Positions 1 to 64,000 of a DNA stretch of 64,000 nt are shown here, piece by piece. Position 1 is the stretch's first letter, and every line of letters starts with the position of its first letter. The DNA is from Novakomyces olei (Eukaryota > Ascomycota > Novakomycetes > Novakomycetales > Novakomycetaceae). The notes below the pieces were generated by a model that was not told the DNA's origin, did no database searches, and saw nothing but the letters and a program-made list of their open reading frames with translations. The position numbers were made by a program, and so were the translations under genes. The DNA is taken from assembly GCA_016906335.1 (NCBI GenBank), contig JADEYG010000001.1:1488001-1552000 (forward strand). The letters are read 5' to 3'.

Positions 1-64
1 TATATTTATATTTATATTTATATTTATATTTATATTTATATTTATATTTATATTTATATTTATA
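1..64. repeat. (TATATT)n tandem repeat at window edge
   Basis: About ten copies of a 6-bp A/T unit open the window. It is simple-sequence DNA, not a G-rich telomere repeat. Confidence 0.9.
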
Positions 65-184
65 ATTTTTTGTTTATACCTGAACACTTTTAGATGTTTA
101 TATTATGCTAAATTCCACAAATATGCTACAAATGCACCATGCCAAATAGTACGCCTTGAAGTAATGCAATTCGAGTCACAATGC

Positions 185-889
185 TTAGGCAGAAGAAACT
201 TTCCTGCGTGGCACGGCAAACGAAAAGCAGCATGAGCAAACTGTTACAAAAAGGCAGTAGAACCAAGCAATGGCGAGTATACAGACTGCCGTCCATAAAA
301 GCCCGTAATCTTGACGGCCATCGACAGCACTAACGCCGCTTATTTGCGCCTTGTTGATTTTTGAGCGGACCGACTGGTAAACAAAAGTCATTGTTGCAGC
401 ACCAGAAAGCGTTGTAGCAGCACTGAGAAACGCGAAAAAATTAATAAAGCAATCAGTAAGCGAAAAGAAGCAAGACAAGACACTGAAGACAAAGCTGGCG
501 GCGCAGAGTCCGGCACCAGCGATAAGTAGGCCTACGCCAGCATTGATTGCCCGCAAATTCACTATACGCGATATAAAGTCTTGCGGAGTCCTGATGGCTT
601 GACTCAGAATATCCTTGGCTCCAGTGACTCTGAAAATGATATCCCCAATATTGGAGCCGATGGCGTTAGGACGCGGAGGAGTGCAGACCATATTCTTCTC
701 AGCTGCCGATCGGATGCAGTACCCCAGTATTCCAAACTGTGCTTGTCCACCGGGACCATTGATCTTTAAAAAGTAAGTATCGCGAATTGCTGTCACGCTT
801 GATTGAACACTGGAAGCCAGGCAAAGAGCTTGCAGAGCAAGAGCGGCAGCAAAAGCTAAAACTGGCACAACCAAGAAAAGGGCACGCAT
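185..889 (-). CDS. Sur7/PalI-like four-pass membrane protein
   Basis: A single-exon protein of 234 residues. It starts with a hydrophobic segment (residues 1-25), has a polar extracellular-type loop of about 75 residues, then three more membrane segments near 113-135, 140-170 and 198-222, and ends in a short basic tail. The topology and the FGILGYC motif in the first loop fit the Sur7/PalI/claudin-like family, which organises plasma-membrane and cortical domains in fungi. The family call rests on topology and one motif, so another tetraspan family is possible. The ATG at 889 is the first in frame and no intron is needed. It is transcribed away from the Csc1-like gene across a 1.2-kb spacer. 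Confidence 0.7.
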   Translation of the reverse strand: MRALFLVVPVLAFAAALALQALCLASSVQSSVTAIRDTYFLKINGPGGQAQFGILGYCIRSAAEKNMVCTPPRPNAIGSNIGDIIFRVTGAKDILSQAIRTPQDFISRIVNLRAINAGVGLLIAGAGLCAASFVFSVLSCFFSLTDCFINFFAFLSAATTLSGAATMTFVYQSVRSKINKAQISGVSAVDGRQDYGLLWTAVCILAIAWFYCLFVTVCSCCFSFAVPRRKVSSA

Positions 890-2136
890 TGCACTTTTAT
901 GGGATTTGTAATATCAATATCGATCCCAAATTTGGCCTCTGATCAAGACTCGGGAATTCGACAACGGCCAAGCCGTCCCTTAAATATACGCGTTGAGCTA
1001 CTTCCCCAGAGTGGTTGGTCCTTCCCTTTTCATCGAGCGTATATACTATTTGGGAACGCAGACAGCCTCGGAGTTCCCATGCTTTCGGTAAATTAAATTA
1101 TTTTATTTCATGTACATTTTAACATGATGTAATTATATCTTGGGCACAAGATTGCTTGTAAGTAGATAGCAGTCCGCGGGCTTGAGATTATGAGATAACG
1201 CCCCAATCAATAACTAGGATATTGAGGTTATGGAGGTCGTCGAGGCAAAGGTAGGCAAAGGTATTTCCTGCGAATATATCGCCATTTTCACACAATGCTA
1301 AATATAGGAGTTCGTTCGATCCAAAGATTAATAAATCACGCAGTATCTTGGCTCATTAGCCGTTACCAAACTGGAACGTGGGGTTCACATAACCGTTATT
1401 CATAAAGCGATTACGATAAGTTCTCTTTAACAAAACGATTGAGGAAAGGCGTCTCGTATGGTCGTGTAGCTTTGGGCCTATCGCGCTTGACGCTACAGCC
1501 AAATTAATTCTAAATAGTAACAAAGTCCTGTTTGGAAGATTTCTGAAAGCATTGTCTTACGACCCTGAAAGCTCTATTCCAAGACTCGTTGTAAATCTGA
1601 ATTAATATTGATTTTTTTGCCAAATGTCATTTCGTGTCAATATTCTGACGGCCACTTTGATTCATCCTAAGATTAATTTAACTCGCTAAACATTAAAAAA
1701 TTGAAACATAATTGAAACAAAAGGCAGATTAATCAAGGACAATGGCCAAAAAGATAATGATTCTTTGTTATAAGGCAAAGATAGACACAGATTGCCCTCC
1801 ATCATCTCTATAATCTTGTGCGCAATCAAAAATTTAAGCATGAAAATTAGATGCCAAGTATAACCCTAATCCTAATAATAACTCTTTTCACCAAAAGAGT
1901 TTTTGCCATCTGAGTTAACTCGTCCTCCCTCTGTTATATCACAAAACTAGACGATATATTCATGTGACTTATTTACGTATAATAAACTTCTCATTCATAG
2001 AGGCGCGTTGCTGCCGTTTTAAAGAGCCCCATTTACGACTATGCGGGCTTGGAACGATACGCGCGATCCACACGATCCTCATGATCCACGTTACCGTAAG
2101 TGAAATCGAATATTACAAGTGCTTTATCGACTAACT
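890..2136. other. Long divergent intergenic region
   Basis: About 1.25 kb between the Sur7-like and Csc1-like starts. Short open frames have no coding character. The only motif I recognise is a TTAGGG-type box near 1861. Confidence 0.6.
1861..1876. promoter_or_regulatory. TTAGGG-like (AACCCTAA) box
   Basis: TAACCCTAATCCTAAT lies about 260 bp upstream of the Csc1-like start. AACCCTAA is the complement of the TTAGGG repeat bound by Tbf1/Teb1-type Myb proteins in fungal promoters. Similar boxes recur in other promoters of this window; function is inferred. Confidence 0.4.
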
Positions 2137-4852
2137 ATGATGCAAGAAGCGCCAAGCGGTCTTCGCACACAACTGCCTTTGGCCACGCTTATTGGTGCGG
2201 GGGCCTTTTTAACCTTTTGTGTGCTACGCACCAAATGGCAGCGGCTGTATGGAGTCCGTGGCCGACTGAAACGTATTTAATCTGCAGTATTACAGACTTT
2301 TTTTTAACATTGACAAGGTGGCGAACTACCGCCGCTCTCACAGTCATTTTTCGGTTGGATCATTGAACTTTGGCGTATGCCTGATGCTACCCTGCTGGAG
2401 CATGCAGGCCTTGACGCCTTTGTCTTTCTGGAATTTTTCAAAATGGCAGTACGCTTTTGCGCAGTTGCTGCAGTTATTGGAGTCCTTATTCTTACACCCA
2501 TTAATAACCATTTCACGGGCACTGCTTGGGGTGGGATCAATACTACCCAGACCGAGTACGTGCATAATGAGGCGTACATTGATTTTGACCAAGTGCAAGA
2601 GCTCAGGTCGCACCGGTTTGCGGATGGGTTTTCGCGTTGGCTACCACGGGAGAAAGAACGGTATCTCTACGCCTACCTTGTATTCTTGTATGTATTTACG
2701 AGTCTTTTCGTATGGCAGCTTTTCCGTACTACTCATGATGTAGTGCGCATACGACAGGAATATCTGGCCAGCAATAATACAGTGACGGATCGCACAGTGC
2801 GGGTGTCTGCCATTCCAAGGCACTACCGTAACGAAGCCGCCTTGCGAGAGTTTTTTGATGGTATTCACCTTGGTAGTATTGTGGAAATTATGGTTTGTCG
2901 GGATTATATGCATTTAGACGAGCTTTTTCGCGAACGTAGTGAAATTCTTTCTAGTTTAGAACATGAATTGGCAAAGTACCATAAATGGGCGGCAATTGCC
3001 TCCTCTGACAATACGGATCTAGTTCAGCATTCGGAGCCGGCAGACGTACGTCGGAGGCCTACTATACGTGGAGGATTTCTGGGTCTTTTTGGACCCAAGC
3101 TCGATGCCATTGACTATTATACTGCAAAGCTTCATAATATTGATTTGTTCATTGAAGAGGCTCGCGAAGCTAATACAGCGCCATCTGGTATGGCTTTTGT
3201 TACATTTGACAGTGTGCAATCGGCGGTAGGTTATTGGACGGCAGTGATTTCTTTATCTATTGACATATTGAATCGAATATGGTGTTTTCAGTTTTGTTTT
3301 GTTTTGATCTTCATTTTAGTTTATGTTGTTCAGTTCATGTTCAAATTTACTAATGGCAAAGCAAATTGCATCTCAAGTGCTTTTACTGTCGGAGCCAGCA
3401 CAATTTAAAGTTCGACTGGCGCCGGCGCCTAATGATATTAACTGGGCTCACACGTACTTGAGCTCAAACCGACGAATTTTTCAAAGTTGGGCTATCACCT
3501 TCTTTAGTGGTGTTGTTACTTTTCTTTGGGCTGTGCCTATTAGCGTTATTGCGGCTGTTTTTAACCGTGATAATATTCGACGGCAAGCGCCTAAATTTGA
3601 TGATTGGCTGAACAAATTTCCCCTTTTTGGTGATTTGTTTCAGGGCTTTTTACCCACGTTGATATATACGATCTTCATAAGTTTAACGCCTTTTATTTTT
3701 GATAGTAAGATTCTTCCATTTGGCAAGTTTATTAAGACTTATTTAGGCTTGACCGTTTTGCAAGGTTGCATTTCTCGAGGCGATGAAGAACTTCATTCTA
3801 CTAGTAAAAATTATTTTTTTAATTCAGTGAATTATTTTCTTGTATTTGTCGTCGCCGACACACTTAGCGCAATTCAAAGCATTGCCAAGGACACAACACA
3901 AATTCCGTATCTTTTAGCAAAGGTACTCCGTTCACAGTCTCAGTTTTACGTGGATCTCATCGTGTTGCAAGGTTAGTGGACAAACCAGTTTTGCTTTGTT
4001 TTGGCTAATCCAATTATTTTTAGGAATCGGAATGTTTCCCTTTCGGCTGCTCGAGTTTGGGACAGTTCTGTTTTACCCAATGTCGCTCTTAAAAGCGCGC
4101 ACACCTCGCGAGAAAAGGGATTTAATGAAGCCGCCGATTTTTAATTTTTCCTTTTTCTTACCTCAACCTCTCTTAATATACAGCATCTGTTTATTTTACA
4201 GTATAGTCTCGCCTTTAATTCTTGTCTTTGGCCTGGCGTACTTTGCAGTTGGCTTTGTTGTCTACAAATATCAGCTGCTTTATGGTGAGTGATATCGTTT
4301 TCTCGGCTTGATAAGCTTATTAGAATTTTCTTTTATATGTTCATTTCATGTGCTCTTCTATGCGTTTGAAATAGTTTTATTGAAAATTTCCTTTCAGCAT
4401 TTATCTGATCATAATACTTGATTAAGCTGTTGAACATAAGTGACTTTAATAGTTACAACACTACTAACGAAACAGCACTGGAGCATCCGTTTCATTCGAC
4501 GGGACGTGTTTGGACTCTAATTTACAATCGCGTCATATTAGGCATTGTCATCTTTCACGTGGCAATGGCTGGCCTATTTCTCGCACGGCATGCTTTGGCC
4601 TTGGCTGTCATGATTGTTCCCTTGACAGTGTGGCTTCTTATTGAAAGCCGAAAAGTGAACAAAAAGGCCTACTTTAAGTACCTTTCACTTGTAGATATAA
4701 ACAGCCGTGAAAGACGCCCGTCCTCTGAGTCGGTTCAAGTTGAGCGTGAACGTGGTGCAGAGTATGTACATCCTCATTTAAAGCAAGCACTTGAAGGGCC
4801 ATTGGGGTTTGATAATGATTCAAGTGCTGATAATGAGCCTACTATCGCTTAA
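2137..4852 (+). CDS. Csc1/OSCA/TMEM63-type mechanosensitive or osmosensitive channel
   Basis: Five exons: 2137-2272, 2318-3225, 3362-3971, 4024-4284 and 4476-4852, giving 763 residues with all phases consistent. Family landmarks are the N-terminal membrane helix followed by a LPPL...FGWI stretch, the LLEHAGLDAFVFLEF motif, a long cytosolic loop, a FVTFDSVQSA motif, then QVLLLSEPAQFKVRLAPAPNDI and a run of membrane helices through IGMFPFRLLEFG and YKYQLLY. This is the DUF221 (RSN1_7TM) family, calcium-permeable channels of the plasma membrane or endomembranes. Introns are 45, 136, 52 and 191 nt, two with ACTAAT or ACTAAC close to the acceptor. The tandem ATG at 2137/2140 is preferred; an upstream ATG at 2041 followed by a possible donor (GTAAGT near 2096) is an alternative first exon. 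Confidence 0.9.
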
Positions 4853-5479
4853 CAAATGATTGGACACGTATCCGTCGTATTTGGTCCAGGCCGTTTGCCG
4901 CACTGTCCTGTTTATTCGCATATTTTACAATGTCTATAGTTGCATGCGGAACTTGAGCAAGATCTATCTGATGCAAAGAGCAAATACCCATAGAATGGCT
5001 TCGTTGTGGCCATTTTTACAGTAATTATAATTCTGAATACTATCATCTTTGACGCCATTACAATGAGTCATGCAAAAGATTAATGATTTCATTAGTAATT
5101 TTAGCATACCATTCACGGAATTAGAAGGCATACAAATCAGGAATGCTTCAGATCGCAGAACCTTTATATTTTCAACTAGTAGCTTTGTGGAATTTAAATC
5201 AAGTTTGTATTATCGTAGGCTCGATGAAGCAATCGTACTAATGAAGATGAAGACAAATATATAGTGCATTTTTTATCTTCCATCTTGCGTGGGATACACA
5301 TAACACTGGTTACTTGGAAGCTTGATAGCTATGTTTCACTATACCAAATCTCATTTTTCACTGCTATTTATCATTTATTTTTTCATTACTATTTATTCAA
5401 TATCATTTATTAATATTATTTAATGTTTAGTCTGCCTATAAAATGCACGTCATTGAAAGCAGCATACATGCATTGCACC
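4853..5479. other. Intergenic spacer
   Basis: AT-rich spacer between two genes on the same strand. A 64-residue open frame at 5070-5264 has no recognisable features. It probably holds the Csc1-like 3' end and the promoter of the next gene. Confidence 0.5.
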
Positions 5480-8068
5480 ATGACATCTACACAGGATCTA
5501 AATGTCGCCAAAAGCATTGTAGCTGCCGCCGAAACAATTTCAGACCGCCTTCTTCAATCTAATGAAGCAAGCGCTGATGCGGTGAAGTATACCTTTAAAC
5601 TTTACAAACTTATTAAAGCGCATTGCGAATAGCTTTACGAAAAGTCAGTTATACAGGATCAATACTGCGTCGCGTGAACTCTTGAGCCCCCAACTTGTGC
5701 GTCTGTCTCTGCTTTTGAAAATTGCTACTTGTTTGAATTCGCTCGCCGCTATACATTAGTTGTGCTTACGCTCTTGCTAGAAGTGTTGGAATTCTACACA
5801 GATTTGTCATAACCTGGCTTGCAGTTTCAAGGGACATGTATCAATCGAGTCCATTTCTGGTTTGCCTATGGAGGTCGTACGGTACTTGCTACTGCTCTAC
5901 TTTCATTGCAGCTCAGCACATTATCTCTTTCAGATTTGTTATGTATGCTGCATTGCTCCTAAAAAACAATTTCCTTATTAACTGCCGTTTACAGGCTTGG
6001 CTGGCTTTGCACGTGAAGAACAACGAGATCAAGAAGCAAATATTTGCATTAATATGTGCTCCGGCTTGCGCACTGTTGAAAACTGAGAATCTTGCTCCAG
6101 TGGCGTTTGTGCGTAATGTATCCTGCACTTGAGATGTTTGACTGGACGCGTTAATTTTATAGATTATTGTATTGCTTTCAGGTTTTGTTGTCGAGTGCCC
6201 GGAAAACAAGATGACTTTAATGAAGTTGCTTAAAGGGCCGGCGTATGGGTATAACTTCTATCCTGAATATTCGTTATTTGAATTCTGATCTTTAATGCTA
6301 CAGCGAGCTTTTGAAGTCTCTTCTTATTGACAATCGGAGTATCTTGCTGAATTGCGAAGCTGCCTTTCTGCTATCTAGTCTTTCGTCTGGTCACAAAAAT
6401 ATGGGATTTTCTGCACAGACGGTAAAAACTTTTGCAGGCATTAATGCTGAAAACAGCTTTGTCTACCTATTGAGGAGTGGAACCAAAGCAGAATCTCGGC
6501 TAGCGATGTTTCCATTTATCCAAAAACTACATACAGTTCTCAACAACAAAAATTTTTCTTTTCATTCTATCGATTTTGAAGCCTGCGCCTTCAGCACAGT
6601 CCCAACGGCTGACAAAAGTGAATCTTACGGACCGGGAAGTCTGTTTGTTTGCAATTGCTTTGTCATTGTGCTTTTTACAAACAATGCGAGTGACAATGCC
6701 GACATTCAAATTCCAATGTCTCAAATATACGATGTGAAATACAATAAATCCAAAGCCGAACTAAGTGTTCGCGGAATACCTTCACTATTGGATATTCGCA
6801 TCAAAATCAATGGTATACATCTGACGGGAATTAAAAAGGAGCATTTACAAGCATTCAAGAATCTGCAAAGCCATCTGGACGATCATAAACCCAAATCTAG
6901 CGTTTGCGATCACATATCACTTCAAAGCGATAGCCCGGGCAGCAAAAACTTTCGAAAAGAGAGGCTTGAAACCATCGTTTCCTTGTTCAATAGGAACGAA
7001 GAAGGACTCGATCAGAGCAAGAATTCTAATATTGGCACCCGACTTGATCGTGCTTCACCTATTTCATCACTCTTAGGACCTAACTCAGATAACGAATCCC
7101 AATCCGAGGTAAAGTCAAACGCAGTTCGTAATCTTATCAAAGAGTTTGCTGTCAAAGGTAAAAGCAGGACAGAATCGCAATTGAAGCATGAGCGCTCTAA
7201 TCAAAGAGCTTGCGCGACAGAAAACGGATTACCAGCAGACTCAATCGGTCTAGATAACGTATTGTCGCAGACTCCAAAGCGCCTGTATTCCAGCTTGCTG
7301 GATATTGAAAAAGCTACAAAGCCCTCAAACTGGAAAAGCCCGACATCAAGAAGTAGACTAGGTAATAGTCGCAAGATGTCTGCAGCGCAAATGATAGAGG
7401 AACAAGGTGAATCAAGGCGATCGAAAAGATTGAAATGCGACAGTGTGCTGGCAAAATCTGCTGACTTTTGGCGTGCACAAGGCAATCTAAAGTCCAATAC
7501 ATCAGAGATAGCTGGCCAATTTGCTTCATACACTGGTCTGCTAAGCCCTCTGAACACAAAGTCAACTGTGCAAAATCAGATTTGGAGCCCAGATTTCTCA
7601 GATTTCTTGTCAGATGCGTCAATGGGTATTGAAGATGGTATCGACTGCCAGAACGCAAGTTCTGCAGAGAGAAAGCAAGATACTACAACAAAAGAATCTC
7701 GTAATCTGCCATATTCAGACAGTATTTTGCCACCTGACGATACATCGGAGAACGAAAAGATTTTTAACATCAAGAATAAAATACAAGCGCAGACACTGGT
7801 AGATTCATCAAACCAATGGAAAAAGGCAAGCCAATCAGAGATCAGTCGAATGGAACAAGTCTTTGCTAACTGCCCCTGCCCGATTGTGAGATCATCAGTC
7901 ATTGATCTCTTAAAGACGGCAACAGCACATCTCAATAAGATCGAACAGGCTGTGTCGGCTGCACAAGCGGATGTGTCCGTCAAAGAAGCAGAAATACTCG
8001 ACGCTTTACAAAACTACCCGAAATCCCTTTTACGAGAGCCCCAGACAATATTTTTGTCTCGCGTTTAA
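5480..8068 (+). CDS. Uncharacterised multi-exon protein; possible Red1/Rec10/SYCP2-type meiotic axis factor
   Basis: The 3' part is clear: an exon ending at 6112, then 6182-6242, then 6304-8068, with phases that fit. The 5' part is not resolved; a likely first ATG is 5480 and the frame ending at 6112 is open from about 5737, so at least two further introns are needed. The product would have a helical ARM/HEAT-like N-terminus, a PH-like beta domain around 6640-6880 (hydrophobic strands and IPMSQIYDVKY), a long Ser/Asn-rich disordered linker with basic patches, and a short C-terminal coiled coil near 7890-8010. That order matches meiotic axis core proteins, but no sequence motif proves it. The gene is convergent with the HAD phosphatase, with only 29 bp between stops. 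Gene existence is fairly sure; function is a hypothesis. Confidence 0.55.
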
Positions 8069-8097
8069 TATTTGAAATTAGTAGCAAGCAAATCAGA

Positions 8098-9134
8098 TCA
8101 TGTCCCAATTTCAAGCGACGACGTAGTTGCAGAGAGTTGCTCAAGGAAACGAGCAACATCATACCAGTCTTCCGCTTTATAAAGAACCCTTGGCGATGTT
8201 GCTTTGCAATCGCTATTTCCAACAGCTCCAGCCGGGACAGTGCCCAACGTCTTTAACGCAATGTTAAACTGATGGCATATTGCTTTCAATCCCGCATTGT
8301 TTCCCATCACAATCCCCAAATTAGCGCTAGCTGGAAATGAGCATAAGACCCGAATGTATCGTCAAGGAATATCTTACCCATGGAAAGCAAATCCTATTGT
8401 AAGCTAATTGTAAATCAAATGTAAAGAAAGATGAAAAAGATATAAAAACACATAAAAAATAATAAAATGATAGACTTACAGAACTAGAATCGCCAATAAA
8501 AGCATACGCGTCGCCTGAAGACGGCGATGTTTCAAGCCACAACTTACGTACAACGCCCAATTTGTCACACGGCGTCACCAACGTCTCATCTGTCACGTGC
8601 CCGAACTTACTGAGCCATTCATTAGCGTGTACGTCGATCGAGCAGGGCCCAAGGTGAAGAGCGAGAGCAGTGCATATAAGAGCCCGTGACCAATTGACGC
8701 TGACAAGGCTAACGTCGATGCTTTGCCGCCGACATGCATTGTAAAAATCCATAAATCCGGGTCTGATTTGGACACTGCGCGCGGCCGAGTCAAGATCTGC
8801 TTGTTCAATATTGCAGAGAAGCCCCGACCCAACGACGCGGTCAACACTCGCCATCTCCACCGCCCTCATTTCCTTCCAGTATTCACATTGCCGGGCCCAT
8901 GAGCATCGAGGCCCAAACTTGCTTGACCAGGCCGTATAATCGTCGAGGTACGCTTGCTCAAAGTGCGTCCAAGGCGGGATTGTACCGTTGCTCCTCTTGT
9001 AGCCCAAGGAACATAGTAGAGCGATTGTATCTGCCTAGTGTAAGATTTCTACGCCTGTTAAAAAGATGCTTAATATACACACCTGAGCGCGTTACTGTCT
9101 CGTCCCAATCGATAAAGACGCGTCTCAGCCGCAT
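8098..9134 (-). CDS. HAD-superfamily phosphatase
   Basis: Four exons on the minus strand: 9083-9134, 8480-9030, 8378-8393 and 8098-8330, giving 283 residues with consistent phases. Motif I is FIDWDET (Asp9 and Asp11), split by the first intron just after it. Motif II lies in SLVSVNWS, motif III is the lysine in TPCDKLGVV, and motif IV is GDSSSD, reconstituted across the junction with a 16-nt micro-exon that supplies DLLSM. The set is characteristic of HAD hydrolases of the phosphoserine-phosphatase/PHOSPHO type, like yeast YNL010W. The substrate is unknown. Introns are 52, 86 and 47 nt. The protein is complete only if the micro-exon is included. Confidence 0.85.
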
Positions 9135-9736
9135 AACCAGGCTTTTGTCAGCAGCTACTTTTCTTTAGCTACTTTTCTTTATTGTTTAACTATTGTTGTT
9201 GTTGTATTATTGTTCTAACGTTATTTTCACTGATAAAACACTCCAGTTTATTTAATTGTCTTGTGGGATGCCATATGTGGATTGGCGTCTGCCCGTCAGA
9301 GTACATTAGAAACAACGATTTTATCTTTATAATTTCATACCGTCCACGAGCTGGCTGAATTCAGTTTGTCGTCAATGCTCTACCCCTGAATGCCTTGATG
9401 TATATTTGTTTTTTTCCTAATCATTATACAAGCTTGCCGTCGAGTAGCTACGTCATATTAAACAGTGTGGACGCTATCTTCACTTATGCCACCGGATTCA
9501 TTTTGCCCACACTCGATATTGACTATATTATCAATTATCCAATTAATTAATTAATTCGTTGATTAATTTCCTGCCTCAATAACAGGCTATCGCCCCTAAT
9601 CAGCCTTCAAAAAGGGAGTATATTAGCCGAGTAATATTAAATAATAAATAAATAATAAACCTGAAAAGTGGGAGGATAAGTTTGATCCCAAGAGCGCATC
9701 GGCAATCGGCAAGAGCACTAATGTATCGTATGCGCA
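9135..9736. other. Divergent promoter region
   Basis: About 600 bp between the HAD phosphatase and antiporter starts. It contains TAAT/TTAA-rich simple sequence near 9530-9660 but no gene I can support. Confidence 0.5.
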
Positions 9737-11624
9737 ATGAAGGATCACGAAAACGCAAATGCTTCAGTCACGGATCCTTCAATCACGGACCCGACAAGTG
9801 CTCCGGCGAGTACTGAAGAGATCAGTACAGTTTACCCCACTGATCGTTTGAGCCGCGGCAATACGAATAAAAACAGTATAAACTCGCACAGCAGTACCAC
9901 GAGGGAGCAGAAGCAAGTGGAGCCGCCTGAACCCTCCACCACAGAGTCCCAAACTGCACCTTCTAAAATTGAGCAGCAGAATGTGGAGCGTGAAACCGAG
10001 CCGTACACGCTTTTTCCCGTCTGGACACGGAGAGTCCTGCTCGCTTTTGTTTCATGGGGCGGGCTTTTCTCCACAATGTCGGGTAACATTTACTTCCCCG
10101 CTATCCCCGCGATCCACACCGATCTCAATGTCTCTGTTCGCCTGGTCAATTTGACGGTAACAACGTATATGATTTTCCAAGGCTTGTCGCCCACTGTATG
10201 GGCAAGTTTGACAGAATCCCTGGGCCGTCGGCCCGTTTACCTGCTGACTTTTGTCGTTTACATTGGTGCAAATATCGGACTCGCTCTAACACAGAATTAT
10301 ACTCAGCTGATTGTGCTCAGGTGCTTGCAGAGCACCGGCTCTGCCAGCACTATTGCCATCGGTGCTGGAGTACTCAGCGATATTACTACTCGCCGTGAGC
10401 GAGGTGGCATGTTTGGCCTTTACAATGCGGGCCTTTTGCTTGGCGGCAACGCTATTGGGCCTATCTTAGGTGGACTGCTGTCTGGCACTCAAGGCTGGCG
10501 TTCTATATTCTGGTTTTTACTTGCTTTTTCTTCTGCCTTTTGGTGCGTCTGCTTTGCTTTTTTCCCCGAGACCCTAAGGAGCCTGGTGGGTAATGGATCA
10601 AGGCCTATTGGAGGCTGGAACAGGCCACTATTTCGTACTCTACTACCTCCAAGACAGCGCCGTCAGAGTAATGACGAGAACGGAACCAAACTTTCCCGGA
10701 GCAAATCTGCTCCTGTTGCCAGACCGCGGATAGACTTGACAGGTATGCTGAGGCTATTCGCTCAGCCAGATGTGTTGCTTGCACTTGTCTTTATGTCGGC
10801 TCATTACGCGTTTTGGCAGATGGCAGTAGTAGCAATGTCGACACTATTTCGCCAGCGTTACGGGCTCTCCGAGATCGCTGTGGGACTCACCTACATTGCC
10901 AATGGAGTAGGGTGCTTGACTGGTTCGCTCATTAATGGTAAAATGCTGGATTACGAGTACCGACGGCAAATGGTCTTGTTCAAGCGAGCGCAAAGAGAAA
11001 GAGTACAGGGCCAGCGCAATGGAGCGATGAGTATAGCTTCGGAGTCTACTGGAGATGTTGGTGATTTCCCCCTTGAATTAGTGCGGTGGCGGTCTACTGT
11101 GCTCTGGGCTCTGATGGACGTTGCCAGCCTGGCAGTATTTGGCTGGTCCGTAGACAAGCACTGGAATATTTCCGTGCCTATAATCTGTTCGTTTTTCCGT
11201 ATGCTCTCCCCTTAAGGTGCACTGTTGCTTTTACTGAACTTGGTTTATTTGTTGTTATTGTTTTGCTCTTTTTTTTTTTTTTTTTATAATTTTTAATGAC
11301 CTAAATTTAATTACATTTATTCGTTTATTCTGATATTCTAACACAATAGTGGGCTGTGGCGCTACTGCAATAATGGGAAGTACAAATACGATACTCGTCG
11401 ATCTGTTCCCCAAGATGGGTGCTTCAGCTACGGCTGCCATGAATCTTACACGGTGTCTACTCGGCGCGGTTGGAACAGCACTTATCGAAATAATTATGAA
11501 CGCTATTACGCCAGGTTGGACGTTTACTTTATGGGCTGCATTAGCCCTCGTAATGCTTCCGCTGCCGCTTTTGTGTATCCGGTATGGTGGACGTTACCGT
11601 AAATCGCGGGCAATGCACTGGTAA
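9737..11624 (+). CDS. Major facilitator drug:H+ antiporter (DHA1, Qdr-like)
   Basis: Two exons, 9737-11198 and 11350-11624, 578 residues, phase 1 junction. A charged disordered N-terminus of about 95 residues is followed by twelve predicted helices. YFPAIPAIHTDL begins helix 1-2, motif A is SLTESLGRRPVYLL, and motif C is GGNAIGPILGGLL, all typical of DHA1 antiporters. After the central loop comes the second half with ILVDLFPKMGASATAAMNL, a signature of the fungal Qdr/Tpo-like branch. It should export drugs, polyamines or organic acids at the plasma membrane using the proton gradient made by Pma1. The 151-nt intron contains a long T run at 11270-11286. The substrate cannot be read from sequence. 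Confidence 0.9.
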
Positions 11625-12405
11625 CGTTCGTGGTGTATTTGCTATTTAAACGCGGCCTCCAGTTTGTGTATATATGATGATGTATAGCATTTTAAATAGG
11701 ATTTGTATGATATTAAACGGATCGTTTTATTTATTTATTATTATTATTATTTGTTTTTTTTGGTGCACGAGAAACCTGTGCAATCCGGCTTAAGCGCTTA
11801 GTTTGACACTACCGATTTTCATTGTCAGTCTGCCGCCTTTGTCCACGCAACAATACATATATAATAATCCCACCCGTTCTATTGAGAGGGCAGAGATAAA
11901 CGTAATTTATCACGTCCAAGATCCTAATCGATTCAAGCCTTTTACGTATACGTAATACTAATATAGCGTCATTCCTTTTGGGCAGCACAAAACTTCTCTG
12001 TGCTGCACAGAGATAATCTGAGACTGGCCAATCATTGTGCGCATCTGATTGGCTCGTCGCCGCACACGCGTGTCTCATTCTTCATTCTAAAGAAAACCCT
12101 GACACACGCCCGGCAGTATGCCAGATAGCTGATTCATATTATAATTGGCTCTTAAATTCAAACGTAGTAATACGCACATACGATTCCCCATAGTCTGGAA
12201 GGCGTTCAATCCACGATCGAACGAGGGCTTGCTACCGATTACTGACGCATATCCGCCTGGTTGAGCACTCTCTTTGGATAGTGAGTGACGGTATTTGGCC
12301 CTCAGACTCGAAAAAAGTTGAAAAGGAGAGTGTGGTACTGTTTGCCTTTGGATTTGTTTGCTGCGAATTGCCGTCCTGTCCTTACACGCCTGCACGTCCA
12401 CGCAA
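11625..12405. other. Intergenic region
   Basis: About 780 bp between two plus-strand genes. TTATT-rich DNA near 11726-11760. A 296-codon minus-strand frame (12087-12977) overlaps this region and exon 1 of the protease gene; I treat it as a shadow. Confidence 0.5.
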
Positions 12406-14033
12406 ATGGGTTCAAGAAGACGATCACATCTGATCCACAAGATCTTTCGAACGGATCGGAAGCAGTCTGATGAACATAAAAGCTCGTCCACGTCACCGCC
12501 ACTGGCGGGAAATATCGGGACGGTTGCTTCTGCGCCGGCTTCAACGGGTGCTGGAAGAATTGAGTCAGTTAAAGGGGATTGGCACCAGCCCGTGTTCGAG
12601 CTGGGGCCGTCTAGTGCTGCCGCCGATGCTGACACGGAGAGTACCAACAGCACTATTGTCGGGAGCCACAGTGCCTCGTCTCGGCTCGAGACGGCACAGG
12701 AACATGTACCGGATAAAACTCTCATTACGGATATGGAGCTGCTGGCACCCGTCCCAGAGAAGCCGCCTACTGTGCCAACAAAGACTGGTCCTTCTCCCGT
12801 GGCGTCTTCAGCACCGTCTACGTCCAAAGTCTCTGAATTCGATACCCTTTCGAAGAGTGGATCTGCTGTATCAGAAAAGTCGAAATCGTCCTCTTTCTTT
12901 GGCTCTATCATGAAGTTTCGGGTATGTTGTGTCTCAATTGTGCTTTTTCTAGTATTTTGCCTCCCTGCTATCTCCAATTTGTTGAAATTTTTGGGTTTAC
13001 GTATTGCCTCGTGTTGAAGATCATACTAATATATTTACAGCCGTCTTCGCAAAAAGTTGTACTTGAATGTAGGATTGCTCCCATTTCACTGTTTCTTAAT
13101 TTACTAACTCATCGAGACTATGATGTTTGCTTGCGACAACGGGACGTTGTAAATTTTCGTGCCCCTAATTGGTATGCCACTGGTGTTTTAAACGTTCCGC
13201 TAACGACCAAAATTAGGCTGATGGACACGAACATTGAGTTTTATTTCGAGTATTTAGAACGGGAATACATTGCACAAGATCTTCCTGTAATACTGCTTAG
13301 GCCGTCATTGACGTTTCTTTTGGCTTTCACGCCCGACACCAAAACCCTGCTTGAAGCGATGCCTCCGAAACTTTCATCATCGCATTTCATATTTCTACCT
13401 GTTAACGACAACCTTGACGTGGAGGCTCGTGAAGGCGGAAGCCATTGGAGTCTTATGGTGGTCGATACGCGCCGTTCTATCGGTCGATACTATGACAGTC
13501 TGTCGAACGGAAACGCAAATGATGCTAAAGCTGCTGTAAAAAATTTATCTAAAGTCTTGGACAAGGATATCAAGATTGAGATAATGCCTACGCCACAGCA
13601 GGAGAATGGCCAGGATTGTGGTGTTCACGTATGCATGGAGACGAGGTCGCTGCTCAGAAGAATACACGATCTGTATGCCACACCAAATGATAAACAGGAT
13701 GCAGTTGCAAAGCCTCCAAATGCTCCTAGCTCTACGGTGGATGATGTAGAGCCTGCGCAAGAACTGGAGGATGGAAGCACTACTTCCTCAAAGGCCCCAG
13801 AGAAAGAAGCTTCTGTGCCCGGTGAAGAGCGGAGTTTCGACGCAGAAAACTCGGCTTTTGATATACACAAAGAACGCATGGATGCTGAAAAATGGCGGAT
13901 TGAAATTGACCGTTTCATACATCGTCTGATAAAGGAGCGCGGCCGAAAGATTGGCGGGGCCACGGATATTGCCATTACTACCACATCTTCTCATTCGTCG
14001 AGTAGTACGACAGACGCTGACGCTAAAGAGTGA
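12406..14033 (+). CDS. Ulp1/C48-family cysteine protease, NEDD8/SUMO-specific type (DEN1/Nep-like)
   Basis: Four exons: 12406-12921, 13041-13068, 13117-13171 and 13217-14033, 471 residues. The core reads VVLEYYDVCLRQRDVVNF...APNWLMDTNIEFYFEYL, then SHW (His about 276), YYDSL (Asp about 293) and PTPQQENGQDCGVH (Gln and Cys about 334), a complete C48 catalytic set. Resemblance is closest to SENP8/Nep1-Nep2 deneddylases, which remove NEDD8/Rub1 from cullins. The first 172 residues are a Ser/Pro-rich disordered exon; an internal ATG at 12910 would give a short form starting MKFR. Introns 2 and 3 (48 and 45 nt) are multiples of three with no stop in frame, so an unspliced reading adds residues inside the catalytic domain. 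Their ACTAAC and GCTAAC branch sites and the restored family motif support splicing. Confidence 0.85.
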
Positions 14034-14326
14034 TGTGGGGGGATAATTGTATTACGATTACACATATTTAGGGGCGGAAGGTGAAGAAAAGTGCATTTTT
14101 CTTTATTGCATGTTGTCAAGGTTGCAAATGTTTATTTTACAGGGTTGGAATGTTTTGTGTATGGGTGAAGGATGTACCTAGAATTGGTCATGTACACTAA
14201 AAGAAATTTGTATTTTTTTTCATAAAATAAATTAAACATAATGTTTCATTGCGCTTTTTATAATGATTATCATTCATCATGCATCGCCAAAACGTAATTA
14301 TCAACGCAACAAGTACAAGACCGATG
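14034..14326. other. Convergent intergenic region
   Basis: Terminators of the protease gene and of the two-pass membrane gene lie here. It is T-rich and AATAAA-like around 14210-14235. No gene seen. Confidence 0.5.
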
Positions 14327-14813
14327 CTACCGGCTAGCGACCTTGACTAGCAAATACCCCACAACTAATACGAGGGAAATCAAAAGCAGAACAATGAGCC
14401 TATGCTGCAGCTGAAATGCACCTTCCACCTCGTACTTCATCATATCCATTTGCTGTGCTCGCCAAACGTGTTCCTTCTCCCGAGGATAATGGCTGTGTGA
14501 ATCGGTAATGGGCCATATACTGGTGCCAATTTCGCCACTGCGATGTTTCCGTCGTGTACGCTCCACCCGTGAGTCGATCAAAAGCAGAGAGAACAGAAAA
14601 GTGATAAAGATGACGGTGGCCTTGATCTGTAGAAAGGTCAGCCAGCGCATAAAGAAAAGGTTTAGAATATATAAAAATATTAATTAAATGTGTAAATGTA
14701 GAAGCCAAAAATAAATGTTTATTGAGGTATACATTTTCGACAATTTCCCGCTTCCGTTTCGACGGCCCTTTCACCTTTGACTGCCTTGCATCACGGTGAG
14801 AGGGTGTTCCCAT
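14327..14813 (-). CDS. Small two-pass membrane protein of unknown function
   Basis: Two minus-strand exons, 14733-14813 and 14327-14626, 126 residues with a phase 0 junction. The N-terminus is basic and polar (27 residues). A hydrophobic helix (IKATVIFITFLFSLLLI) starts right at the junction, followed by a basic and polar loop of about 55 residues, then a second helix near residues 102-123 and a very short tail. It looks like an ER or nuclear-envelope protein. I do not recognise the family. The alternative frame of exon 2 lacks membrane segments, and splicing from GAAAAT/GTATAC gives the frame with both. It is divergent from NDC1 across a 314-bp promoter that carries repeated GTAAGCTTAC palindromes. 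Confidence 0.6.
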
Positions 14814-14901
14814 TGCCTCAGAGCTCAGCAATTGGCTCTCTGCAAGACTCTGTTCGCCCCTCACAGCATTCACAAAAATGCAAGCGGAAGACGAGCAAAG
14901 T

Positions 14902-14911
14902 GTAAGCTTAC
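14902..14911. promoter_or_regulatory. GTAAGCTTAC palindrome
   Basis: A perfect 10-bp palindrome in the promoter shared by NDC1 and the two-pass protein. The same decamer is in the EAF6/BUB2 promoter (34583-34592), and a close copy lies upstream of NUD1 (17713-17722). Confidence 0.45.
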
Positions 14912-15035
14912 AACTTTGCGCAAAGATCGGCCCTGACTATCGCTGAACGAGGCCAATTCTTGTTTCCGCCAATGCACTCACTGTTCACCTTAAGCGGCCA
15001 AAGGCCATTTATGTCATAGATTGGAATATGTCATA

Positions 15036-15059
15036 AGTAAGCTTGCACGCAAGCTTACT
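15036..15059. promoter_or_regulatory. Perfect 11-bp inverted repeat with 2-bp spacer
   Basis: The arm AGTAAGCTTGC is followed by AC and then its exact complement GCAAGCTTACT. It lies 69 bp upstream of the NDC1 start codon and shares the GTAAGCTT core with the palindrome at 14902. It could be a protein-binding site or an RNA hairpin if transcribed. Confidence 0.55.
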
Positions 15060-15127
15060 TTTATCACTGAGCTGGTCGGTCGTGTTGATTAGCGAGGATT
15101 GGTTTGGGTCGTGCAATTTGACGCAAA

Positions 15128-17378
15128 ATGGTGTCAGTAAGAGCGTCTATTGTCGACGGGTCGCGGAGCAACAGACTGCCTCTCACACCGTACCATCGCC
15201 TATGTACACGGTTGCTACAGCAACGGTTTTTCCGTGCTGTAGTGCTTGTGGCTGCCAATGTTTACGCGATTAGTGTACTCATTGGCCGAGGATCTTGTAA
15301 GCAGCAGCTACCCACGGAACTGTTGGTTTGTGACGCGCTAACCCTCAGTATTTTGGCGACTGTTCCCGCTGTCCTTTACGGGTCTGCGCTGCGTGTTTTT
15401 TCTGGTCGCTTTTATCCCCTTCTTTGTATACCGCAAGGCCACGCTTACGGGTACGTGTTAACTAACGACTTGGCCTGTCTGTACTAAACGCGCTACAGTG
15501 GATTATTACACCGACAATTCTGCTTTTGCAACGTTGCAAAGACGCGTGCTGAGCACTAACTTTGTCAAGTTGCTGGCTGCGAACTTATTGCTGACGGTGC
15601 CTGTTGTATCGTCTTACTTGGCAAACAGTGATGCCTCAATGGCACTGTCCTTGACGTACACGCCACGGTATTACCCAATCAATGAATGTATACGCTCAAT
15701 GCTAACCGCAGCGAATACGATATGACGCGTATCAATGAGCGGTACCTCTACGTGCTCTGGTTCTCGATCAATCTCGCTCTCGTCTCTGCTCTACGGTTCT
15801 CCCTCCACGATCGCTCGCGACTGGAATTGCCATTGGTCCCCGTAAGACTATTCAATTTGCTTTCACACTCGTCTAATTCTTGAAAGCAAGCTCCCTGGCA
15901 GAGAGTGTTTGACCACTACCCTGCCGTGCTGCGCGATACGCTTACGCTTTCTGTAACGGCAGCCGTTGCCACACCTTTTACTTTTCTCTTTGTTCGCTCC
16001 TTCATCTGGACTTGGACACTGTTTGTTATGCGCATATTCATCCGGCTCCCAAAGACTGATGTACTGCCGCCTTGGCCAGCGAGCCCGGGCTTGATTTTGC
16101 GGACTATGTGGATCGGTCTCTTGCCTTCCTACTTGGCAGAAGTGATTGTGTACCTACTAAATATTTACTTGAGTCAGGTTGGTCTCTTGAGTTTTGAATT
16201 TGTTTGTTTGTTTGTTTGTTTGTTTGTTTGTTTGTTTGTTTGTTTGTTTGTTTGTTTGTTTGTTTGTTTGTTTGTTTGTTTGTTAATTATATATTTATTC
16301 CATGTTTTAATTTATAAATCGTTTCGAGCCAAGCTAACCGGGTAAAGGGACCTTTTATACACAAAAAATTGCTCAGTGACGAATCGATTGATCCTACTGC
16401 TACTCTTATGGACGGCCTTCGCAACAGTGTTAAACCGCTCACAAGGGTAAGGCGTTTATGGAGGTTTATTCTAAAAGTGTTTAGTATATGGCCTTTATGG
16501 AGCTGTACCATATCGCTGCACACAGCCAACCTCGTCGAGCGCTGATTTATTCGCAAATAGACAACGATAATCCGGCGTGGAATACAGTCTTTGCCTCTTG
16601 CATTGCTCATATCCAATCAGCAAGTTTGGGTTTAAAAGATCAGACGCCGAAAGCTGCCGCTCCTAAACCGGCCGCTCAATCGGTCCAGGCACTGGACCGA
16701 GCAAGTCCAGAACCCTCGACGCCTACCCGCCACAGGTCGCAGACTGCTTCGAGATCATCGCCTCAAGTCAATGACGTATTCGCTTCTGCAGTCAAGCAGT
16801 CGAGCCCGCTGTACGAGGCTCTGGAAGCCAAATCGCGGCGGTCGGCAAGACTGCAGAAATCAAAGAGCTCTACCTCCGGAAAAAAGCCGCCACAATCAGC
16901 CACACGTTTCCTTTTTACTTTGCCTGGAGCTAAAGATTTATGGTCAGTTGCGGTAAATGCTAAAAAGCAATTGCTTTGGTTAGAATCAAAGTCGCGTATA
17001 ACGCAACTCTTTGTAACTGACGCAAATCATCGTGCGCGTATTGCTTGTCCAAACCCACAGCTCCTGTCTATGGCAATTTACGGGTTATGTAACATGATTA
17101 CAGAGAGCACGGAGGAGGATCAGTACGGCATCGTGGCCAAAGACGTGCATGAGTCGCTGGTCCGACTAGTCCAGTTATACGAGCACGCGAGTGCTTTTGT
17201 CGACTCTGTACCGAAATCGCACCAGAGCAGTGCTGTTCATGATATCCAAGTCGTTGCTACAACAGCCAAACGGGCTCTGGCTGACATTAACGACACACAC
17301 GAGTCTTTTTACAGTGATCTTCATGTATCTGCCAAGTTGGCTCGCAGTATACGTAGCATTATAGACGGTGGAGAATAG
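15128..17378 (+). CDS. NDC1: Ndc1, transmembrane nucleoporin and spindle-pole-body insertion factor
   Basis: Six exons: 15128-15425, 15499-15667, 15712-15841, 15887-16177, 16348-16446 and 16485-17378, 626 residues with all phases consistent. The N-terminal half has about six membrane helices after LLQQRFFRAVVLVAANVY, as in Ndc1/NDC1 nucleoporins. The soluble C-terminal half starts near YMAFMELYHIAAHSQPRRALIY and contains the conserved AWNTVFASCIAHI stretch, then a Ser-rich insert and a helical tail. Ndc1 anchors nuclear pores and inserts the spindle pole body into the nuclear envelope. Introns are 73, 44, 45, 170 and 38 nt, most with CTAAC or CTAAT close to the acceptor. Intron 4 holds a long (GTTT)n microsatellite. 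The protein diverges fast, so identity rests on topology plus the mid-protein motif. Confidence 0.82.
16199..16284 (+). repeat. (GTTT)n microsatellite inside an NDC1 intron
   Basis: About 20 uninterrupted TTTG units lie within intron 4 (16178-16347), between the donor and the GCTAAC branch site. Confidence 0.95.
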
Positions 17379-17556
17379 CGTGGGCTCAAAGCCAAGAGTA
17401 CTTGTAACCCGGTGCAGCATTACTGGCATTTTATCGTGGATTTTTACCTGCGTCCAAATACAAAAGTCGTTTTATCGCTGATGGAATAATACGCATCATC
17501 AAGAAAAGAAATTTACAATGGTTAAATAATTGATAATTCAAATAGACACGCTCAAC

Positions 17557-17568
17557 TATAGGGTTAAG
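17557..17568. promoter_or_regulatory. TTAGGG-like box upstream of NUD1
   Basis: TATAGGGTTAAG resembles the Tbf1/Teb1 TTAGGG core in the orientation toward NUD1. Confidence 0.3.
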
Positions 17569-17633
17569 TTTGGGTAGAGGGCAATATGGTATCGCGATTA
17601 CTTTTAGTGTCGCGTTCTTTATGCTATGACAGT

Positions 17634-17700
17634 CACATAATGTTATATGGCGCATAATGTTGTATGGCACATAAATTGTATGGCACATAATGTTGTATGG
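17634..17700. repeat. Four-copy 17-bp tandem repeat upstream of NUD1
   Basis: Units start at 17634, 17651, 17668 and 17684, of 17, 17, 16 and 17 bp, with consensus CACATAATGTTGTATGG. Copies differ by one or two bases. Confidence 0.9.
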
Positions 17701-17712
17701 CTGATTATTAAA

Positions 17713-17722
17713 GTAAGCTTAA
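17713..17722. promoter_or_regulatory. GTAAGCTTAA site upstream of NUD1
   Basis: Nine of ten bases match the GTAAGCTTAC palindrome found upstream of NDC1 and of BUB2. Confidence 0.35.
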
Positions 17723-17843
17723 AGCAAATGCTCAAAATTACTGGGTATATACAAACGTAAATCTCTATATGTGAAAACCGTATAATAGGGAGAGTAATAA
17801 GTGTATTACGTGAGCTGTGCTATACGTTACCAGCGCGAATTGT

Positions 17844-17862
17844 TTGTTTACATTGTAAACAA
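17844..17862. promoter_or_regulatory. Inverted forkhead-type site (NUD1)
   Basis: TTGTTTAC-ATT-GTAAACAA, a perfect dyad with 8-bp arms and a 3-bp spacer. Each arm is a GTAAACA forkhead-factor core. It ends 46 bp before the NUD1 start codon. Confidence 0.7.
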
Positions 17863-17908
17863 GACTGAAATACTCTATCGGCTGCCTCGGGCGGCAATTA
17901 CTTGTCTG

Positions 17909-20643
17909 ATGGATTTCGCGTCAATGAGCTCAGCGAGTCTCTCCGACCTGGACGAAGACTGGATAGTGCAGAAAGATCAAGAGCCGTCCAGAAGCGCAGT
18001 AGAAACTGTTCATGAGGGCATTAATTCGGCAACTAAAACAACCAAAGTCTTACATGACCCCGTGATCGCTTATGATCCCCCGCCTTGGCTAGCAAGGCCG
18101 CCGGCGGCAGATATACTCTGCAATAACGCGGGCGACTGGCTGTCGCATATGTTTGACGATAAGCCGAGCGAAGGAGCAGACGAGAACAGGGCACCTTCGA
18201 CCGCGATAAAGCGAACGATCAACGACGAGGAAAAACAGGCTCATCAGCGTCTGAGCCCCATTGCGCGGTCTACAAGCATCAATAGACGCATTGATTCTTC
18301 ACGATTTAAAAACTTGGACGTTATAAACGTGGATCAGCTTAACAATGTGCCGTCTCCTGCATTGGCAGAAATAGCAGAGCCGCCTCGTCCTCAAACGCCA
18401 AAGCCGCCGGCGGAAGCACAAGAGCCAGGACGACCTCACTCTTCGCCGCTTAAATTGTTTGGTGCTCACGGCAATGCTTACGATTCGTTTACAAGAGAAA
18501 ATTTGGGCAACGTGGCGGCCCAGATTCAGCAAGGCCAGCCACCGCCCAAGATTAATCTGATTTCTCCACGCAAGCAAAAGAAACGACAGGGTGGCAATAG
18601 CGACAATGGGGGTAATTCGGCGAGTGCCGCTACTTCAAACTCGAGCATTAACCCGGAACGTCTTCTACAAGAAGGCTTGGAAGACGTATTCTTTCTACGC
18701 AAACGTGGGGGCAGACCACAGATAATTCCAGCAGCGGGGAAGGCAGCGAAGCAGGAGAGTCTAAGCAAAACGAATGACGCTTCTAGCTCTTTGATTAAAA
18801 TGTACCAGGATCTATCTGATGCTGGTGGCGCTGGCGGTGATAATAGCAGTACACTGCCCTACAACTCTGTCGACATGGCCCCATCGCCCGCGCCTGAATT
18901 ATCGTCTAGTTCAAATACAAAGCTCTCTGATATGTTTGGCTCAATTGAAAACTTTGAGCGTGATGATTACTTTGACCACGATGTAAATACAAAGCCGCTG
19001 TCTGCCCACTTGGAAGTACCGGAAGAGGAGGAGGCTAATACGACTACTGGTGGCAGTGCCAGTCTCGTGAGTAAAAGACAGGACAGCTTTGGCATTCGAC
19101 GCACGTCTAGTGCGGAAGACGCTTGGCCCGCAGACCAATCGCTTTGGCGCTTCACTGCTGAAGAAATAGCACAATTCTCACATCAAAAGAGACAGCTATG
19201 TAAAGCCCTTAACCGTTGTAATCTTGGCAGTTGGATGGTCGCAACGAAATGCGATATATCAGAGATGCAGTTGGACGGTGTCAACGGTTTACGGGATTTT
19301 TTGCCCGCTTTGCGATCGCTCAAAATTGCTAGAAACCGTATTAAATTGGTACAGGACGCGCCCCCGAATCTGCACGAGCTTTATGCTCAAAGCAATGAAA
19401 TTTCAGACAGCTCGCCGTTCCCGACCCTTGCACGTCTGACTTCGCTAAACTTGTCTTGCAACTTTTGCAGCAGCTTACAGAGTGAGTTGAAAGCACTATT
19501 GCTAGTTTTATATATCTCTTCTAATCGCTGTTTAGGTATAACTGCGCTTCACGCACTGCAACGGTTATCGCTCGATAACAATCGCTTGGAATCCCTAAAC
19601 GGACTGGAAGAATTAAGCAGCTTAAATTACCTAAGCTTATCCGGCAACGGTATTGAATTTGTCGATTTTAAATCGTATTATTTGTAAGTGTATATGGGGT
19701 CCGTACTCAGACTAACGCACAATCAAGACCGCACCTTCGAGTACTGCGGCTGAACGATAATCGCCTTTTACAGTGCCTCGGACTCGAGCGTCTAAAGAAC
19801 TTGGAGCACTTAAATGTGAGCAATAACCATTTACTCGATTTTGGTGATTTGAATCAGCACGTAATGCCAAAGTTGCACACTCTTTTAGTAAACAACAATG
19901 AGCTAGATCATATCAGTTTTTCCTCAATACCGGCTATTGAACGACTCGAGGCTGACAACAATTGTATTTCGCAGTTGTACGATATCGTCCAGGCCCTGTT
20001 CCTTTCGCTCTTGAGCCTCTGCCATCAGCGCATTGGCGATACAGAGGGCCTTAAAGGCATTGAAGACCCGGCTCCTAGTCTCTGTGAGCTTTTGCTGACA
20101 GGAACGCTGCTTCACTCACCAGCCAGGCTTGATCAAGTATCTGATGACTGCCGGGCAAGGAAGCAGATTGAAGGCGGCAGCATAATAACTCTCGAGTCGC
20201 CTTTAAGGATCGTAGGGCTGCAGTCGTGCGGGCTTGCAGAGATCCCGAGCTTAGCCACTCAGCCTTTAGTCATGCATGTAAATATTCGAGACAACGGCAT
20301 TCGCTCTCTCCAAAATTTGTCGGCAATGAAACATCTGCGGAGTATTGTTGCTCGTGATAATACGCTGGACAGCCTTGGCTCAGTCTTGCACGTCGTTAAA
20401 ACTCTGCCTTCCCTGATGCATCTGGATTTGAGAGGAAACCCTCTTGTTCACGGGTTCTATCCTCCGTTTTGTGCAGAAGATTCTTGGCTTGAAGACTGTG
20501 CTCTCCTGCATCAGCAGGCAGACTGGAGTCAGCAGTATGCTGAAAGATTTTACAGCTACCGCCAACGGATTCAACGCGCGTGCCCTCAACTTCGTCTGCT
20601 GGACGGGATGGCTCTTGTGCTGGCAGAGATTGAAGGGCGCTGA
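17909..20643 (+). CDS. NUD1: Nud1/Cdc11 leucine-rich-repeat scaffold of the mitotic-exit/septation network
   Basis: Three exons: 17909-19481, 19536-19683 and 19728-20643, 878 residues. The first about 440 residues are acidic and disordered, with many Ser/Thr and several short motifs. Leucine-rich repeats follow, read across both junctions (LTSLNLSCNF, LQRLSLDNNRLESL, LNYLSLSGNGIEF, LRVLRLNDNRL, LEHLNVSNNHLLDF), ending in a cap with LMHLDLRGNPLV. This architecture is that of budding-yeast Nud1, fission-yeast Cdc11 and centriolin, which hold the Spg1/Tem1 GTPase module at the spindle pole body. Introns are 54 nt (a stopless multiple of three) and 44 nt. The upstream frame is open back to 17801 but the first ATG is 17909. 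The promoter has a forkhead dyad, consistent with M/G1 transcription. Confidence 0.88.
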
Positions 20644-21135
20644 AGCGGTTAGTCTTGTCTGAAGCGGTTAGTCTTGTCTTGCTTTATTACGTTCATGAGC
20701 TGTAAACGGAGCAAACACTATAATTTATTAAAGCTACTCAGATTGATGCAAGGGATCGCTGTGGTCACGCGCAGCGGGAAAGCCCTAGATAGGATAATAA
20801 GTATACGGATTGGTCAAGTGTGAATTGGCGGCGCAAGTATCGTGCGTATAGTCGGGAGTACCATAGCGGTAAACAGTGTATCTGTATCCTGACTCGTAGA
20901 CGCAAACGGCCTGATACCAATGCCGACAGGCCCTGGCGAAATATTCTGAATTCATAATATTATCATTCGCACTTGTAGTGCGCTGTAAATACCGCCATTT
21001 CAAACATACACTTTTAACAAGGTTTAGAACCGTGCAAAACTCAACGCCATAAATGCAAGCCAAATGCAAGCCAAATACAAGCCAAATACAATGAGGGACG
21101 GGATAAGCAATCTAAAAATATTATGTAAAAACTTG
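20644..21135. other. Convergent intergenic region
   Basis: About 490 bp between the NUD1 and MAK16 3' ends. The only candidate is the small minus-strand frame listed next. Confidence 0.5.
20785..20955 (-). CDS. Putative 56-residue Tyr-rich protein
   Basis: A small frame from ATG 20955 gives a 56-residue product with evenly spaced tyrosines and three cysteines (CRHWYQAVCVYESGYRY) and a Pro/Tyr C-terminus. The frame is open further upstream to 21069. I do not recognise it. Its composition is not what random AT-rich spacer would give, but there is no start-context or conservation evidence. It could be the last exon of a small split gene or noise. Confidence 0.25.
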   Translation of the reverse strand: MNSEYFARACRHWYQAVCVYESGYRYTVYRYGTPDYTHDTCAANSHLTNPYTYYPI

Positions 21136-22260
21136 TCAGGCCAAAACGCGCTGTGCCGGCTCCGCATCTTCGTACTCAATCTCCACATGAGCTCCACCTA
21201 CATATTAGTAAAATTGCAGTGCAGGTTGAATATAGCTTACGTTTCCTACGCGCTTCCGGATTGCTGGCATTACTTTTACGCTTTTGACCGGCAGAAGCTA
21301 AAGTCTCCTCTTCAGATTCCGACTCGGAGGAGTCAGACCCAACTTGGTGGCCGTTTTGCCGGAACCAGTCCTCCACGTCACTGACTAATTCATCGTCATC
21401 GCTCACAAACTCAACTTCCCCTGTAACATCGTCTTCCTCCTCCTCTGCCTCTTCGTCATACTCTGCATCTTCCTCAGCGTCCACGACATCACGATCACGC
21501 TCTGCCTCATCGACGTAGCCCTTACGCTGCGCCAGCACTTTGGCCCAGATATCCTCGTTCACATTTAGCGGATTGTCTCCATAAGCACCGCTCTTCAAAC
21601 GCTCTACCAGCTCCTTTTCAATAGACTTTTCCAGTTTAGCAGCAATAAGCGCCTTGCGCTCCCGAATTTGCTCACGCCGGCGCTGTTTCGGTTTGATGGG
21701 CACTAGTGTAGGCGTGTTTGATTCTTCTAGGCGTCGAGCGCGAATCAGATACTGTGTTAATTTTGCAAGGCGCTGCTTGCAGCGATGAATAGGATCCTGT
21801 GGCCAGTACTGTAAATGCTGATCAATCTGCTCGAGTGCCCGGCCGAAATTGCTCGACAATTTTACGCGCTCCCACAACCTCGCTGGCGAGTGGGCACGTT
21901 CAATAGTTTTCATGTACAAGAAGAGACTGCCTCCGTCCTCGCGCACAGTAGCATACCGCGAATTTGCTAGTGGGCAAGATGTTCTGTTTATTAGAATCAA
22001 ACATGGACGGAAACGCAAAGCGGCAGCTATTGCAAAAATAAAACAATTAAAACAAATTAAAGTCAAATTTAGAATAAAATTAAATAAAAATAAAAATAAA
22101 AATAAAAAAGGAACACTGTCAGTGAGTTGGTCAGAAGCCTGTACCTATTGCATAGTCCGGTAGCATTGTAAGCATTCTTACAAAATGCAGCGGTGTCTGT
22201 AGTCACTCGGAATGCACAAAACTGGTGGCCTATGATGCCCCATACGATATCGTCGGCCAT
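21136..22260 (-). CDS. MAK16: Mak16, 60S ribosome-assembly factor
   Basis: Three minus-strand exons: 22145-22260, 21241-21983 and 21136-21197, 306 residues with consistent phases. Diagnostic stretches are [17 protein letters not shown] at the start, [22 protein letters not shown] across junction 1, then [12 protein letters not shown]-like and [13 protein letters not shown], a strongly acidic segment and a basic C-terminus ending HVEIEYED, reconstructed across the 43-nt second intron (branch site ACTAAT). Mak16 acts in the nucleolus in early pre-60S particles. Intron 1 (161 nt) carries an AAATA-rich repeat. The start at 22260 gives the family N-terminus exactly. Confidence 0.96.
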
Positions 22261-22751
22261 AGCCAAATTGGATGCCTTTTGACAAGATGAATTTTTTTTT
22301 ATTTGTGCTTTATTATTTTTTTGTTCAACTTTATTTTCCAGTATTTTAATAAATATTATGTACTATATTCTTACTGAACTGTTGAACAGTTTTCTGTGAA
22401 GTGCCGATAAAAAATATTGTGTTGTATGCATAGTTAAAAAGTATACAATTGACCAATGGTATTGTATGGATAGATTATCGATTATTTTTGTGTTATTATC
22501 AGTAATACTGTATGATTATCAGTATTATTATAATATTAATGTAGTATTATCAGTATTATCAGTATTACTGTATTATTATCAGTATTTACCAGTATTTACC
22601 AGTATTTTACAATATTTAATTAATTTTACAATTTGTTCACTATTATTAGTGCAAGAAGACCAAGCTTGATCCGTCTTCAGCCTAATCGCGCAGCCTGGTT
22701 AGGCTCTACGCACTGTGTGCGATTTGCTGCTATGCTGGGAGACCGTGGAAA
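22261..22751. other. Divergent promoter region with AT repeats
   Basis: About 490 bp between MAK16 and the UPF0029 gene, mostly A+T. The repeat listed next occupies its middle. Confidence 0.6.
22496..22612. repeat. Degenerate TATCAGTATTA tandem repeat
   Basis: Repeated ATCAGTATT-type units, about eight to nine copies with drift, including two TATTTACCAG variants at the 3' end. Confidence 0.75.
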
Positions 22752-23513
22752 ATGGCCAGCAGCCAAGATGCCGGCGACGCTAGCGGTGTATTGGATAACG
22801 TGAACAGTAGCTCTGCCGGTCTAAAATCCAAACTGTCTCAATCCGCTGGGCAAAACAACGGCGATGTGGAAATGTCGGGGATTATTGAGGATCGCGGTTC
22901 CGTCTTTGTTGCGTATTTTATCCCGGAACGCGTCCAGTCGCGTGTACGCGTACGCCTAACCTCTCTGCGATCCGATCCCGCTTACGATATCGTCAGTGCT
23001 GATCACAAAATCGCAGCTTGGCGAACACCTTCGACACAGCGAACACTGTCGTCACAGCAACTGGTGACGACGGGCCACGACGATGACGGTGAGGCTTACG
23101 CGGGTGGGAAATTAGTGCGGTTGTTGACAGAAATGGACGTGTGGGGTTTGGTTGTAGTGGCACGATGGTACGGTGGCATATTGCTGGGTCCCGTACGGTT
23201 TGACCACATTTTGCAGTGCGGCCGCCACGCTATACAAAAATACAAGCAAAAGCAGGCGGGTGCGCAGCAGGTAGAACGGCTGCGTTCCCTTATTGGCCAA
23301 CGTGATCTTACGATCGATGCATTGCGCCGCTCTATTGCGTCACGCCGAGGTACAGAGTCACCTGCTCGTAAGGTGGCAGCACCACCGTCTAGTGCTGATG
23401 TAAAAGTGCTTCAAAACCTGGTTAATGCACGTGATAAGACGATTACTACACTGCGGAATATTTACAAGGAGCTTTCCAGTAGCGAGCCTGCCGGTGAGCC
23501 TGCCAGCCAGTAG
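22752..23513 (+). CDS. UPF0029/IMPACT-domain protein (YDL177C-like)
   Basis: Single exon, 253 residues. Residues about 45-155 form an IMPACT N-terminal (UPF0029) domain: the strand SVFVAYFIPERVQSRVRV, the signature DDDGEAYAGGKLVRLL and the motif VVVARWYGGILLGPVRFDHI. The N-terminus is Ser/Asn-rich. The C-terminal 90 residues are charged and likely coiled coil (VERLRSLIGQRDLTIDALRR). There is no RWD domain, so it is not a full Yih1/IMPACT regulator of Gcn2; it is more like the short fungal UPF0029 proteins whose role is unknown. Start 22752 is the first ATG of the frame. Confidence 0.88.
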   Translation: MASSQDAGDASGVLDNVNSSSAGLKSKLSQSAGQNNGDVEMSGIIEDRGSVFVAYFIPERVQSRVRVRLTSLRSDPAYDIVSADHKIAAWRTPSTQRTLSSQQLVTTGHDDDGEAYAGGKLVRLLTEMDVWGLVVVARWYGGILLGPVRFDHILQCGRHAIQKYKQKQAGAQQVERLRSLIGQRDLTIDALRRSIASRRGTESPARKVAAPPSSADVKVLQNLVNARDKTITTLRNIYKELSSSEPAGEPASQ

Positions 23514-23844
23514 CGTATTGTAATGCTATATCAATATATGAAACGGGTTAATATACGAATCGGCTCTGCTCATGATTGATTTAAATGAATTATTACAAAA
23601 TCAGTAGAGTGATTATGGATCCAATAGTTTATTTGCCATTGCTGTATTAGCAGTAGACTCTGTATTTCCTAGAACGTATAGTATCGACTCTATATTCGAA
23701 TTTTTTTACGGTATTTTAATTAATTAAAACAATTATTAATTAACTATTAATTAATTATTAATTAAATTAAATATTAATTAAATATTAATTAAATATTTAG
23801 TTAAATATCTAGTTAAATCGTCCGCCGGGTCGCTTCACAATGAC
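23514..23844. other. Intergenic region with TTAATTAAATA repeats
   Basis: 331 bp; 23700-23815 is almost wholly ATTAATTAAATA-type repeat. No gene seen. Confidence 0.7.
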
Positions 23845-24985
23845 ATGTCGCTGAACGACCAGGTCAGCTCGTTCAAGAACCGGGTGAAGGCTCAATCTGT
23901 GTATGCACGTACTGCAGGCGAATATGGCGGCGGCGGTTTGTCGGTGTCCTCACCGATCGACACGCCGAGTCCAACGCCGAGCGAACCAAATGGTCGACGG
24001 AAACCGGGAACTCCTCTCAGTGTAGCGTCATATGGTACGAGTTTTAAGATTCAAAAACTGACTCTAAGGCACTCCTGAATCTGCTGTCGGATCACATATG
24101 CTTTCGCAAATGCACTATGCGCTTGAATACTTGAAGGTTGGCTCTATTATCTCCGATCTTGAGAGAAAAGATCTGGTCTTATCTGTCTACTTGTGTTCTA
24201 ACGATTAGCGCATGGAAGTACCAAAGACGGCTGAGGAGATTTCTGCCTATTTGTCGACACCCTTAACGCCCACACTCTTGCAAATTCTACGTACAAATGA
24301 TCGTGTGGTGTATAACGCAGAGAACGGTACGTATACATTTCGACCTTTGCACAACATTCGTTCAGCATCTGCCCTGCTAGCTTTTCTACACGGGAAAAGG
24401 AGCGGTGCTGGTGTGCCCGTGCGAGAGCTTCGTGATGGCTGGGCTCAGGCTGTATCGGAGATTGAACGGCTTGCGGCTGAAGGAGAGGTTTTGGTATTGC
24501 GCACAAAGAAGGATAACGTTCCAAGGCTCGTTTGGGCTAATGACCGTGATCTTTGTCTGGAAATTGACGATGGTAGGCTCTAAACTAGGTTTCAATTTAC
24601 TTTATACAATTAGTCAAGGTCGTATGATTCTTGACGTATCTCGTTTGCACATTTGGGTTATTTTCTCTACCCTTTTCCGTACTAGAGCTTTCCATTTTAT
24701 GTCTTTTCGTCTTGGCTTGCTCTCTTCTGTTCTCTGCCTCTTTAATATTTGTTCTTCTTACGTTCAGATTTTAAAGCGACATATCATCAAATTCCGCTTC
24801 CGAGCCTGGGCGATATTGTAAATGAACTGGAAAAAGCCCATCTCAAACCGACTTCGGTTGATCCGGCAACTGTGCGTCAAGCGGCACCAAAGGCAGAAAC
24901 AAAGCAAAAGAAGCCCCGGCAGCGAATTCGTAAAATCACAAATACACATCTCAATCTTTTACGCAGCAATTTGCGACGAAATTAA
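23845..24985 (+). CDS. TFA2: TFIIE beta subunit (general transcription factor)
   Basis: Four exons: 23845-24034, 24069-24136, 24209-24572 and 24768-24985, 279 residues. The winged-helix core reads SHMLSQMHYALEYLKRMEVPKTAEEISAYL across the second junction, then LLQILRTNDRVVYNAENGTYTFRP, as in TFIIE-beta. The second winged helix follows (VPVRELRDGWAQA...IERLAAEGEVLVLRTKKD), and after the last intron comes the basic tail DDDFKATYHQIPLPSLGDIVNELEKAHLKPT with a Lys/Arg-rich end. It recruits TFIIH to the RNA polymerase II pre-initiation complex. Intron 1 would be only 34 nt with donor GTACGA; an alternative donor at 24022 would make it about 47 nt and drop four residues. Introns 2 and 3 are 72 and 195 nt. 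Confidence 0.9.
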
Positions 24986-25321
24986 GACTGCATTATTATG
25001 AAAAAAAAATTTAGAGATTATGCAATTGGTAGTGGACTTGGTTCAAAGTCTTTAATAATGAAATTTAAAGAATTTGCATGTGCATACTATCATTTGGTGG
25101 AGCATATCAAATATAGAAAAATCTGCGAAATTAATTATTTTTATACACTCTGGCACCTTCAGATGCACTCAACTGTGGATGCTGGTATGGCAACGTAGCA
25201 TAAGGTTGAAAACGTTTATTTGGTTTCTGCTTTTGTGACTTCAAAGTCGCGCAGCACACTCAGGTATAAATATTTAAAGTAAACCTCCCTATTCTTCACG
25301 TCTCGTTAACGCACCAAGTTC
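24986..25321. other. Convergent intergenic region
   Basis: 336 bp between TFIIE-beta and SmF 3' ends. A 66-codon frame (24998-25198) is AT-rich and unconvincing. Confidence 0.5.
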
Positions 25322-25720
25322 CTACTCTTCAGCATGGCCATTTCTAGTGGTCGGGGCACCTGAAACCCACAGTACGTTATTGCATCTGATTGTTAGTATT
25401 TGATTTTAACAGAAATACAAAGCATTATTGATTTGCTCGCATCTTGTATGCAATGTTAATTATTTTTGCTGTTCACTTTAGCTTGGGTCGTTCTTTTTCT
25501 GCTCGTTCCGCATAATCACATACCTAATCATGATTTCTCCCAGCTTTCCTGTGCTATTGTTGTCCACAAACTCTTCCGCATTTTGTAATTGCAGATTCAT
25601 ATAGCCATCAAGACTCTGAAGCACTCCGCGATACTCTTGACCCCACTTTAGTCGTACGCAAACTTCTTTGCCCGTAAGATCTTGTAAGAAAGGTTTTGGG
25701 TTTATCGGTACAAACGACAT
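25322..25720 (-). CDS. SMX3: Sm protein F (spliceosomal snRNP core)
   Basis: Two minus-strand exons, 25524-25720 and 25322-25385, 86 residues, the usual SmF size. The Sm1 motif is [20 protein letters not shown]...[16 protein letters not shown] and Sm2 is [15 protein letters not shown], the latter restored only by removing the 138-nt intron with its TACTAAC branch site. SmF joins the heptameric ring around U1, U2, U4 and U5 snRNAs. The start at 25720 gives the expected short N-terminus. The C-terminus is slightly longer than usual, ending in a polar ten-residue tail. Confidence 0.95.
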
Positions 25721-26045
25721 CTTGCAACACTGACTTGGCAAACACTACCAATTGCAAAGATTTGCGCGCGCAGACAATTGCTCTTTGGTTCTCAATTTGA
25801 GAATAAGCGCGCACTTGCTTTAGCCAACGGGATGTGCGATATGTCACCAGTCCAAGGCTCCTAGTTTATTTTATATTTTATATTCATATTTATATTTTTT
25901 AATTTGTATTATTTTATTCTATTATGCCAGTTTATATATAAAAATACTGCACCTCTATAATATTATTTATTAGAGAATAAATGAGCAAACCAGCCCAGTG
26001 CTGATTGACTGATTGGCCTCTTTTCCACAGGATACTGACGAAAAT
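25721..26045. other. Divergent promoter SmF/SYF2
   Basis: 325 bp separating two splicing genes transcribed in opposite directions. AT-rich, with TATATTTATATTT-like sequence at 25868-25945. Confidence 0.5.
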
Positions 26046-27039
26046 ATGGCAGAGGGCAGCTCAGAGGCAAAAGAGTCTAGTGCAAATGATTTGCAGGCGC
26101 GGTTTCGTGCTCTGCAGCGTCGTGCGCGAACCTCCGTAACGGCTAATCGACAAGATGTAATAGCGGAGCATGAACGTACCAAGTCCGATCCACGAGCTGA
26201 GCGACGGCTGGAAAGGCGACAGATGGATGCAGAAGAGCAATTAGGAAAGCTGGATGCTCAAGAACACGGCGAAGATTATGAGCGCAAACGTGCCTGGGAC
26301 TGGACTATTGAAGAATCACAAAAATGGGATCAGCGCATGCGAAATAAAGATAAAAATCGGCATGATTCTATGTTTGCTAGCTACGACCAGCTAGCGCGGA
26401 CGCAGTACGAGCAGCTCACCGGGCGTATGAAGGGGAAGGGGAAGGAAGGTGAGCAAATGGAGGCGGGAGACGATTTAGAAGACGAACTTGCTTTCATAAA
26501 GAACAAGCCCTCTAAGGAGGATATGGAACGATTAATGACAGAGATTCGGCACAGGTAACGTTAAATTTTTTTTTTGGGTAAAATGCATCTTTTCGTATCG
26601 CGTGCACTTGGAAATAGCCCTTTGGCCTTTGCTGTGGACGAGACGAATTTTGTTTTAATCTCTTCTTTTTACTTTATTTTCTCTACTTTACTCTTTATTT
26701 CTCTGTTTATTCCTCTGTCATTCACTACCGTGTTGAGATTCTTGCTGTCGCTAAAGTCTCCGGGTCTAACTGTGTAGGGATGAATTGCGAGAGAAAAATC
26801 GACGGAAACGCGACCGTCGGCGTGAGGGCGATGTCACTTATATCAACGAGCGTAATCGCAATTTCAATATGAAACTAGTGCGTTATTACGACAAGGTAAG
26901 CTCACTATGATATATTATATTTATATATAACAAAATATTTAAATATATTATATTAAATATATTCTGGATTTTGCATGTGCTAATTTCTCAGTACACAAAA
27001 GAAATTCGTGAAAACTTGGAGCGTGGAACAGCACTGTAG
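26046..27039 (+). CDS. SYF2: Syf2, NineTeen-complex splicing factor
   Basis: Three exons: 26046-26554, 26778-26895 and 26992-27039, 224 residues. The protein is highly charged and helical. The family signature is at the end: [37 protein letters not shown], assembled across the last intron. The central YERKRAWDWTIEESQKWDQR and FASYDQLARTQYEQL are also typical. Syf2 is a Prp19-complex-associated factor of the active spliceosome. Introns are 223 and 96 nt with CTAAC and CTAAT branch sites. An upstream exon cannot be excluded because CCACAG precedes the ATG by 16 bp, but the known family N-terminus is poorly conserved. Confidence 0.95.
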
Positions 27040-27295
27040 TCGGCGCGAAATCGATTTTGGATATAATTTGTTTGGAGGACAATGTACAAAGCGGTGGCAA
27101 CGGGCAACGATGACGGTTGAACTTTAAATTTATCTTGATTAAACACGAGCCTGTAGTAGCCTTATAAATGTGCATAGATGAATGTATGTTGTAATTAGAC
27201 GGAGCAATGTAATTGCCTCGAGTAGTGTATCGTTTAAATCCAGGATTCTATTAAAAACAAGCCAGTACTGGAAATAAGGGAATCAAAGCCGTTGC

Positions 27296-27633
27296 TTACG
27301 GCTGCATGTGCACAACGTGGTGAAGGGGATCACCGCGTACCTTTGACCAATCAATTTCTGCATCAATAGTACTATCGACCTCGCCGACAAGAACAACATT
27401 GTCTCCCCGCATTATGTACAATCCCAGGTCCTCCATTTCAGGTTCTCGATCGTTATATATAATGCGCTCAACGCAGCCAGACAAGATTATGTTTGTCGTT
27501 TGGTCTAGGCCCTTAAGCACGCCAGTTAGAAGCCGACCGTCTTGTGTTATAATAATAACCTGGCCTTTGCCGAATTAGCGATTCTGTCATTGAATACTTT
27601 CTTACGCTCTACAAAAGACGCCAAGTTGCTCAT
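27296..27633 (-). CDS. LSM8: Lsm8 (U6 snRNA-binding LSm ring subunit)
   Basis: Two minus-strand exons, 27606-27633 and 27296-27564, 98 residues. MSNLASFVERQVIIITQDGRLLTGVLKGLDQTTNIIL is the Sm1 part and LGLYIMRGDNVVLVGEVD is the Lsm8-type Sm2, followed by the Lsm8 C-terminal extension with DPLHHVVHM. The exact IxRGDNVxxxGE motif separates Lsm8 from Lsm1. It defines the nuclear Lsm2-8 ring on the U6 3' end. The first exon is only 28 nt and the intron 41 nt. Confidence 0.95.
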
Positions 27634-28078
27634 GGCCGAGTGAGTTTTAGTTCATAGTACTCGTGGAGTCTCACAATTTGTTCATAGTATTTAAGACTTT
27701 TTGTCCTATAGTACTTATAAAATCTTGTTATGGTACATATAATGAAAAATATACAGAAATAAAAGTATGATTGTTGGCATTAAATAACAGTTTGATTGTT
27801 ATGTTGGTTTTATTTCGCTATTTATTATATGGTAAAGCCTGTCGCCTGAATAAAATAGACTAAAAAGAGTCAAGCAATAACTACGTGAAATTACTTAAAA
27901 TAATAATTTAAACAATAATTTATTGCAAATATTGTGCTTTTGTCGTTCAAAACATTTCGGGTTTATAAACATTAACGCTCAATGTATAAAAGTGCTGTTA
28001 AGCATTCAAATTTCATATACAATCAAAATCTTACTCTCTACATCTTGACTAGCCTGCTTTCCAATCAACCCCCCTTTC
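27634..28078. other. Intergenic region
   Basis: 445 bp between the LSM8 start and the ETT1 stop, both on the minus strand. AT-rich; no gene seen. Confidence 0.6.
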
Positions 28079-29353
28079 TTAATCTTGCAGCATAGCCTCC
28101 AGGTACTCTGTCAAAGGCTCGCCCTCCGGTCCCCTTGCGATCAAAGTGTAGTTTGGCACTTTTTCAGCTTCACGCAATACCTGTAGCGCCTCTTTGGCTA
28201 ATTCGCTTTCACGGTCAGGATCAGCCTCAATGCTAGCAAATAGCGACTGGGCCAAAATATCGAGAGCATAGCCCCGGCGTGCCGCATTTCGCTGTTTTCC
28301 CATTAGATCGATAGCATTTCGAAGGGCAGAATGTGAAGATGCAAACTCTGTGCGAGCTTTCGAATCGGAGTCCTCTTCGCTGCCCACAAGATTGTAGGCA
28401 ATAAGATTGTGAGCCATTCCCCTGCACAGATTATAGTCTGTGATTTCATCACGCTGTTCCGCGTTAAAATTATCCAAAACGGTGAGTACAGTCCGTGCTA
28501 CCGATTCGTCTTGTTCTTCAGTGGGAAAAGGTCCCAAGTCCAGTAGAGTCGTCAGGAACCGTAGCTCATGAGATTTGAAGGGATGCTTTGCTAGCACGCT
28601 CAATGTCTCTGGGAGACTAGCTAGCATTTCCTGGCCGGGACTTAGAATACTAGCAAAGGCCCTGACAGCCTCTATTGGCTCCATATCGCCACTTCCGTAC
28701 TGCTGGCCCAGCTCGCATCGTTCCCGCGCAGCTTCCACAAAGTCTGCCATTTCGCTTTCCTCACCAATTAAACCTAAATCAAGAAGTGCGTTCGCATAAG
28801 CCGCATGAAGTTTTCTGGGTAGCTTTGCGTTGCTGAATGAATCGACTGGTTCAATTTTTGCCTCTGTCTCCGTAGCCAGTGGTTCCTTTGTGATTTCGTC
28901 AGCCCCATTATCTGACGTTTTCTGATGGTACTTGTTTTTTGTTTCATTTTGCTTTGCATCGGCACCCTTCTCTGTGGCTTCCTTGCTTGTATTGTTGTCG
29001 AGGTTTTGTTTTTCTTCGCCCTGGTCGCCTTCTTGAGCCGAAAGGCGTACGAGACGGTTCGCTTCATGGATAGTTCCGTGTATCAAAGGTTTAGCTTCTT
29101 CAAATGCAAGCTCTGGATAATTAGATATTCATAAATGTCAAAGAAGAAAAAATAAAGGGCCAGAACGAGTACCTGCCACTTTTTGAGCTGCGATTTCATA
29201 CAGCGCCAACAGTTCCGACACAGAATCCTCGTCCGCCTCGAGCATAATTGTTGCAGTGCCATTCGAGTCTGGTTCCGTACTTGGGACCACTGATTCATTT
29301 TGTTCCGTGCGGCGCCGCTTATGGGCGGCCTTTAGGCCCTGTGCTCGCTTCAT
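28079..29353 (-). CDS. ETT1: Ett1/Nro1 (translation-termination enhancer; Ofd1 regulator family)
   Basis: Two minus-strand exons, 29173-29353 and 28079-29112, 404 residues. The basic N-terminus MKRAQGLKAAHKRRR is a nuclear signal typical of the family. It is followed by ELLALYEIAAQKVAELAFEEAKPLIHGTIHEANRLVRL across the 60-nt intron, a family hallmark, then a charged linker and an all-helical TPR-like C-terminal domain (LHAAYANALLDLGL, AFASILSPG, NAARRGYALDILAQSL). In fission yeast Nro1 binds the prolyl hydroxylase Ofd1 and controls the hypoxic response; in budding yeast Ett1 affects stop-codon readthrough. Which role applies here cannot be read from sequence. Confidence 0.88.
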
Positions 29354-29629
29354 GCAATGAATATGTTTGCTTTCAATCGACAATTAGGTTCTGATAATCA
29401 AATAAAATTATTCCAATGTGGCCAAAATAGGTTAATCGCAGAAACTTGTATATTGGAAAAAGATAGCAGGCGTACGAAAATAAGGTTGGAAAATAAATTG
29501 GAGAAGAAGAGGGCAAAACTGAATGGACAAAAAGAATTGGACTAAAAGAAAAGAAAAGGCGGAAAAACAATTTAATATATCGATAAACAGATAAGTCGTG
29601 GGCTTGGAGATTGGGTTGACGACTGCTGG

Positions 29630-29852
29630 ATGAAGACAATTCTCGATACTACCGTTACATACAGAAATTTGGTTAGTTTTGTTTATATCTTTTATGGCAT
29701 CTACACAATTTGCTCAATCCCTTTTCCTGTAAAAGTACCAGGCTTCTAAATCTGAACTCAAAATGCTTGAGCTAAAAGAATTGCTACAAGGACAGATTAC
29801 TGCACGTGAAGGACGCAAAGGACGTAAATCACCACTTTCAACCGCGACCTAA
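29630..29852 (+). CDS. Putative 50-residue two-exon protein
   Basis: Exons 29630-29671 and 29742-29852 join in phase 0 to give 50 residues: a short polar start, then a charged amphipathic helix (KSELKMLELKELLQGQ) and a basic tail (TAREGRKGRKS). The donor is GTTAGT and the acceptor T-rich then CCAG, within a 70-nt intron; the branch site is not obvious. Start, junction and stop all fit, yet I do not recognise the family. It is divergent from ETT1, with 276 bp between starts. Confidence 0.35.
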
Positions 29853-29946
29853 AAAGTCGCAATTTGATCAAGAGGTTTTGAGCTTACATATAAACAATTA
29901 AGCCAAAATAGACACTTTCTCTGTGCATATAGCCAATGAAAACCTC

Positions 29947-30026
29947 GTGAGTGTACCATAGTGGTTAATGGGTAACGTTTAGGCCGTTATGTCGCAAGAC
30001 GCGCGAGTTCGAATCTCGTCTCTCAC
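29947..30026 (+). tRNA. tRNA-Leu, anticodon UAG
   Basis: An 80-nt class II tRNA folds cleanly. Acceptor stem GTGAGTG/CTCTCAC has one T-T mismatch; D stem CCAT/ATGG with loop AGTGGTTA; anticodon stem TAACG/CGTTA with loop TTTAGGC (anticodon TAG); variable arm GTC-GCAA-GAC; T stem GCGAG/CTCGT with loop TTCGAAT. It reads CUA codons (and other CUN by wobble). No intron is present and CCA is not encoded. A T-rich pol III terminator follows at about 30034. Confidence 0.93.
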
Positions 30027-30579
30027 ATTATTCTCCTTTTTATTATTTTATATATTCAAAGATTACATATAATATTCTCTGTACGGTTATGTTCGTCTTT
30101 CTAACGCCACTCTGGATATCTCCAGCCAGCTCAAGATTTCCCAAACCCGCTATAGAAATTTCATTTAAAAGGGGAAAGTGAAGTTGTGCTTGCGGATAAC
30201 CCGCATGGCAAGAATTCAAACACAGTCTCCTTGAGACTTGGATTTTTGATTATAATATATACTTCAGCAGATTAAATTTATGACATACAATATATTCCCA
30301 GCTTAAATTGCAGTGTGAAATGATCGAGTAATATTCTGGTACAAACAATACGATTTGTCTTTGCTCGATCCTCCTTTTATTTAAACAAAATTTAATTTGA
30401 TTTTTCCGGTGCAGGAAAATATAGTCAATCATAGTGTAAACAATTGTGCCCAGCCAGTCAGCATACAAGACTTGAAGGACCCAAAAACGGACAAGAAATA
30501 GTCATAGGAAGATTAGATTGATGAATTAAAACCTTTAAAGGCCAAAAAGATCATTCAAAAATTATGAATAAAAAAGCCT
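30027..30579. other. Intergenic region
   Basis: About 550 bp between tRNA-Leu and the PMA1 stop. AT-rich; open frames here have no coding character. Confidence 0.6.
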
Positions 30580-33339
30580 CTAATGAGCCTGCTCATGTTG
30601 GGTAGAAGTTCGCTGCATACGCATAGCAAAATCTTCATGGTTACGACCCTTTTCCACCAGTCTCGGGCTTTCTCCGTGCATGAGCCTATCGAACCCGATA
30701 GACCGGGACAGCAGGCAGTAGGCGCCGGCCATAATGGCAAAGAGCCCGAGTGAAAATACATATACTCTAACAAGAGTGATGACCGACGTCCTTTGCCAGT
30801 TAACAAACAGCCCAAAGGCAGCAAACAAAGTGGCAATAACGTCCACAATGAAAACAGCACCGGCCAGTTGCAGAGAGGGCCATGAAGACCAAACAGGCCC
30901 GTTTGATCTGGTGATAAAGATGAGCCAGTTTTGCGTGAGGGCAATCTCCAAGAACAAGACTTGGTCGGGCACACCATTGCCCTGGATGATCCCCTTAGGG
31001 GCCCCTTGCACATTCTCCTGAACAGACACCATCATTGTCGTTTTACATATCCAAGTACCGAGCGCCAGGATAGAGCCCAGCAGCAGCGAGAGCCCCCAAA
31101 GCCGGGGCAGGTTCCATTTTACGGGCGACATGCTATAAGGTGCATTGTCATAGGCGATTGCCAGTGTTGCCAGGTCGGCAAAAATAGCGAGAAAAACTAC
31201 GAGCTCGCTCTTTAAGCTTTGGTTCAGGGCGCACATACTAATCCCGAGGAACAAAATCAAATGAATAGAGAGAGCGATGCGGTAGACTACGTAAGCGTAC
31301 ATGCGATGAAAGATCTGCCTTGAGACTTTAAGCGCGTCGATAATAGCCGACAGACCAGGGGCAAGAAAGACGATATCCGCAGCTGACCGGGCAGCATCGG
31401 AAGCGCCTTCAACAGCAATTCCCGTATCTGCCTTCTTGAGCGATGGCGCATCGTTAACCCCGTCACCCGTCATAGCGACCAGGTAGCCCCGGCGCTGCAG
31501 TATATCAACGACATTGTACTTGTGCTGTGGGAAGACCTCCGCAAACCCATCAGCTGCCTCTACAAAATCATATACTTCAGACCCGGGCAATTCTCCACCA
31601 CCACTGAGCCCGAGCCTCTCTGCATTGTACACGTTTGTGCCCATTCCCAACTGCCTCGCTGTTTCCTTGGCAATGCCAATCGCGTCTCCAGTGAGCATTT
31701 TAATACGCAGGCCGAGTCGCATTGCCTCGGCAATCGTGCGAGCCGTATCGTACCTCGGCGGATCGGAGCAGGGAACAATGCCCAATATTTCAAAGGGGCC
31801 TGACCCGATTTTACGGGCAATTCCAAGTGAGCGGAATCCTCGTCCGGCAAACTCGGCCACTTTATTCTTGTACTCGTCAACCACACTAGCAGGCACCTCG
31901 CTCTGCTCCATTACCGCCCGTAGTACAAACAGGGGTGCGCCTTTAACACACACCATCCGTGTCCCGTCCGCTCCGGTAACGACACTCGTAACTTTCTTCG
32001 AGACTGGGTCAAAGGGATAAAACTCATTGACGTGGTAGTCACGGAGCATGATTTTTGCCTCTGTATAGTACTTTAGGGACTTCAAAAAGGCCTTGTCGAT
32101 AGCATCAAGGCCCTTTTTTTTCCTAGAGGCGGCCAGGCAGCCAACCAGCATTATCTCATTAGGGGAAACGCCCTCAACAGTATACGGCTCCATAAGCGTC
32201 AGCTTGTTCTTTGTCAGCGTCCCCGTCTTGTCAGAGCACAGGATTTCTACACCCGCAAGTGATTCAATAGCCGACAGCTTTTGTACAATCGCCTGCTGCT
32301 TCGCCAGGTAGGCAGCCCCGACTGCCATTGTCGTAATCACTACCGCCGGAAGACCCACGGGCACTCCAACCACAGTAATTGCCAACATGTAGTGGAGAAA
32401 CGTGGCAAAGGGCAATGAGCGGTAAAAGACGGCAATGGCCACTCCAAACAGGGCGACTACAATCATGACCAGCAGGACTGTGCCGATGCCATTAAGCACC
32501 TCTGTGAAATGGCCTTGGCCGACAGAGGCCTGCCGCACAAGACTGGCGGCTCTGCCCACAAACGTGTTATCACCCGTGGCAGTTACAATCATAAAGGAAT
32601 CGCCACGCTTGACTACAGAAGAGGAATAACATTCGTCTCCCGTTGCCTTCTCTATAGCCAGAGACTCGCCCGTAATTGCAGACTGGTCCATCTGCAATTT
32701 GCACTCTTGCGAGACGAGACGGCCGTCGGCAGGGACAATGCTACCTTCGTCCAGGTGAACAATGTCACCGGGGACGAGCTGTTCAACTGGGATCTCTTCA
32801 ATGACACCATTCCGCAAGGTAGCTGCCTTGTGAGCCAGTGTTTTTTTCAATTCGTCCACAATGCTGCCCGCATGGTACTCTTGCACAAAGCCTACTACTG
32901 CGTTCAGAAGCAAGAGCGCTAATATAACACCGAAATCGACAAAGGATCTCAGACCGGCCGCCAAAACAGCTGCTGCAATCATGACAAACTGAATTGGACC
33001 GATAAAAAAGCCCAGAAATTTTAGAATATGGCTGTGCTTTTCTTCTTTGAGTCTGTTGAATCCGTACCGCTGACGGCGGACCAGTACTTCAGAGTCAAGC
33101 AGGCCAGTTGCCGTGTCCGTCTTGAGAATATCCGTCAAGTTCTCGGGAGAGAGGGGGTTTTCCATGTCGTCTCCTTGATCGTCGTCTGCTTCAGAATACA
33201 AGTCTTCAATCATAGCATCAAAATCCTGGTCGTTATCGTCCGTCTCTGACCCGGGTGATCCTGATTTGGTGTCCGCATGTTTCTGAAAGCGTACACGGTC
33301 GCCGCCTGCGGGCGTTTTGGGTGACTTTTCGTTGTCCAT
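30580..33339 (-). CDS. PMA1: Plasma-membrane H+-ATPase (P-type, Pma1)
   Basis: Single exon of 919 residues, the usual size. After a variable acidic N-terminus, the P3A-ATPase set is complete: [11 protein letters not shown] in the actuator domain, the phosphorylated Asp370 in [13 protein letters not shown], the hinge [20 protein letters not shown], and ten membrane helices including VVGVPVGLP in helix 4 and [17 protein letters not shown] in helix 6. The C-terminal regulatory tail [18 protein letters not shown] keeps the Ser-Thr pair whose phosphorylation activates yeast Pma1. It pumps protons to drive nutrient and drug antiport. Codon use looks strongly biased and there are no introns, as for a very highly expressed gene. 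The start at 33339 is the first ATG; the frame is open to 33402. Confidence 0.98.
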
Positions 33340-33785
33340 AGTAGCAAAGAAAAGCTGGTCGAATCCAAAAGATCGTTTTCTGATGGGCTGCCGCAAGAAC
33401 AAAGGCCTTGTTGAGAATTATTTCAAATTAATTATTTTTATTTTTATCCTGTTTAAGGTCCAGCCAGTTTGGAAAAAGGTTTTCTAGCCCTAAATCTTAA
33501 GGATTCCCATAGTGCAAAGGATATGCGTTCAATCCGCCTTTTTCTTTAGGTAGCACAATACTTAAAAGTTGGTGAGGCAGTTTTTGTTTTTGGAGCCGCC
33601 AGTCCATGGGAATGGGAATGATCACGTGACACATTTTCACCTATAAAACGAAGAAGAAGCGTGCACCCTTAATTGTAAGCGCGAATCAAAACGCCGCAGA
33701 TACCTGCACATTTGAAATGTGCAGTCACGTGTACGGAGCTAAACATGGCTGAAGCTAAATCATACTCGAGGATATATATCAAGCA
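33340..33785. other. PMA1 promoter region
   Basis: 446 bp between the PMA1 start and the EAF6 stop, both minus strand. It contains GATCACGTGACA near 33618 and TCACGTG near 33725, CACGTG-type E-boxes that bHLH factors often use in strong fungal promoters. A TAGCCCTAAATC near 33486 is a weak TTAGGG-type match. Confidence 0.5.
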
Positions 33786-34403
33786 TTAGCTTTTAAAGCT
33801 CACTTTTAGACGCTTGTGGTTGATGAGAGTATCGTCGCTATCACTAGCATCAGCAGTATTAGCTCCATCCTTGTCACGCCGTTTTTTCTTCTTTGAACTG
33901 GACGATCCTAAATCTTCTTCCACAACAGCTCCGATCGCCTTTGTATTGCCTCTCCCAAATGGGAGTAAATGATTAGAATTACTAATGCACAAACTTATAA
34001 TGAATACCTCGAGATAAATTCCAGACGATAAAGAAAACAGACGATCTGAGCTCTGGATTTCCGGCCGTCTCCGAGAAGCGTTCCCACGAATGTAACCATC
34101 GAATCCGCGGATCAAATTGCCGCCCATCGATGTGTCTTCAAGGTACTGTCCCTCAGCTTTGTAAATCTGTTCTTCCAATGACACCTGAACCTCATCAGTA
34201 TTAAGACTTTTCAGATAAATCGTAGTAATTACCAAACTCTTGTCTAGAGCGCGTTTCTGCGCCAACAGCTCGCGGAGTTCCCGCTTATTTTGCTCGTACG
34301 ACGAGACCGTAAACTTTGCCGCCTGAGAGCTTTCATCTGAAGCATTTGCGGTGCCATTATTTCGTGCGCCTGAAGCGCGCTGGTTAGAGCCTGTATCGGG
34401 CAT
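33786..34403 (-). CDS. EAF6: Eaf6, subunit of NuA4/NuA3-type histone acetyltransferase complexes
   Basis: Read as one frame of 205 residues from ATG 34403. The conserved Eaf6 block is YEQNKRELRELLAQKRALDKSL...LEEQIYKAEGQYLEDT, then GGNLIRGFDGYIRG, followed by SSDRLFSLSS. The C-terminus is Lys-rich, acidic and disordered. Eaf6 is a small coiled-coil subunit that helps assemble the Esa1 and Sas3 modules. The segment GIYLEVFIISLCISNSNHLL just after the conserved block looks more like retained intron than protein, but I found no pair of splice sites that keeps phase, so the true C-terminus may differ. It is divergent from BUB2. Confidence 0.85.
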   Translation of the reverse strand: MPDTGSNQRASGARNNGTANASDESSQAAKFTVSSYEQNKRELRELLAQKRALDKSLVITTIYLKSLNTDEVQVSLEEQIYKAEGQYLEDTSMGGNLIRGFDGYIRGNASRRRPEIQSSDRLFSLSSGIYLEVFIISLCISNSNHLLPFGRGNTKAIGAVVEEDLGSSSSKKKKRRDKDGANTADASDSDDTLINHKRLKVSFKS

Positions 34404-34556
34404 AGTGATGGAGGAACAGTACGCGGTCTGTAGCTCTAAAGGCAGCAAGCTGTACCGTGACTGATCTTGCCCACCTATTCCTGGCACCAAGATTACTTTA
34501 CTCGTCTGCCTGTGCTATTATTTTCGCAACTTGCGCCGGCTTTGAATCAATCCGTC

Positions 34557-34569
34557 AGGGTTAGGGTTA
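34557..34569. promoter_or_regulatory. TTAGGG-like box, EAF6/BUB2 promoter
   Basis: AGGGTTAGGGTTA, two tandem GGGTTA units, between two divergent starts. Confidence 0.45.
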
Positions 34570-34582
34570 TTTACACCCGCCT

Positions 34583-34592
34583 GTAAGCTTAC
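34583..34592. promoter_or_regulatory. GTAAGCTTAC palindrome, EAF6/BUB2 promoter
   Basis: Exact copy of the decamer at 14902-14911 upstream of NDC1. Confidence 0.45.
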
Positions 34593-34619
34593 TTGTGCAC
34601 ATTTGTAACATGTGGTTGC

Positions 34620-34636
34620 TGTTTACACGGTAAACA
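34620..34636. promoter_or_regulatory. Inverted forkhead-type site (EAF6/BUB2)
   Basis: TGTTTAC-ACG-GTAAACA, a perfect dyad with 7-bp arms and a 3-bp spacer, 55 bp upstream of the BUB2 start. Same spacing as upstream of NUD1 and the gene at 51485. Confidence 0.7.
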
Positions 34637-34691
34637 ATAGGCAACAGCAGACACCCATCTATCCCTCCCTGCACGCGTTGATGCGTAAGCA

Positions 34692-35807
34692 ATGAGCGAC
34701 AAGACAGACGGACTGGCTCGGTACTTGCGTGCGCGCCGCCCACGTAAACGCGATCAGATCCCAGAAAGACTTGCAGACTTGCGTCACCTTGTTTCCTTCA
34801 ATGAAGAAGACGTATTGGCGAGCGAGACGTCGGGTCCGCTTGCACGTGGTGACGCATGGTCTATTCTTCTGGCAGCCAAACCCTTCTCCTACCACGACTA
34901 TATGGCTCTCGTCCGCTGTGGGCCTTCGTCCGCCTATAGCAAAATCAGAAACGATTCTTTTCGGACATTAGCGACGGACAAGACGTTTCAGGGCTTAGTT
35001 ACGGAGGAAGCATTGATACGAGTGCTTAACGCGTACGTTTGGCGTGCGCAGCAGGAAAATGTAAGCCTTCCCTACGTTCAGGGGCTCAATGTGCTGGCTG
35101 CACCTTTTTTATACTGCTGCCAAAGCGAGACAAAGGCATTTGCATTATTCTATCGCTTTATTAAAACGGAGTGTCCAACGTACGCGACACAATCGCTCAC
35201 CGGCGTACACAATGGATTAAAGGTTTGGCTATACAGTATTTTTGCAGCTAACGGAAAAGCTACTAGACGCAGTTATCCGCCACTTGGACCGCGATCTGTA
35301 TGACTACCTGGACAGTAAAAGGCTTTCCGCCCAAATTTATGCCTTCCCCGGTAAGAATATACAGCATTTCCGTCTGCTAATATTCACTAGCTATAATTAC
35401 GTTCAATGCTTGCCGGCCCCCGTTGGCACATGTCCTCAAGCTTTGGGATTTCTTACTAGCTTATGGCGTGCATCACAATGTAGTATGCTGTGCGGCACAA
35501 ATAATCTTACAGCGCGAGCCTCTGCTTAGTACTTCAAAGTAAGAACAAACACGGTTTTGTTCCGTACCCTTTCTTTTTTTTTTTTGGTTTTTTTTTTTTT
35601 TTTTCGCTATGAATACTTATACGATCTAGCCCAATGAAATTGCTTACGAGCATGGCCCCGTTGGACGCTAATATTCTTATTAGCGTATCAGTGCGTTTAA
35701 TTCGAAAAATACCTTCTGATATTTATGCTCTAATTCGTCGTCATACGTACGACAATACCGTTGCACCCGAGATTGATGCGCTATTCGACGAGCAAAGAGA
35801 TTTATAA
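34692..35807 (+). CDS. BUB2: Bub2/Cdc16 TBC-domain GAP for the mitotic-exit/septation GTPase
   Basis: Four exons: 34692-35222, 35260-35350, 35391-35538 and 35630-35807, 315 residues (the family has about 300). TBC motifs: IRNDSFRT carries the arginine-finger Arg and YVQGLN the Gln finger. Bub2-specific stretches are LTGVHNGLKLLDAVI (restored across the 37-nt intron), DYLDSKRLSAQIYAFP, PPLAHVLKLWDFLLAYG and PMKLLTSMAPLDA. With Byr4/Bfa1 it inactivates Spg1/Tem1 at the spindle pole body, acting on the same network that Nud1/Cdc11 scaffolds. Introns are 37, 40 and 91 nt; the last contains T tracts. The 3' end is 81 bp from the convergent U2AF gene. Confidence 0.93.
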
Positions 35808-35888
35808 AGTCTAATTTGATATATCCAAATCTCCATATGTCTTTTATTCTACAGACTATACAACGTCGCATTCGCACTGATCAAACTA

Positions 35889-37804
35889 TCACCACGCGGC
35901 TGTCTCGTAATTCTCCTCTGGGAAAAACGCTGTCACAATCGTCCGATCGGCAAACTTCCGTCCTGATAATGAACGCGCAGCATCCTCAGTCATCACAGAG
36001 TCGGAAAAACGGACGTATATTTTGCCGACGCCAAAATTTACTCGTGAACCTCCCACTGGCCGCGGAATTTTGATGTCTACAACGTTGCCGAATTTCGAGC
36101 ATTCATTTGTGACAGTCTCGCAAATTACTGTTTGTCAGTCGTACATTTGAGGGAGGATATATGCATATGTACATGTATAAATAATAAAATATATACTTAC
36201 ACTCATATTCTGCAGAGTCTTGCAAATCCTCCGGGATCAGTGCGTTTTGTAAGAGCAAAATTTTGGTAGGTTTCATGGGTGGCAAGTGTTGTTTCACCAA
36301 GTAAGTAATAAAATTAATTGCTGTTAATGGCGCGCCCTCTTCGTCCAACGGGATATCGCGTGGCTGACTACCACCAGCACAGGCACGGCGAATTACGAGC
36401 GCCCTGTCCTCGAACGCCATTCCATTTAAGCCCTGAATGCACATATCCGTAGCAGAAGACTCTTTGTACCTGGCGAACGCAATCCCCATAGACTCACCGT
36501 TGCTTCTGTCCTTGAGCAGGCGAAAGGCCGCTAGTGCACCAAAGCTATTCAACAATTCGGCCACTTGCTCTTCGTTCAAGTACTTTTGTATGCCGGTAAT
36601 AACCAGTTTCTCGCTGCTGTCCAGCACGTGCGAGACCACTGTGTCCACTGGAGTCTCTGCGTCAGGAGCAGAATTAGGAGTGAGGTATAATGGAGGCCGT
36701 TCTATTTTAAGCGCCTGATCCATCATAACTGTTCCATCAAACGCAAACGCAAGCGTGGCATCTTCGTTCGTATTGAACTGTACGGTTAGCAAAATAGAGT
36801 AAAATTTAATAGAAGAAGAAATAAAGAACTGTAAGTAAAAGGATATGGAGTGTAATCAAATAATCACGAATAAAAATGAAATTTGGATAAAATATAAGAG
36901 ACAAACAAAGCTTTGGAGAAATTCAAAAAAAAATAATAATAATAATAAATAAATAAAAATTAAAAAAAGAAACACCAAAAGTCTAGAAGAGTATAATTAC
37001 ATCCAGAATAGCAAAAGACCTAGAGGCGTCAAAATGCGCGCCTGCCACTGGGGGCGGTGTCTCGACAACTCCAGCAAGCGAAGTAAGCAAATCGTTGAAA
37101 AACCCGACAATGTCGGCTTCAGCGATGCCACCTGGAAGTTGACGGATAATCAAGCGACGAGACTGGCGCGAGTGGGCGGCATCCAAAGGATGAGCAGAGA
37201 CAGCAGGGTTCTTGCTAGAGTGAGCAAACTCTGCAATCTTGACCGGGTCAATAACAGTCTGCCGTGACTGGCCAGGCAGAGGAAATAGACCAGACATTTT
37301 GGCATGTTCAGTAGCGACTTTATCATAGCCCTGGGGCTTAATGTCCCACTGGGAAAAAGGCCGTTCCCATTCTTCCAGCGGCTTTACATTTTGCAGTTCA
37401 GCCTCTAATGCACGCGAATTACCCATTCCTCTGCCTGGGCTTCGGCTGCGACGTCGGCTACGTCCAAAATGCCTGTCCTCATCACGCCGGCCACGGTCTC
37501 TGTCTCTGTCCCGATCTCTGTCTCTGTCTCTGTCTCTCTCGCGGTAGCTGTCCCGGTCTCTATGCCTTCGATCTCGGTCACGATCTCGGTCGCGATCTCG
37601 GTCACGGTCATGGTCCCATTCACGGTCGCTGCGTCGCTCTCGTCCAGACGACCTCGGCTGGTCTTCGTAATGGACGGGTCTTTCCCTCGAGTAATCGTCA
37701 CGGCGTCTCTCGTCGCCACGAGACCTCGAGAATCGGGGTCCGTCTACGGAATCAGTATTCTTGTAGCCTTCAAAGGTTTGCTCGCAATTACCTGGATCAC
37801 TCAT
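35889..37804 (-). CDS. U2AF2: U2AF large subunit (U2AF65/Prp2)
   Basis: Three minus-strand exons: 37001-37804, 36201-36777 and 35889-36127, 539 residues. Residues about 20-140 are an Arg-rich domain made of Arg-Asp repeats with a few RS pairs, then GRSRRRSRSPGRG. RRM1 starts at SRRLIIRQLPGGI, RRM2 at EKLVITGIQKYLNEEQVAELLNSFG, and the C-terminal U2AF-homology motif reads ELICETVTNECSKFGNVVDIKIPRP, then GRKFADRTIV and FFPEENYETAAW. It binds 3' splice-site pyrimidines and, through the C-terminal motif, SF1/BBP. Introns are 223 and 73 nt. The Arg-Asp expansion is coded by near-perfect CGAGAT-type DNA repeats. Confidence 0.96.
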
Positions 37805-38140
37805 TATGTGTTTGCACTGCTTTCAGATCAGTGCATTGCCTTTAATCTTAATTTTCAGGAAAACGTGTTTTATGAGGATAAAAATCGAATAATTTTGTGC
37901 ATAAATATTGCATTATATGGTTTTATACAAGTAGGTATAGTACTTGCAGAAACAGAGGTAGATTAATATTAGGTTTAAATTATTAAATTAATTATAATTA
38001 AAAATTAAAAATAAACTAATTAATTAAAAATAAATTAATTAATTAAAAGTAAATAAATTAATAATAAATAAATAAATTAAATAATTAATAATATTAATTG
38101 ATGCTAATTTGAAAGGCTGGACGCGTCTGCCTGACGTTGC
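37805..38140. other. Divergent promoter U2AF2/FAN1
   Basis: 336 bp; 37975-38100 is nearly pure TTAATTAAAAATAAA-type repeat. No gene seen. Confidence 0.65.
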
Positions 38141-40576
38141 ATGCCGCCGCCACTGCTTCTCGGCAATGAGCCGCGAGTGAAGCGTGTACGGCTGACAGTG
38201 AATGACGGTGGCACGTATGGAGCGGACCTGCAAGATGCTGAGCAGGAAGATGGGCGGGTCGAGATCCATGAAGAAGTTGGCTCAGGAACAGCTGACTCAG
38301 GATCAGCTGGCACAAGCTGTGCCGACACGATGGAACTATCAAACACGCCAATTACGATCGTGGACTCGTCTCCAGAGCAGGAGCTTATTGCAAAGGCCAC
38401 AGTCCGGAGCAGAGTGAGCAGTGGCGAGCAATCTGCGTTTGCAGAAAAGATCGATATCGACACGGCATCGGAACATGAATTGACTCTGCAATTATCACAG
38501 GAATTGCTACAGGACAATATGGATTATAGCGGGAGCAAAGTAGTGCAGACAGGGCCACGTCGTGTATCCTTGTATGTGGAAGCGTTTGAGGAGATTATAG
38601 ACACGGTCTTTTCTAAAGAACGTCACCTTTTTACTCTGGAAGAGCAAGCAATGGTGGACGCGTTTAAAGACCTGCCGTACGAAGCGCGTTTCTTATACGT
38701 GAGGCTTTTTATGCGTAAACGCGACGCGTGGTTCCGCTGCAGCCAGTTGCGTTATCATTCGGATGTTTCTGATATATCACACGCATGCCACCATCTAGAA
38801 GCCCATGGCCTTGCACATTCACAAAGCCGGCTCACTAACCTTGATGAAGCATTGACGCTTTTGTCGCTAGAAGAGCTGCGTGATCTCGCTCAGCAGCTCA
38901 AAGTACGCAAGTCTGGGACCAAAGATGCATTGCACTCTGCCCTGATTGAACTGGCCAGTAACCAGTCATCTTTAATGCTGTGTGACAACTCTGGGCAGTT
39001 TGTTTTTGGCGGTAAGGAAAACAGTGGGCTGAAACGTGGAGCGGCAATGATAAAGCATGTACTCGATGTCACGGGGGACCTTGTACGTCTGGACCCGGGG
39101 ATAACGCGTCTCTTCCACCGAACGCATATCGTCTTTTACCGGACAACGGACTACGACACAAAGTCCATGAGTACATTCATCCTGGCTCGAATTGCTCGCC
39201 GTAATTTCCCTGTTTATCGTGTGGACAGGTGTGCCCGTGTCTTTGCATCACGGGAACAGCTGGTACGGTACGAGGCACTGATCAAGCTCAAGGCAGAGGT
39301 CGATGTGCTCCTGGAAATGAAGCCGGCAAGCATTACCCGTGAGGCAAGCTACCAGCGAGTCTTGGACATTTTTTACAAAGTCTATGATGATTGGAAAATG
39401 GAGGTTGCCCTTGAAGTCTCTGTCATGCGCTCCAAGGAAGACGAAGATGATGATGGGACACAGTACTACTTGAAACGGTTCACACCCGGCTGGGTTATGA
39501 CTCGGCTTGTCTTCAAAGGCGCCTTTGTTCTTGGAAGATTACAGCGCTGGGCAGAAGAGCATCAGGCTCTTACTCTACTGCTCTCTCAGCGAATCTACCG
39601 CCGGGGAAGAAGGGGCGAATGGTACGATCGCAAGGCTCTAATAGAGCAGCATTATATGGGCCGGCATAGTGCAAAGGAGGCAGCCAAATGGAAATCCACA
39701 GCTCTCACGACTGCCCGCGAGGGTCTTTGTGATCGCGATACGCATATAAAGTTTCATAACGTTCTACAGCGCCGAATTTCCCGGCTGGAAAGGGAGTTGC
39801 GTGTGGCGAAAAAGGACCAGCACGATTTTGCTTATTGCGCACTACGTCGGCCCTCGGAGCGGTCGTACACAGGCAGGCGCCTATCGGCCCCGCAAGTGGG
39901 CAAACACATAGTATTTGAGCACCCCTTTGTGGCCGACGAAGTGTGTTCAGTGGAAGAGCTTTGCCGGCTGCACTATGCGAAATCCGGTTGGAGTGGAGTC
40001 CATTCGGAGAACAGTATTATGACCACTCTTTTTGGGCTTTTGTTTTGGGACATACTGTTTGAATCATGTGTGCCTGGAGTCTTTGAAACAGCGTTTCAAA
40101 CGGCTCCATTGGACCTGACTACAGACGCTTTTTTCCCGCTACGTTCAAGCGCTATTATGCGACGGCTGGCGGAGATTGATGAGGGCAAATCTGAGGCTAT
40201 ATTAAGGCAAGTGGATGCGATAGAGCGTCCGAGAAAGACGTGGTGCATCGGCGTAAACTGGGAATACTCACTTGAAATGTTAATGCAAGTAGCCGAGTGC
40301 ATTGGGGCTCGGCCACTGAGCCAAATTTGTCGGTACTATGCGGAGGAGTACGGACATCGAACCGGCGGTCTGCCTGACTTGTGCCTCTGGCGCATGGACG
40401 AGCGGCGGTGTATGTTTGTTGAGGTCAAAAGCGTGAATGATCGGCTCTCAGAGACACAAAAATTGTGGCTCGATGTTTTATTAGGAGCCGGTGTGGCTGT
40501 TGAGCTATGTAAAGTGGACGAAATTGATGGAGTTGTGCCGGAAAAGCCTACGGTGCTATCTCTGTTTGACAGTTGA
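38141..40576 (+). CDS. FAN1: FAN1-type structure-specific nuclease (VRR-NUC)
   Basis: Single exon of 811 residues. A disordered N-terminus of about 140 residues lacks an obvious UBZ zinc finger, as in fission yeast. A SAP-like segment lies near residues 230-265 (LEELRDLAQQLKVRKSGTKDAL), then a helical TPR-like region, and the C-terminal VRR-NUC domain with GLPDLCLW, the catalytic EVKSVNDRLSETQKLWLDVL and a closing beta strand. FAN1 cuts 5' flaps and unhooks DNA interstrand crosslinks. The gene is absent from Saccharomyces, which helps place the organism. Catalytic Asp, Glu and Lys are all present. It is the longest plus-strand exon of the window, with no intron. Confidence 0.93.
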   Translation: MPPPLLLGNEPRVKRVRLTVNDGGTYGADLQDAEQEDGRVEIHEEVGSGTADSGSAGTSCADTMELSNTPITIVDSSPEQELIAKATVRSRVSSGEQSAFAEKIDIDTASEHELTLQLSQELLQDNMDYSGSKVVQTGPRRVSLYVEAFEEIIDTVFSKERHLFTLEEQAMVDAFKDLPYEARFLYVRLFMRKRDAWFRCSQLRYHSDVSDISHACHHLEAHGLAHSQSRLTNLDEALTLLSLEELRDLAQQLKVRKSGTKDALHSALIELASNQSSLMLCDNSGQFVFGGKENSGLKRGAAMIKHVLDVTGDLVRLDPGITRLFHRTHIVFYRTTDYDTKSMSTFILARIARRNFPVYRVDRCARVFASREQLVRYEALIKLKAEVDVLLEMKPASITREASYQRVLDIFYKVYDDWKMEVALEVSVMRSKEDEDDDGTQYYLKRFTPGWVMTRLVFKGAFVLGRLQRWAEEHQALTLLLSQRIYRRGRRGEWYDRKALIEQHYMGRHSAKEAAKWKSTALTTAREGLCDRDTHIKFHNVLQRRISRLERELRVAKKDQHDFAYCALRRPSERSYTGRRLSAPQVGKHIVFEHPFVADEVCSVEELCRLHYAKSGWSGVHSENSIMTTLFGLLFWDILFESCVPGVFETAFQTAPLDLTTDAFFPLRSSAIMRRLAEIDEGKSEAILRQVDAIERPRKTWCIGVNWEYSLEMLMQVAECIGARPLSQICRYYAEEYGHRTGGLPDLCLWRMDERRCMFVEVKSVNDRLSETQKLWLDVLLGAGVAVELCKVDEIDGVVPEKPTVLSLFDS

Positions 40577-40786
40577 TTGTTTTTATTTATTTGTATTGAT
40601 TCATGTGAATGAGCATTTGCATCGACAAGAGCGATGCACCTATACATAATGCACTACGACTAGTTGCAAAGCTGTTCGTGGCAAAAGAGCGGAGCATTAT
40701 AAACTTGAATTAGGACTCGAATACGGTATCATAGCTCGTCTGTGACGTATTTTTTAATGGTATATCTTGTTGTATAAGCACCGAAA

Positions 40787-42174
40787 CTAAGACGGAAGAA
40801 GCATACTTATATCTGCACTGTGGGGACGGCCGTCAAACAAGATTTCAGCCATAACTTTACCCGTACCTGGTGCGAGACAGATCCCCCAGCAAGAATGCCC
40901 AGAGGCAACAAAGACACCAGGCCTGATTTCTCCAATAATTGGCCCACCCATGCGAGCGTTAATGGGAAGGTAACACGCTTGCTCAACTGCTACATGACGC
41001 GCTGTGAAAAGTGGGCCAAGGAAAGCTGCACTGTGTTTAAGAGACTCGCAGCTCTTTTTACTGACTGCTATTTCCGCTGCAGTTGGAGGTAATGGCTCCC
41101 TGTCTGACTCACCACACACATAAACTTCGTCTTGCCGAGCATAAATTTCCGGTGTGACCCGTGATCCGTCCGGCAGCTCCATCTCTGTGAATAAAGCATG
41201 AGCACTAGTTTTCCCTGGTAATGAGTAAACCACCGAATGTGCCCTTTCGCCTTTGATTAGGGTTTCCGGTAAGATATTACTCGTCCATGGCCCAGCAGCT
41301 ACAACAATTTTATCGGCAGGAACCTGTACCGTGTTGGAAGAGCGAGGAGGACTATAGTCAACAGTATTCTGGCCAATACTTTTCACAGTTCCATGCACGA
41401 AATGAACACCCGCACTCTGTGCAAGCTGGAAAATAGTCTCTGTGAAAAGACGTGGATGTACCTGGCACGTTGTGTCTGTCGTGCCCAGGCTCGCAACGTG
41501 CTCAACGATACTGGAATCGACCCATTTTAATGGAGCCGGTAGACGCGCGTGGCGACGTGGATTATGTTTTAGTGAGACAGAGAGCGTGTCCAGTTGGCGA
41601 TAACCCCAAGCTTTACTTCCGTTATACTCGCTGGCAAGATCTGAGTGCAAACGGTAGGATAACTCTGCCAGCGATGACGTAGATACCCCGTGCCAATCAA
41701 GCGCGACTAATCTGGTGGGGTTAGTTTGCAAAAGAGTAATTTCGACATCGACTATGAAACGATGAAATTGTATATTTGTAAACGAGAGAGTAGATGGCTC
41801 GTAAAACAAAATTTCAAAACTGAAAACTGAAAACCGAAAAATAAAATAAAAAAGTAATTAAACAATCAAGAAGAGCAAAATATAAGACCAGTGTCAAAGT
41901 AGAGCATTTAAAACAAGAGAACAATAGTGCTCAATGACTATTTCAGGATCCGGCTTACCCGCCAGCTTTACCAGACGCGGCAGCAGCGATAGTGGTTCCT
42001 TCGATCAATGTGATTTTGCAGCGCTTTGGGTTGAATAAAGGATGCCGGGTGAGATAGTAAGCCGTGCAGACGCCTGTGGATCAGCAAGTGTGACAGATCT
42101 ATTACCGTACCAATAATGCCGCCGCCGATGATAACGATGCGTTCCGGCTTTTCGGGCGTACTAGTGTCGGCCAT
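40787..42174 (-). CDS. FAD-dependent oxidoreductase, DAO family (Tda3-like)
   Basis: Three minus-strand exons: 42111-42174, 41959-42073 and 40787-41711, 367 residues. RIVIIGGGIIGVCTAYYL is the dinucleotide-binding fold, reconstituted across a 37-nt intron. TLIEGTTIAAAASGKAGGLVALDWHG spans the second (247-nt) intron and is the marker of fungal DAO-like proteins near Tda3. KIVVAAGPWTSNIL and GEIRPGVFVASGHSCWGICLAPGTGKVMAEIL are the later FAD-binding motifs. It probably oxidises a secondary amine or amino acid; the budding-yeast relative is linked to endosome-Golgi traffic without known chemistry. It is shorter than yeast Tda3. Confidence 0.88.
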
Positions 42175-43018
42175 TGTCGATGACGCCGAGCGGTACTGTA
42201 AAACTGTAATAATTTATTTATTTATTGTAAATTTGATATAATGCGGTGCTTTATAAGAGCGTCATCGTCTCCTATTAATTGCAGTTTATTTCTCTTGGAC
42301 GATACTGCAGTATTAAAATTGGCCCTAAATGTCCATTATAATAGGGTGAGGAAGACTAGTAGGGAATATTATTTATCATGGGCTAATAATATTAATATGG
42401 GACAATCGATAAGAAATTCTTATACTGCAAAACAGCCAAACAGCCTGTAAGTGCTTATCTTGTGACTACATTAATTCGGGGAGACACAAAATGGGCTGCA
42501 TTAAATAATGCCACGCAATGTCGCGCTCTCCAGTGTTGCTTTGGGCCAAACATTAGGCTTCTCGTAGTGGGATGAAAGCTCTGGTTGGCTTTCTTGTCGC
42601 TCTACTTGTAAATTGCGACCTGAAAAGTGGAGCAAAAAGAGGCAAACCCTACCATCATAGCCGAACATTGTTGGAGCCGAACCTTTTGAATGTATTGCCG
42701 ACGGTAATAATTCGTATGGGATAGAAGCGCAGCAGACTGTAGAAAATAAAGTAAAATAATTATATAAAATATAATATTATACAATATAATATAATATAAT
42801 TTAATTTAGTATAATATAATTTAATTTAATATAATTTAATATAATATAATTTAATATAATTTAATATAATATAATTTAATATAATATAATTTAATATAAT
42901 ATAATATATTCTGTCATACACGCAATTACCGTAATAATCGCGATATATCGTAAATAAGAGGATAACGGGGGCGTATTCCACGCGGCTAATGCTTTAGCCT
43001 TACCATCGCTACAACACA
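42175..43018. other. Divergent intergenic region with AT repeats
   Basis: 844 bp between the oxidoreductase and PTC7-like starts. Small frames at 42241-42450 and 42602-42784 are not convincing. The repeat listed next dominates the 3' third. Confidence 0.6.
42765..42906. repeat. (ATAATTTAAT)n-type AT repeat
   Basis: About 140 bp made only of ATAAT and TTTAAT units, roughly 100 bp upstream of the PTC7-like start. Confidence 0.9.
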
Positions 43019-43976
43019 ATGGCTGTCGCCCGGCACCGTGTGATGCACACGGTGGGCCGGGCGTTACCAAAAAAATACACGACCGATTTTCCGGCCGCTT
43101 TCCGCGGTCCGTGGCTCCACGGTCGCACAGTAGGCGACGATTCATTCTGTTTCGGCCACAATTTCTTAGCAGTGGCTGACGGCGTTGGCGTATGGAATAC
43201 GCAACGGCAGGGCCATGCCGGACTCTGGTCGCGGCTTATGGTGCATGAATGGAGCTTGCGTGCACAAGTTTTGCAGGCGCAACACCATGAAGACTGTAAT
43301 TTTTAAAATGATGTTTATTTAAAGATATTTATTTAAAGCTCTGACGATTTATACATTGGTCAAGCGCTTCCAACTTGCCTCGCTTTCCGTCCTTTGGCTA
43401 ACGACAGATCTTCCGCTTATGAGAGAAGCGTTGGACGAGGCTCTTGCCGCTGCGTCGGTAATGGCAAAGCACCGAGACCACGATGAGTGGTTCGGTACTA
43501 CTACAATGCTCGCAGCGCTTTACGATAACGTGGGCGGACGGCTATCGGTGTGCAGTATGGGAGACTCCTCCTTGATGGTTTTTCGACCGGGAACGGGACT
43601 AGTGTTCGCGACGGAGGAGGTACGGGAATTTTTCGATGTTCCACGGCAAATTGGCACAAACGCAAACTTCAATTTTCGTACACAAGCAGCGTCTTACTCG
43701 ATACCCCTGACTGATGCGGATTTTGTGGTTACCTCATCCGACGGTCTCACGGACAATGTCTTTGTCCCCGATATATATGATATTATTGTAAACCACGCTG
43801 ACGACCCCACCAAGATTGCACAACTGCTGGTGGAGAAGGCGATGATGGTAGGCGACGATTTATGGTCAGAGAGCCCGTACATGGAGCGCGCGATAAGCGA
43901 GGGGATTCCTTTTAGTGGGGGTAAACGCGATGATTGTACGGTACTTGTATCGCGACTTTCACCAGAGGCGAACTAG
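43019..43976 (+). CDS. PTC7: PP2C-family protein phosphatase (Ptc7-like)
   Basis: Two exons, 43019-43295 and 43408-43976, 281 residues. A basic N-terminus (MAVARHRVMHTVGRALPKK) suits a mitochondrial signal. Metal-binding GDDSFCF and VADGVGVWN are followed by SRLMVHEW; after the junction come DEWFGTTTMLAALYD, LSVCSMGDSSLMVFR, DFVVTSSDGLTDNV and the last aspartates in GGKRDDCTVLVSRL. The 112-nt intron ends in GGCTAACGACAG. Budding-yeast Ptc7 is a mitochondrial or nuclear-envelope phosphatase, depending on splicing, that activates coenzyme Q synthesis. The last acidic metal ligands are intact, so the enzyme should be active. Confidence 0.88.
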
Positions 43977-44392
43977 TTTGTGTGTAGCAAACTAGCGTGT
44001 ATGTAGAGCGCGCGAGATTTAGTTTACATGTAGACCGCGTAGTCTGCTCGTTCCAATTGGAATTATATAGTATACGCGTTGTCTATAGTCTTATCTCTGA
44101 GCAGATGCACGCGTGGCCAATTGACTCGAGCGCCAATCAAACGCCAAGCAATCTCTATCTGTGCCTCGTCTACTGTGCGGACAAGTGTGCCCTCAATTTA
44201 ATTTAATTAAATTATTAATAAAATTATTATTTAATAAAATTATTATTAAATTATATTATTATCAAAGTTATTATTTAATCAAATAGTGTAAAACAGTCGT
44301 ATTAATTATATTTGTTATTTACAGGCTATATTAATACCTATAAAGCCACGAGTCGTAAAAGCACGTAGGCAGTATATTAGGCCCTGAAGCCA
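43977..44392. other. Intergenic region
   Basis: 416 bp between two plus-strand genes; 44190-44280 is TTAAT-rich. No gene seen. Confidence 0.6.
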
Positions 44393-46121
44393 ATGGAGCC
44401 AGCACGGCTCTTGCGGTCGCGTTTCTTTTTCCGGCTGCTACCGTTCCAACGGTTCATATGTATGTCGCCTATTCTTTTTTGCGTGGCAGTTTTTATGGGT
44501 GCCTGGCCACGCGCACGCGTTTCTTTGGCTCCCATCTTTTTGATGAGTTGGGAGCGGCTTCTTCACCCCTTCATTTGACTAACCATTCTCTGCATTGCCG
44601 GGCGAGCCTCTGTGCTCTTCCCGACCCTATCGGCCATTGCTTTACGTGAATATACAGTCGTAGTAGTATCGGCTATTGCAATACTAACTCTACTGTATCC
44701 GCATCCTGGCGATGATGTACTTGAAAATGGACGGAAATTCAAAACGTCAGAGGCGCCGCCAATTGATATGGAGGCCATTCAAGAAAGGCAGCGGCAGGCT
44801 TCCTTAAAACAAAAAAATGACAAGATTACTCTTCCCGTGATCCCTGACCCTCCGTCGTCACCAAAGCGTAGTATCCGTGATAAGCTGGCTTATTATTACC
44901 CTTACACAGCCGAAATACGGGAGAAGGCTTACCCGGGATTCATCTGGCAGACATGGAAACACTCCTTTGAAGACGAAAATTTTGAGTCGCGTTTGCGCCC
45001 GCTGGCACAGGCATGGACGGACAAGCACCCGGAGAGTGTACACGAGGTACATTGGCTTCTTTTTTTCTATTTTGATTGCGATTTCAAATATCCTACATCA
45101 TTGTTGGACGTTCTGCGGAATGTAAATAGAAAATTTGCGCTCTCCGTCTTTTCTTTTCCGTTTTTTGTTTTCCGTCTAATTGAGCACGGCAACTATCTCG
45201 GCCGCGATTTTTTATTTTCATTGTTTATATTCTTTTAGCTATTTCATTTTTTTCCGTTCGAGTTGATGCTTGAATTGTGCTCTCTTAACCCGCTTGCTCT
45301 TTACTCGACTAGTCTTACGCAAAGTCCATATACTAACGTGGGCAGGTTGTCCCAGACGGCTATGCTGTCAATATGATAAAGTACCTATACTACCATATCC
45401 CCGAGGTTGCAGAGGCGTACGAGGCGCTGCCCCAGCCCGTATTAAAAGCAGACTTTTTCCGTTACTTGATTCTGTTTGCACGCGGCGGAGTTTATACGGA
45501 CATTGACACGGAACCGTTGCGGCCTGCAAATGAGTGGGTTCCTGATACTTTTGGTCTGGACGCACAGGGAATGACTGTGGGCATTGAAGCGGACCCTGAT
45601 CGGCCGGACTGGGCAAAGTGGTATGCTCGTCGAATCCAATTTTGTCAGTGGACAATTCGGGCCAAACCTGGTCATCCGGCTCTGCTGGAAACAATTGCAC
45701 GTATTACCGAGCGTACACGTAAAAAGAAGAAATCAAACACACTCAATATCGAATCGACCTCTGTCATGGAATGGACGGGGCCTGCAGTGTGGACAGATGC
45801 GCTTATGGCGTACTTTAATACGCCTGAAGTTTTGGCATCTTTTGCAGAGCAAAATAAAGACGACAAGGAGTTGCGAAATGTAAAAAAAATCGATCCTGTG
45901 TTCTTTACAAAACTGGAAAAGGCCGTTCGCGTGGGCGATGTTGTAGTGCTGCCTATCACCGCCTTCAGCCCTGACCAAGGTCATATGGGGTCCAAGCCGT
46001 CTTCAGACCCAGACGCTATGGTCAAGCACCATTTTGATGGAAGGTAATTTAATGGCCTGTTATGTGGATTTATGGACTAACAATACCCAGCTGGAAACCG
46101 GAAGAAGAACGCATGAATTAG
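44393..46121 (+). CDS. OCH1: Och1/Hoc1-family alpha-1,6-mannosyltransferase (GT32)
   Basis: Four exons: 44393-44459, 44607-45046, 45346-46043 and 46091-46121, 411 residues. A basic start is followed by a signal-anchor helix (YTVVVVSAIAILTLLY), a stem, then the GT32 catalytic domain: GFIWQTWK, PVLKADFFRYLILFARGGVYTDIDTEPLRP with the metal-binding TDIDT (DxD), and MEWTGPAVWTDAL. The last 31-nt exon supplies WKPEEERMN after FDGS, the usual Och1 end. It starts outer-chain mannose addition on N-glycans in the cis-Golgi. Exons 2-4 are firm; the first exon and the 147-nt intron rest on phase and a GTATGT donor. Introns are 147, 299 and 47 nt. Confidence 0.88.
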
Positions 46122-47525
46122 CAACATCATTTTAATGATAACTCATATAACATCAGCCATTGAGAGGCACTAAAATTCCTTAGTTTGCTCGTTTACTTTG
46201 TAAGCAATTGGCAATAAATTGTTTTGTCGTCAATTTAACGCGATATTATTCATAGCTTGCCAAGGGAGATTTCCGGGTTTCATTTCATTTCAAATTACGT
46301 TCCGTCAAGAAACATAAATTCTGATCACGTTGCATATGCCCACTGAACCAGAAATTATTTCAATTAAATTTATTCCATATTACAAACATATACAAGACAA
46401 TTTCGGTAATAATTACAATATGTACTAAATAGTGGTTTCTTTAATATAAAAAAAAAATTCTCAAAGGCCAAGTCACCGAGCATTATCGGCTCATACGATG
46501 ACGGCACTCGGCAGACATGGAAAAAGACGTGGATATATTAATTCTATATACGTACGCGAGCACCGCCCCAAGTCTACGATGAGGACAAGATCATGTAAGA
46601 TTAGAGTGTAAAATTCGGTGACGTAAGTGATTAGGTTTATTAGCGCTAGATTTAGCGCTTTTCACCGTGCGGTCTGCAACTGCCGACGGGACGCATAAAA
46701 TTTTCACGCTAAATTCTGGTCGACTTTGTACATGTAAACCGCAAAAAGCGATTTAACGTCAGGTTTCGGTATTTGCGTAACTAAATAAAGCTGCAGCTGC
46801 GATGTACCGATTCGATGATCGTGTTCTACCGTAATGACGAGCCTAGTGCAATGGTCTATAAAGGTATATATAAATGAGATCTTGTAGTTTGCAAATCTAC
46901 TAGTTGCATTCAGACTTGTGTCATGGAAGTAGTAATTTTAGCATTCGAGGATAACTCTCAGCGTTTTAAAGCAGCAAGTTTGTACTTTCTGTTCAATTGG
47001 CCATAATAGCTTTTGCTAATATGGCTCTCACTATATATACCCTGATTATTTAATGTCAACCCCCACCCCACTTTTCTTTTCTTCCACGCTTTTCTCGGCT
47101 GACGAGAAGGGTAACAGGCTGATTCTACACCCCCAAAGATCGACGAGCCCAGCAAGCAAATTTTCTAGTTAAAAAATAAAATAAAATATGCCCATAGACT
47201 TATAAATAGGGAGCGCTAACTTGAAGTACTTCAGCTAGAGCACTTCAATCCTCAATCTCTTGCCAAACAAATGCAAAGTATTTGCATGTAACTGTACCAT
47301 ACATTGTGTGGAGATTAATTCTGATATCATCTTTCAAGCTTGTCAGCAGATTGATTGGACAACGATTTTGCGCTTTTTATGTTTACGAAATTTTACGTCA
47401 TCTAGACGCTTTCTTTTGAAAATCCATCATTGGATTCAAGAAACCGAGGTTTCTGAAAAAATTATAAAACGCAAGTCTTTGCAGCAATTGCCTTTGACGG
47501 TCAGTCAAGTGCCTACTGTTTTACA
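46122..47525. other. 1.4-kb region without a supported gene
   Basis: The longest gene-free stretch. It contains moderately GC-rich islands near 46470-46530 and 46590-46830 and two TATA-like boxes (near 46867 and at 47201), but no credible reading frame over 70 codons and no tRNA, snRNA or C/D snoRNA I could fold by eye. Confidence 0.6.
47201..47209 (+). promoter_or_regulatory. TATA box (TATAAATAG)
   Basis: A strong TATA element 317 bp upstream of the sulfotransferase-like start. I noticed no comparably perfect TATA box close to the housekeeping genes. Confidence 0.45.
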
Positions 47526-48382
47526 ATGGCCAAGTCAATTGTTTTATGGTCGCATCCCCGCAGTGTTTCCACTGCATTTACACGCTCAATACTCTCGCGG
47601 CCTGAAGACTTTGCGGTACTCCACGAACCATATTCAGAGCCGTGCTATTATAACCCCAAAGAATATGTGATTGATAGGTTCGAAGAGAAAACGAACCCCG
47701 TCACTTTTGCAGATGTTACAGCCAGAATCCTTGCCAGCAATGAGCCAAAGACGAATTTCACCAAAGACATGGCCGGGGTAAGTTGGTTATATAGCAGCTA
47801 CGTATTCAGTCACTAACATCACCACAGTACATTGTTGATATTCGCCAGTACCCACCACGGTTTCTAGTCTCGGACGCGGATTTTCTGCAAATGCAGCATA
47901 CGTTTCTCATTCGTGACCCGGTGCGCTCTGTACCAAGTTACTACCGGTGCTGTGAACGTCTGATTAAAGAATTTGGTAAATGGTCCCCCGACGAGACAGG
48001 ACTGCTCGAGTCTAAAATACTGTACGATCATCTGGTCCGTTTGGCGCCAGAGAGGCCGCCTTTGGTGCTGGACGCGCAGGATCTTATTGAGAGACCAGAG
48101 CAAGTTATGCGCGTGTGGTGTGAGTACGTGGGTATTCCTTTCGATCCCAAGATGCTTACCTGGGAACCTGCTCCAGTGCCCGAGTTTGAGATCTGGAAAG
48201 GCTGGCATGATGACGCAGAGCAGACTTCTGGTTTCAAAACCGATCGGCCTCCAAGCAATCAGCTGCCCCACAAATCTACGTCTGACGCGGACAGTGAGGC
48301 CCTGCCTGATGATGTGTGGCGCGATATCAACCGCAATATCCCGTACTACCAGTATCTATATGAGCGGAGGCATCGATTCTGA
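47526..48382 (+). CDS. Sulfotransferase-like P-loop protein
   Basis: Two exons, 47526-47777 and 47828-48382, 268 residues, phase 0 junction and a CACTAAC branch site. The N-terminal IVLWSHPRSVSTAFTRS matches the 5'-PAPS-binding loop, and FLIRDPVRSVPSYYR matches the 3'-phosphate-binding motif, in the right spacing for cytosolic sulfotransferase folds. The rest (DLIERPEQVMRVWCEYVGIPFD and WKGWHDDAE) resembles a family found in bacteria and scattered fungi and often annotated only as sulfotransferase-like. Substrate and even catalysis are unknown. A TATA box and an unusually long upstream spacer suggest regulated expression. Confidence 0.8.
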
Positions 48383-48916
48383 ATTGGAGAATCGGCATTG
48401 GGTCTAATGTATTATCTTATGCAGTGATAGATGCGATCGCGTAAGAGGAGTGTACTGATATTTTAACGATATTATGTATGGCATTGCATTATACGTGCCT
48501 GTGTATGTATAAATATCTATGCTTCTAGTACAAATTTTCTGAATTCCAAATCTGCTTGTCTGTGGTATCGACTAATTCTAACCGTCGGCCGTTCAAACCT
48601 GGCTCACGCCGTATATTCATGTCCGTATAGACGTAACACAAAAGATCAGGTATGGGATAGGATATCTTTAGGCAAAAAGATGCCTTTTTGCTGTGCGGCA
48701 TTTAGTAAGGCTATGGCTCGTCGTACAATTTGCACTGACCATTTACTTGCGATTGCCCTAATAACCCTAGTATCGTCCTAGGCCCTAATATCGCCTAATT
48801 AACGCAGTATCGTCCATAACTAACCCTAATATCGTCTCTAGTATCGTCCAATATCGTCTAATTAACCCTATAATACCATACTGGCCGTCAAGGCTCCATC
48901 TTTAGTGTATATATAT
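48383..48916. other. Intergenic region
   Basis: 534 bp between two plus-strand genes. No gene seen; the repeat listed next fills the 3' part. Confidence 0.6.
48755..48875. repeat. Degenerate TATCGTC/CCCTAA repeat cluster
   Basis: Six TATCGTCC-like units are interleaved with about five CCCTAA elements in 120 bp, ending some 40 bp upstream of the FGGY-kinase start. The CCCTAA parts resemble TTAGGG-type boxes. Confidence 0.75.
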
Positions 48917-50741
48917 ATGCATATTGGCATTGATGTCGGCAGCGCAAGTGTGCGTGCAGCCTTGTTGAATGCGGAGCACGAGCTTTTAGCAGTCTCCACA
49001 CACGAAATCCGTACTTTAGAACATGGCCATTATATGGCAAGTTGCCAATGCTGATTGGAACTAACACGCTACAGGAGCACAATGCACATGAAATATGGAC
49101 GGCAATTGAAGCCTGTATTGCAAAGCTGCCGCCACGCAATAAAGTCACGTCAATCGGCGTGTGTGCCACATGTTCAATGGTGCTATGCCGCCAGGACAGT
49201 GGCGACGCGGTCCCTATTCCCGGAGGCATTGGAGGTGACGTAATAAAATGGTGCGACCAGCGAGCGGTACGGCAAACGGCAAAACTGAACGCTGCGCCTG
49301 AGGCTTCTGCCCTATTTGCTCGTACCGGCGGACGAATTGACGTTGAAATGGCTCTGCCCAAACTTTTGTGGATCAGTGAGCAGGCCGATGTGGCGGGGCT
49401 GCGTGCCTTTGACTTGGCCGACTGGATAGTCTTTTGTCTGACAGGCAACGATACTTGCAGCTATATTGCCGCTATGTACAATGGATGGGACGCAGAGCGT
49501 GGAGGATGGCCGGCTCAGTTTTTCAAGACTATGCAACTCAACGAGTCAGCGCTGGGGCTGAATGTAAAGCAGAGTGGGTCCCCTGCCGGCCGGATTAAAG
49601 GCGATATTGCACTCGGCTGGCAGGTTCCTTCAAGCACTATTGTGGCTGTCGGGATTATTGACGGCTTTGCCGGCTGGATCGGGCCCTGCTTGGAGCGCTC
49701 TGCTCGCCGAGCCGGGTATTACAATGGCTGCCTGGCTTGCGTAAGTGGGACCAGCTCCTGCTTTTACGTGGCCACTAACGCTGACGTGGGGAAGGGCAAT
49801 ATAATCGAGAGCACGCACGGCCTTTGGGGTCCGTTTCCCAATGCTATTGCGTCGAGTCCCGTCACGCTTTCAGAGGCAGGACAAACTGCTACTGGCTCAT
49901 TGCTGTACTCTGTCGCCCACAGCCACGCCGGCTGGGCTATAGTGCAGCGCGTCAGAGGCGCACTGTCGCCACTCGAATGGCTGAGCCAGTATTGTATAAG
50001 CCTGCGGTACTCGCAGCAGGCTCAGCGGCAGCTGCACTGGGTAGAAGTTTTACAGCGAAGCCGCTTGCATGGTATGCTGACACTGAAAATCTATGGTTTA
50101 CAAAATGACAAAATGACAAAATAAATAACAAAATAAATGAATGAATAAATAAATGAATAAATAAATAGAGAAATGCGTCGTCTTTACAATTCTGACTTGC
50201 AACAGTGTACCCCGACTTTGCTGGTAACCGTACACCCGTGGCGGACGAGCGGCTGTGCGGTGCAGTACACGGGCTACGGCTCTCTGCGCACGGAGACTTT
50301 AGCAATGCGAGAAAGACTCTTGAAGGTGTCAGCGACGAGGAGTACGCATTGCTGGACCAACTGGGCGAGCTGTGTGTAGCCGTTATAGAATCATTGTGCT
50401 TTCAAACAAGGCAGATTGCGGACAAGTTCCGTAGCGCAGGCCATAATATTACTCATATCTCTGTGGCTGGTGGTCAAGCTCAGAATGCGATTTTTACAGA
50501 GCTGCTGGCAACAATTACGCAGCTGCCTGTACGTGTAGCTCGTCATTCCAGCGTTGCAGTAGTAACTGGGGCTGCAATTCTTGGATCGCTCGCCGTCCCG
50601 GCCGGTGAAGGCGGGTTTGTTAAAGACGAACGTGCTCAAATTATGCCCGATACTAGTGGTGAGACACAGGCATTAGTGCAGCGGCGGTTCCGCTATTACC
50701 TAGACATGCTGGAGTTCGAATTGGCCCATTTGGAAGCGTAG
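48917..50741 (+). CDS. FGGY-family carbohydrate (pentulose) kinase
   Basis: Three exons: 48917-49036, 49075-50071 and 50206-50741, 550 residues. The first phosphate motif is MHIGIDVGSASVRAALL, followed by GHYMEHNAHEIWTAI across intron 1, KWCDQRA in the sugar-binding lobe, LACVSGTSSCFYVA, LHVYPDFAGNRTPVADERL across intron 2 and the adenosine motif HISVAGGQAQN. It is nearest to Ydr109c/FGGY-type D-ribulose kinases, which probably repair or phosphorylate ribulose. Intron 1 (38 nt) uses a GC donor (GCAAGT) with ACTAAC and CAG; the GT alternatives break the frame. Intron 2 is 134 nt and contains AAATGAATAAATA repeats. Confidence 0.88.
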
Positions 50742-51115
50742 TTTAACGTTATACGGCTATTTTCTTCGCGGGCTGGCTGGCTTCGGCTATAGATACAATT
50801 TCATCAACTTTACCATACGATTTCGTTACTCGCCAGTACAATTTATTTGCAGCGTAGCAGCTACGAGGATTAAACTAGAAACCATCAGTGCTTTAGAGGC
50901 ACGCATAAAGCTGCTATCCTTATCGAATTAATCTTTAATGTCTGTAGACATACGGCAATACTGGGATAAGCGCTCAATAATAAGGCCAGTTAGTTAGATA
51001 ATCTAGATGTAGTATTTGTATTACTAAAACTATTGTGTAAAATGCTTCTTGTTTGTGAAAAGATATATTAAAGTTCCTGCCAGTACTTATAACAGTTAGT
51101 GTTCGGGGAAGATAA

Positions 51116-51133
51116 TTAACCCTAACCCTAACC
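51116..51133. promoter_or_regulatory. Triple TTAGGG-like box
   Basis: TTAACCCTAACCCTAACC, three near-perfect telomere-type units, about 350 bp upstream of the start at 51485. The best match to this motif in the window. Confidence 0.5.
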
Positions 51134-51448
51134 GATTCTGGCTTAGTATGACTAGACTACTTTTATCCCGACAAAATCGCTATATAATATATGTATACGT
51201 GAAACCTTTCAAAAACAGTACTAGAAAAAAATAACATTAAATAAAATCATATAAAACGAAATAATATTAAATAGAATCATATTAATTATAGTGCTCCTCT
51301 GTCCTTTACGTAGTGACGACTAAACAGGAGCATTACACGCTGTTAAATTACTGATAATAGCCATGTAACTAATATATTTGCTTCTACGCAACAACGGGAA
51401 TACCAATGAAAAAAAAAGAGATAAAAATAAAACTATGTCGCTAGTAGC

Positions 51449-51473
51449 TGTTTGTTTACAACGTAAACAAACA
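51449..51473. promoter_or_regulatory. Inverted forkhead-type site (unknown gene)
   Basis: Arms TGTTTGTTTAC and GTAAACAAACA with a 3-bp AAC spacer: an 11-bp perfect inverted repeat, the longest of the three dyads. It ends only 11 bp before the predicted ATG, so the real start codon may lie further downstream or the leader is very short. Confidence 0.7.
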
Positions 51474-51484
51474 CGAATGTGACG

Positions 51485-51934
51485 ATGCTACTTGGGCTGC
51501 TTGGCCGCTTTTGGAGCTGGCTGCTGCTTATTTTCTCAAGACCACGGCGCTATAGCAGCACCGATGTGGAGAGTACACCTCTGCTCAATGAGCAGCGACC
51601 ATGTCCAAATAGCCAAAAGAGTAGTGCACCGAATAGACAGACCTCAAGCGCAGGATCTGTCGTTTCTGTCGCAGATTCGGGGTACGGATCAACTGTCTCT
51701 GACATCAGCGAGTACCCTAAGCACAATGGAGCAGAGCGAAACCGAATTGCTCGGGCTTTTGCTGCACTAGTTCAAATTTCTTTTATATTACAATTTTACA
51801 AAGCTCGGCTTTTCGACTCTGACTTTTGTTTCAATGCGCCAAGGGTATTGACTAATCGGGTCGGCACCGTTCTTTGGGCGGCCGCTCATCTTGTGCGCCG
51901 AGAACCGGCTGCTCTGCCTGATTGGGGCGTCTAG
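51485..51934 (+). CDS. Uncharacterised protein with hydrophobic N-terminus and Ser-rich body
   Basis: A 149-residue frame starting MLLGLLGRFWSWLLLIF, a possible membrane anchor, followed by basic residues and a long Ser/Thr/Asn/Gln-rich stretch with DSGYGSTVSD, which resembles a phosphodegron or kinase-target cluster. A helical segment follows (RNRIARAFAALVQISF). The 3' part after about 51775 is doubtful: splice-like signals near 51798 and 51844 and the following T-rich DNA suggest an intron and more coding sequence up to about 52180. I do not recognise the family. Its promoter shares the forkhead dyad of NUD1 and BUB2. Confidence 0.4.
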   Translation: MLLGLLGRFWSWLLLIFSRPRRYSSTDVESTPLLNEQRPCPNSQKSSAPNRQTSSAGSVVSVADSGYGSTVSDISEYPKHNGAERNRIARAFAALVQISFILQFYKARLFDSDFCFNAPRVLTNRVGTVLWAAAHLVRREPAALPDWGV

Positions 51935-52287
51935 CAAGGGGATTTTTATTATTTTTTTTTCGATATTTTGGTTTTTCTGCTTTTTAAAATTTTGTCGATC
52001 GCCTTTGTTGCGCAAAGGCATGGGAAGTACAGTTTACAAAGCTTGTTGCATGCGCGAAAAACCGATGTTGCGATCTTTGAGCCTATATGGTGCTGTAAAA
52101 CTCGTTATTATTGGTGCGTTGTCTACTGCCCGGCATTGCAGGAATCATGTTCAGCAACGGGCTTTAGACGGCTCTGTTCAAAAATTCTATTTATTTCAAA
52201 TTACCAATTTTATCTGGCTCTGTATATGCTTTATAATGTAACATTGAAGCTGGTTGCGTATATACAGTATACCCATCCACGGAGCAT
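51935..52287. other. Region between unknown gene and CLPTM1 3' end
   Basis: 353 bp, T-rich at 51948-51985. A short frame at 52020-52240 (MGSTVYKACCMREK...) could be a 3' exon of the preceding gene, but I cannot fix its splice sites. Confidence 0.35.
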
Positions 52288-55005
52288 TCATCGAGTCTTT
52301 TTCGCCTCGACAGGTTTTGTGCGCTCGACAACATCTGATTCTGCCTCGGCCGGCACTTTAGAATCATCGAGAGCTGCCTGCTTTTGCTCTTCTTCTGCCG
52401 ACTGCCCAAACTCGTTGGCCCGTGTTTTGTCCACCTTGTAGATCCAACTTTGGTACAGATAAACGACAAACACGACATCATCCCTGAAGCAGGCAATTCC
52501 TAAACTGTTAGCATCGCTGTTTCAAGATACGGTGTTTGAATTACGGTGGAGGAGCGGCATAGTAACGACAAACGAGAAAAAGTCATCTACAATAGTATTC
52601 AAAAACTTGTAGACTAGAGTCCTTGCGGGCATATGGGCCACGGATTTGAGTTTGTAATTAATGTAGAGCCCGGGAATCATCGTCATAAAGCCCCAGGTGT
52701 ACACAAATCTTGATATTAGTATGTTTAATGCGAGAATTGCGATAATGGCCTACCCCACAAGTGTCTTTATGATAAACGAGTACCAGCTTTTGTGCGTATC
52801 ATACAGTAGCGAGTAGCCGGCATAGGCAGCAAGCAACGGAATTGCCACCCATATCAGATATTTATAGGCAACTTGATCAGCCTCATCCGTCTTGCGCTCC
52901 GTCTCACTCAGCTGATGCTTGTCCTCAAAACGAATGCGGTATGGGATAATTGAATTTACTTGCACAAGTTTAACATCCACGGCTTTTGTTACTTTCCACG
53001 CTTCCACCACGATCCCAAAGCCTTGAGTCCCAAGAATGACCCAGGAAGTTTCCTCGCTGCTATCAATAAGATAGAGGAAAACAATTATTTGCATAATGAC
53101 ATTGCTTAGAATGCTGCGGAATGATATGCCCACATTATCTTTTCTCGAGCGCCAATGCGAGATATCTGGATTTTAGTTAGTTTTAAGACCGCCACTGATC
53201 AGTTATAGTAAAATTTTATGTTATTTCCATTTAGCAATTCGAGTGTATTTTTATCGAATAAATATAAACATAAATATTTTGATGCTTTTTAAACAAGACG
53301 CTCATACCGTTCTTAAATGCCAGAAATTCGAATAAAGAGTGCAGGCACGAAACTAGAATTGTAGTCACCAAAAGGTAGACATTTGTCTCGAGGAAAATAC
53401 GTTTCACTTCTTCGATCTCGCCACCACTTGACTTTTGGCCGAAAGCATTAGGCTGCTCTTGCTGCGCTTTTAGAGACTGCTCAAAGGAAACGTAGAGATT
53501 CATTTTCCATAGAGCCAAAGGCTCAATAGTTAAATGTAACGGAAGCGAGCTTTAAAATGTTAGCATCTTAATAGCACAATTTAAATTATTTTTTTAAAAC
53601 ATTTTGGTAATAATATCAACTCAAAACAATACAACGAACCTGACGCTTGCGTTAATAGGCATCATATGATCCTTGAGCTGCCAAAATTCGTTAGGATACA
53701 CTATCGGATAATAGTAACCCTTTTTGCCAGTGGCGTCCCGTCGATCGTGGCTGTCAACAGGAATATCTAGGCAAAATGTAAGTTGTACTCAGGTTTGAAA
53801 CAAAGAATGATTTCAGGAAATAAAAAGTATTACAATTTTGCAAAGGCGGGGGAGACGATGCATATTGCATTGTTCCTACGCTTGGAACCAGATTGATTGT
53901 AGTATTTGGATGCCAGTAAGATACAATTGGCAATTTGCCTCCGGATTGAGGCTCTTCACTATCATTAATTTCACCTTCGTCGTCTGAACCCAAAAGATGC
54001 TTCTCCTTTTTCTCCTTTCGCTGAGGCAAGTATTTGACAAGCTCTAACATCTGGTTAGCATCGTATTCATTATGAGAAAGCAATTAAACACTCTTAGCTT
54101 GACAATTCAATGCAGAAAAAACCAGGAAGAGACAAAAACCAAAAAATAAACACAGAACCAGACAAGGTCAAAGACGGAAAAAACGACATAGCTAATACTG
54201 GCAGAAAGAAGCTTACGATGGCTGTAGCGAATACTGTTATCGCTCTCAATAGGACTAGCTACCGTATTGCGTGGATCGAGCGAAAGAAAAAGGTGAGCAT
54301 ATAGCGAACCATTGTGCTGCACTGATTCGGAGATAGGCAAGTCTATATCTACCTTGTACCACTCATCGCTGCCAGTAAACACATCGTCGCGTTCAAGGAC
54401 AGGAACAGCCGGCTCAGATGATCCCAAGAAATAATTAGAGTCTTCAGATATGTATAACCTCAAATCCTGATCGTCAGTTTCTGTAATTATAGTTGGGTTT
54501 AGAATTTAGTTATTAATTTTCTTGATTTCGCATCTTTCTAGGATATTGCTTTTTCAAAACGAAATACCAGATGAGTGCCTTTAGGCCAGATTGGGTCAAC
54601 TTGCAACGGTAAAGGTGTCCGCTCGTACACGACAGATCCATCGGGACTTAAAGGTGCAGATGAAGGCGCTGACGAATTATTGCCAGATAATTTGCCTGAG
54701 TATTAGAGCAATCCCCAAAATAATTCAAATGACAGATGAAATCGAAAAAGGCACAAAAATAAATCGACAAAAATAATAATAAAAACTAAAAAAAAAAACC
54801 AAAAAGAATCAAATCAACAGATAAAAGAAAGAGCAAAAAAGGCGGACGACTGTCAAAACGGGATAATGAGCGGACTACCAAATAAGAACTGGACAGCAGC
54901 AAAGATCAAAACACCACGTGAAATGGCTTGAAACATGGAGTAAAAGCTGGATCCTCCGCCGCCGTTTCGTGGTGCAGCATTGCCGTTCTGCTGTCGATCT
55001 GCCAT
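52288..55005 (-). CDS. CLPTM1/CLPTM1L-family polytopic membrane protein
   Basis: Nine minus-strand exons: 54879-55005, 54568-54695, 54263-54466, 53834-54050, 53640-53766, 53308-53549, 52754-53165, 52545-52708 and 52288-52499, 610 residues with every phase consistent. Family signatures include WPKGTHLDLRLYISE, LPISESVQHNGSLYAHLFLS, IVSYWHPNTTINLV, YYYPIVYPNEFWQLKDHMMPIN, LFEFLAFKND, GLYINYKLKSVAHMPARTLVYKFLNTIVDDFFSFV and ACFRDDVVFVVYLYQSWIYKVDKTRANEFG. Mammalian members act in the ER or Golgi; CLPTM1L has been described as a glycolipid scramblase for GPI synthesis. Introns range from 45 to 212 nt. The least certain junction is exon 3 to 4 (donor GTAGCT). It is the most finely split gene of the window. 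Confidence 0.94.
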
Positions 55006-55537
55006 TCTGCAGGATAGCGCGAACGACGTAAACCCCGAACCCTTTCTAAAAGTATCGCTTACGTTATGGCGTATTATTTCGCACGACGACGTTTTATAAC
55101 CCTAACTCTACGAGTATCCTTATTTTATTCCTTTGCGATTTTTATTGCGGCAAGTATAGGCGCACAAGATACTTACAAAACTTAACTAGTAAACATGGAC
55201 GAGGGAGAGACATCGGGTCTGTTGAACAGACAACAAACAAAACTAAATGAATACTTTTCATGTACAATAATGTACAGACAAAATCAAGTCTACTTGGCAG
55301 TGCGCAATGGACAGTAGCACAGAGTTGGAATCTAAAAGAATGTTATTGGTGCCAAAGGATAGGATCAGGTTTTGCTTGCGCAAATCAAGTCATAGTTGCA
55401 ATGTATTTGGTACAGCTACTTTAAGCAAATCTGGCTCGGCCTCAACATTATTTACTAAACGGCCCGCCCGGCCCATTTGTATAGACGTATGATAAGCAAA
55501 AAGCTAATTTTAAACGTATGTATGATTCATGAAATAT
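55006..55537. other. Intergenic region CLPTM1/TIM50
   Basis: 532 bp. A TTAGGG-like box (TAACCCTAACTCTA, 55097-55110) lies about 90 bp upstream of the CLPTM1 start. A 61-codon frame at 55307-55492 is unconvincing. Confidence 0.55.
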
Positions 55538-57274
55538 TTAAGAGCCTGTAGGCTCCTGTGCCGGCGCAGATGGAGGCCTCGGAATACCGTCGCTAAGGAT
55601 ACTGCTCAAACTCGTCTTCATTTGAGCAAACTGTTCCTTTTCACGTTGCTTTTCCTCCTCAAGCATCTTGGGCCCATTCTCTCTTAGATAAGCTTGGAAC
55701 TCGGCATAAGCTGCCTGTGCACGCTGCCGTTGTTGATCAATTAGCAACGGCGGTGGACCTCCATTGCTGGGTTTTCCTCCCGTTAAACTGCCAAACAAAG
55801 CCCCAAGGCCGTGTGAAGATTTGCGCTTCTGATCTTCCTGCCATCGGTTAGCCACAGCTTCACGAAGAGCTTTCTCGCGGGCAGCATATTCAGTGGCCAC
55901 GTCCTTGTCGCCGTACGATCGGATTAGAGGGCGTACGTCCTGCACGTCCATTGCGGCAACGTCTACACGATGTTAGCCAAGAAAAAATAATTTGAATAAA
56001 AGCGAAAAGGTCATAAACAAGAAGGATTTATATTCTAAAAAATCATACTGAAAAATCATATTCGGAAAAATCATATTCTGAAAGAGGTGATGAAAAATAT
56101 CGTACATTCTAAAAAGGGTATTAGCTTAACAAGCTCCTTGTCATTCGGGTCCCCCTTCCACGGCTTCAATTTAATTGCATTATCAGGTTGCTTGGACCAT
56201 GCATCGGCACTGGTATCGATAAGAATGACCTTGCTCTCAGACCGATTCAAGTATGATAGATCCTGATAGAGTCAGCACAGTAAGTACGAAACAATAAGCT
56301 TAAAGCCGCTAGCATAGTTCTCAATCCAGGACAATACTGAAGATACATACCTTTATATACTTGGAGTCCTCATACTTTGCTGATTCGCGGAAGAGTGCTG
56401 CAGAAATCATTGTGCGGTAAGGATCAAGCTTGGCAATAACTGGGGCTGCAGTCATTGCGTATTGGTTTGTGAAAATAACGATTTCATAGTACTGACTGAG
56501 GTACCCCAAAAAGTAGTCCAAGCCAGGACGCTTTGCAGTTCGCCATCCATGCTCTCGCGACCATTCAGAGTGGATGAGCACATCATCCATCTCGAGAACA
56601 AGGGTAAAAGGCCGATTGTAAGGCTCCGGTAGTGGATCTGGCAACAGCTTTTCAAACGCAGGATCCTTGTAGAAACGGAACAGGCTTCCAGTGCGGGCAC
56701 TTAAGCGACCCCAAACTGCTGCCGGCGAATACCCCGTCGCCACGTCTGGGCGCTCGCTAACTAGCGAATGCTCTGCTACCGTATCAAACGGTCGGGCTTG
56801 GTAGATTCCCAAAGTAACTGCCGCCACAGCAACGGCCCAGACAGCCAACTGAGCACGCTGCTCACGGTGCTCTTCCGCCGTGCTCTTATACTCGCTACGA
56901 GGTTGCTCGCTTTGCTCACCACTGGCTGCCATTACCTGTGCCAATACGTCTGACGAGAGAGAATCGTGTACTTTTTCACCATCTACCCGGCCGCTCGCAT
57001 TTTTATCATCAGCGATCTGCGAGGCACTTTGCGAGTTTTGAGAGTTGGGATTTTCACTGCCCTGCTCAACTCTGTCCGCCGGAGGACTGTGCTTATCTGA
57101 CAGATCCTTTGTCGGCTCATCGCCTTTGCCGGCCGCTGACGAGTTGAATCTTACTGCCGGACCATAAGAAGTGCATCGTGGTAAACAGGGCTGGATGGTG
57201 TTTGTACAGAGTGTTGGACGAGTACGCACTGCAGCAGCCGCTCTTAGAGCGCCTGCAATGGCTCTTGCGCGCAT
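55538..57274 (-). CDS. TIM50: Tim50, receptor subunit of the TIM23 mitochondrial import complex
   Basis: Three minus-strand exons: 56351-57274, 56106-56262 and 55538-55962, 501 residues. An Arg/Ala-rich presequence (MRARAIAGALRAAAAVRTRP) is followed by a polar matrix segment, one membrane helix (LAVWAVAVAAVTLGIY) and the FCP1-like domain: FTLVLEMDDVLIHSEW, then HGWRTAKRPGLDYFLGYLSQYYEIVIFTNQY and DLSYLNRSESKVILIDTSADAW after intron 1. FLEYVAAMDVQDVRPLI spans intron 2. The pseudo-phosphatase motif MDDVL lacks the usual catalytic threonine, as in other Tim50 proteins. It hands presequences from TOM to TIM23. The second intron (143 nt) has tandem AAAATCATATTC repeats. Confidence 0.95.
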
Positions 57275-57771
57275 ACCGATTTGCTGTGAATTGTCGTCAG
57301 CCGACAAAATTTATTGTTATTTTTTCTATTATTTTTTATATTATTTTTTACATTATTTTTTACATTATTTTTTAAATTATTTCGTATAGTATTATCTTAT
57401 ATTTATGCGTCTCGTTGCAATGTGCGTACCAATATTTTTTATCGACCTATCTTCCACTCGGTACGATAATTGTTGTGCCATATTTCATAGAATTTATTCA
57501 TATAATTATCACATCACATTATGCTCCCACACTGGTATTTTCTTCATAGTCGGCTTTTAATATGACAGCCTGATAAGATTGTGGTAAATTTACGTAGTAA
57601 CCACAACTAATAATTAGGAGGCGGACAATAATTACGAGGTCAAACAATAAAAGCTGTACGCTAAAACTGGCCGAATACCGTAAAAGTCTCCTCTACTATT
57701 TAATTATATGATTAATATATTAAATATAATCAATTCAATCCGCTGGCAAAAAAATTTTACACACGAGTGAA
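57275..57771. other. Divergent promoter TIM50/EFB1
   Basis: 497 bp. It includes an ATTATTTTTTAC tandem repeat at 57311-57385 and otherwise AT-rich DNA. No gene seen. Confidence 0.65.
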
Positions 57772-58716
57772 ATGGCATTCGGAGATCTCAAGACTGAAGC
57801 GGGCCTGAAACAGCTCAACGACTTTTTGGCGGACAAGTCGTACATTGAAGGGTATGCGCTTTTCTCAATTGCCGCTTGCTGGCAAAATCTGATGGACCGA
57901 TCTGCGTCAAACTTATTTTTTATTATCTTTTCCCTTCCTTGTCTACGAGGCAATATTCTTTGCCAGCATTTATTCCCAGCACGAGGAATCGCAATGATGA
58001 GACCCAACATTGGTCCGTGTTTATGAGACGGCTTAAGACACCGCTCCTTGACTTTTGTTAACAATGTCCTGAGAAAATTTCCGTGCTCTTTACACAATTT
58101 CAGCTTTAAATCTCATGCAGCAATGATCCTTACTTTTAGTGACGCTCCGAGCCAGGCGGATGTGGCAGTGTTCAAGGAGGTGAGCAGCGGCCCGTATGCT
58201 CTCACCAACGTGTCCCGCTGGTACACGCATGTAGCTTCGTTCAACCACGATGAGCTACCAGGCGACAAGAGCAAAAGCGCTGCCTCCTATGGAGCTGCTG
58301 GTGCCGCAGCTGCTGCGCCTGCTGAGGATGAGGACGATATCGATCTCTTTGGCTCTGATGACGAGGAAGTCGACGAGGAGGCTGAGCGTATCAAGGCCGA
58401 GCGTGTGGCAGAGTATAACAAGAAGAAGGCGAACAAGCCAAAGCCAGTTGCTAAATCTCTTGTAACGCTTGATGTCAAGCCATGGGATGATGAGACTGAT
58501 CTGGATGAGATGGAGAAGGCTGTCCGCGCTATCGAGAAGGACGGTCTTGTGTGGGGTCTTTCCAAGCGTGTGCCTGTAGGCTACGGTGTGCACAAGATCC
58601 AGTTCTCTGTCGTTGTTGAGGACGATAAAGTGTCCATTGACGAACTGCAGGAACAGATCCAGGAGATTGAGGATTACGTGCAGAGCTCCGACGTGGCTGC
58701 CATGTCCAAGCTCTAA
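57772..58716 (+). CDS. EFB1: Translation elongation factor 1B alpha (eEF1Balpha, GDP/GTP exchange)
   Basis: Two exons, 57772-57851 and 58140-58716, 218 residues. The N-terminal GST-like domain starts with [16 protein letters not shown] and continues [14 protein letters not shown] after the intron. An Ala-rich hinge and the acidic [11 protein letters not shown] (a CK2-type site) lead to the C-terminal exchange domain, [10 protein letters not shown]...[31 protein letters not shown], ending MSKL. It reloads eEF1A with GTP. The 288-nt intron sits after SYIEG, the position I recall for Saccharomyces EFB1, and hosts a U18-like snoRNA. Codon use is strongly biased, as for a highly expressed gene. 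Confidence 0.97.
57985..58082 (+). ncRNA. snR18: U18/snR18 C/D-box snoRNA in the EFB1 intron
   Basis: Box C ATGATGA (57994-58000) and box D CTGA (58069-58072) are flanked by a short terminal stem (GGAAT with ATTTCC). Between them, ATTGGTCCGTGTTT (58009-58022) matches the rRNA-complementary element of eukaryotic U18, directly followed by the D' box ATGA (58023-58026). U18/snR18 guides 2'-O-methylation of large-subunit rRNA (A649 and C650 in yeast 25S). In Saccharomyces the same snoRNA lies in the same gene's intron. It should be released from the debranched lariat. Confidence 0.9.
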
Positions 58717-59216
58717 ACAAACAGTAGATACGTATAACTAGCCAATAAAATAAATGCATTGCGATTAGAATTTCGTGTGTTTGGCGGCAGATTGTAGTTT
58801 ACGACGTTCATGTCCCGACTGTATCTCAACTATACCTCAATTTTTTGATAGTCGTACAAGGGATGCCTCCAATTGACGAATATATACTAATAATTGTAAT
58901 CTATACTCTACAGTGGGAAAGCCTACTCGTGCCCAAACAATTTCATAATAGTGCATGTATTCATTTCAAATTGCAAAATTCTGCTCATGCTCAATCAATG
59001 GTTAATTGAGGGGGTATAATCTGCGCCGCAGCTCGCGCTTAGTCCATAATAAAAATTGCAATTGCGCCTGTTTTTTCAAAATGGTTTCCTTTTCGTTTTC
59101 GACAATCAAACTTTATCTTTTTCCTTCATTCTCTAATTTTTTTTTGTTTGATTTTCTCCCTTTTTTTTTGCTTTATTTCTTGTACCTTACTTTACATCCT
59201 GTCCTTTCCATTCTGG
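58717..59216. other. Convergent intergenic region EFB1/HSP78
   Basis: 500 bp; T-rich runs near 59070-59200 lie just past the HSP78 stop. AATAAA at 58746 is a likely EFB1 polyadenylation signal. No gene seen. Confidence 0.55.
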
Positions 59217-61664
59217 TTACGAATCAGCTTTCTCTTCGCCCTTATCGCTCAATCTGGGTTCGTCTTTAGGCTCACTCGATTCCTCAGAGCCAGCCTCATG
59301 GTTCGGCAGAACGGTGAGAGCACCGTCCACCATATCAATATGCACCGTATCACCCGAGCGGACCTGTCCCCTGATCAAAAGCAGCGAAAGAGGATGCAGA
59401 ATAGACCGTTGGATCAGGCGGTTGAGTACACGTGCTCCATAGTCTGGAGACCATCCACTCTGAGCCAGCCAGTCCTTGGCCGCGGCAGAAACGTCCAGAG
59501 TCATACGGCGCTCGGCAATACGATCCTGGACTTCTCCAAGCCTTACATCCACAATCTCTCGGAGACTCTCCTTGCTCAGCCGATTAAACACAATTTGCTC
59601 GTCAATTCTGTTCAAAAACTCGGGTGGGAAAGCTTGCTGAGTGGCCTTTAAGACGAGCTCACGTGCCTCTGGCGATACTCGGCCGTCGACTGAAGCCTTG
59701 TCTCCTGTCAAGTACTCTGAGCCCAAGTTGGACGTCATTACAATCAGTGTCGATCGGAAATCGACTTTACGCCCGTGCGAATCAGTCAGGAATCCTTCGT
59801 CCAAAACCTGCAGCAGGACATTGGCAATATCACGATGTGCCTTTTCCAGCTCATCAAATAGCAGGACAGCATAGGGCTTACGACGCACCGCCTCTGTCAA
59901 CTGGCCAGCGTCATCGAAGCCGACATAGCCTGGTGGAGCACCCACCAGGCGAGATATAGAGTGCCTTTCCTGGAACTCTGACATATCGAACCTGATCATG
60001 GCTGACTCAGAGTCGAAAAGGAACTCGGCCAGTGCCTTTGTAAGCGCTGTTTTCCCCACACCAGTAGGTCCGAGGAAGAGGAAACTAGCAATCGGACGCT
60101 GCTGGTTTTGCAGTCCGGCACGAGAGAGCCTGACTGCGTTTGCAACAGCTGAAATTGCCTCGTCCTGGCCCACAATCTCCTGTTGTAATGACGACTCCAT
60201 GTTTATTAGCCGATCCTTTTCACCACGCATAAGGTTACGTGTAGGGATTCCAGTAGCGTTTGATACTACTCGCGCTATATCGTCCGACGTGACGGCATCG
60301 TGCACCAGCTGAGTGCCCTGTCGCTGACGTAACTCCTCCTCTGGTGGGATCTCCTTTTCAAGCTTTGGGATAATGGCATACTGCAGCTCAGAGGCTCGGG
60401 TATAGTTGCCCTCTCGCTGAGCGTGCTCCAACTCTAACCGTGCCTGCTCCAGTCGGGTACGTGCTCCCTTGACCCGGTCGATTTCTCCTCGTTCTTGCTC
60501 CCAGCGCTCAGTAAGCACTTGCGCCTCCTTTTTCTTGGTCTCGACTTCTTTCTCCAAAGACTCTCGACGTTCAACAGACATGACATCCGTCTCCTGCCTG
60601 AGGGACTCTAGTTCAATCTCCAGAGTCATGACCTGCCTCTCCAGCGTCTGCAGTTCATCTGGTTTGCTCTCCTGTTGCAGCCTCAGGGCAGAGCAGGCTT
60701 CGTCCACTAAATCAATAGCCTTGTCTGGCAGATAGCGGTCGCTTATGTAACGATTTGAATACGTGGCTGCTGTAACCAATGCGGCATCTGTTATACGTAC
60801 ACCGTGGTGCAATTCGTACCTGTTTTTGAGTCCACGCAAGATTGAGATTGCGTCTGCCACACTCGGCTCGTTTACAAAGACGGGCTGAAAGCGTCTTGCC
60901 AAAGCAGCGTCCTTTTCGATATACCGCCGGTACTCGTCCAGTGTAGTGGCCCCACAGCACTGCAGTTCGCCACGGGCCAAAGCGGGTTTCAGCATATTAG
61001 CAGCGTCCACACTGCCTTCCGTTTTGCCAAACCCGAGCAGGATATGAAGCTCATCGATGAACAATATTACTTTTCCATCCGCATCAGCAATGTCTTTAAG
61101 AACTGCTTTTAAGCGCTCCTCAAACTCTCCACGGAACTTGGCTCCGGAAATAAGACTGCCCAAGTCTAGAGCGACTACTCTTTTATCCTGCATGCTTTCT
61201 GGAACGTCTCGGTTCACGATCCGCTGGGCAAGGCCTTCAAGAATAGCTGTTTTGCCCACACCCGCCGGGCCGATGATGGCCGGATTGTTTTTAGACCGAC
61301 GCGAAAGGATCTGGATCGTGCGCCGAATCTCGTCTTCCCGGCCGATAACGGGATCGAGTTTACCAGCACGTGCCAGCTCCGTCAGATCGGTTCCGTACTG
61401 CTTCAAAGCATCGCCTGGCTTAGGCTCCTGCTGCTGTTGCTGACCTCCAAAGTTCATTCCTCCAGGTCCTCCGCTCCCAAAGGAAGCGTACCGTCTTGCA
61501 GAGACGAGATTCACTACTTTTGCCGCGTTTACCGGTTGAACGCGCGGCAAAGCCGAATAAAGTGCAGAACTGCTGAGCCGCGACAAAGGCGGCGTCGGCC
61601 TCAGTGCCGACCGCAGCAGTACACTGCCGCGGTTCCGTGCAGAAGCACTTTTTGCTAGAAACAT
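59217..61664 (-). CDS. HSP78: Hsp78, mitochondrial ClpB-type disaggregase
   Basis: Single exon of 815 residues. An Arg/Ser-rich presequence ([22 protein letters not shown]) and a Gly/Gln-rich spacer come first; the ClpN domain is missing, as in Hsp78. AAA-1 has Walker [10 protein letters not shown] and Walker B LFIDELH, then the ClpB middle-domain coiled coil ([17 protein letters not shown]...), AAA-2 with GPTGVGKTA and [10 protein letters not shown], and a C-terminal D2-small domain. It resolubilises proteins in the mitochondrial matrix with Ssc1. An upstream in-frame ATG at 61718 would add 18 non-presequence residues, so 61664 is preferred. No introns. Confidence 0.97.
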
Positions 61665-61800
61665 GATTGCAAAGCTCGGGAGCTTAGCGTCCGGGAGAGC
61701 GCATGTCTTATATGTCATGGAGAGGTCGATCTCGGATTGCCTGTTTGGGACGAGCGAAACCGTTGTAGCGGTATTTTCATGTGTCTGCAAAAAGTCACGA

Positions 61801-61808
61801 GAAAATTC
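61801..61808. promoter_or_regulatory. Heat-shock-element-like GAA-N2-TTC
   Basis: GAAAATTC about 137 bp upstream of the HSP78 start, the minimal inverted pair for heat-shock factor. A single pair can occur by chance. Confidence 0.3.
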
Positions 61809-61957
61809 CAGTACACTATGGACACACGCCAGACTGTTTCGCTGTCATACACTATCAATTCTGTATATACCAAAGAATTCGCCTATCCTACGTAAGTAAC
61901 GTAGTATGGTTTGCTGACAGCCTGATTGAAAGCCGAGCTTGTCCTCAGTAATCTAAC

Positions 61958-62042
61958 TGTAATCTATTATAATCTATCATAACCTATTATAATCTATTAT
62001 AACCTATTATTAATCTAATAATAATCTATTATAATCTAATAG
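61958..62042. repeat. (TAATCTATTA)n tandem repeat
   Basis: About nine 10-bp units with TAACCTATTA variants. Confidence 0.85.
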
Positions 62043-62550
62043 TGATCGGATTAATCGTATGATGGCAAATAACGACGTTATAGTAGATTGAACTTGACTA
62101 CAGTTTCAGGTCCCGGAGCTGTTCAAAGCTCTTATGACGTGGCCGACCCACAACGCGTTTCTCTCACATTTCCCGCAATTATAGTTAAATGCATGTTTTA
62201 CGTACGAAACTTTAAATTTTTACAAAAGGTGGTAAGCGAGTCCGCCTACTTGCCGCAGCACATTCGCTTTTTACGCGTCTGCAAGCGTACAGGACTCGGG
62301 TCGGACCACGGGCACAAAATCTAGTGGCTCGTTATAGTCTTATATTTGGTACATCCTGGCCACTAAATACAAGTTACAATCATCATGATAATGCATCAAT
62401 TGCTATCACTAGCTTTTGAATGACGGTCGCCACCCTTCAGCAAAACACAAGTAAAGACAAAAAAGAGGAAAAGATCGATCAGAACTAAAAAGGCACGTTG
62501 TGGTATAAGACAAAGGAAGAATGCGGAAAAAGGCGCGGAACCAAGGATCA

Positions 62551-63326
62551 TTAAACTTCAAGAGGCTTATCAAGGTCCGGTGCCTTTTTCTCGGCTGATT
62601 GGTCCGGGATTTCCAACGAAACAGGACCGGGCAGCATTTCGCGGCTGGCCCGTTCCAAGCTGACGTAGAACCGATACAAATAAGCAGCGCTGGCCAGCTC
62701 TAGTATTGAGTAAAGGGATATGACGCACACGATGATAGTCGTAATACGTGCATAGGAGTCCGAGCACTGTTGGTACACTGTGCTCGCAGCCGATGACGGT
62801 GCCCATTGAATCTTGTTGCAAGACGTGTCAAATGCGTCAAAATCTCTGCTGGGAAAAGAAGCATAGATGGCAATCATAGATCCGGCTCGTAGCACGAGAC
62901 AGAGCAGTGACCGTGAAAGCGCACAGCAGGCGTACACGCGTGTATATTCGACATGTGACTATTTCATTAGCAAGCTAGATAAAGGCAATTTAGCATACGA
63001 ATAAGATTGCAATAAAACCAAACACGTCCGCACCGATACAGCACACAAGGTAGAGAAGGGTTGTGGGCACAATTTGGAAGGTGAGAGTGCTTTGGTACTC
63101 GTTATGGACAATAGCGCAAAACAGATGAGCTACAGCAGCAGCGAGTGAAAAATCAATGAGCAATGAAACCGCTACAATAACGAGACAGTTCGACTGATGT
63201 AACCTTTTGGCGCTAGTTAGTAAAATCTTTCTACGTGATTTGCGTCGTGCCAGCCGGACAGCACCGGAATTGTACTCACCAAAGGCGCGGCACCTGTAGA
63301 TGCGAAGAAGCAAGACCTCTCGCCAT
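62551..63326 (-). CDS. Four-pass membrane protein of unknown function
   Basis: Three minus-strand exons: 63280-63326, 62999-63212 and 62551-62958, 222 residues with consistent phases. The basic start is followed by helices near CLVIVAVSLLIDFSLAAAVAHLF and IVPTTLLYLVCCIGADVFGFIAILF, then about residues 98-112 and 145-170, with a Cys-containing extracellular-type loop between the last two (CNKIQWAPSS...QQCSDSY) and a Pro-rich polar tail. The topology recalls MARVEL or Sur7-like tetraspans but no motif decides. Introns are 67 and 40 nt with ACTAAC and CTAAT close to the acceptors. Confidence 0.7.
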
Positions 63327-64000
63327 CACAAAAGATGCGTAGACGTCAGCAGCAAAAGTTTGCTGCTGGGTCTCTTGTTGCCCTCTTTTTTTTTTTTTGA
63401 CTGGTTATCCAGCTGATCGGCCGGGCTCGGTGAAACGATTAATTTATAACCTAATCCCCTTCCCTACAGTACATATATCACATTCGCCGTACACGAAATA
63501 ATAACCGTTATAAATAAATGTACATATAATAATATATATATAGTACGAGAATATAACGATGATTAATAATGCTCCGCAAACGTTTCGGCCATAAAATCAT
63601 TGCTTCATCCGTTGGGATAACGCAAATTTATCGATAATGCAATCTATTTTTGCTACGTTTTGAGGCACAGTATATTGCATTGGCAATTTTCATACTCTGT
63701 GCACTCTTCAGTCTACGCTACTTTTCGTATTGTTCAGCTCGAGCGGTCTGCTCGACGACACCCGCTTTGCGTTTCACGTAATAAAATAGTTATTGTCTGA
63801 CGTACACGCACGCACACGCACGCGCCCACGGTAAATCGGCAATTAACGGGTAAAAGAAATAAATGTTGCCAAAGTTTTAGCAACGCATAACCACATATAA
63901 TTCAAAATATATTAATACATCTATTTTTATACATACATCTTGCATGGCCAAATTCCGGCACACAGCACCTGGTTGCTTCTATATCCTATCTTTCTATAAT
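63327..64000. other. Terminal intergenic region
   Basis: 674 bp to the window edge; TATA-rich at 63520-63545 and a CGCACACG-type run at 63806-63830. No gene seen. Confidence 0.55.

Follow-up and report, generated by a model that had tools for sequence, protein, structure and literature searches.

Paired forkhead sites at a fixed gap look like a control tag for mitosis in Novakomyces olei

In budding yeast, the forkhead proteins Fkh1/2 and Hcm1 drive genes of the spindle, the kinetochore and G2/M from single sites, with Mcm1 added for the CLB2 cluster. Cooperation between forkhead and RFX proteins is likewise familiar from ciliary genes (FoxJ1 or FKH-8 with RFX), where the same two factor families as considered here serve microtubule-related genes, ciliary there and mitotic in the present case. 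The nearest precedent is the forkhead/RFX control of mitosis in fission yeast (PMC9340479, PMC4780762). There, the PBF complex (Fkh2, Sep1, Mbx1) and the RFX factor Sak1 serve mitotic transcription, with the RFX protein working on the same gene cluster (PMC9340479). The S. pombe forkhead motif at mitotic and septation genes is TTGTTTAC, reportedly as one isolated copy in the descriptions consulted. For head-to-head binding, the closest description is that of FoxP3 on the inverted-repeat forkhead motif IR-FKHM, which presents the same TGTTTAC and GTAAACA arms; FoxP3 tolerates a 3-nt gap (PMC12820563). The FoxP3 dimer requires an RBR loop, and its setting is the T cell rather than mitosis. The fungal genome analysed in this study has the forkhead motif at mitotic and septation genes and possesses Fkh2-type, Sep1-like and RFX genes, as S. 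pombe does, but its forkhead sites are arranged as a rigid head-to-head dyad. The forkhead-RFX regulon is already known; the fixed head-to-head dyad is a new form of it.

The window, meaning the whole 64-kb stretch of DNA that was analysed, contains exact copies of GTTTACNNNGTAAAC at 17846-17860, 34621-34635 and 51454-51468. Base composition gives an expectation of 0.0055 copies in the window, close to the 0.004 per 64 kb of a preliminary description, and the three exact dyads recorded there are confirmed against 100 dinucleotide shuffles of the window, which yielded 0 matches. All three widen to the 17-bp TGTTTACNNNGTAAACA (17845-17861, 34620-34636 and 51453-51469), with TGTTTAC and GTAAACA flanking the spacers ATT, ACG and AAC, respectively, and the palindrome of the third reaches ~11 bp per arm. 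Their location near gene starts also holds, with 47, 55 and 15 bp between dyad and first ATG. The first dyad lies 5' of ATG 17909 of a NUD1/Cdc11-like gene (main ORF 17909..19687, plus strand), for which a domain search found C-terminal leucine-rich repeats that run on into a further ORF at 19864-20643. The second is placed between divergent genes: an EAF6-like gene for a NuA4 subunit (33786..34403, minus strand; NuA4/Eaf6 domain), whose start is ~217 bp from the dyad in the opposite direction, and a BUB2/Cdc16-like gene with ATG 34692, whose first ORF (34692..35303, plus strand) contains a TBC (RabGAP) domain by domain search and appears to be followed by further exons. The third precedes ATG 51485 of a 149-aa ORF (51485..51934, plus strand) with a hydrophobic N-terminus and no Pfam match. 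The names NUD1 and BUB2 fit the domain layout and are tentative, being assigned on that basis rather than by an orthologue search; in searches of solved structures the NUD1-like protein matched only general LRR proteins and the BUB2-like protein had no match. Three dyads within 34 kb are improbable (P 0.002), yet this clustering is why the window was picked, and sites outside it were therefore tested too. The even 16.8-kb spacing of the window dyads was not seen among the 12 genomic sites and is considered a coincidence.

Across the 14.34-Mb host genome, GTTTAC-N3-GTAAAC occurs in 12 copies compared to 2 for the reversed pattern, and the half-sites are forkhead-type as first proposed: in 11 of the 12 dyads each arm is a complete forkhead 7-mer, and outside the window the flanking T and A are present on 7 of 8 independent hexamer dyads (P 1e-7). 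In those 11 each arm contains the forkhead core RYAAACA, and the correspondingly degenerate dyad TGTTTRYNNNRYAAACA is found 19 times (reversed pattern, 3). Four of 11 one-mismatch 17-mers share the same forkhead-permitted change of GTAAACA to ATAAACA (P 0.001), and the dyad flanks extend as GTAAACAAA, with A at +1 in 21 and at +2 in 20 of 38 arms. The spacing was originally described as a rigid 3 bp, and this gap is indeed dominant. Among inverted 7-mer pairs spaced by 0-30 bp it accounts for 11 of 18 (gap 2 for another 2) and, outside the window, for 7 of 14 independent pairs distributed over 31 possible gaps (P 1e-7). When one mismatch is allowed, however, a gap of 2 is in use too (20 versus 5 in the control), beside a gap of 3 (22 versus 3). 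Genome-wide, no enrichment was obtained at gap 4 (5 versus 16), for the opposite-facing order of 7-mers (1 versus 3) or for forkhead direct repeats (33 versus 127), each relative to its control. The reversed-pattern control is itself uneven (16 at gap 4 versus 3 at gap 3) and hence depends on composition and low-complexity sequence. The element is oriented head to head and differs in spacing from FoxP3, which prefers a 4-nt gap. The gap-2 and gap-3 sites with at most one mismatch total 42, and 39 were examined as loci, leaving aside C7:1797087 and C15:936333 (identical sequence) and C1:1657868; among the 11 exact 17-bp copies, 2 belong to SEC24, one in a coding segment and one in the duplicate of that segment.

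The strongest competing explanation, although we regard it as unlikely, is that two ordinary forkhead sites are paired, with a fixed spacing that arises from site clustering or DNA shape and involves no protein-protein dimer. It is consistent with the binding of isolated sites by most forkheads, from which FoxP3 is the stated exception (PMC12820563), and with the several one-mismatch sites (NUF2, RAD21, SMC4, Aurora) at which one arm alone is perfect. The selective enrichment of head-to-head pairs at gaps 3 and 2, absent at gap 4, in opposite-facing order and in direct repeats, argues against it.

Exact dyads are positioned in front of NUD1-like, BUB2-like, ADIP-family, MAD3 and Kar3-type kinesin genes, and one-mismatch dyads in front of Aurora, haspin, NUF2, RAD21 and SMC4, at distances of 16-162 bp from the ATG for these mitotic genes; Aurora, the Kar3-type kinesin, SMC4, MAD3, RAD21, NUF2 and haspin were identified individually. 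A long ORF follows within 200 bp of 6 of the 11 exact gap-3 sites, compared to a background of 7.2% (P 5e-5); outside the window the proportion is 3/8 (P 0.016), or 2/8 (P 0.11) when a doubtful 245-aa ORF at L010 is left out. A gap-2 or gap-3 dyad with at most one mismatch lies within about 400 bp of the start of 16 identified genes, of which 11 belong to mitosis or septation, compared to 1 of 35 other identified genes at the examined loci (P 1e-6), with the sorting of genes into mitotic and non-mitotic being our own judgement. The result is retained without the window genes (9/13, P 4e-6), when only genes with a named solved-structure match are counted as mitotic (7/16, P 6e-4), and for exact (5/8, P 3e-4) and one-mismatch sites (6/8, P 3e-5) taken separately. 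The link to mitosis rests on gap-2 and one-mismatch sites also, and not on exact gap-3 sites alone. A one-mismatch dyad is what most classical mitotic neighbours (Aurora, haspin, NUF2, RAD21, SMC4) carry, and outside the window, exact gap-3 sites have a mitotic gene as 1 of 3 identified neighbours (P 0.15), whereas exact gap-3 and gap-2 sites together have 3 of 5 (P 0.004). The genome scan and gene-function enrichment put forward as a check support the wider class of gap-2 and gap-3 dyads at cell-division genes. In the same manner, the suggested connection to mitotic exit and septation is broadened rather than merely upheld, for the gene set spans kinetochore, checkpoint, cohesin, condensin, Aurora and haspin and represents mitosis at large, not mitotic exit alone. 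Exact dyads also front the 149-aa ORF, a 403-aa coiled coil and a 796-aa protein of no assigned function, and they occur at apparently unrelated genes, namely that of a kelch membrane protein and, at a distance of 852 bp, that of a sugar transporter.

The RFX-type half-site GTTGC ranks at the top of 512 5-mers beside the dyads, being present in 15 of 20 flanks compared to 18.7% in the background. This flank set comprises all 9 exact gap-3 sites in noncoding DNA, L005, and 10 sites with a gap of 2 or one mismatch that were picked for a nearby gene start; the SEC24 pair is not part of it, and a further 17 sites were tallied separately. In the 9 exact noncoding sites, which were picked regardless of genes, GTTGC occurs in 7 (P 2e-4); it is found at 7 of the 17 other examined one-mismatch dyads, hence at 22 of 37 when both dyad sets are pooled. 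Of 9 sites that have the wrong spacing or only the hexamers, 3 show it as well; the wrong-spacing loci were the first-placed matches of one genome scan and members of the set of inverted 7-mer pairs, not a random sample. In the window, GTTGC abuts the 34620-34636 dyad directly (34615..34619, minus strand), with GCAAC 4 bp past the other end (34641..34645, plus strand), and a further GCAAC is located 60 bp upstream of the 51453-51469 dyad (51388..51392, plus strand). Within 80 bp of the NUD1, NUF2, RAD21, SMC4 and L010 sites, GTTGC is absent. A half-site held at a fixed 2-4 bp from the forkhead site was rejected, the composite GCAAC-N2-4-TGTTTAC lacking enrichment genome-wide (6 versus 4 in the control), although dyads account for 3 of the 6. 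Partner sites of the MADS (Mbx1/Mcm1) kind showed no enrichment either: in 19 flanks, the strict box CC[AT]6GG is present in none, at a background of just 1.3%, and the looser CCN6GG (8/19 versus 47%) and CCWWWNNRG (6/19 versus 32%) are at background, where S. pombe has Mbx1 as a partner and the budding yeast CLB2 cluster has Mcm1. In the same flanks, MCB (2/19 versus 9%), Ace2-type CCAGC (10/19 versus 47%) and extra single forkhead sites (3/19 versus 13%) are also at background level; SCB-like sites (4/19 versus 7%) and the telobox (3/19 versus 4%) are marginal (P 0.04-0.05, uncorrected), and PCB-like GNAACR is found in 18/19 versus 68% (P 0.007).

The genome encodes at least three forkhead domains and at least one RFX domain. 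At C9:234757, an ORF with an FHA domain adjoins a Fkh1-like forkhead in a Fkh2-type gene; C7:1622378 is a forkhead ORF devoid of an FHA match, putatively Sep1/Hcm1-like; and an RFX protein gene is located at C12:1107220. We think it probable that the dyad represents the forkhead-RFX mitotic regulon of fission-yeast type in the form of a head-to-head forkhead site read by two domains. As a promoter element acting at the level of DNA, it would accommodate two forkhead DNA-binding domains head to head. The 7-mer centres are 10 bp apart at gap 3 and 9 bp at gap 2, which would put the two proteins on almost one side of the helix, near enough for cooperative binding. The likeliest occupants would be the Fkh2-type and/or the Sep1/Hcm1-like protein, with the RFX protein assisting from a nearby GTTGC half-site, and together they would time mitotic and septation gene expression as in fission yeast, where this role falls to Fkh2, Sep1 and Sak1. 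We infer the identity of the binder, a homo- or heterodimeric state, activation or repression, and cell-cycle timing. A dimer or another specific factor had been suggested from the rigid head-to-head pair; the pair stands, but many dyads have an RFX-like half-site beside them, so that a regulon of two factors is the better fit, ahead of one special dimer factor acting alone. More tentatively, and with the balance of our judgement against it, a dedicated forkhead pair (possibly a heterodimer of Fkh2 repressor and Sep1 activator) on the site with a 2-3 bp gap, plus the RFX half-site, might constitute a main code for mitotic genes in this Taphrinomycotina lineage.

The dyad could in principle be an RFX site itself, with the RFX protein recognising it as a variant X-box. 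The X-box consensus GTTNCC-N2-GGNAAC equals GTTTAC-N2-GTAAAC in length and symmetry and shares its inverted layout, an RFX gene exists, and RFX-type half-sites are close by. We nevertheless judge this quite improbable, given that the outer T/A (11/12) and the AA extension suit a forkhead and fall outside the X-box consensus, that position 5 (A) deviates from the X-box, that the commonest exact gap is 3, and that true GTTGC half-sites are found separately. Still less probable is a hairpin in the 5' leader RNA that sets translation or stability of mitotic mRNAs. Many copies are 15-60 bp before the ATG and would form a 7-11 bp stem if transcribed, and the GH81 variant retains a G-U pair; other variants, however, hold to the forkhead consensus over pairing, with a C-A mismatch on the transcript strand at haspin, the IQ gene and the 619-aa gene, the changes at NUF2, RAD21, SMC4 and Aurora are uncompensated, and the distance is 159-397 bp for several sites. 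Copies that arose by chance or from repeats, and drew attention because three fell in one window, are scarcely credible despite the duplicated SEC24 segment and the selection for clustering, since the flank and spacing tests (P 1e-7 each), like the gene-set test, hold without the window and orientation opposes this explanation as well.

The forkhead-RFX dyad, if correctly understood, provides a fungal lineage beyond the model yeasts with a compact cis-code for mitosis, in which a 16-17 bp pattern with one mismatch retrieves Aurora, haspin, MAD3, NUF2, RAD21, SMC4 and septation-network-like genes, and it suggests that the forkhead-RFX mitotic circuit of fission yeast predates fission yeast. A dedicated pair would be a parallel among fungi to the head-to-head dimer of FoxP3 and, combined with RFX, a parallel in mitosis to the FOX-RFX module of ciliary genes. 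The dyad is a natural site at which to ask whether fungal forkheads dimerise head to head. It also nominates candidate mitotic genes, namely the 149-aa ORF at 51485-51934, the 403-aa coiled coil (L008) and a 484-aa Drf_GBD protein (L007), with no matches in homologue searches for the latter two, and a 619-aa protein (L031). Some dyads are just 15-38 bp before the ATG, which is close for a classical activator site.

The exact 15-bp dyad GTTTACNNNGTAAAC, reported in the preliminary description from three promoters, indeed occurs three times in the window (17846, 34621 and 51454) and in none of 100 shuffles. Across the scanned genome (14.34 Mb in 15 contigs, the window being one stretch of contig C1), there are 12 copies compared to 2 for the reversed control pattern. 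T before and A after are present in 11 of the 12 exact copies, and the full element, TGTTTAC-N3-GTAAACA, is by its motif content two full forkhead sites placed face to face. Both flanking bases recur in 7 of 8 copies outside the window (P = 1e-7), with the three window copies omitted and the duplicated SEC24 segment counted once. Allowing up to one mismatch, the 17-mer is found 22 times, compared to 3 in the control. The change of GTAAACA to ATAAACA, a variant tolerated by forkheads, is common to 4 of 11 imperfect 17-mers (P = 0.001), and the outer flanks run on as GTAAACAAA, with A at the next two positions in 21/38 and 20/38 arms. A fourth hexamer dyad in the window (46191-46205), imperfect (GTTTACTTTGTAAGC), is absent from the forkhead 17-mer list.

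In this genome, inverted pairs of the 7-mer with gaps of 0-30 bp number 18, against 7 in the control; 11 have gap 3 and 2 have gap 2, the remaining 5 being scattered. Gap 2 is likewise enriched when one mismatch at most is allowed (20 vs 5). Genome-wide, no enrichment is seen for opposite-facing pairs (1 vs 3 in the control) or direct repeats (33 vs 127). At gap 3 the half-site centres are 10 bp apart, about one helical turn. FoxP3 binds head-to-head on inverted forkhead repeats, a 4-nt gap being preferred and 3 tolerated according to PMC12820563; the preferred gap 4 is not enriched in the present genome (up to one mismatch, 5 vs 16 in the control), whereas the tolerated gap 3 is. Three consecutive forkhead sites lie at L036:1518-1544 (contig C12, about 232.9 kb); the first and second of these are face to face with 6 bp between them.

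An ORF of 140 codons or more begins within 200 bp downstream of six of the 11 exact gap-3 sites (background, 7.2%); of the rest, one is scored as coding (background, 52%) and four are elsewhere. The coding site is in SEC24, and its truncated copy is one of the four; a promoter-proximal one (L010) fronts a doubtful 245-aa ORF. Outside the window, 3/8 exact gap-3 sites are proximal (P = 0.016), or 2/8 without L010 (P = 0.11). The same half-sites at gap 0, 1, 5 or 6 (8 loci, not counting two rows whose half-sites already belong to L036 and to the L017 dyad) give 5 coding, 1 proximal and 2 elsewhere. SEC24 and its truncated, rearranged duplicate on another contig (L006:3726-7641, L012:2343-7475) share about 92-93% identity, and the forkhead-like dyad is present in both. 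At least six places (C1:337112, C1:1009991, C2:53284, C2:64971, C3:1433187, C3:1438542) share one 32-bp sequence that has GTTTAC/GTAAAC at its ends and probably belongs to a dispersed repeat.

Gene starts within about 400 bp of a gap-2/gap-3 dyad were identified from Pfam and solved-structure matches, the first exons of NUF2 and RAD21 being read by eye. Exact dyads front NUD1-like (window 17845-17861; 47 bp from dyad to ATG), BUB2-like (34620-34636; 55 bp, with divergent EAF6-like at about 217 bp), MAD3 (about 46 bp), a Kar3-type kinesin (159 bp), a Drf_GBD protein (184 bp), a kelch membrane protein (391 bp) and, by a Pfam match below cut-off, an ADIP-family protein (112 bp), whose relatives, e.g., SSX2IP/Msd1, are spindle-pole proteins. 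One-mismatch dyads front Aurora (16 bp), NUF2 (20 bp), SMC4 (38 bp), haspin (132 bp), a GH81 glucanase (159 bp), RAD21 (162 bp) and, at L033, a 2-hydroxyacid dehydrogenase with an FSH1 hydrolase. Fission yeast Eng1 also belongs to GH81. According to PMC4780762, Eng1 is an endo-beta-1,3-glucanase that dissolves the septum. Neighbours outside the identified set encode 149 aa (dyad 51453-51469; 15 bp), a 403-aa coiled coil (34 bp), an IQ-like protein (99 bp), 619 aa (257 bp) and 796 aa (397 bp). Four tandem copies of a 17-bp repeat (window 17634-17701) precede the NUD1-like dyad by about 145 bp, and directly 3' of the Drf_GBD gene is a tandem array of 167-bp units that shows a higher-order periodicity of 395 bp (L007:3-2605; C7 near 873-876 kb).

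Mitotic/septation genes make up 11/16 identified dyad neighbours vs 1/35 other identified genes at the fetched loci (P = 1e-6), the one being a CENP-U match below cut-off and NDC1 being scored not mitotic. The share is 9/13 without the window genes (P = 4e-6) and 7/16 at the strictest, counting only named solved-structure matches (P = 6e-4). By class, it is 5/8 for exact sites (P = 3e-4), 3/5 for those outside the window (P = 0.004) and 6/8 for one-mismatch sites (P = 3e-5). The cell-cycle link anticipated earlier thus rests on the gap-2/gap-3 family as a whole rather than on the exact 17-mer alone, gap-3 copies of which give 1/3 outside the window (P = 0.15).

GCAAC/GTTGC is the top-enriched of 512 5-mers in the 80-bp flanks of 20 dyads (15/20 vs 18.7%, P = 7e-8), and RGCAAC is found at 13/20 (vs 10%). 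GTTGC accompanies 7/9 exact noncoding gap-3 sites, picked irrespective of gene (P = 2e-4), 7/17 remaining one-mismatch sites and 3/9 wrong-spacing or hexamer-only sites. GTTGCC/GTTGCT corresponds to the RFX half-site and also matches the fission yeast PCB box GNAACR. The genome encodes at least one RFX domain and at least three forkhead domains: the first adjoins an FHA ORF and is closest to yeast Fkh1; the second, with an FHA ORF upstream, is presumably Fhl1-like; the third, having no FHA match in its ORF, we assume to be Sep1/Hcm1-like.

In our favoured model, a forkhead pair on the dyad, with RFX nearby, would time mitotic transcription; its assignment of factors, their dimerisation, the regulatory sign and the timing are inferred. 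Some dyads are so near the ATG that they may overlap with the transcription start, making repression outside mitosis as plausible as activation. In fission yeast, according to PMC9340479, Fkh2, Sep1 and Mbx1 bind at mitotic gene promoters, Fkh2 being a general repressor and Sep1 an activator; with reference to Garg et al. 2015, it adds that this gene cluster is positively regulated by the RFX factor Sak1. PMC2758837 describes TTGTTTAC as the forkhead motif of S. pombe and, for one mitotic cluster, mentions oppositely oriented forkhead and HMG-type motifs. In the open-licence literature, surveyed mostly by title listing, no paper was recognised as describing a fungal forkhead dyad with a fixed gap.

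Telomere-repeat-like AGGGTTAGGGTTA / AACCCTAACCCTAACC occur in promoters (window 34557-34569 and 51118-51133; L047 about 1011-1023), and AGGGTTA in 3/19 dyad flanks. We take the host to belong to Taphrinomycotina: a FAN1 protein in the window has 45-48% identity to its six best matches, the two named ones among them being from Savitreella phatthalungensis and Taphrina deformans, both members of that group.
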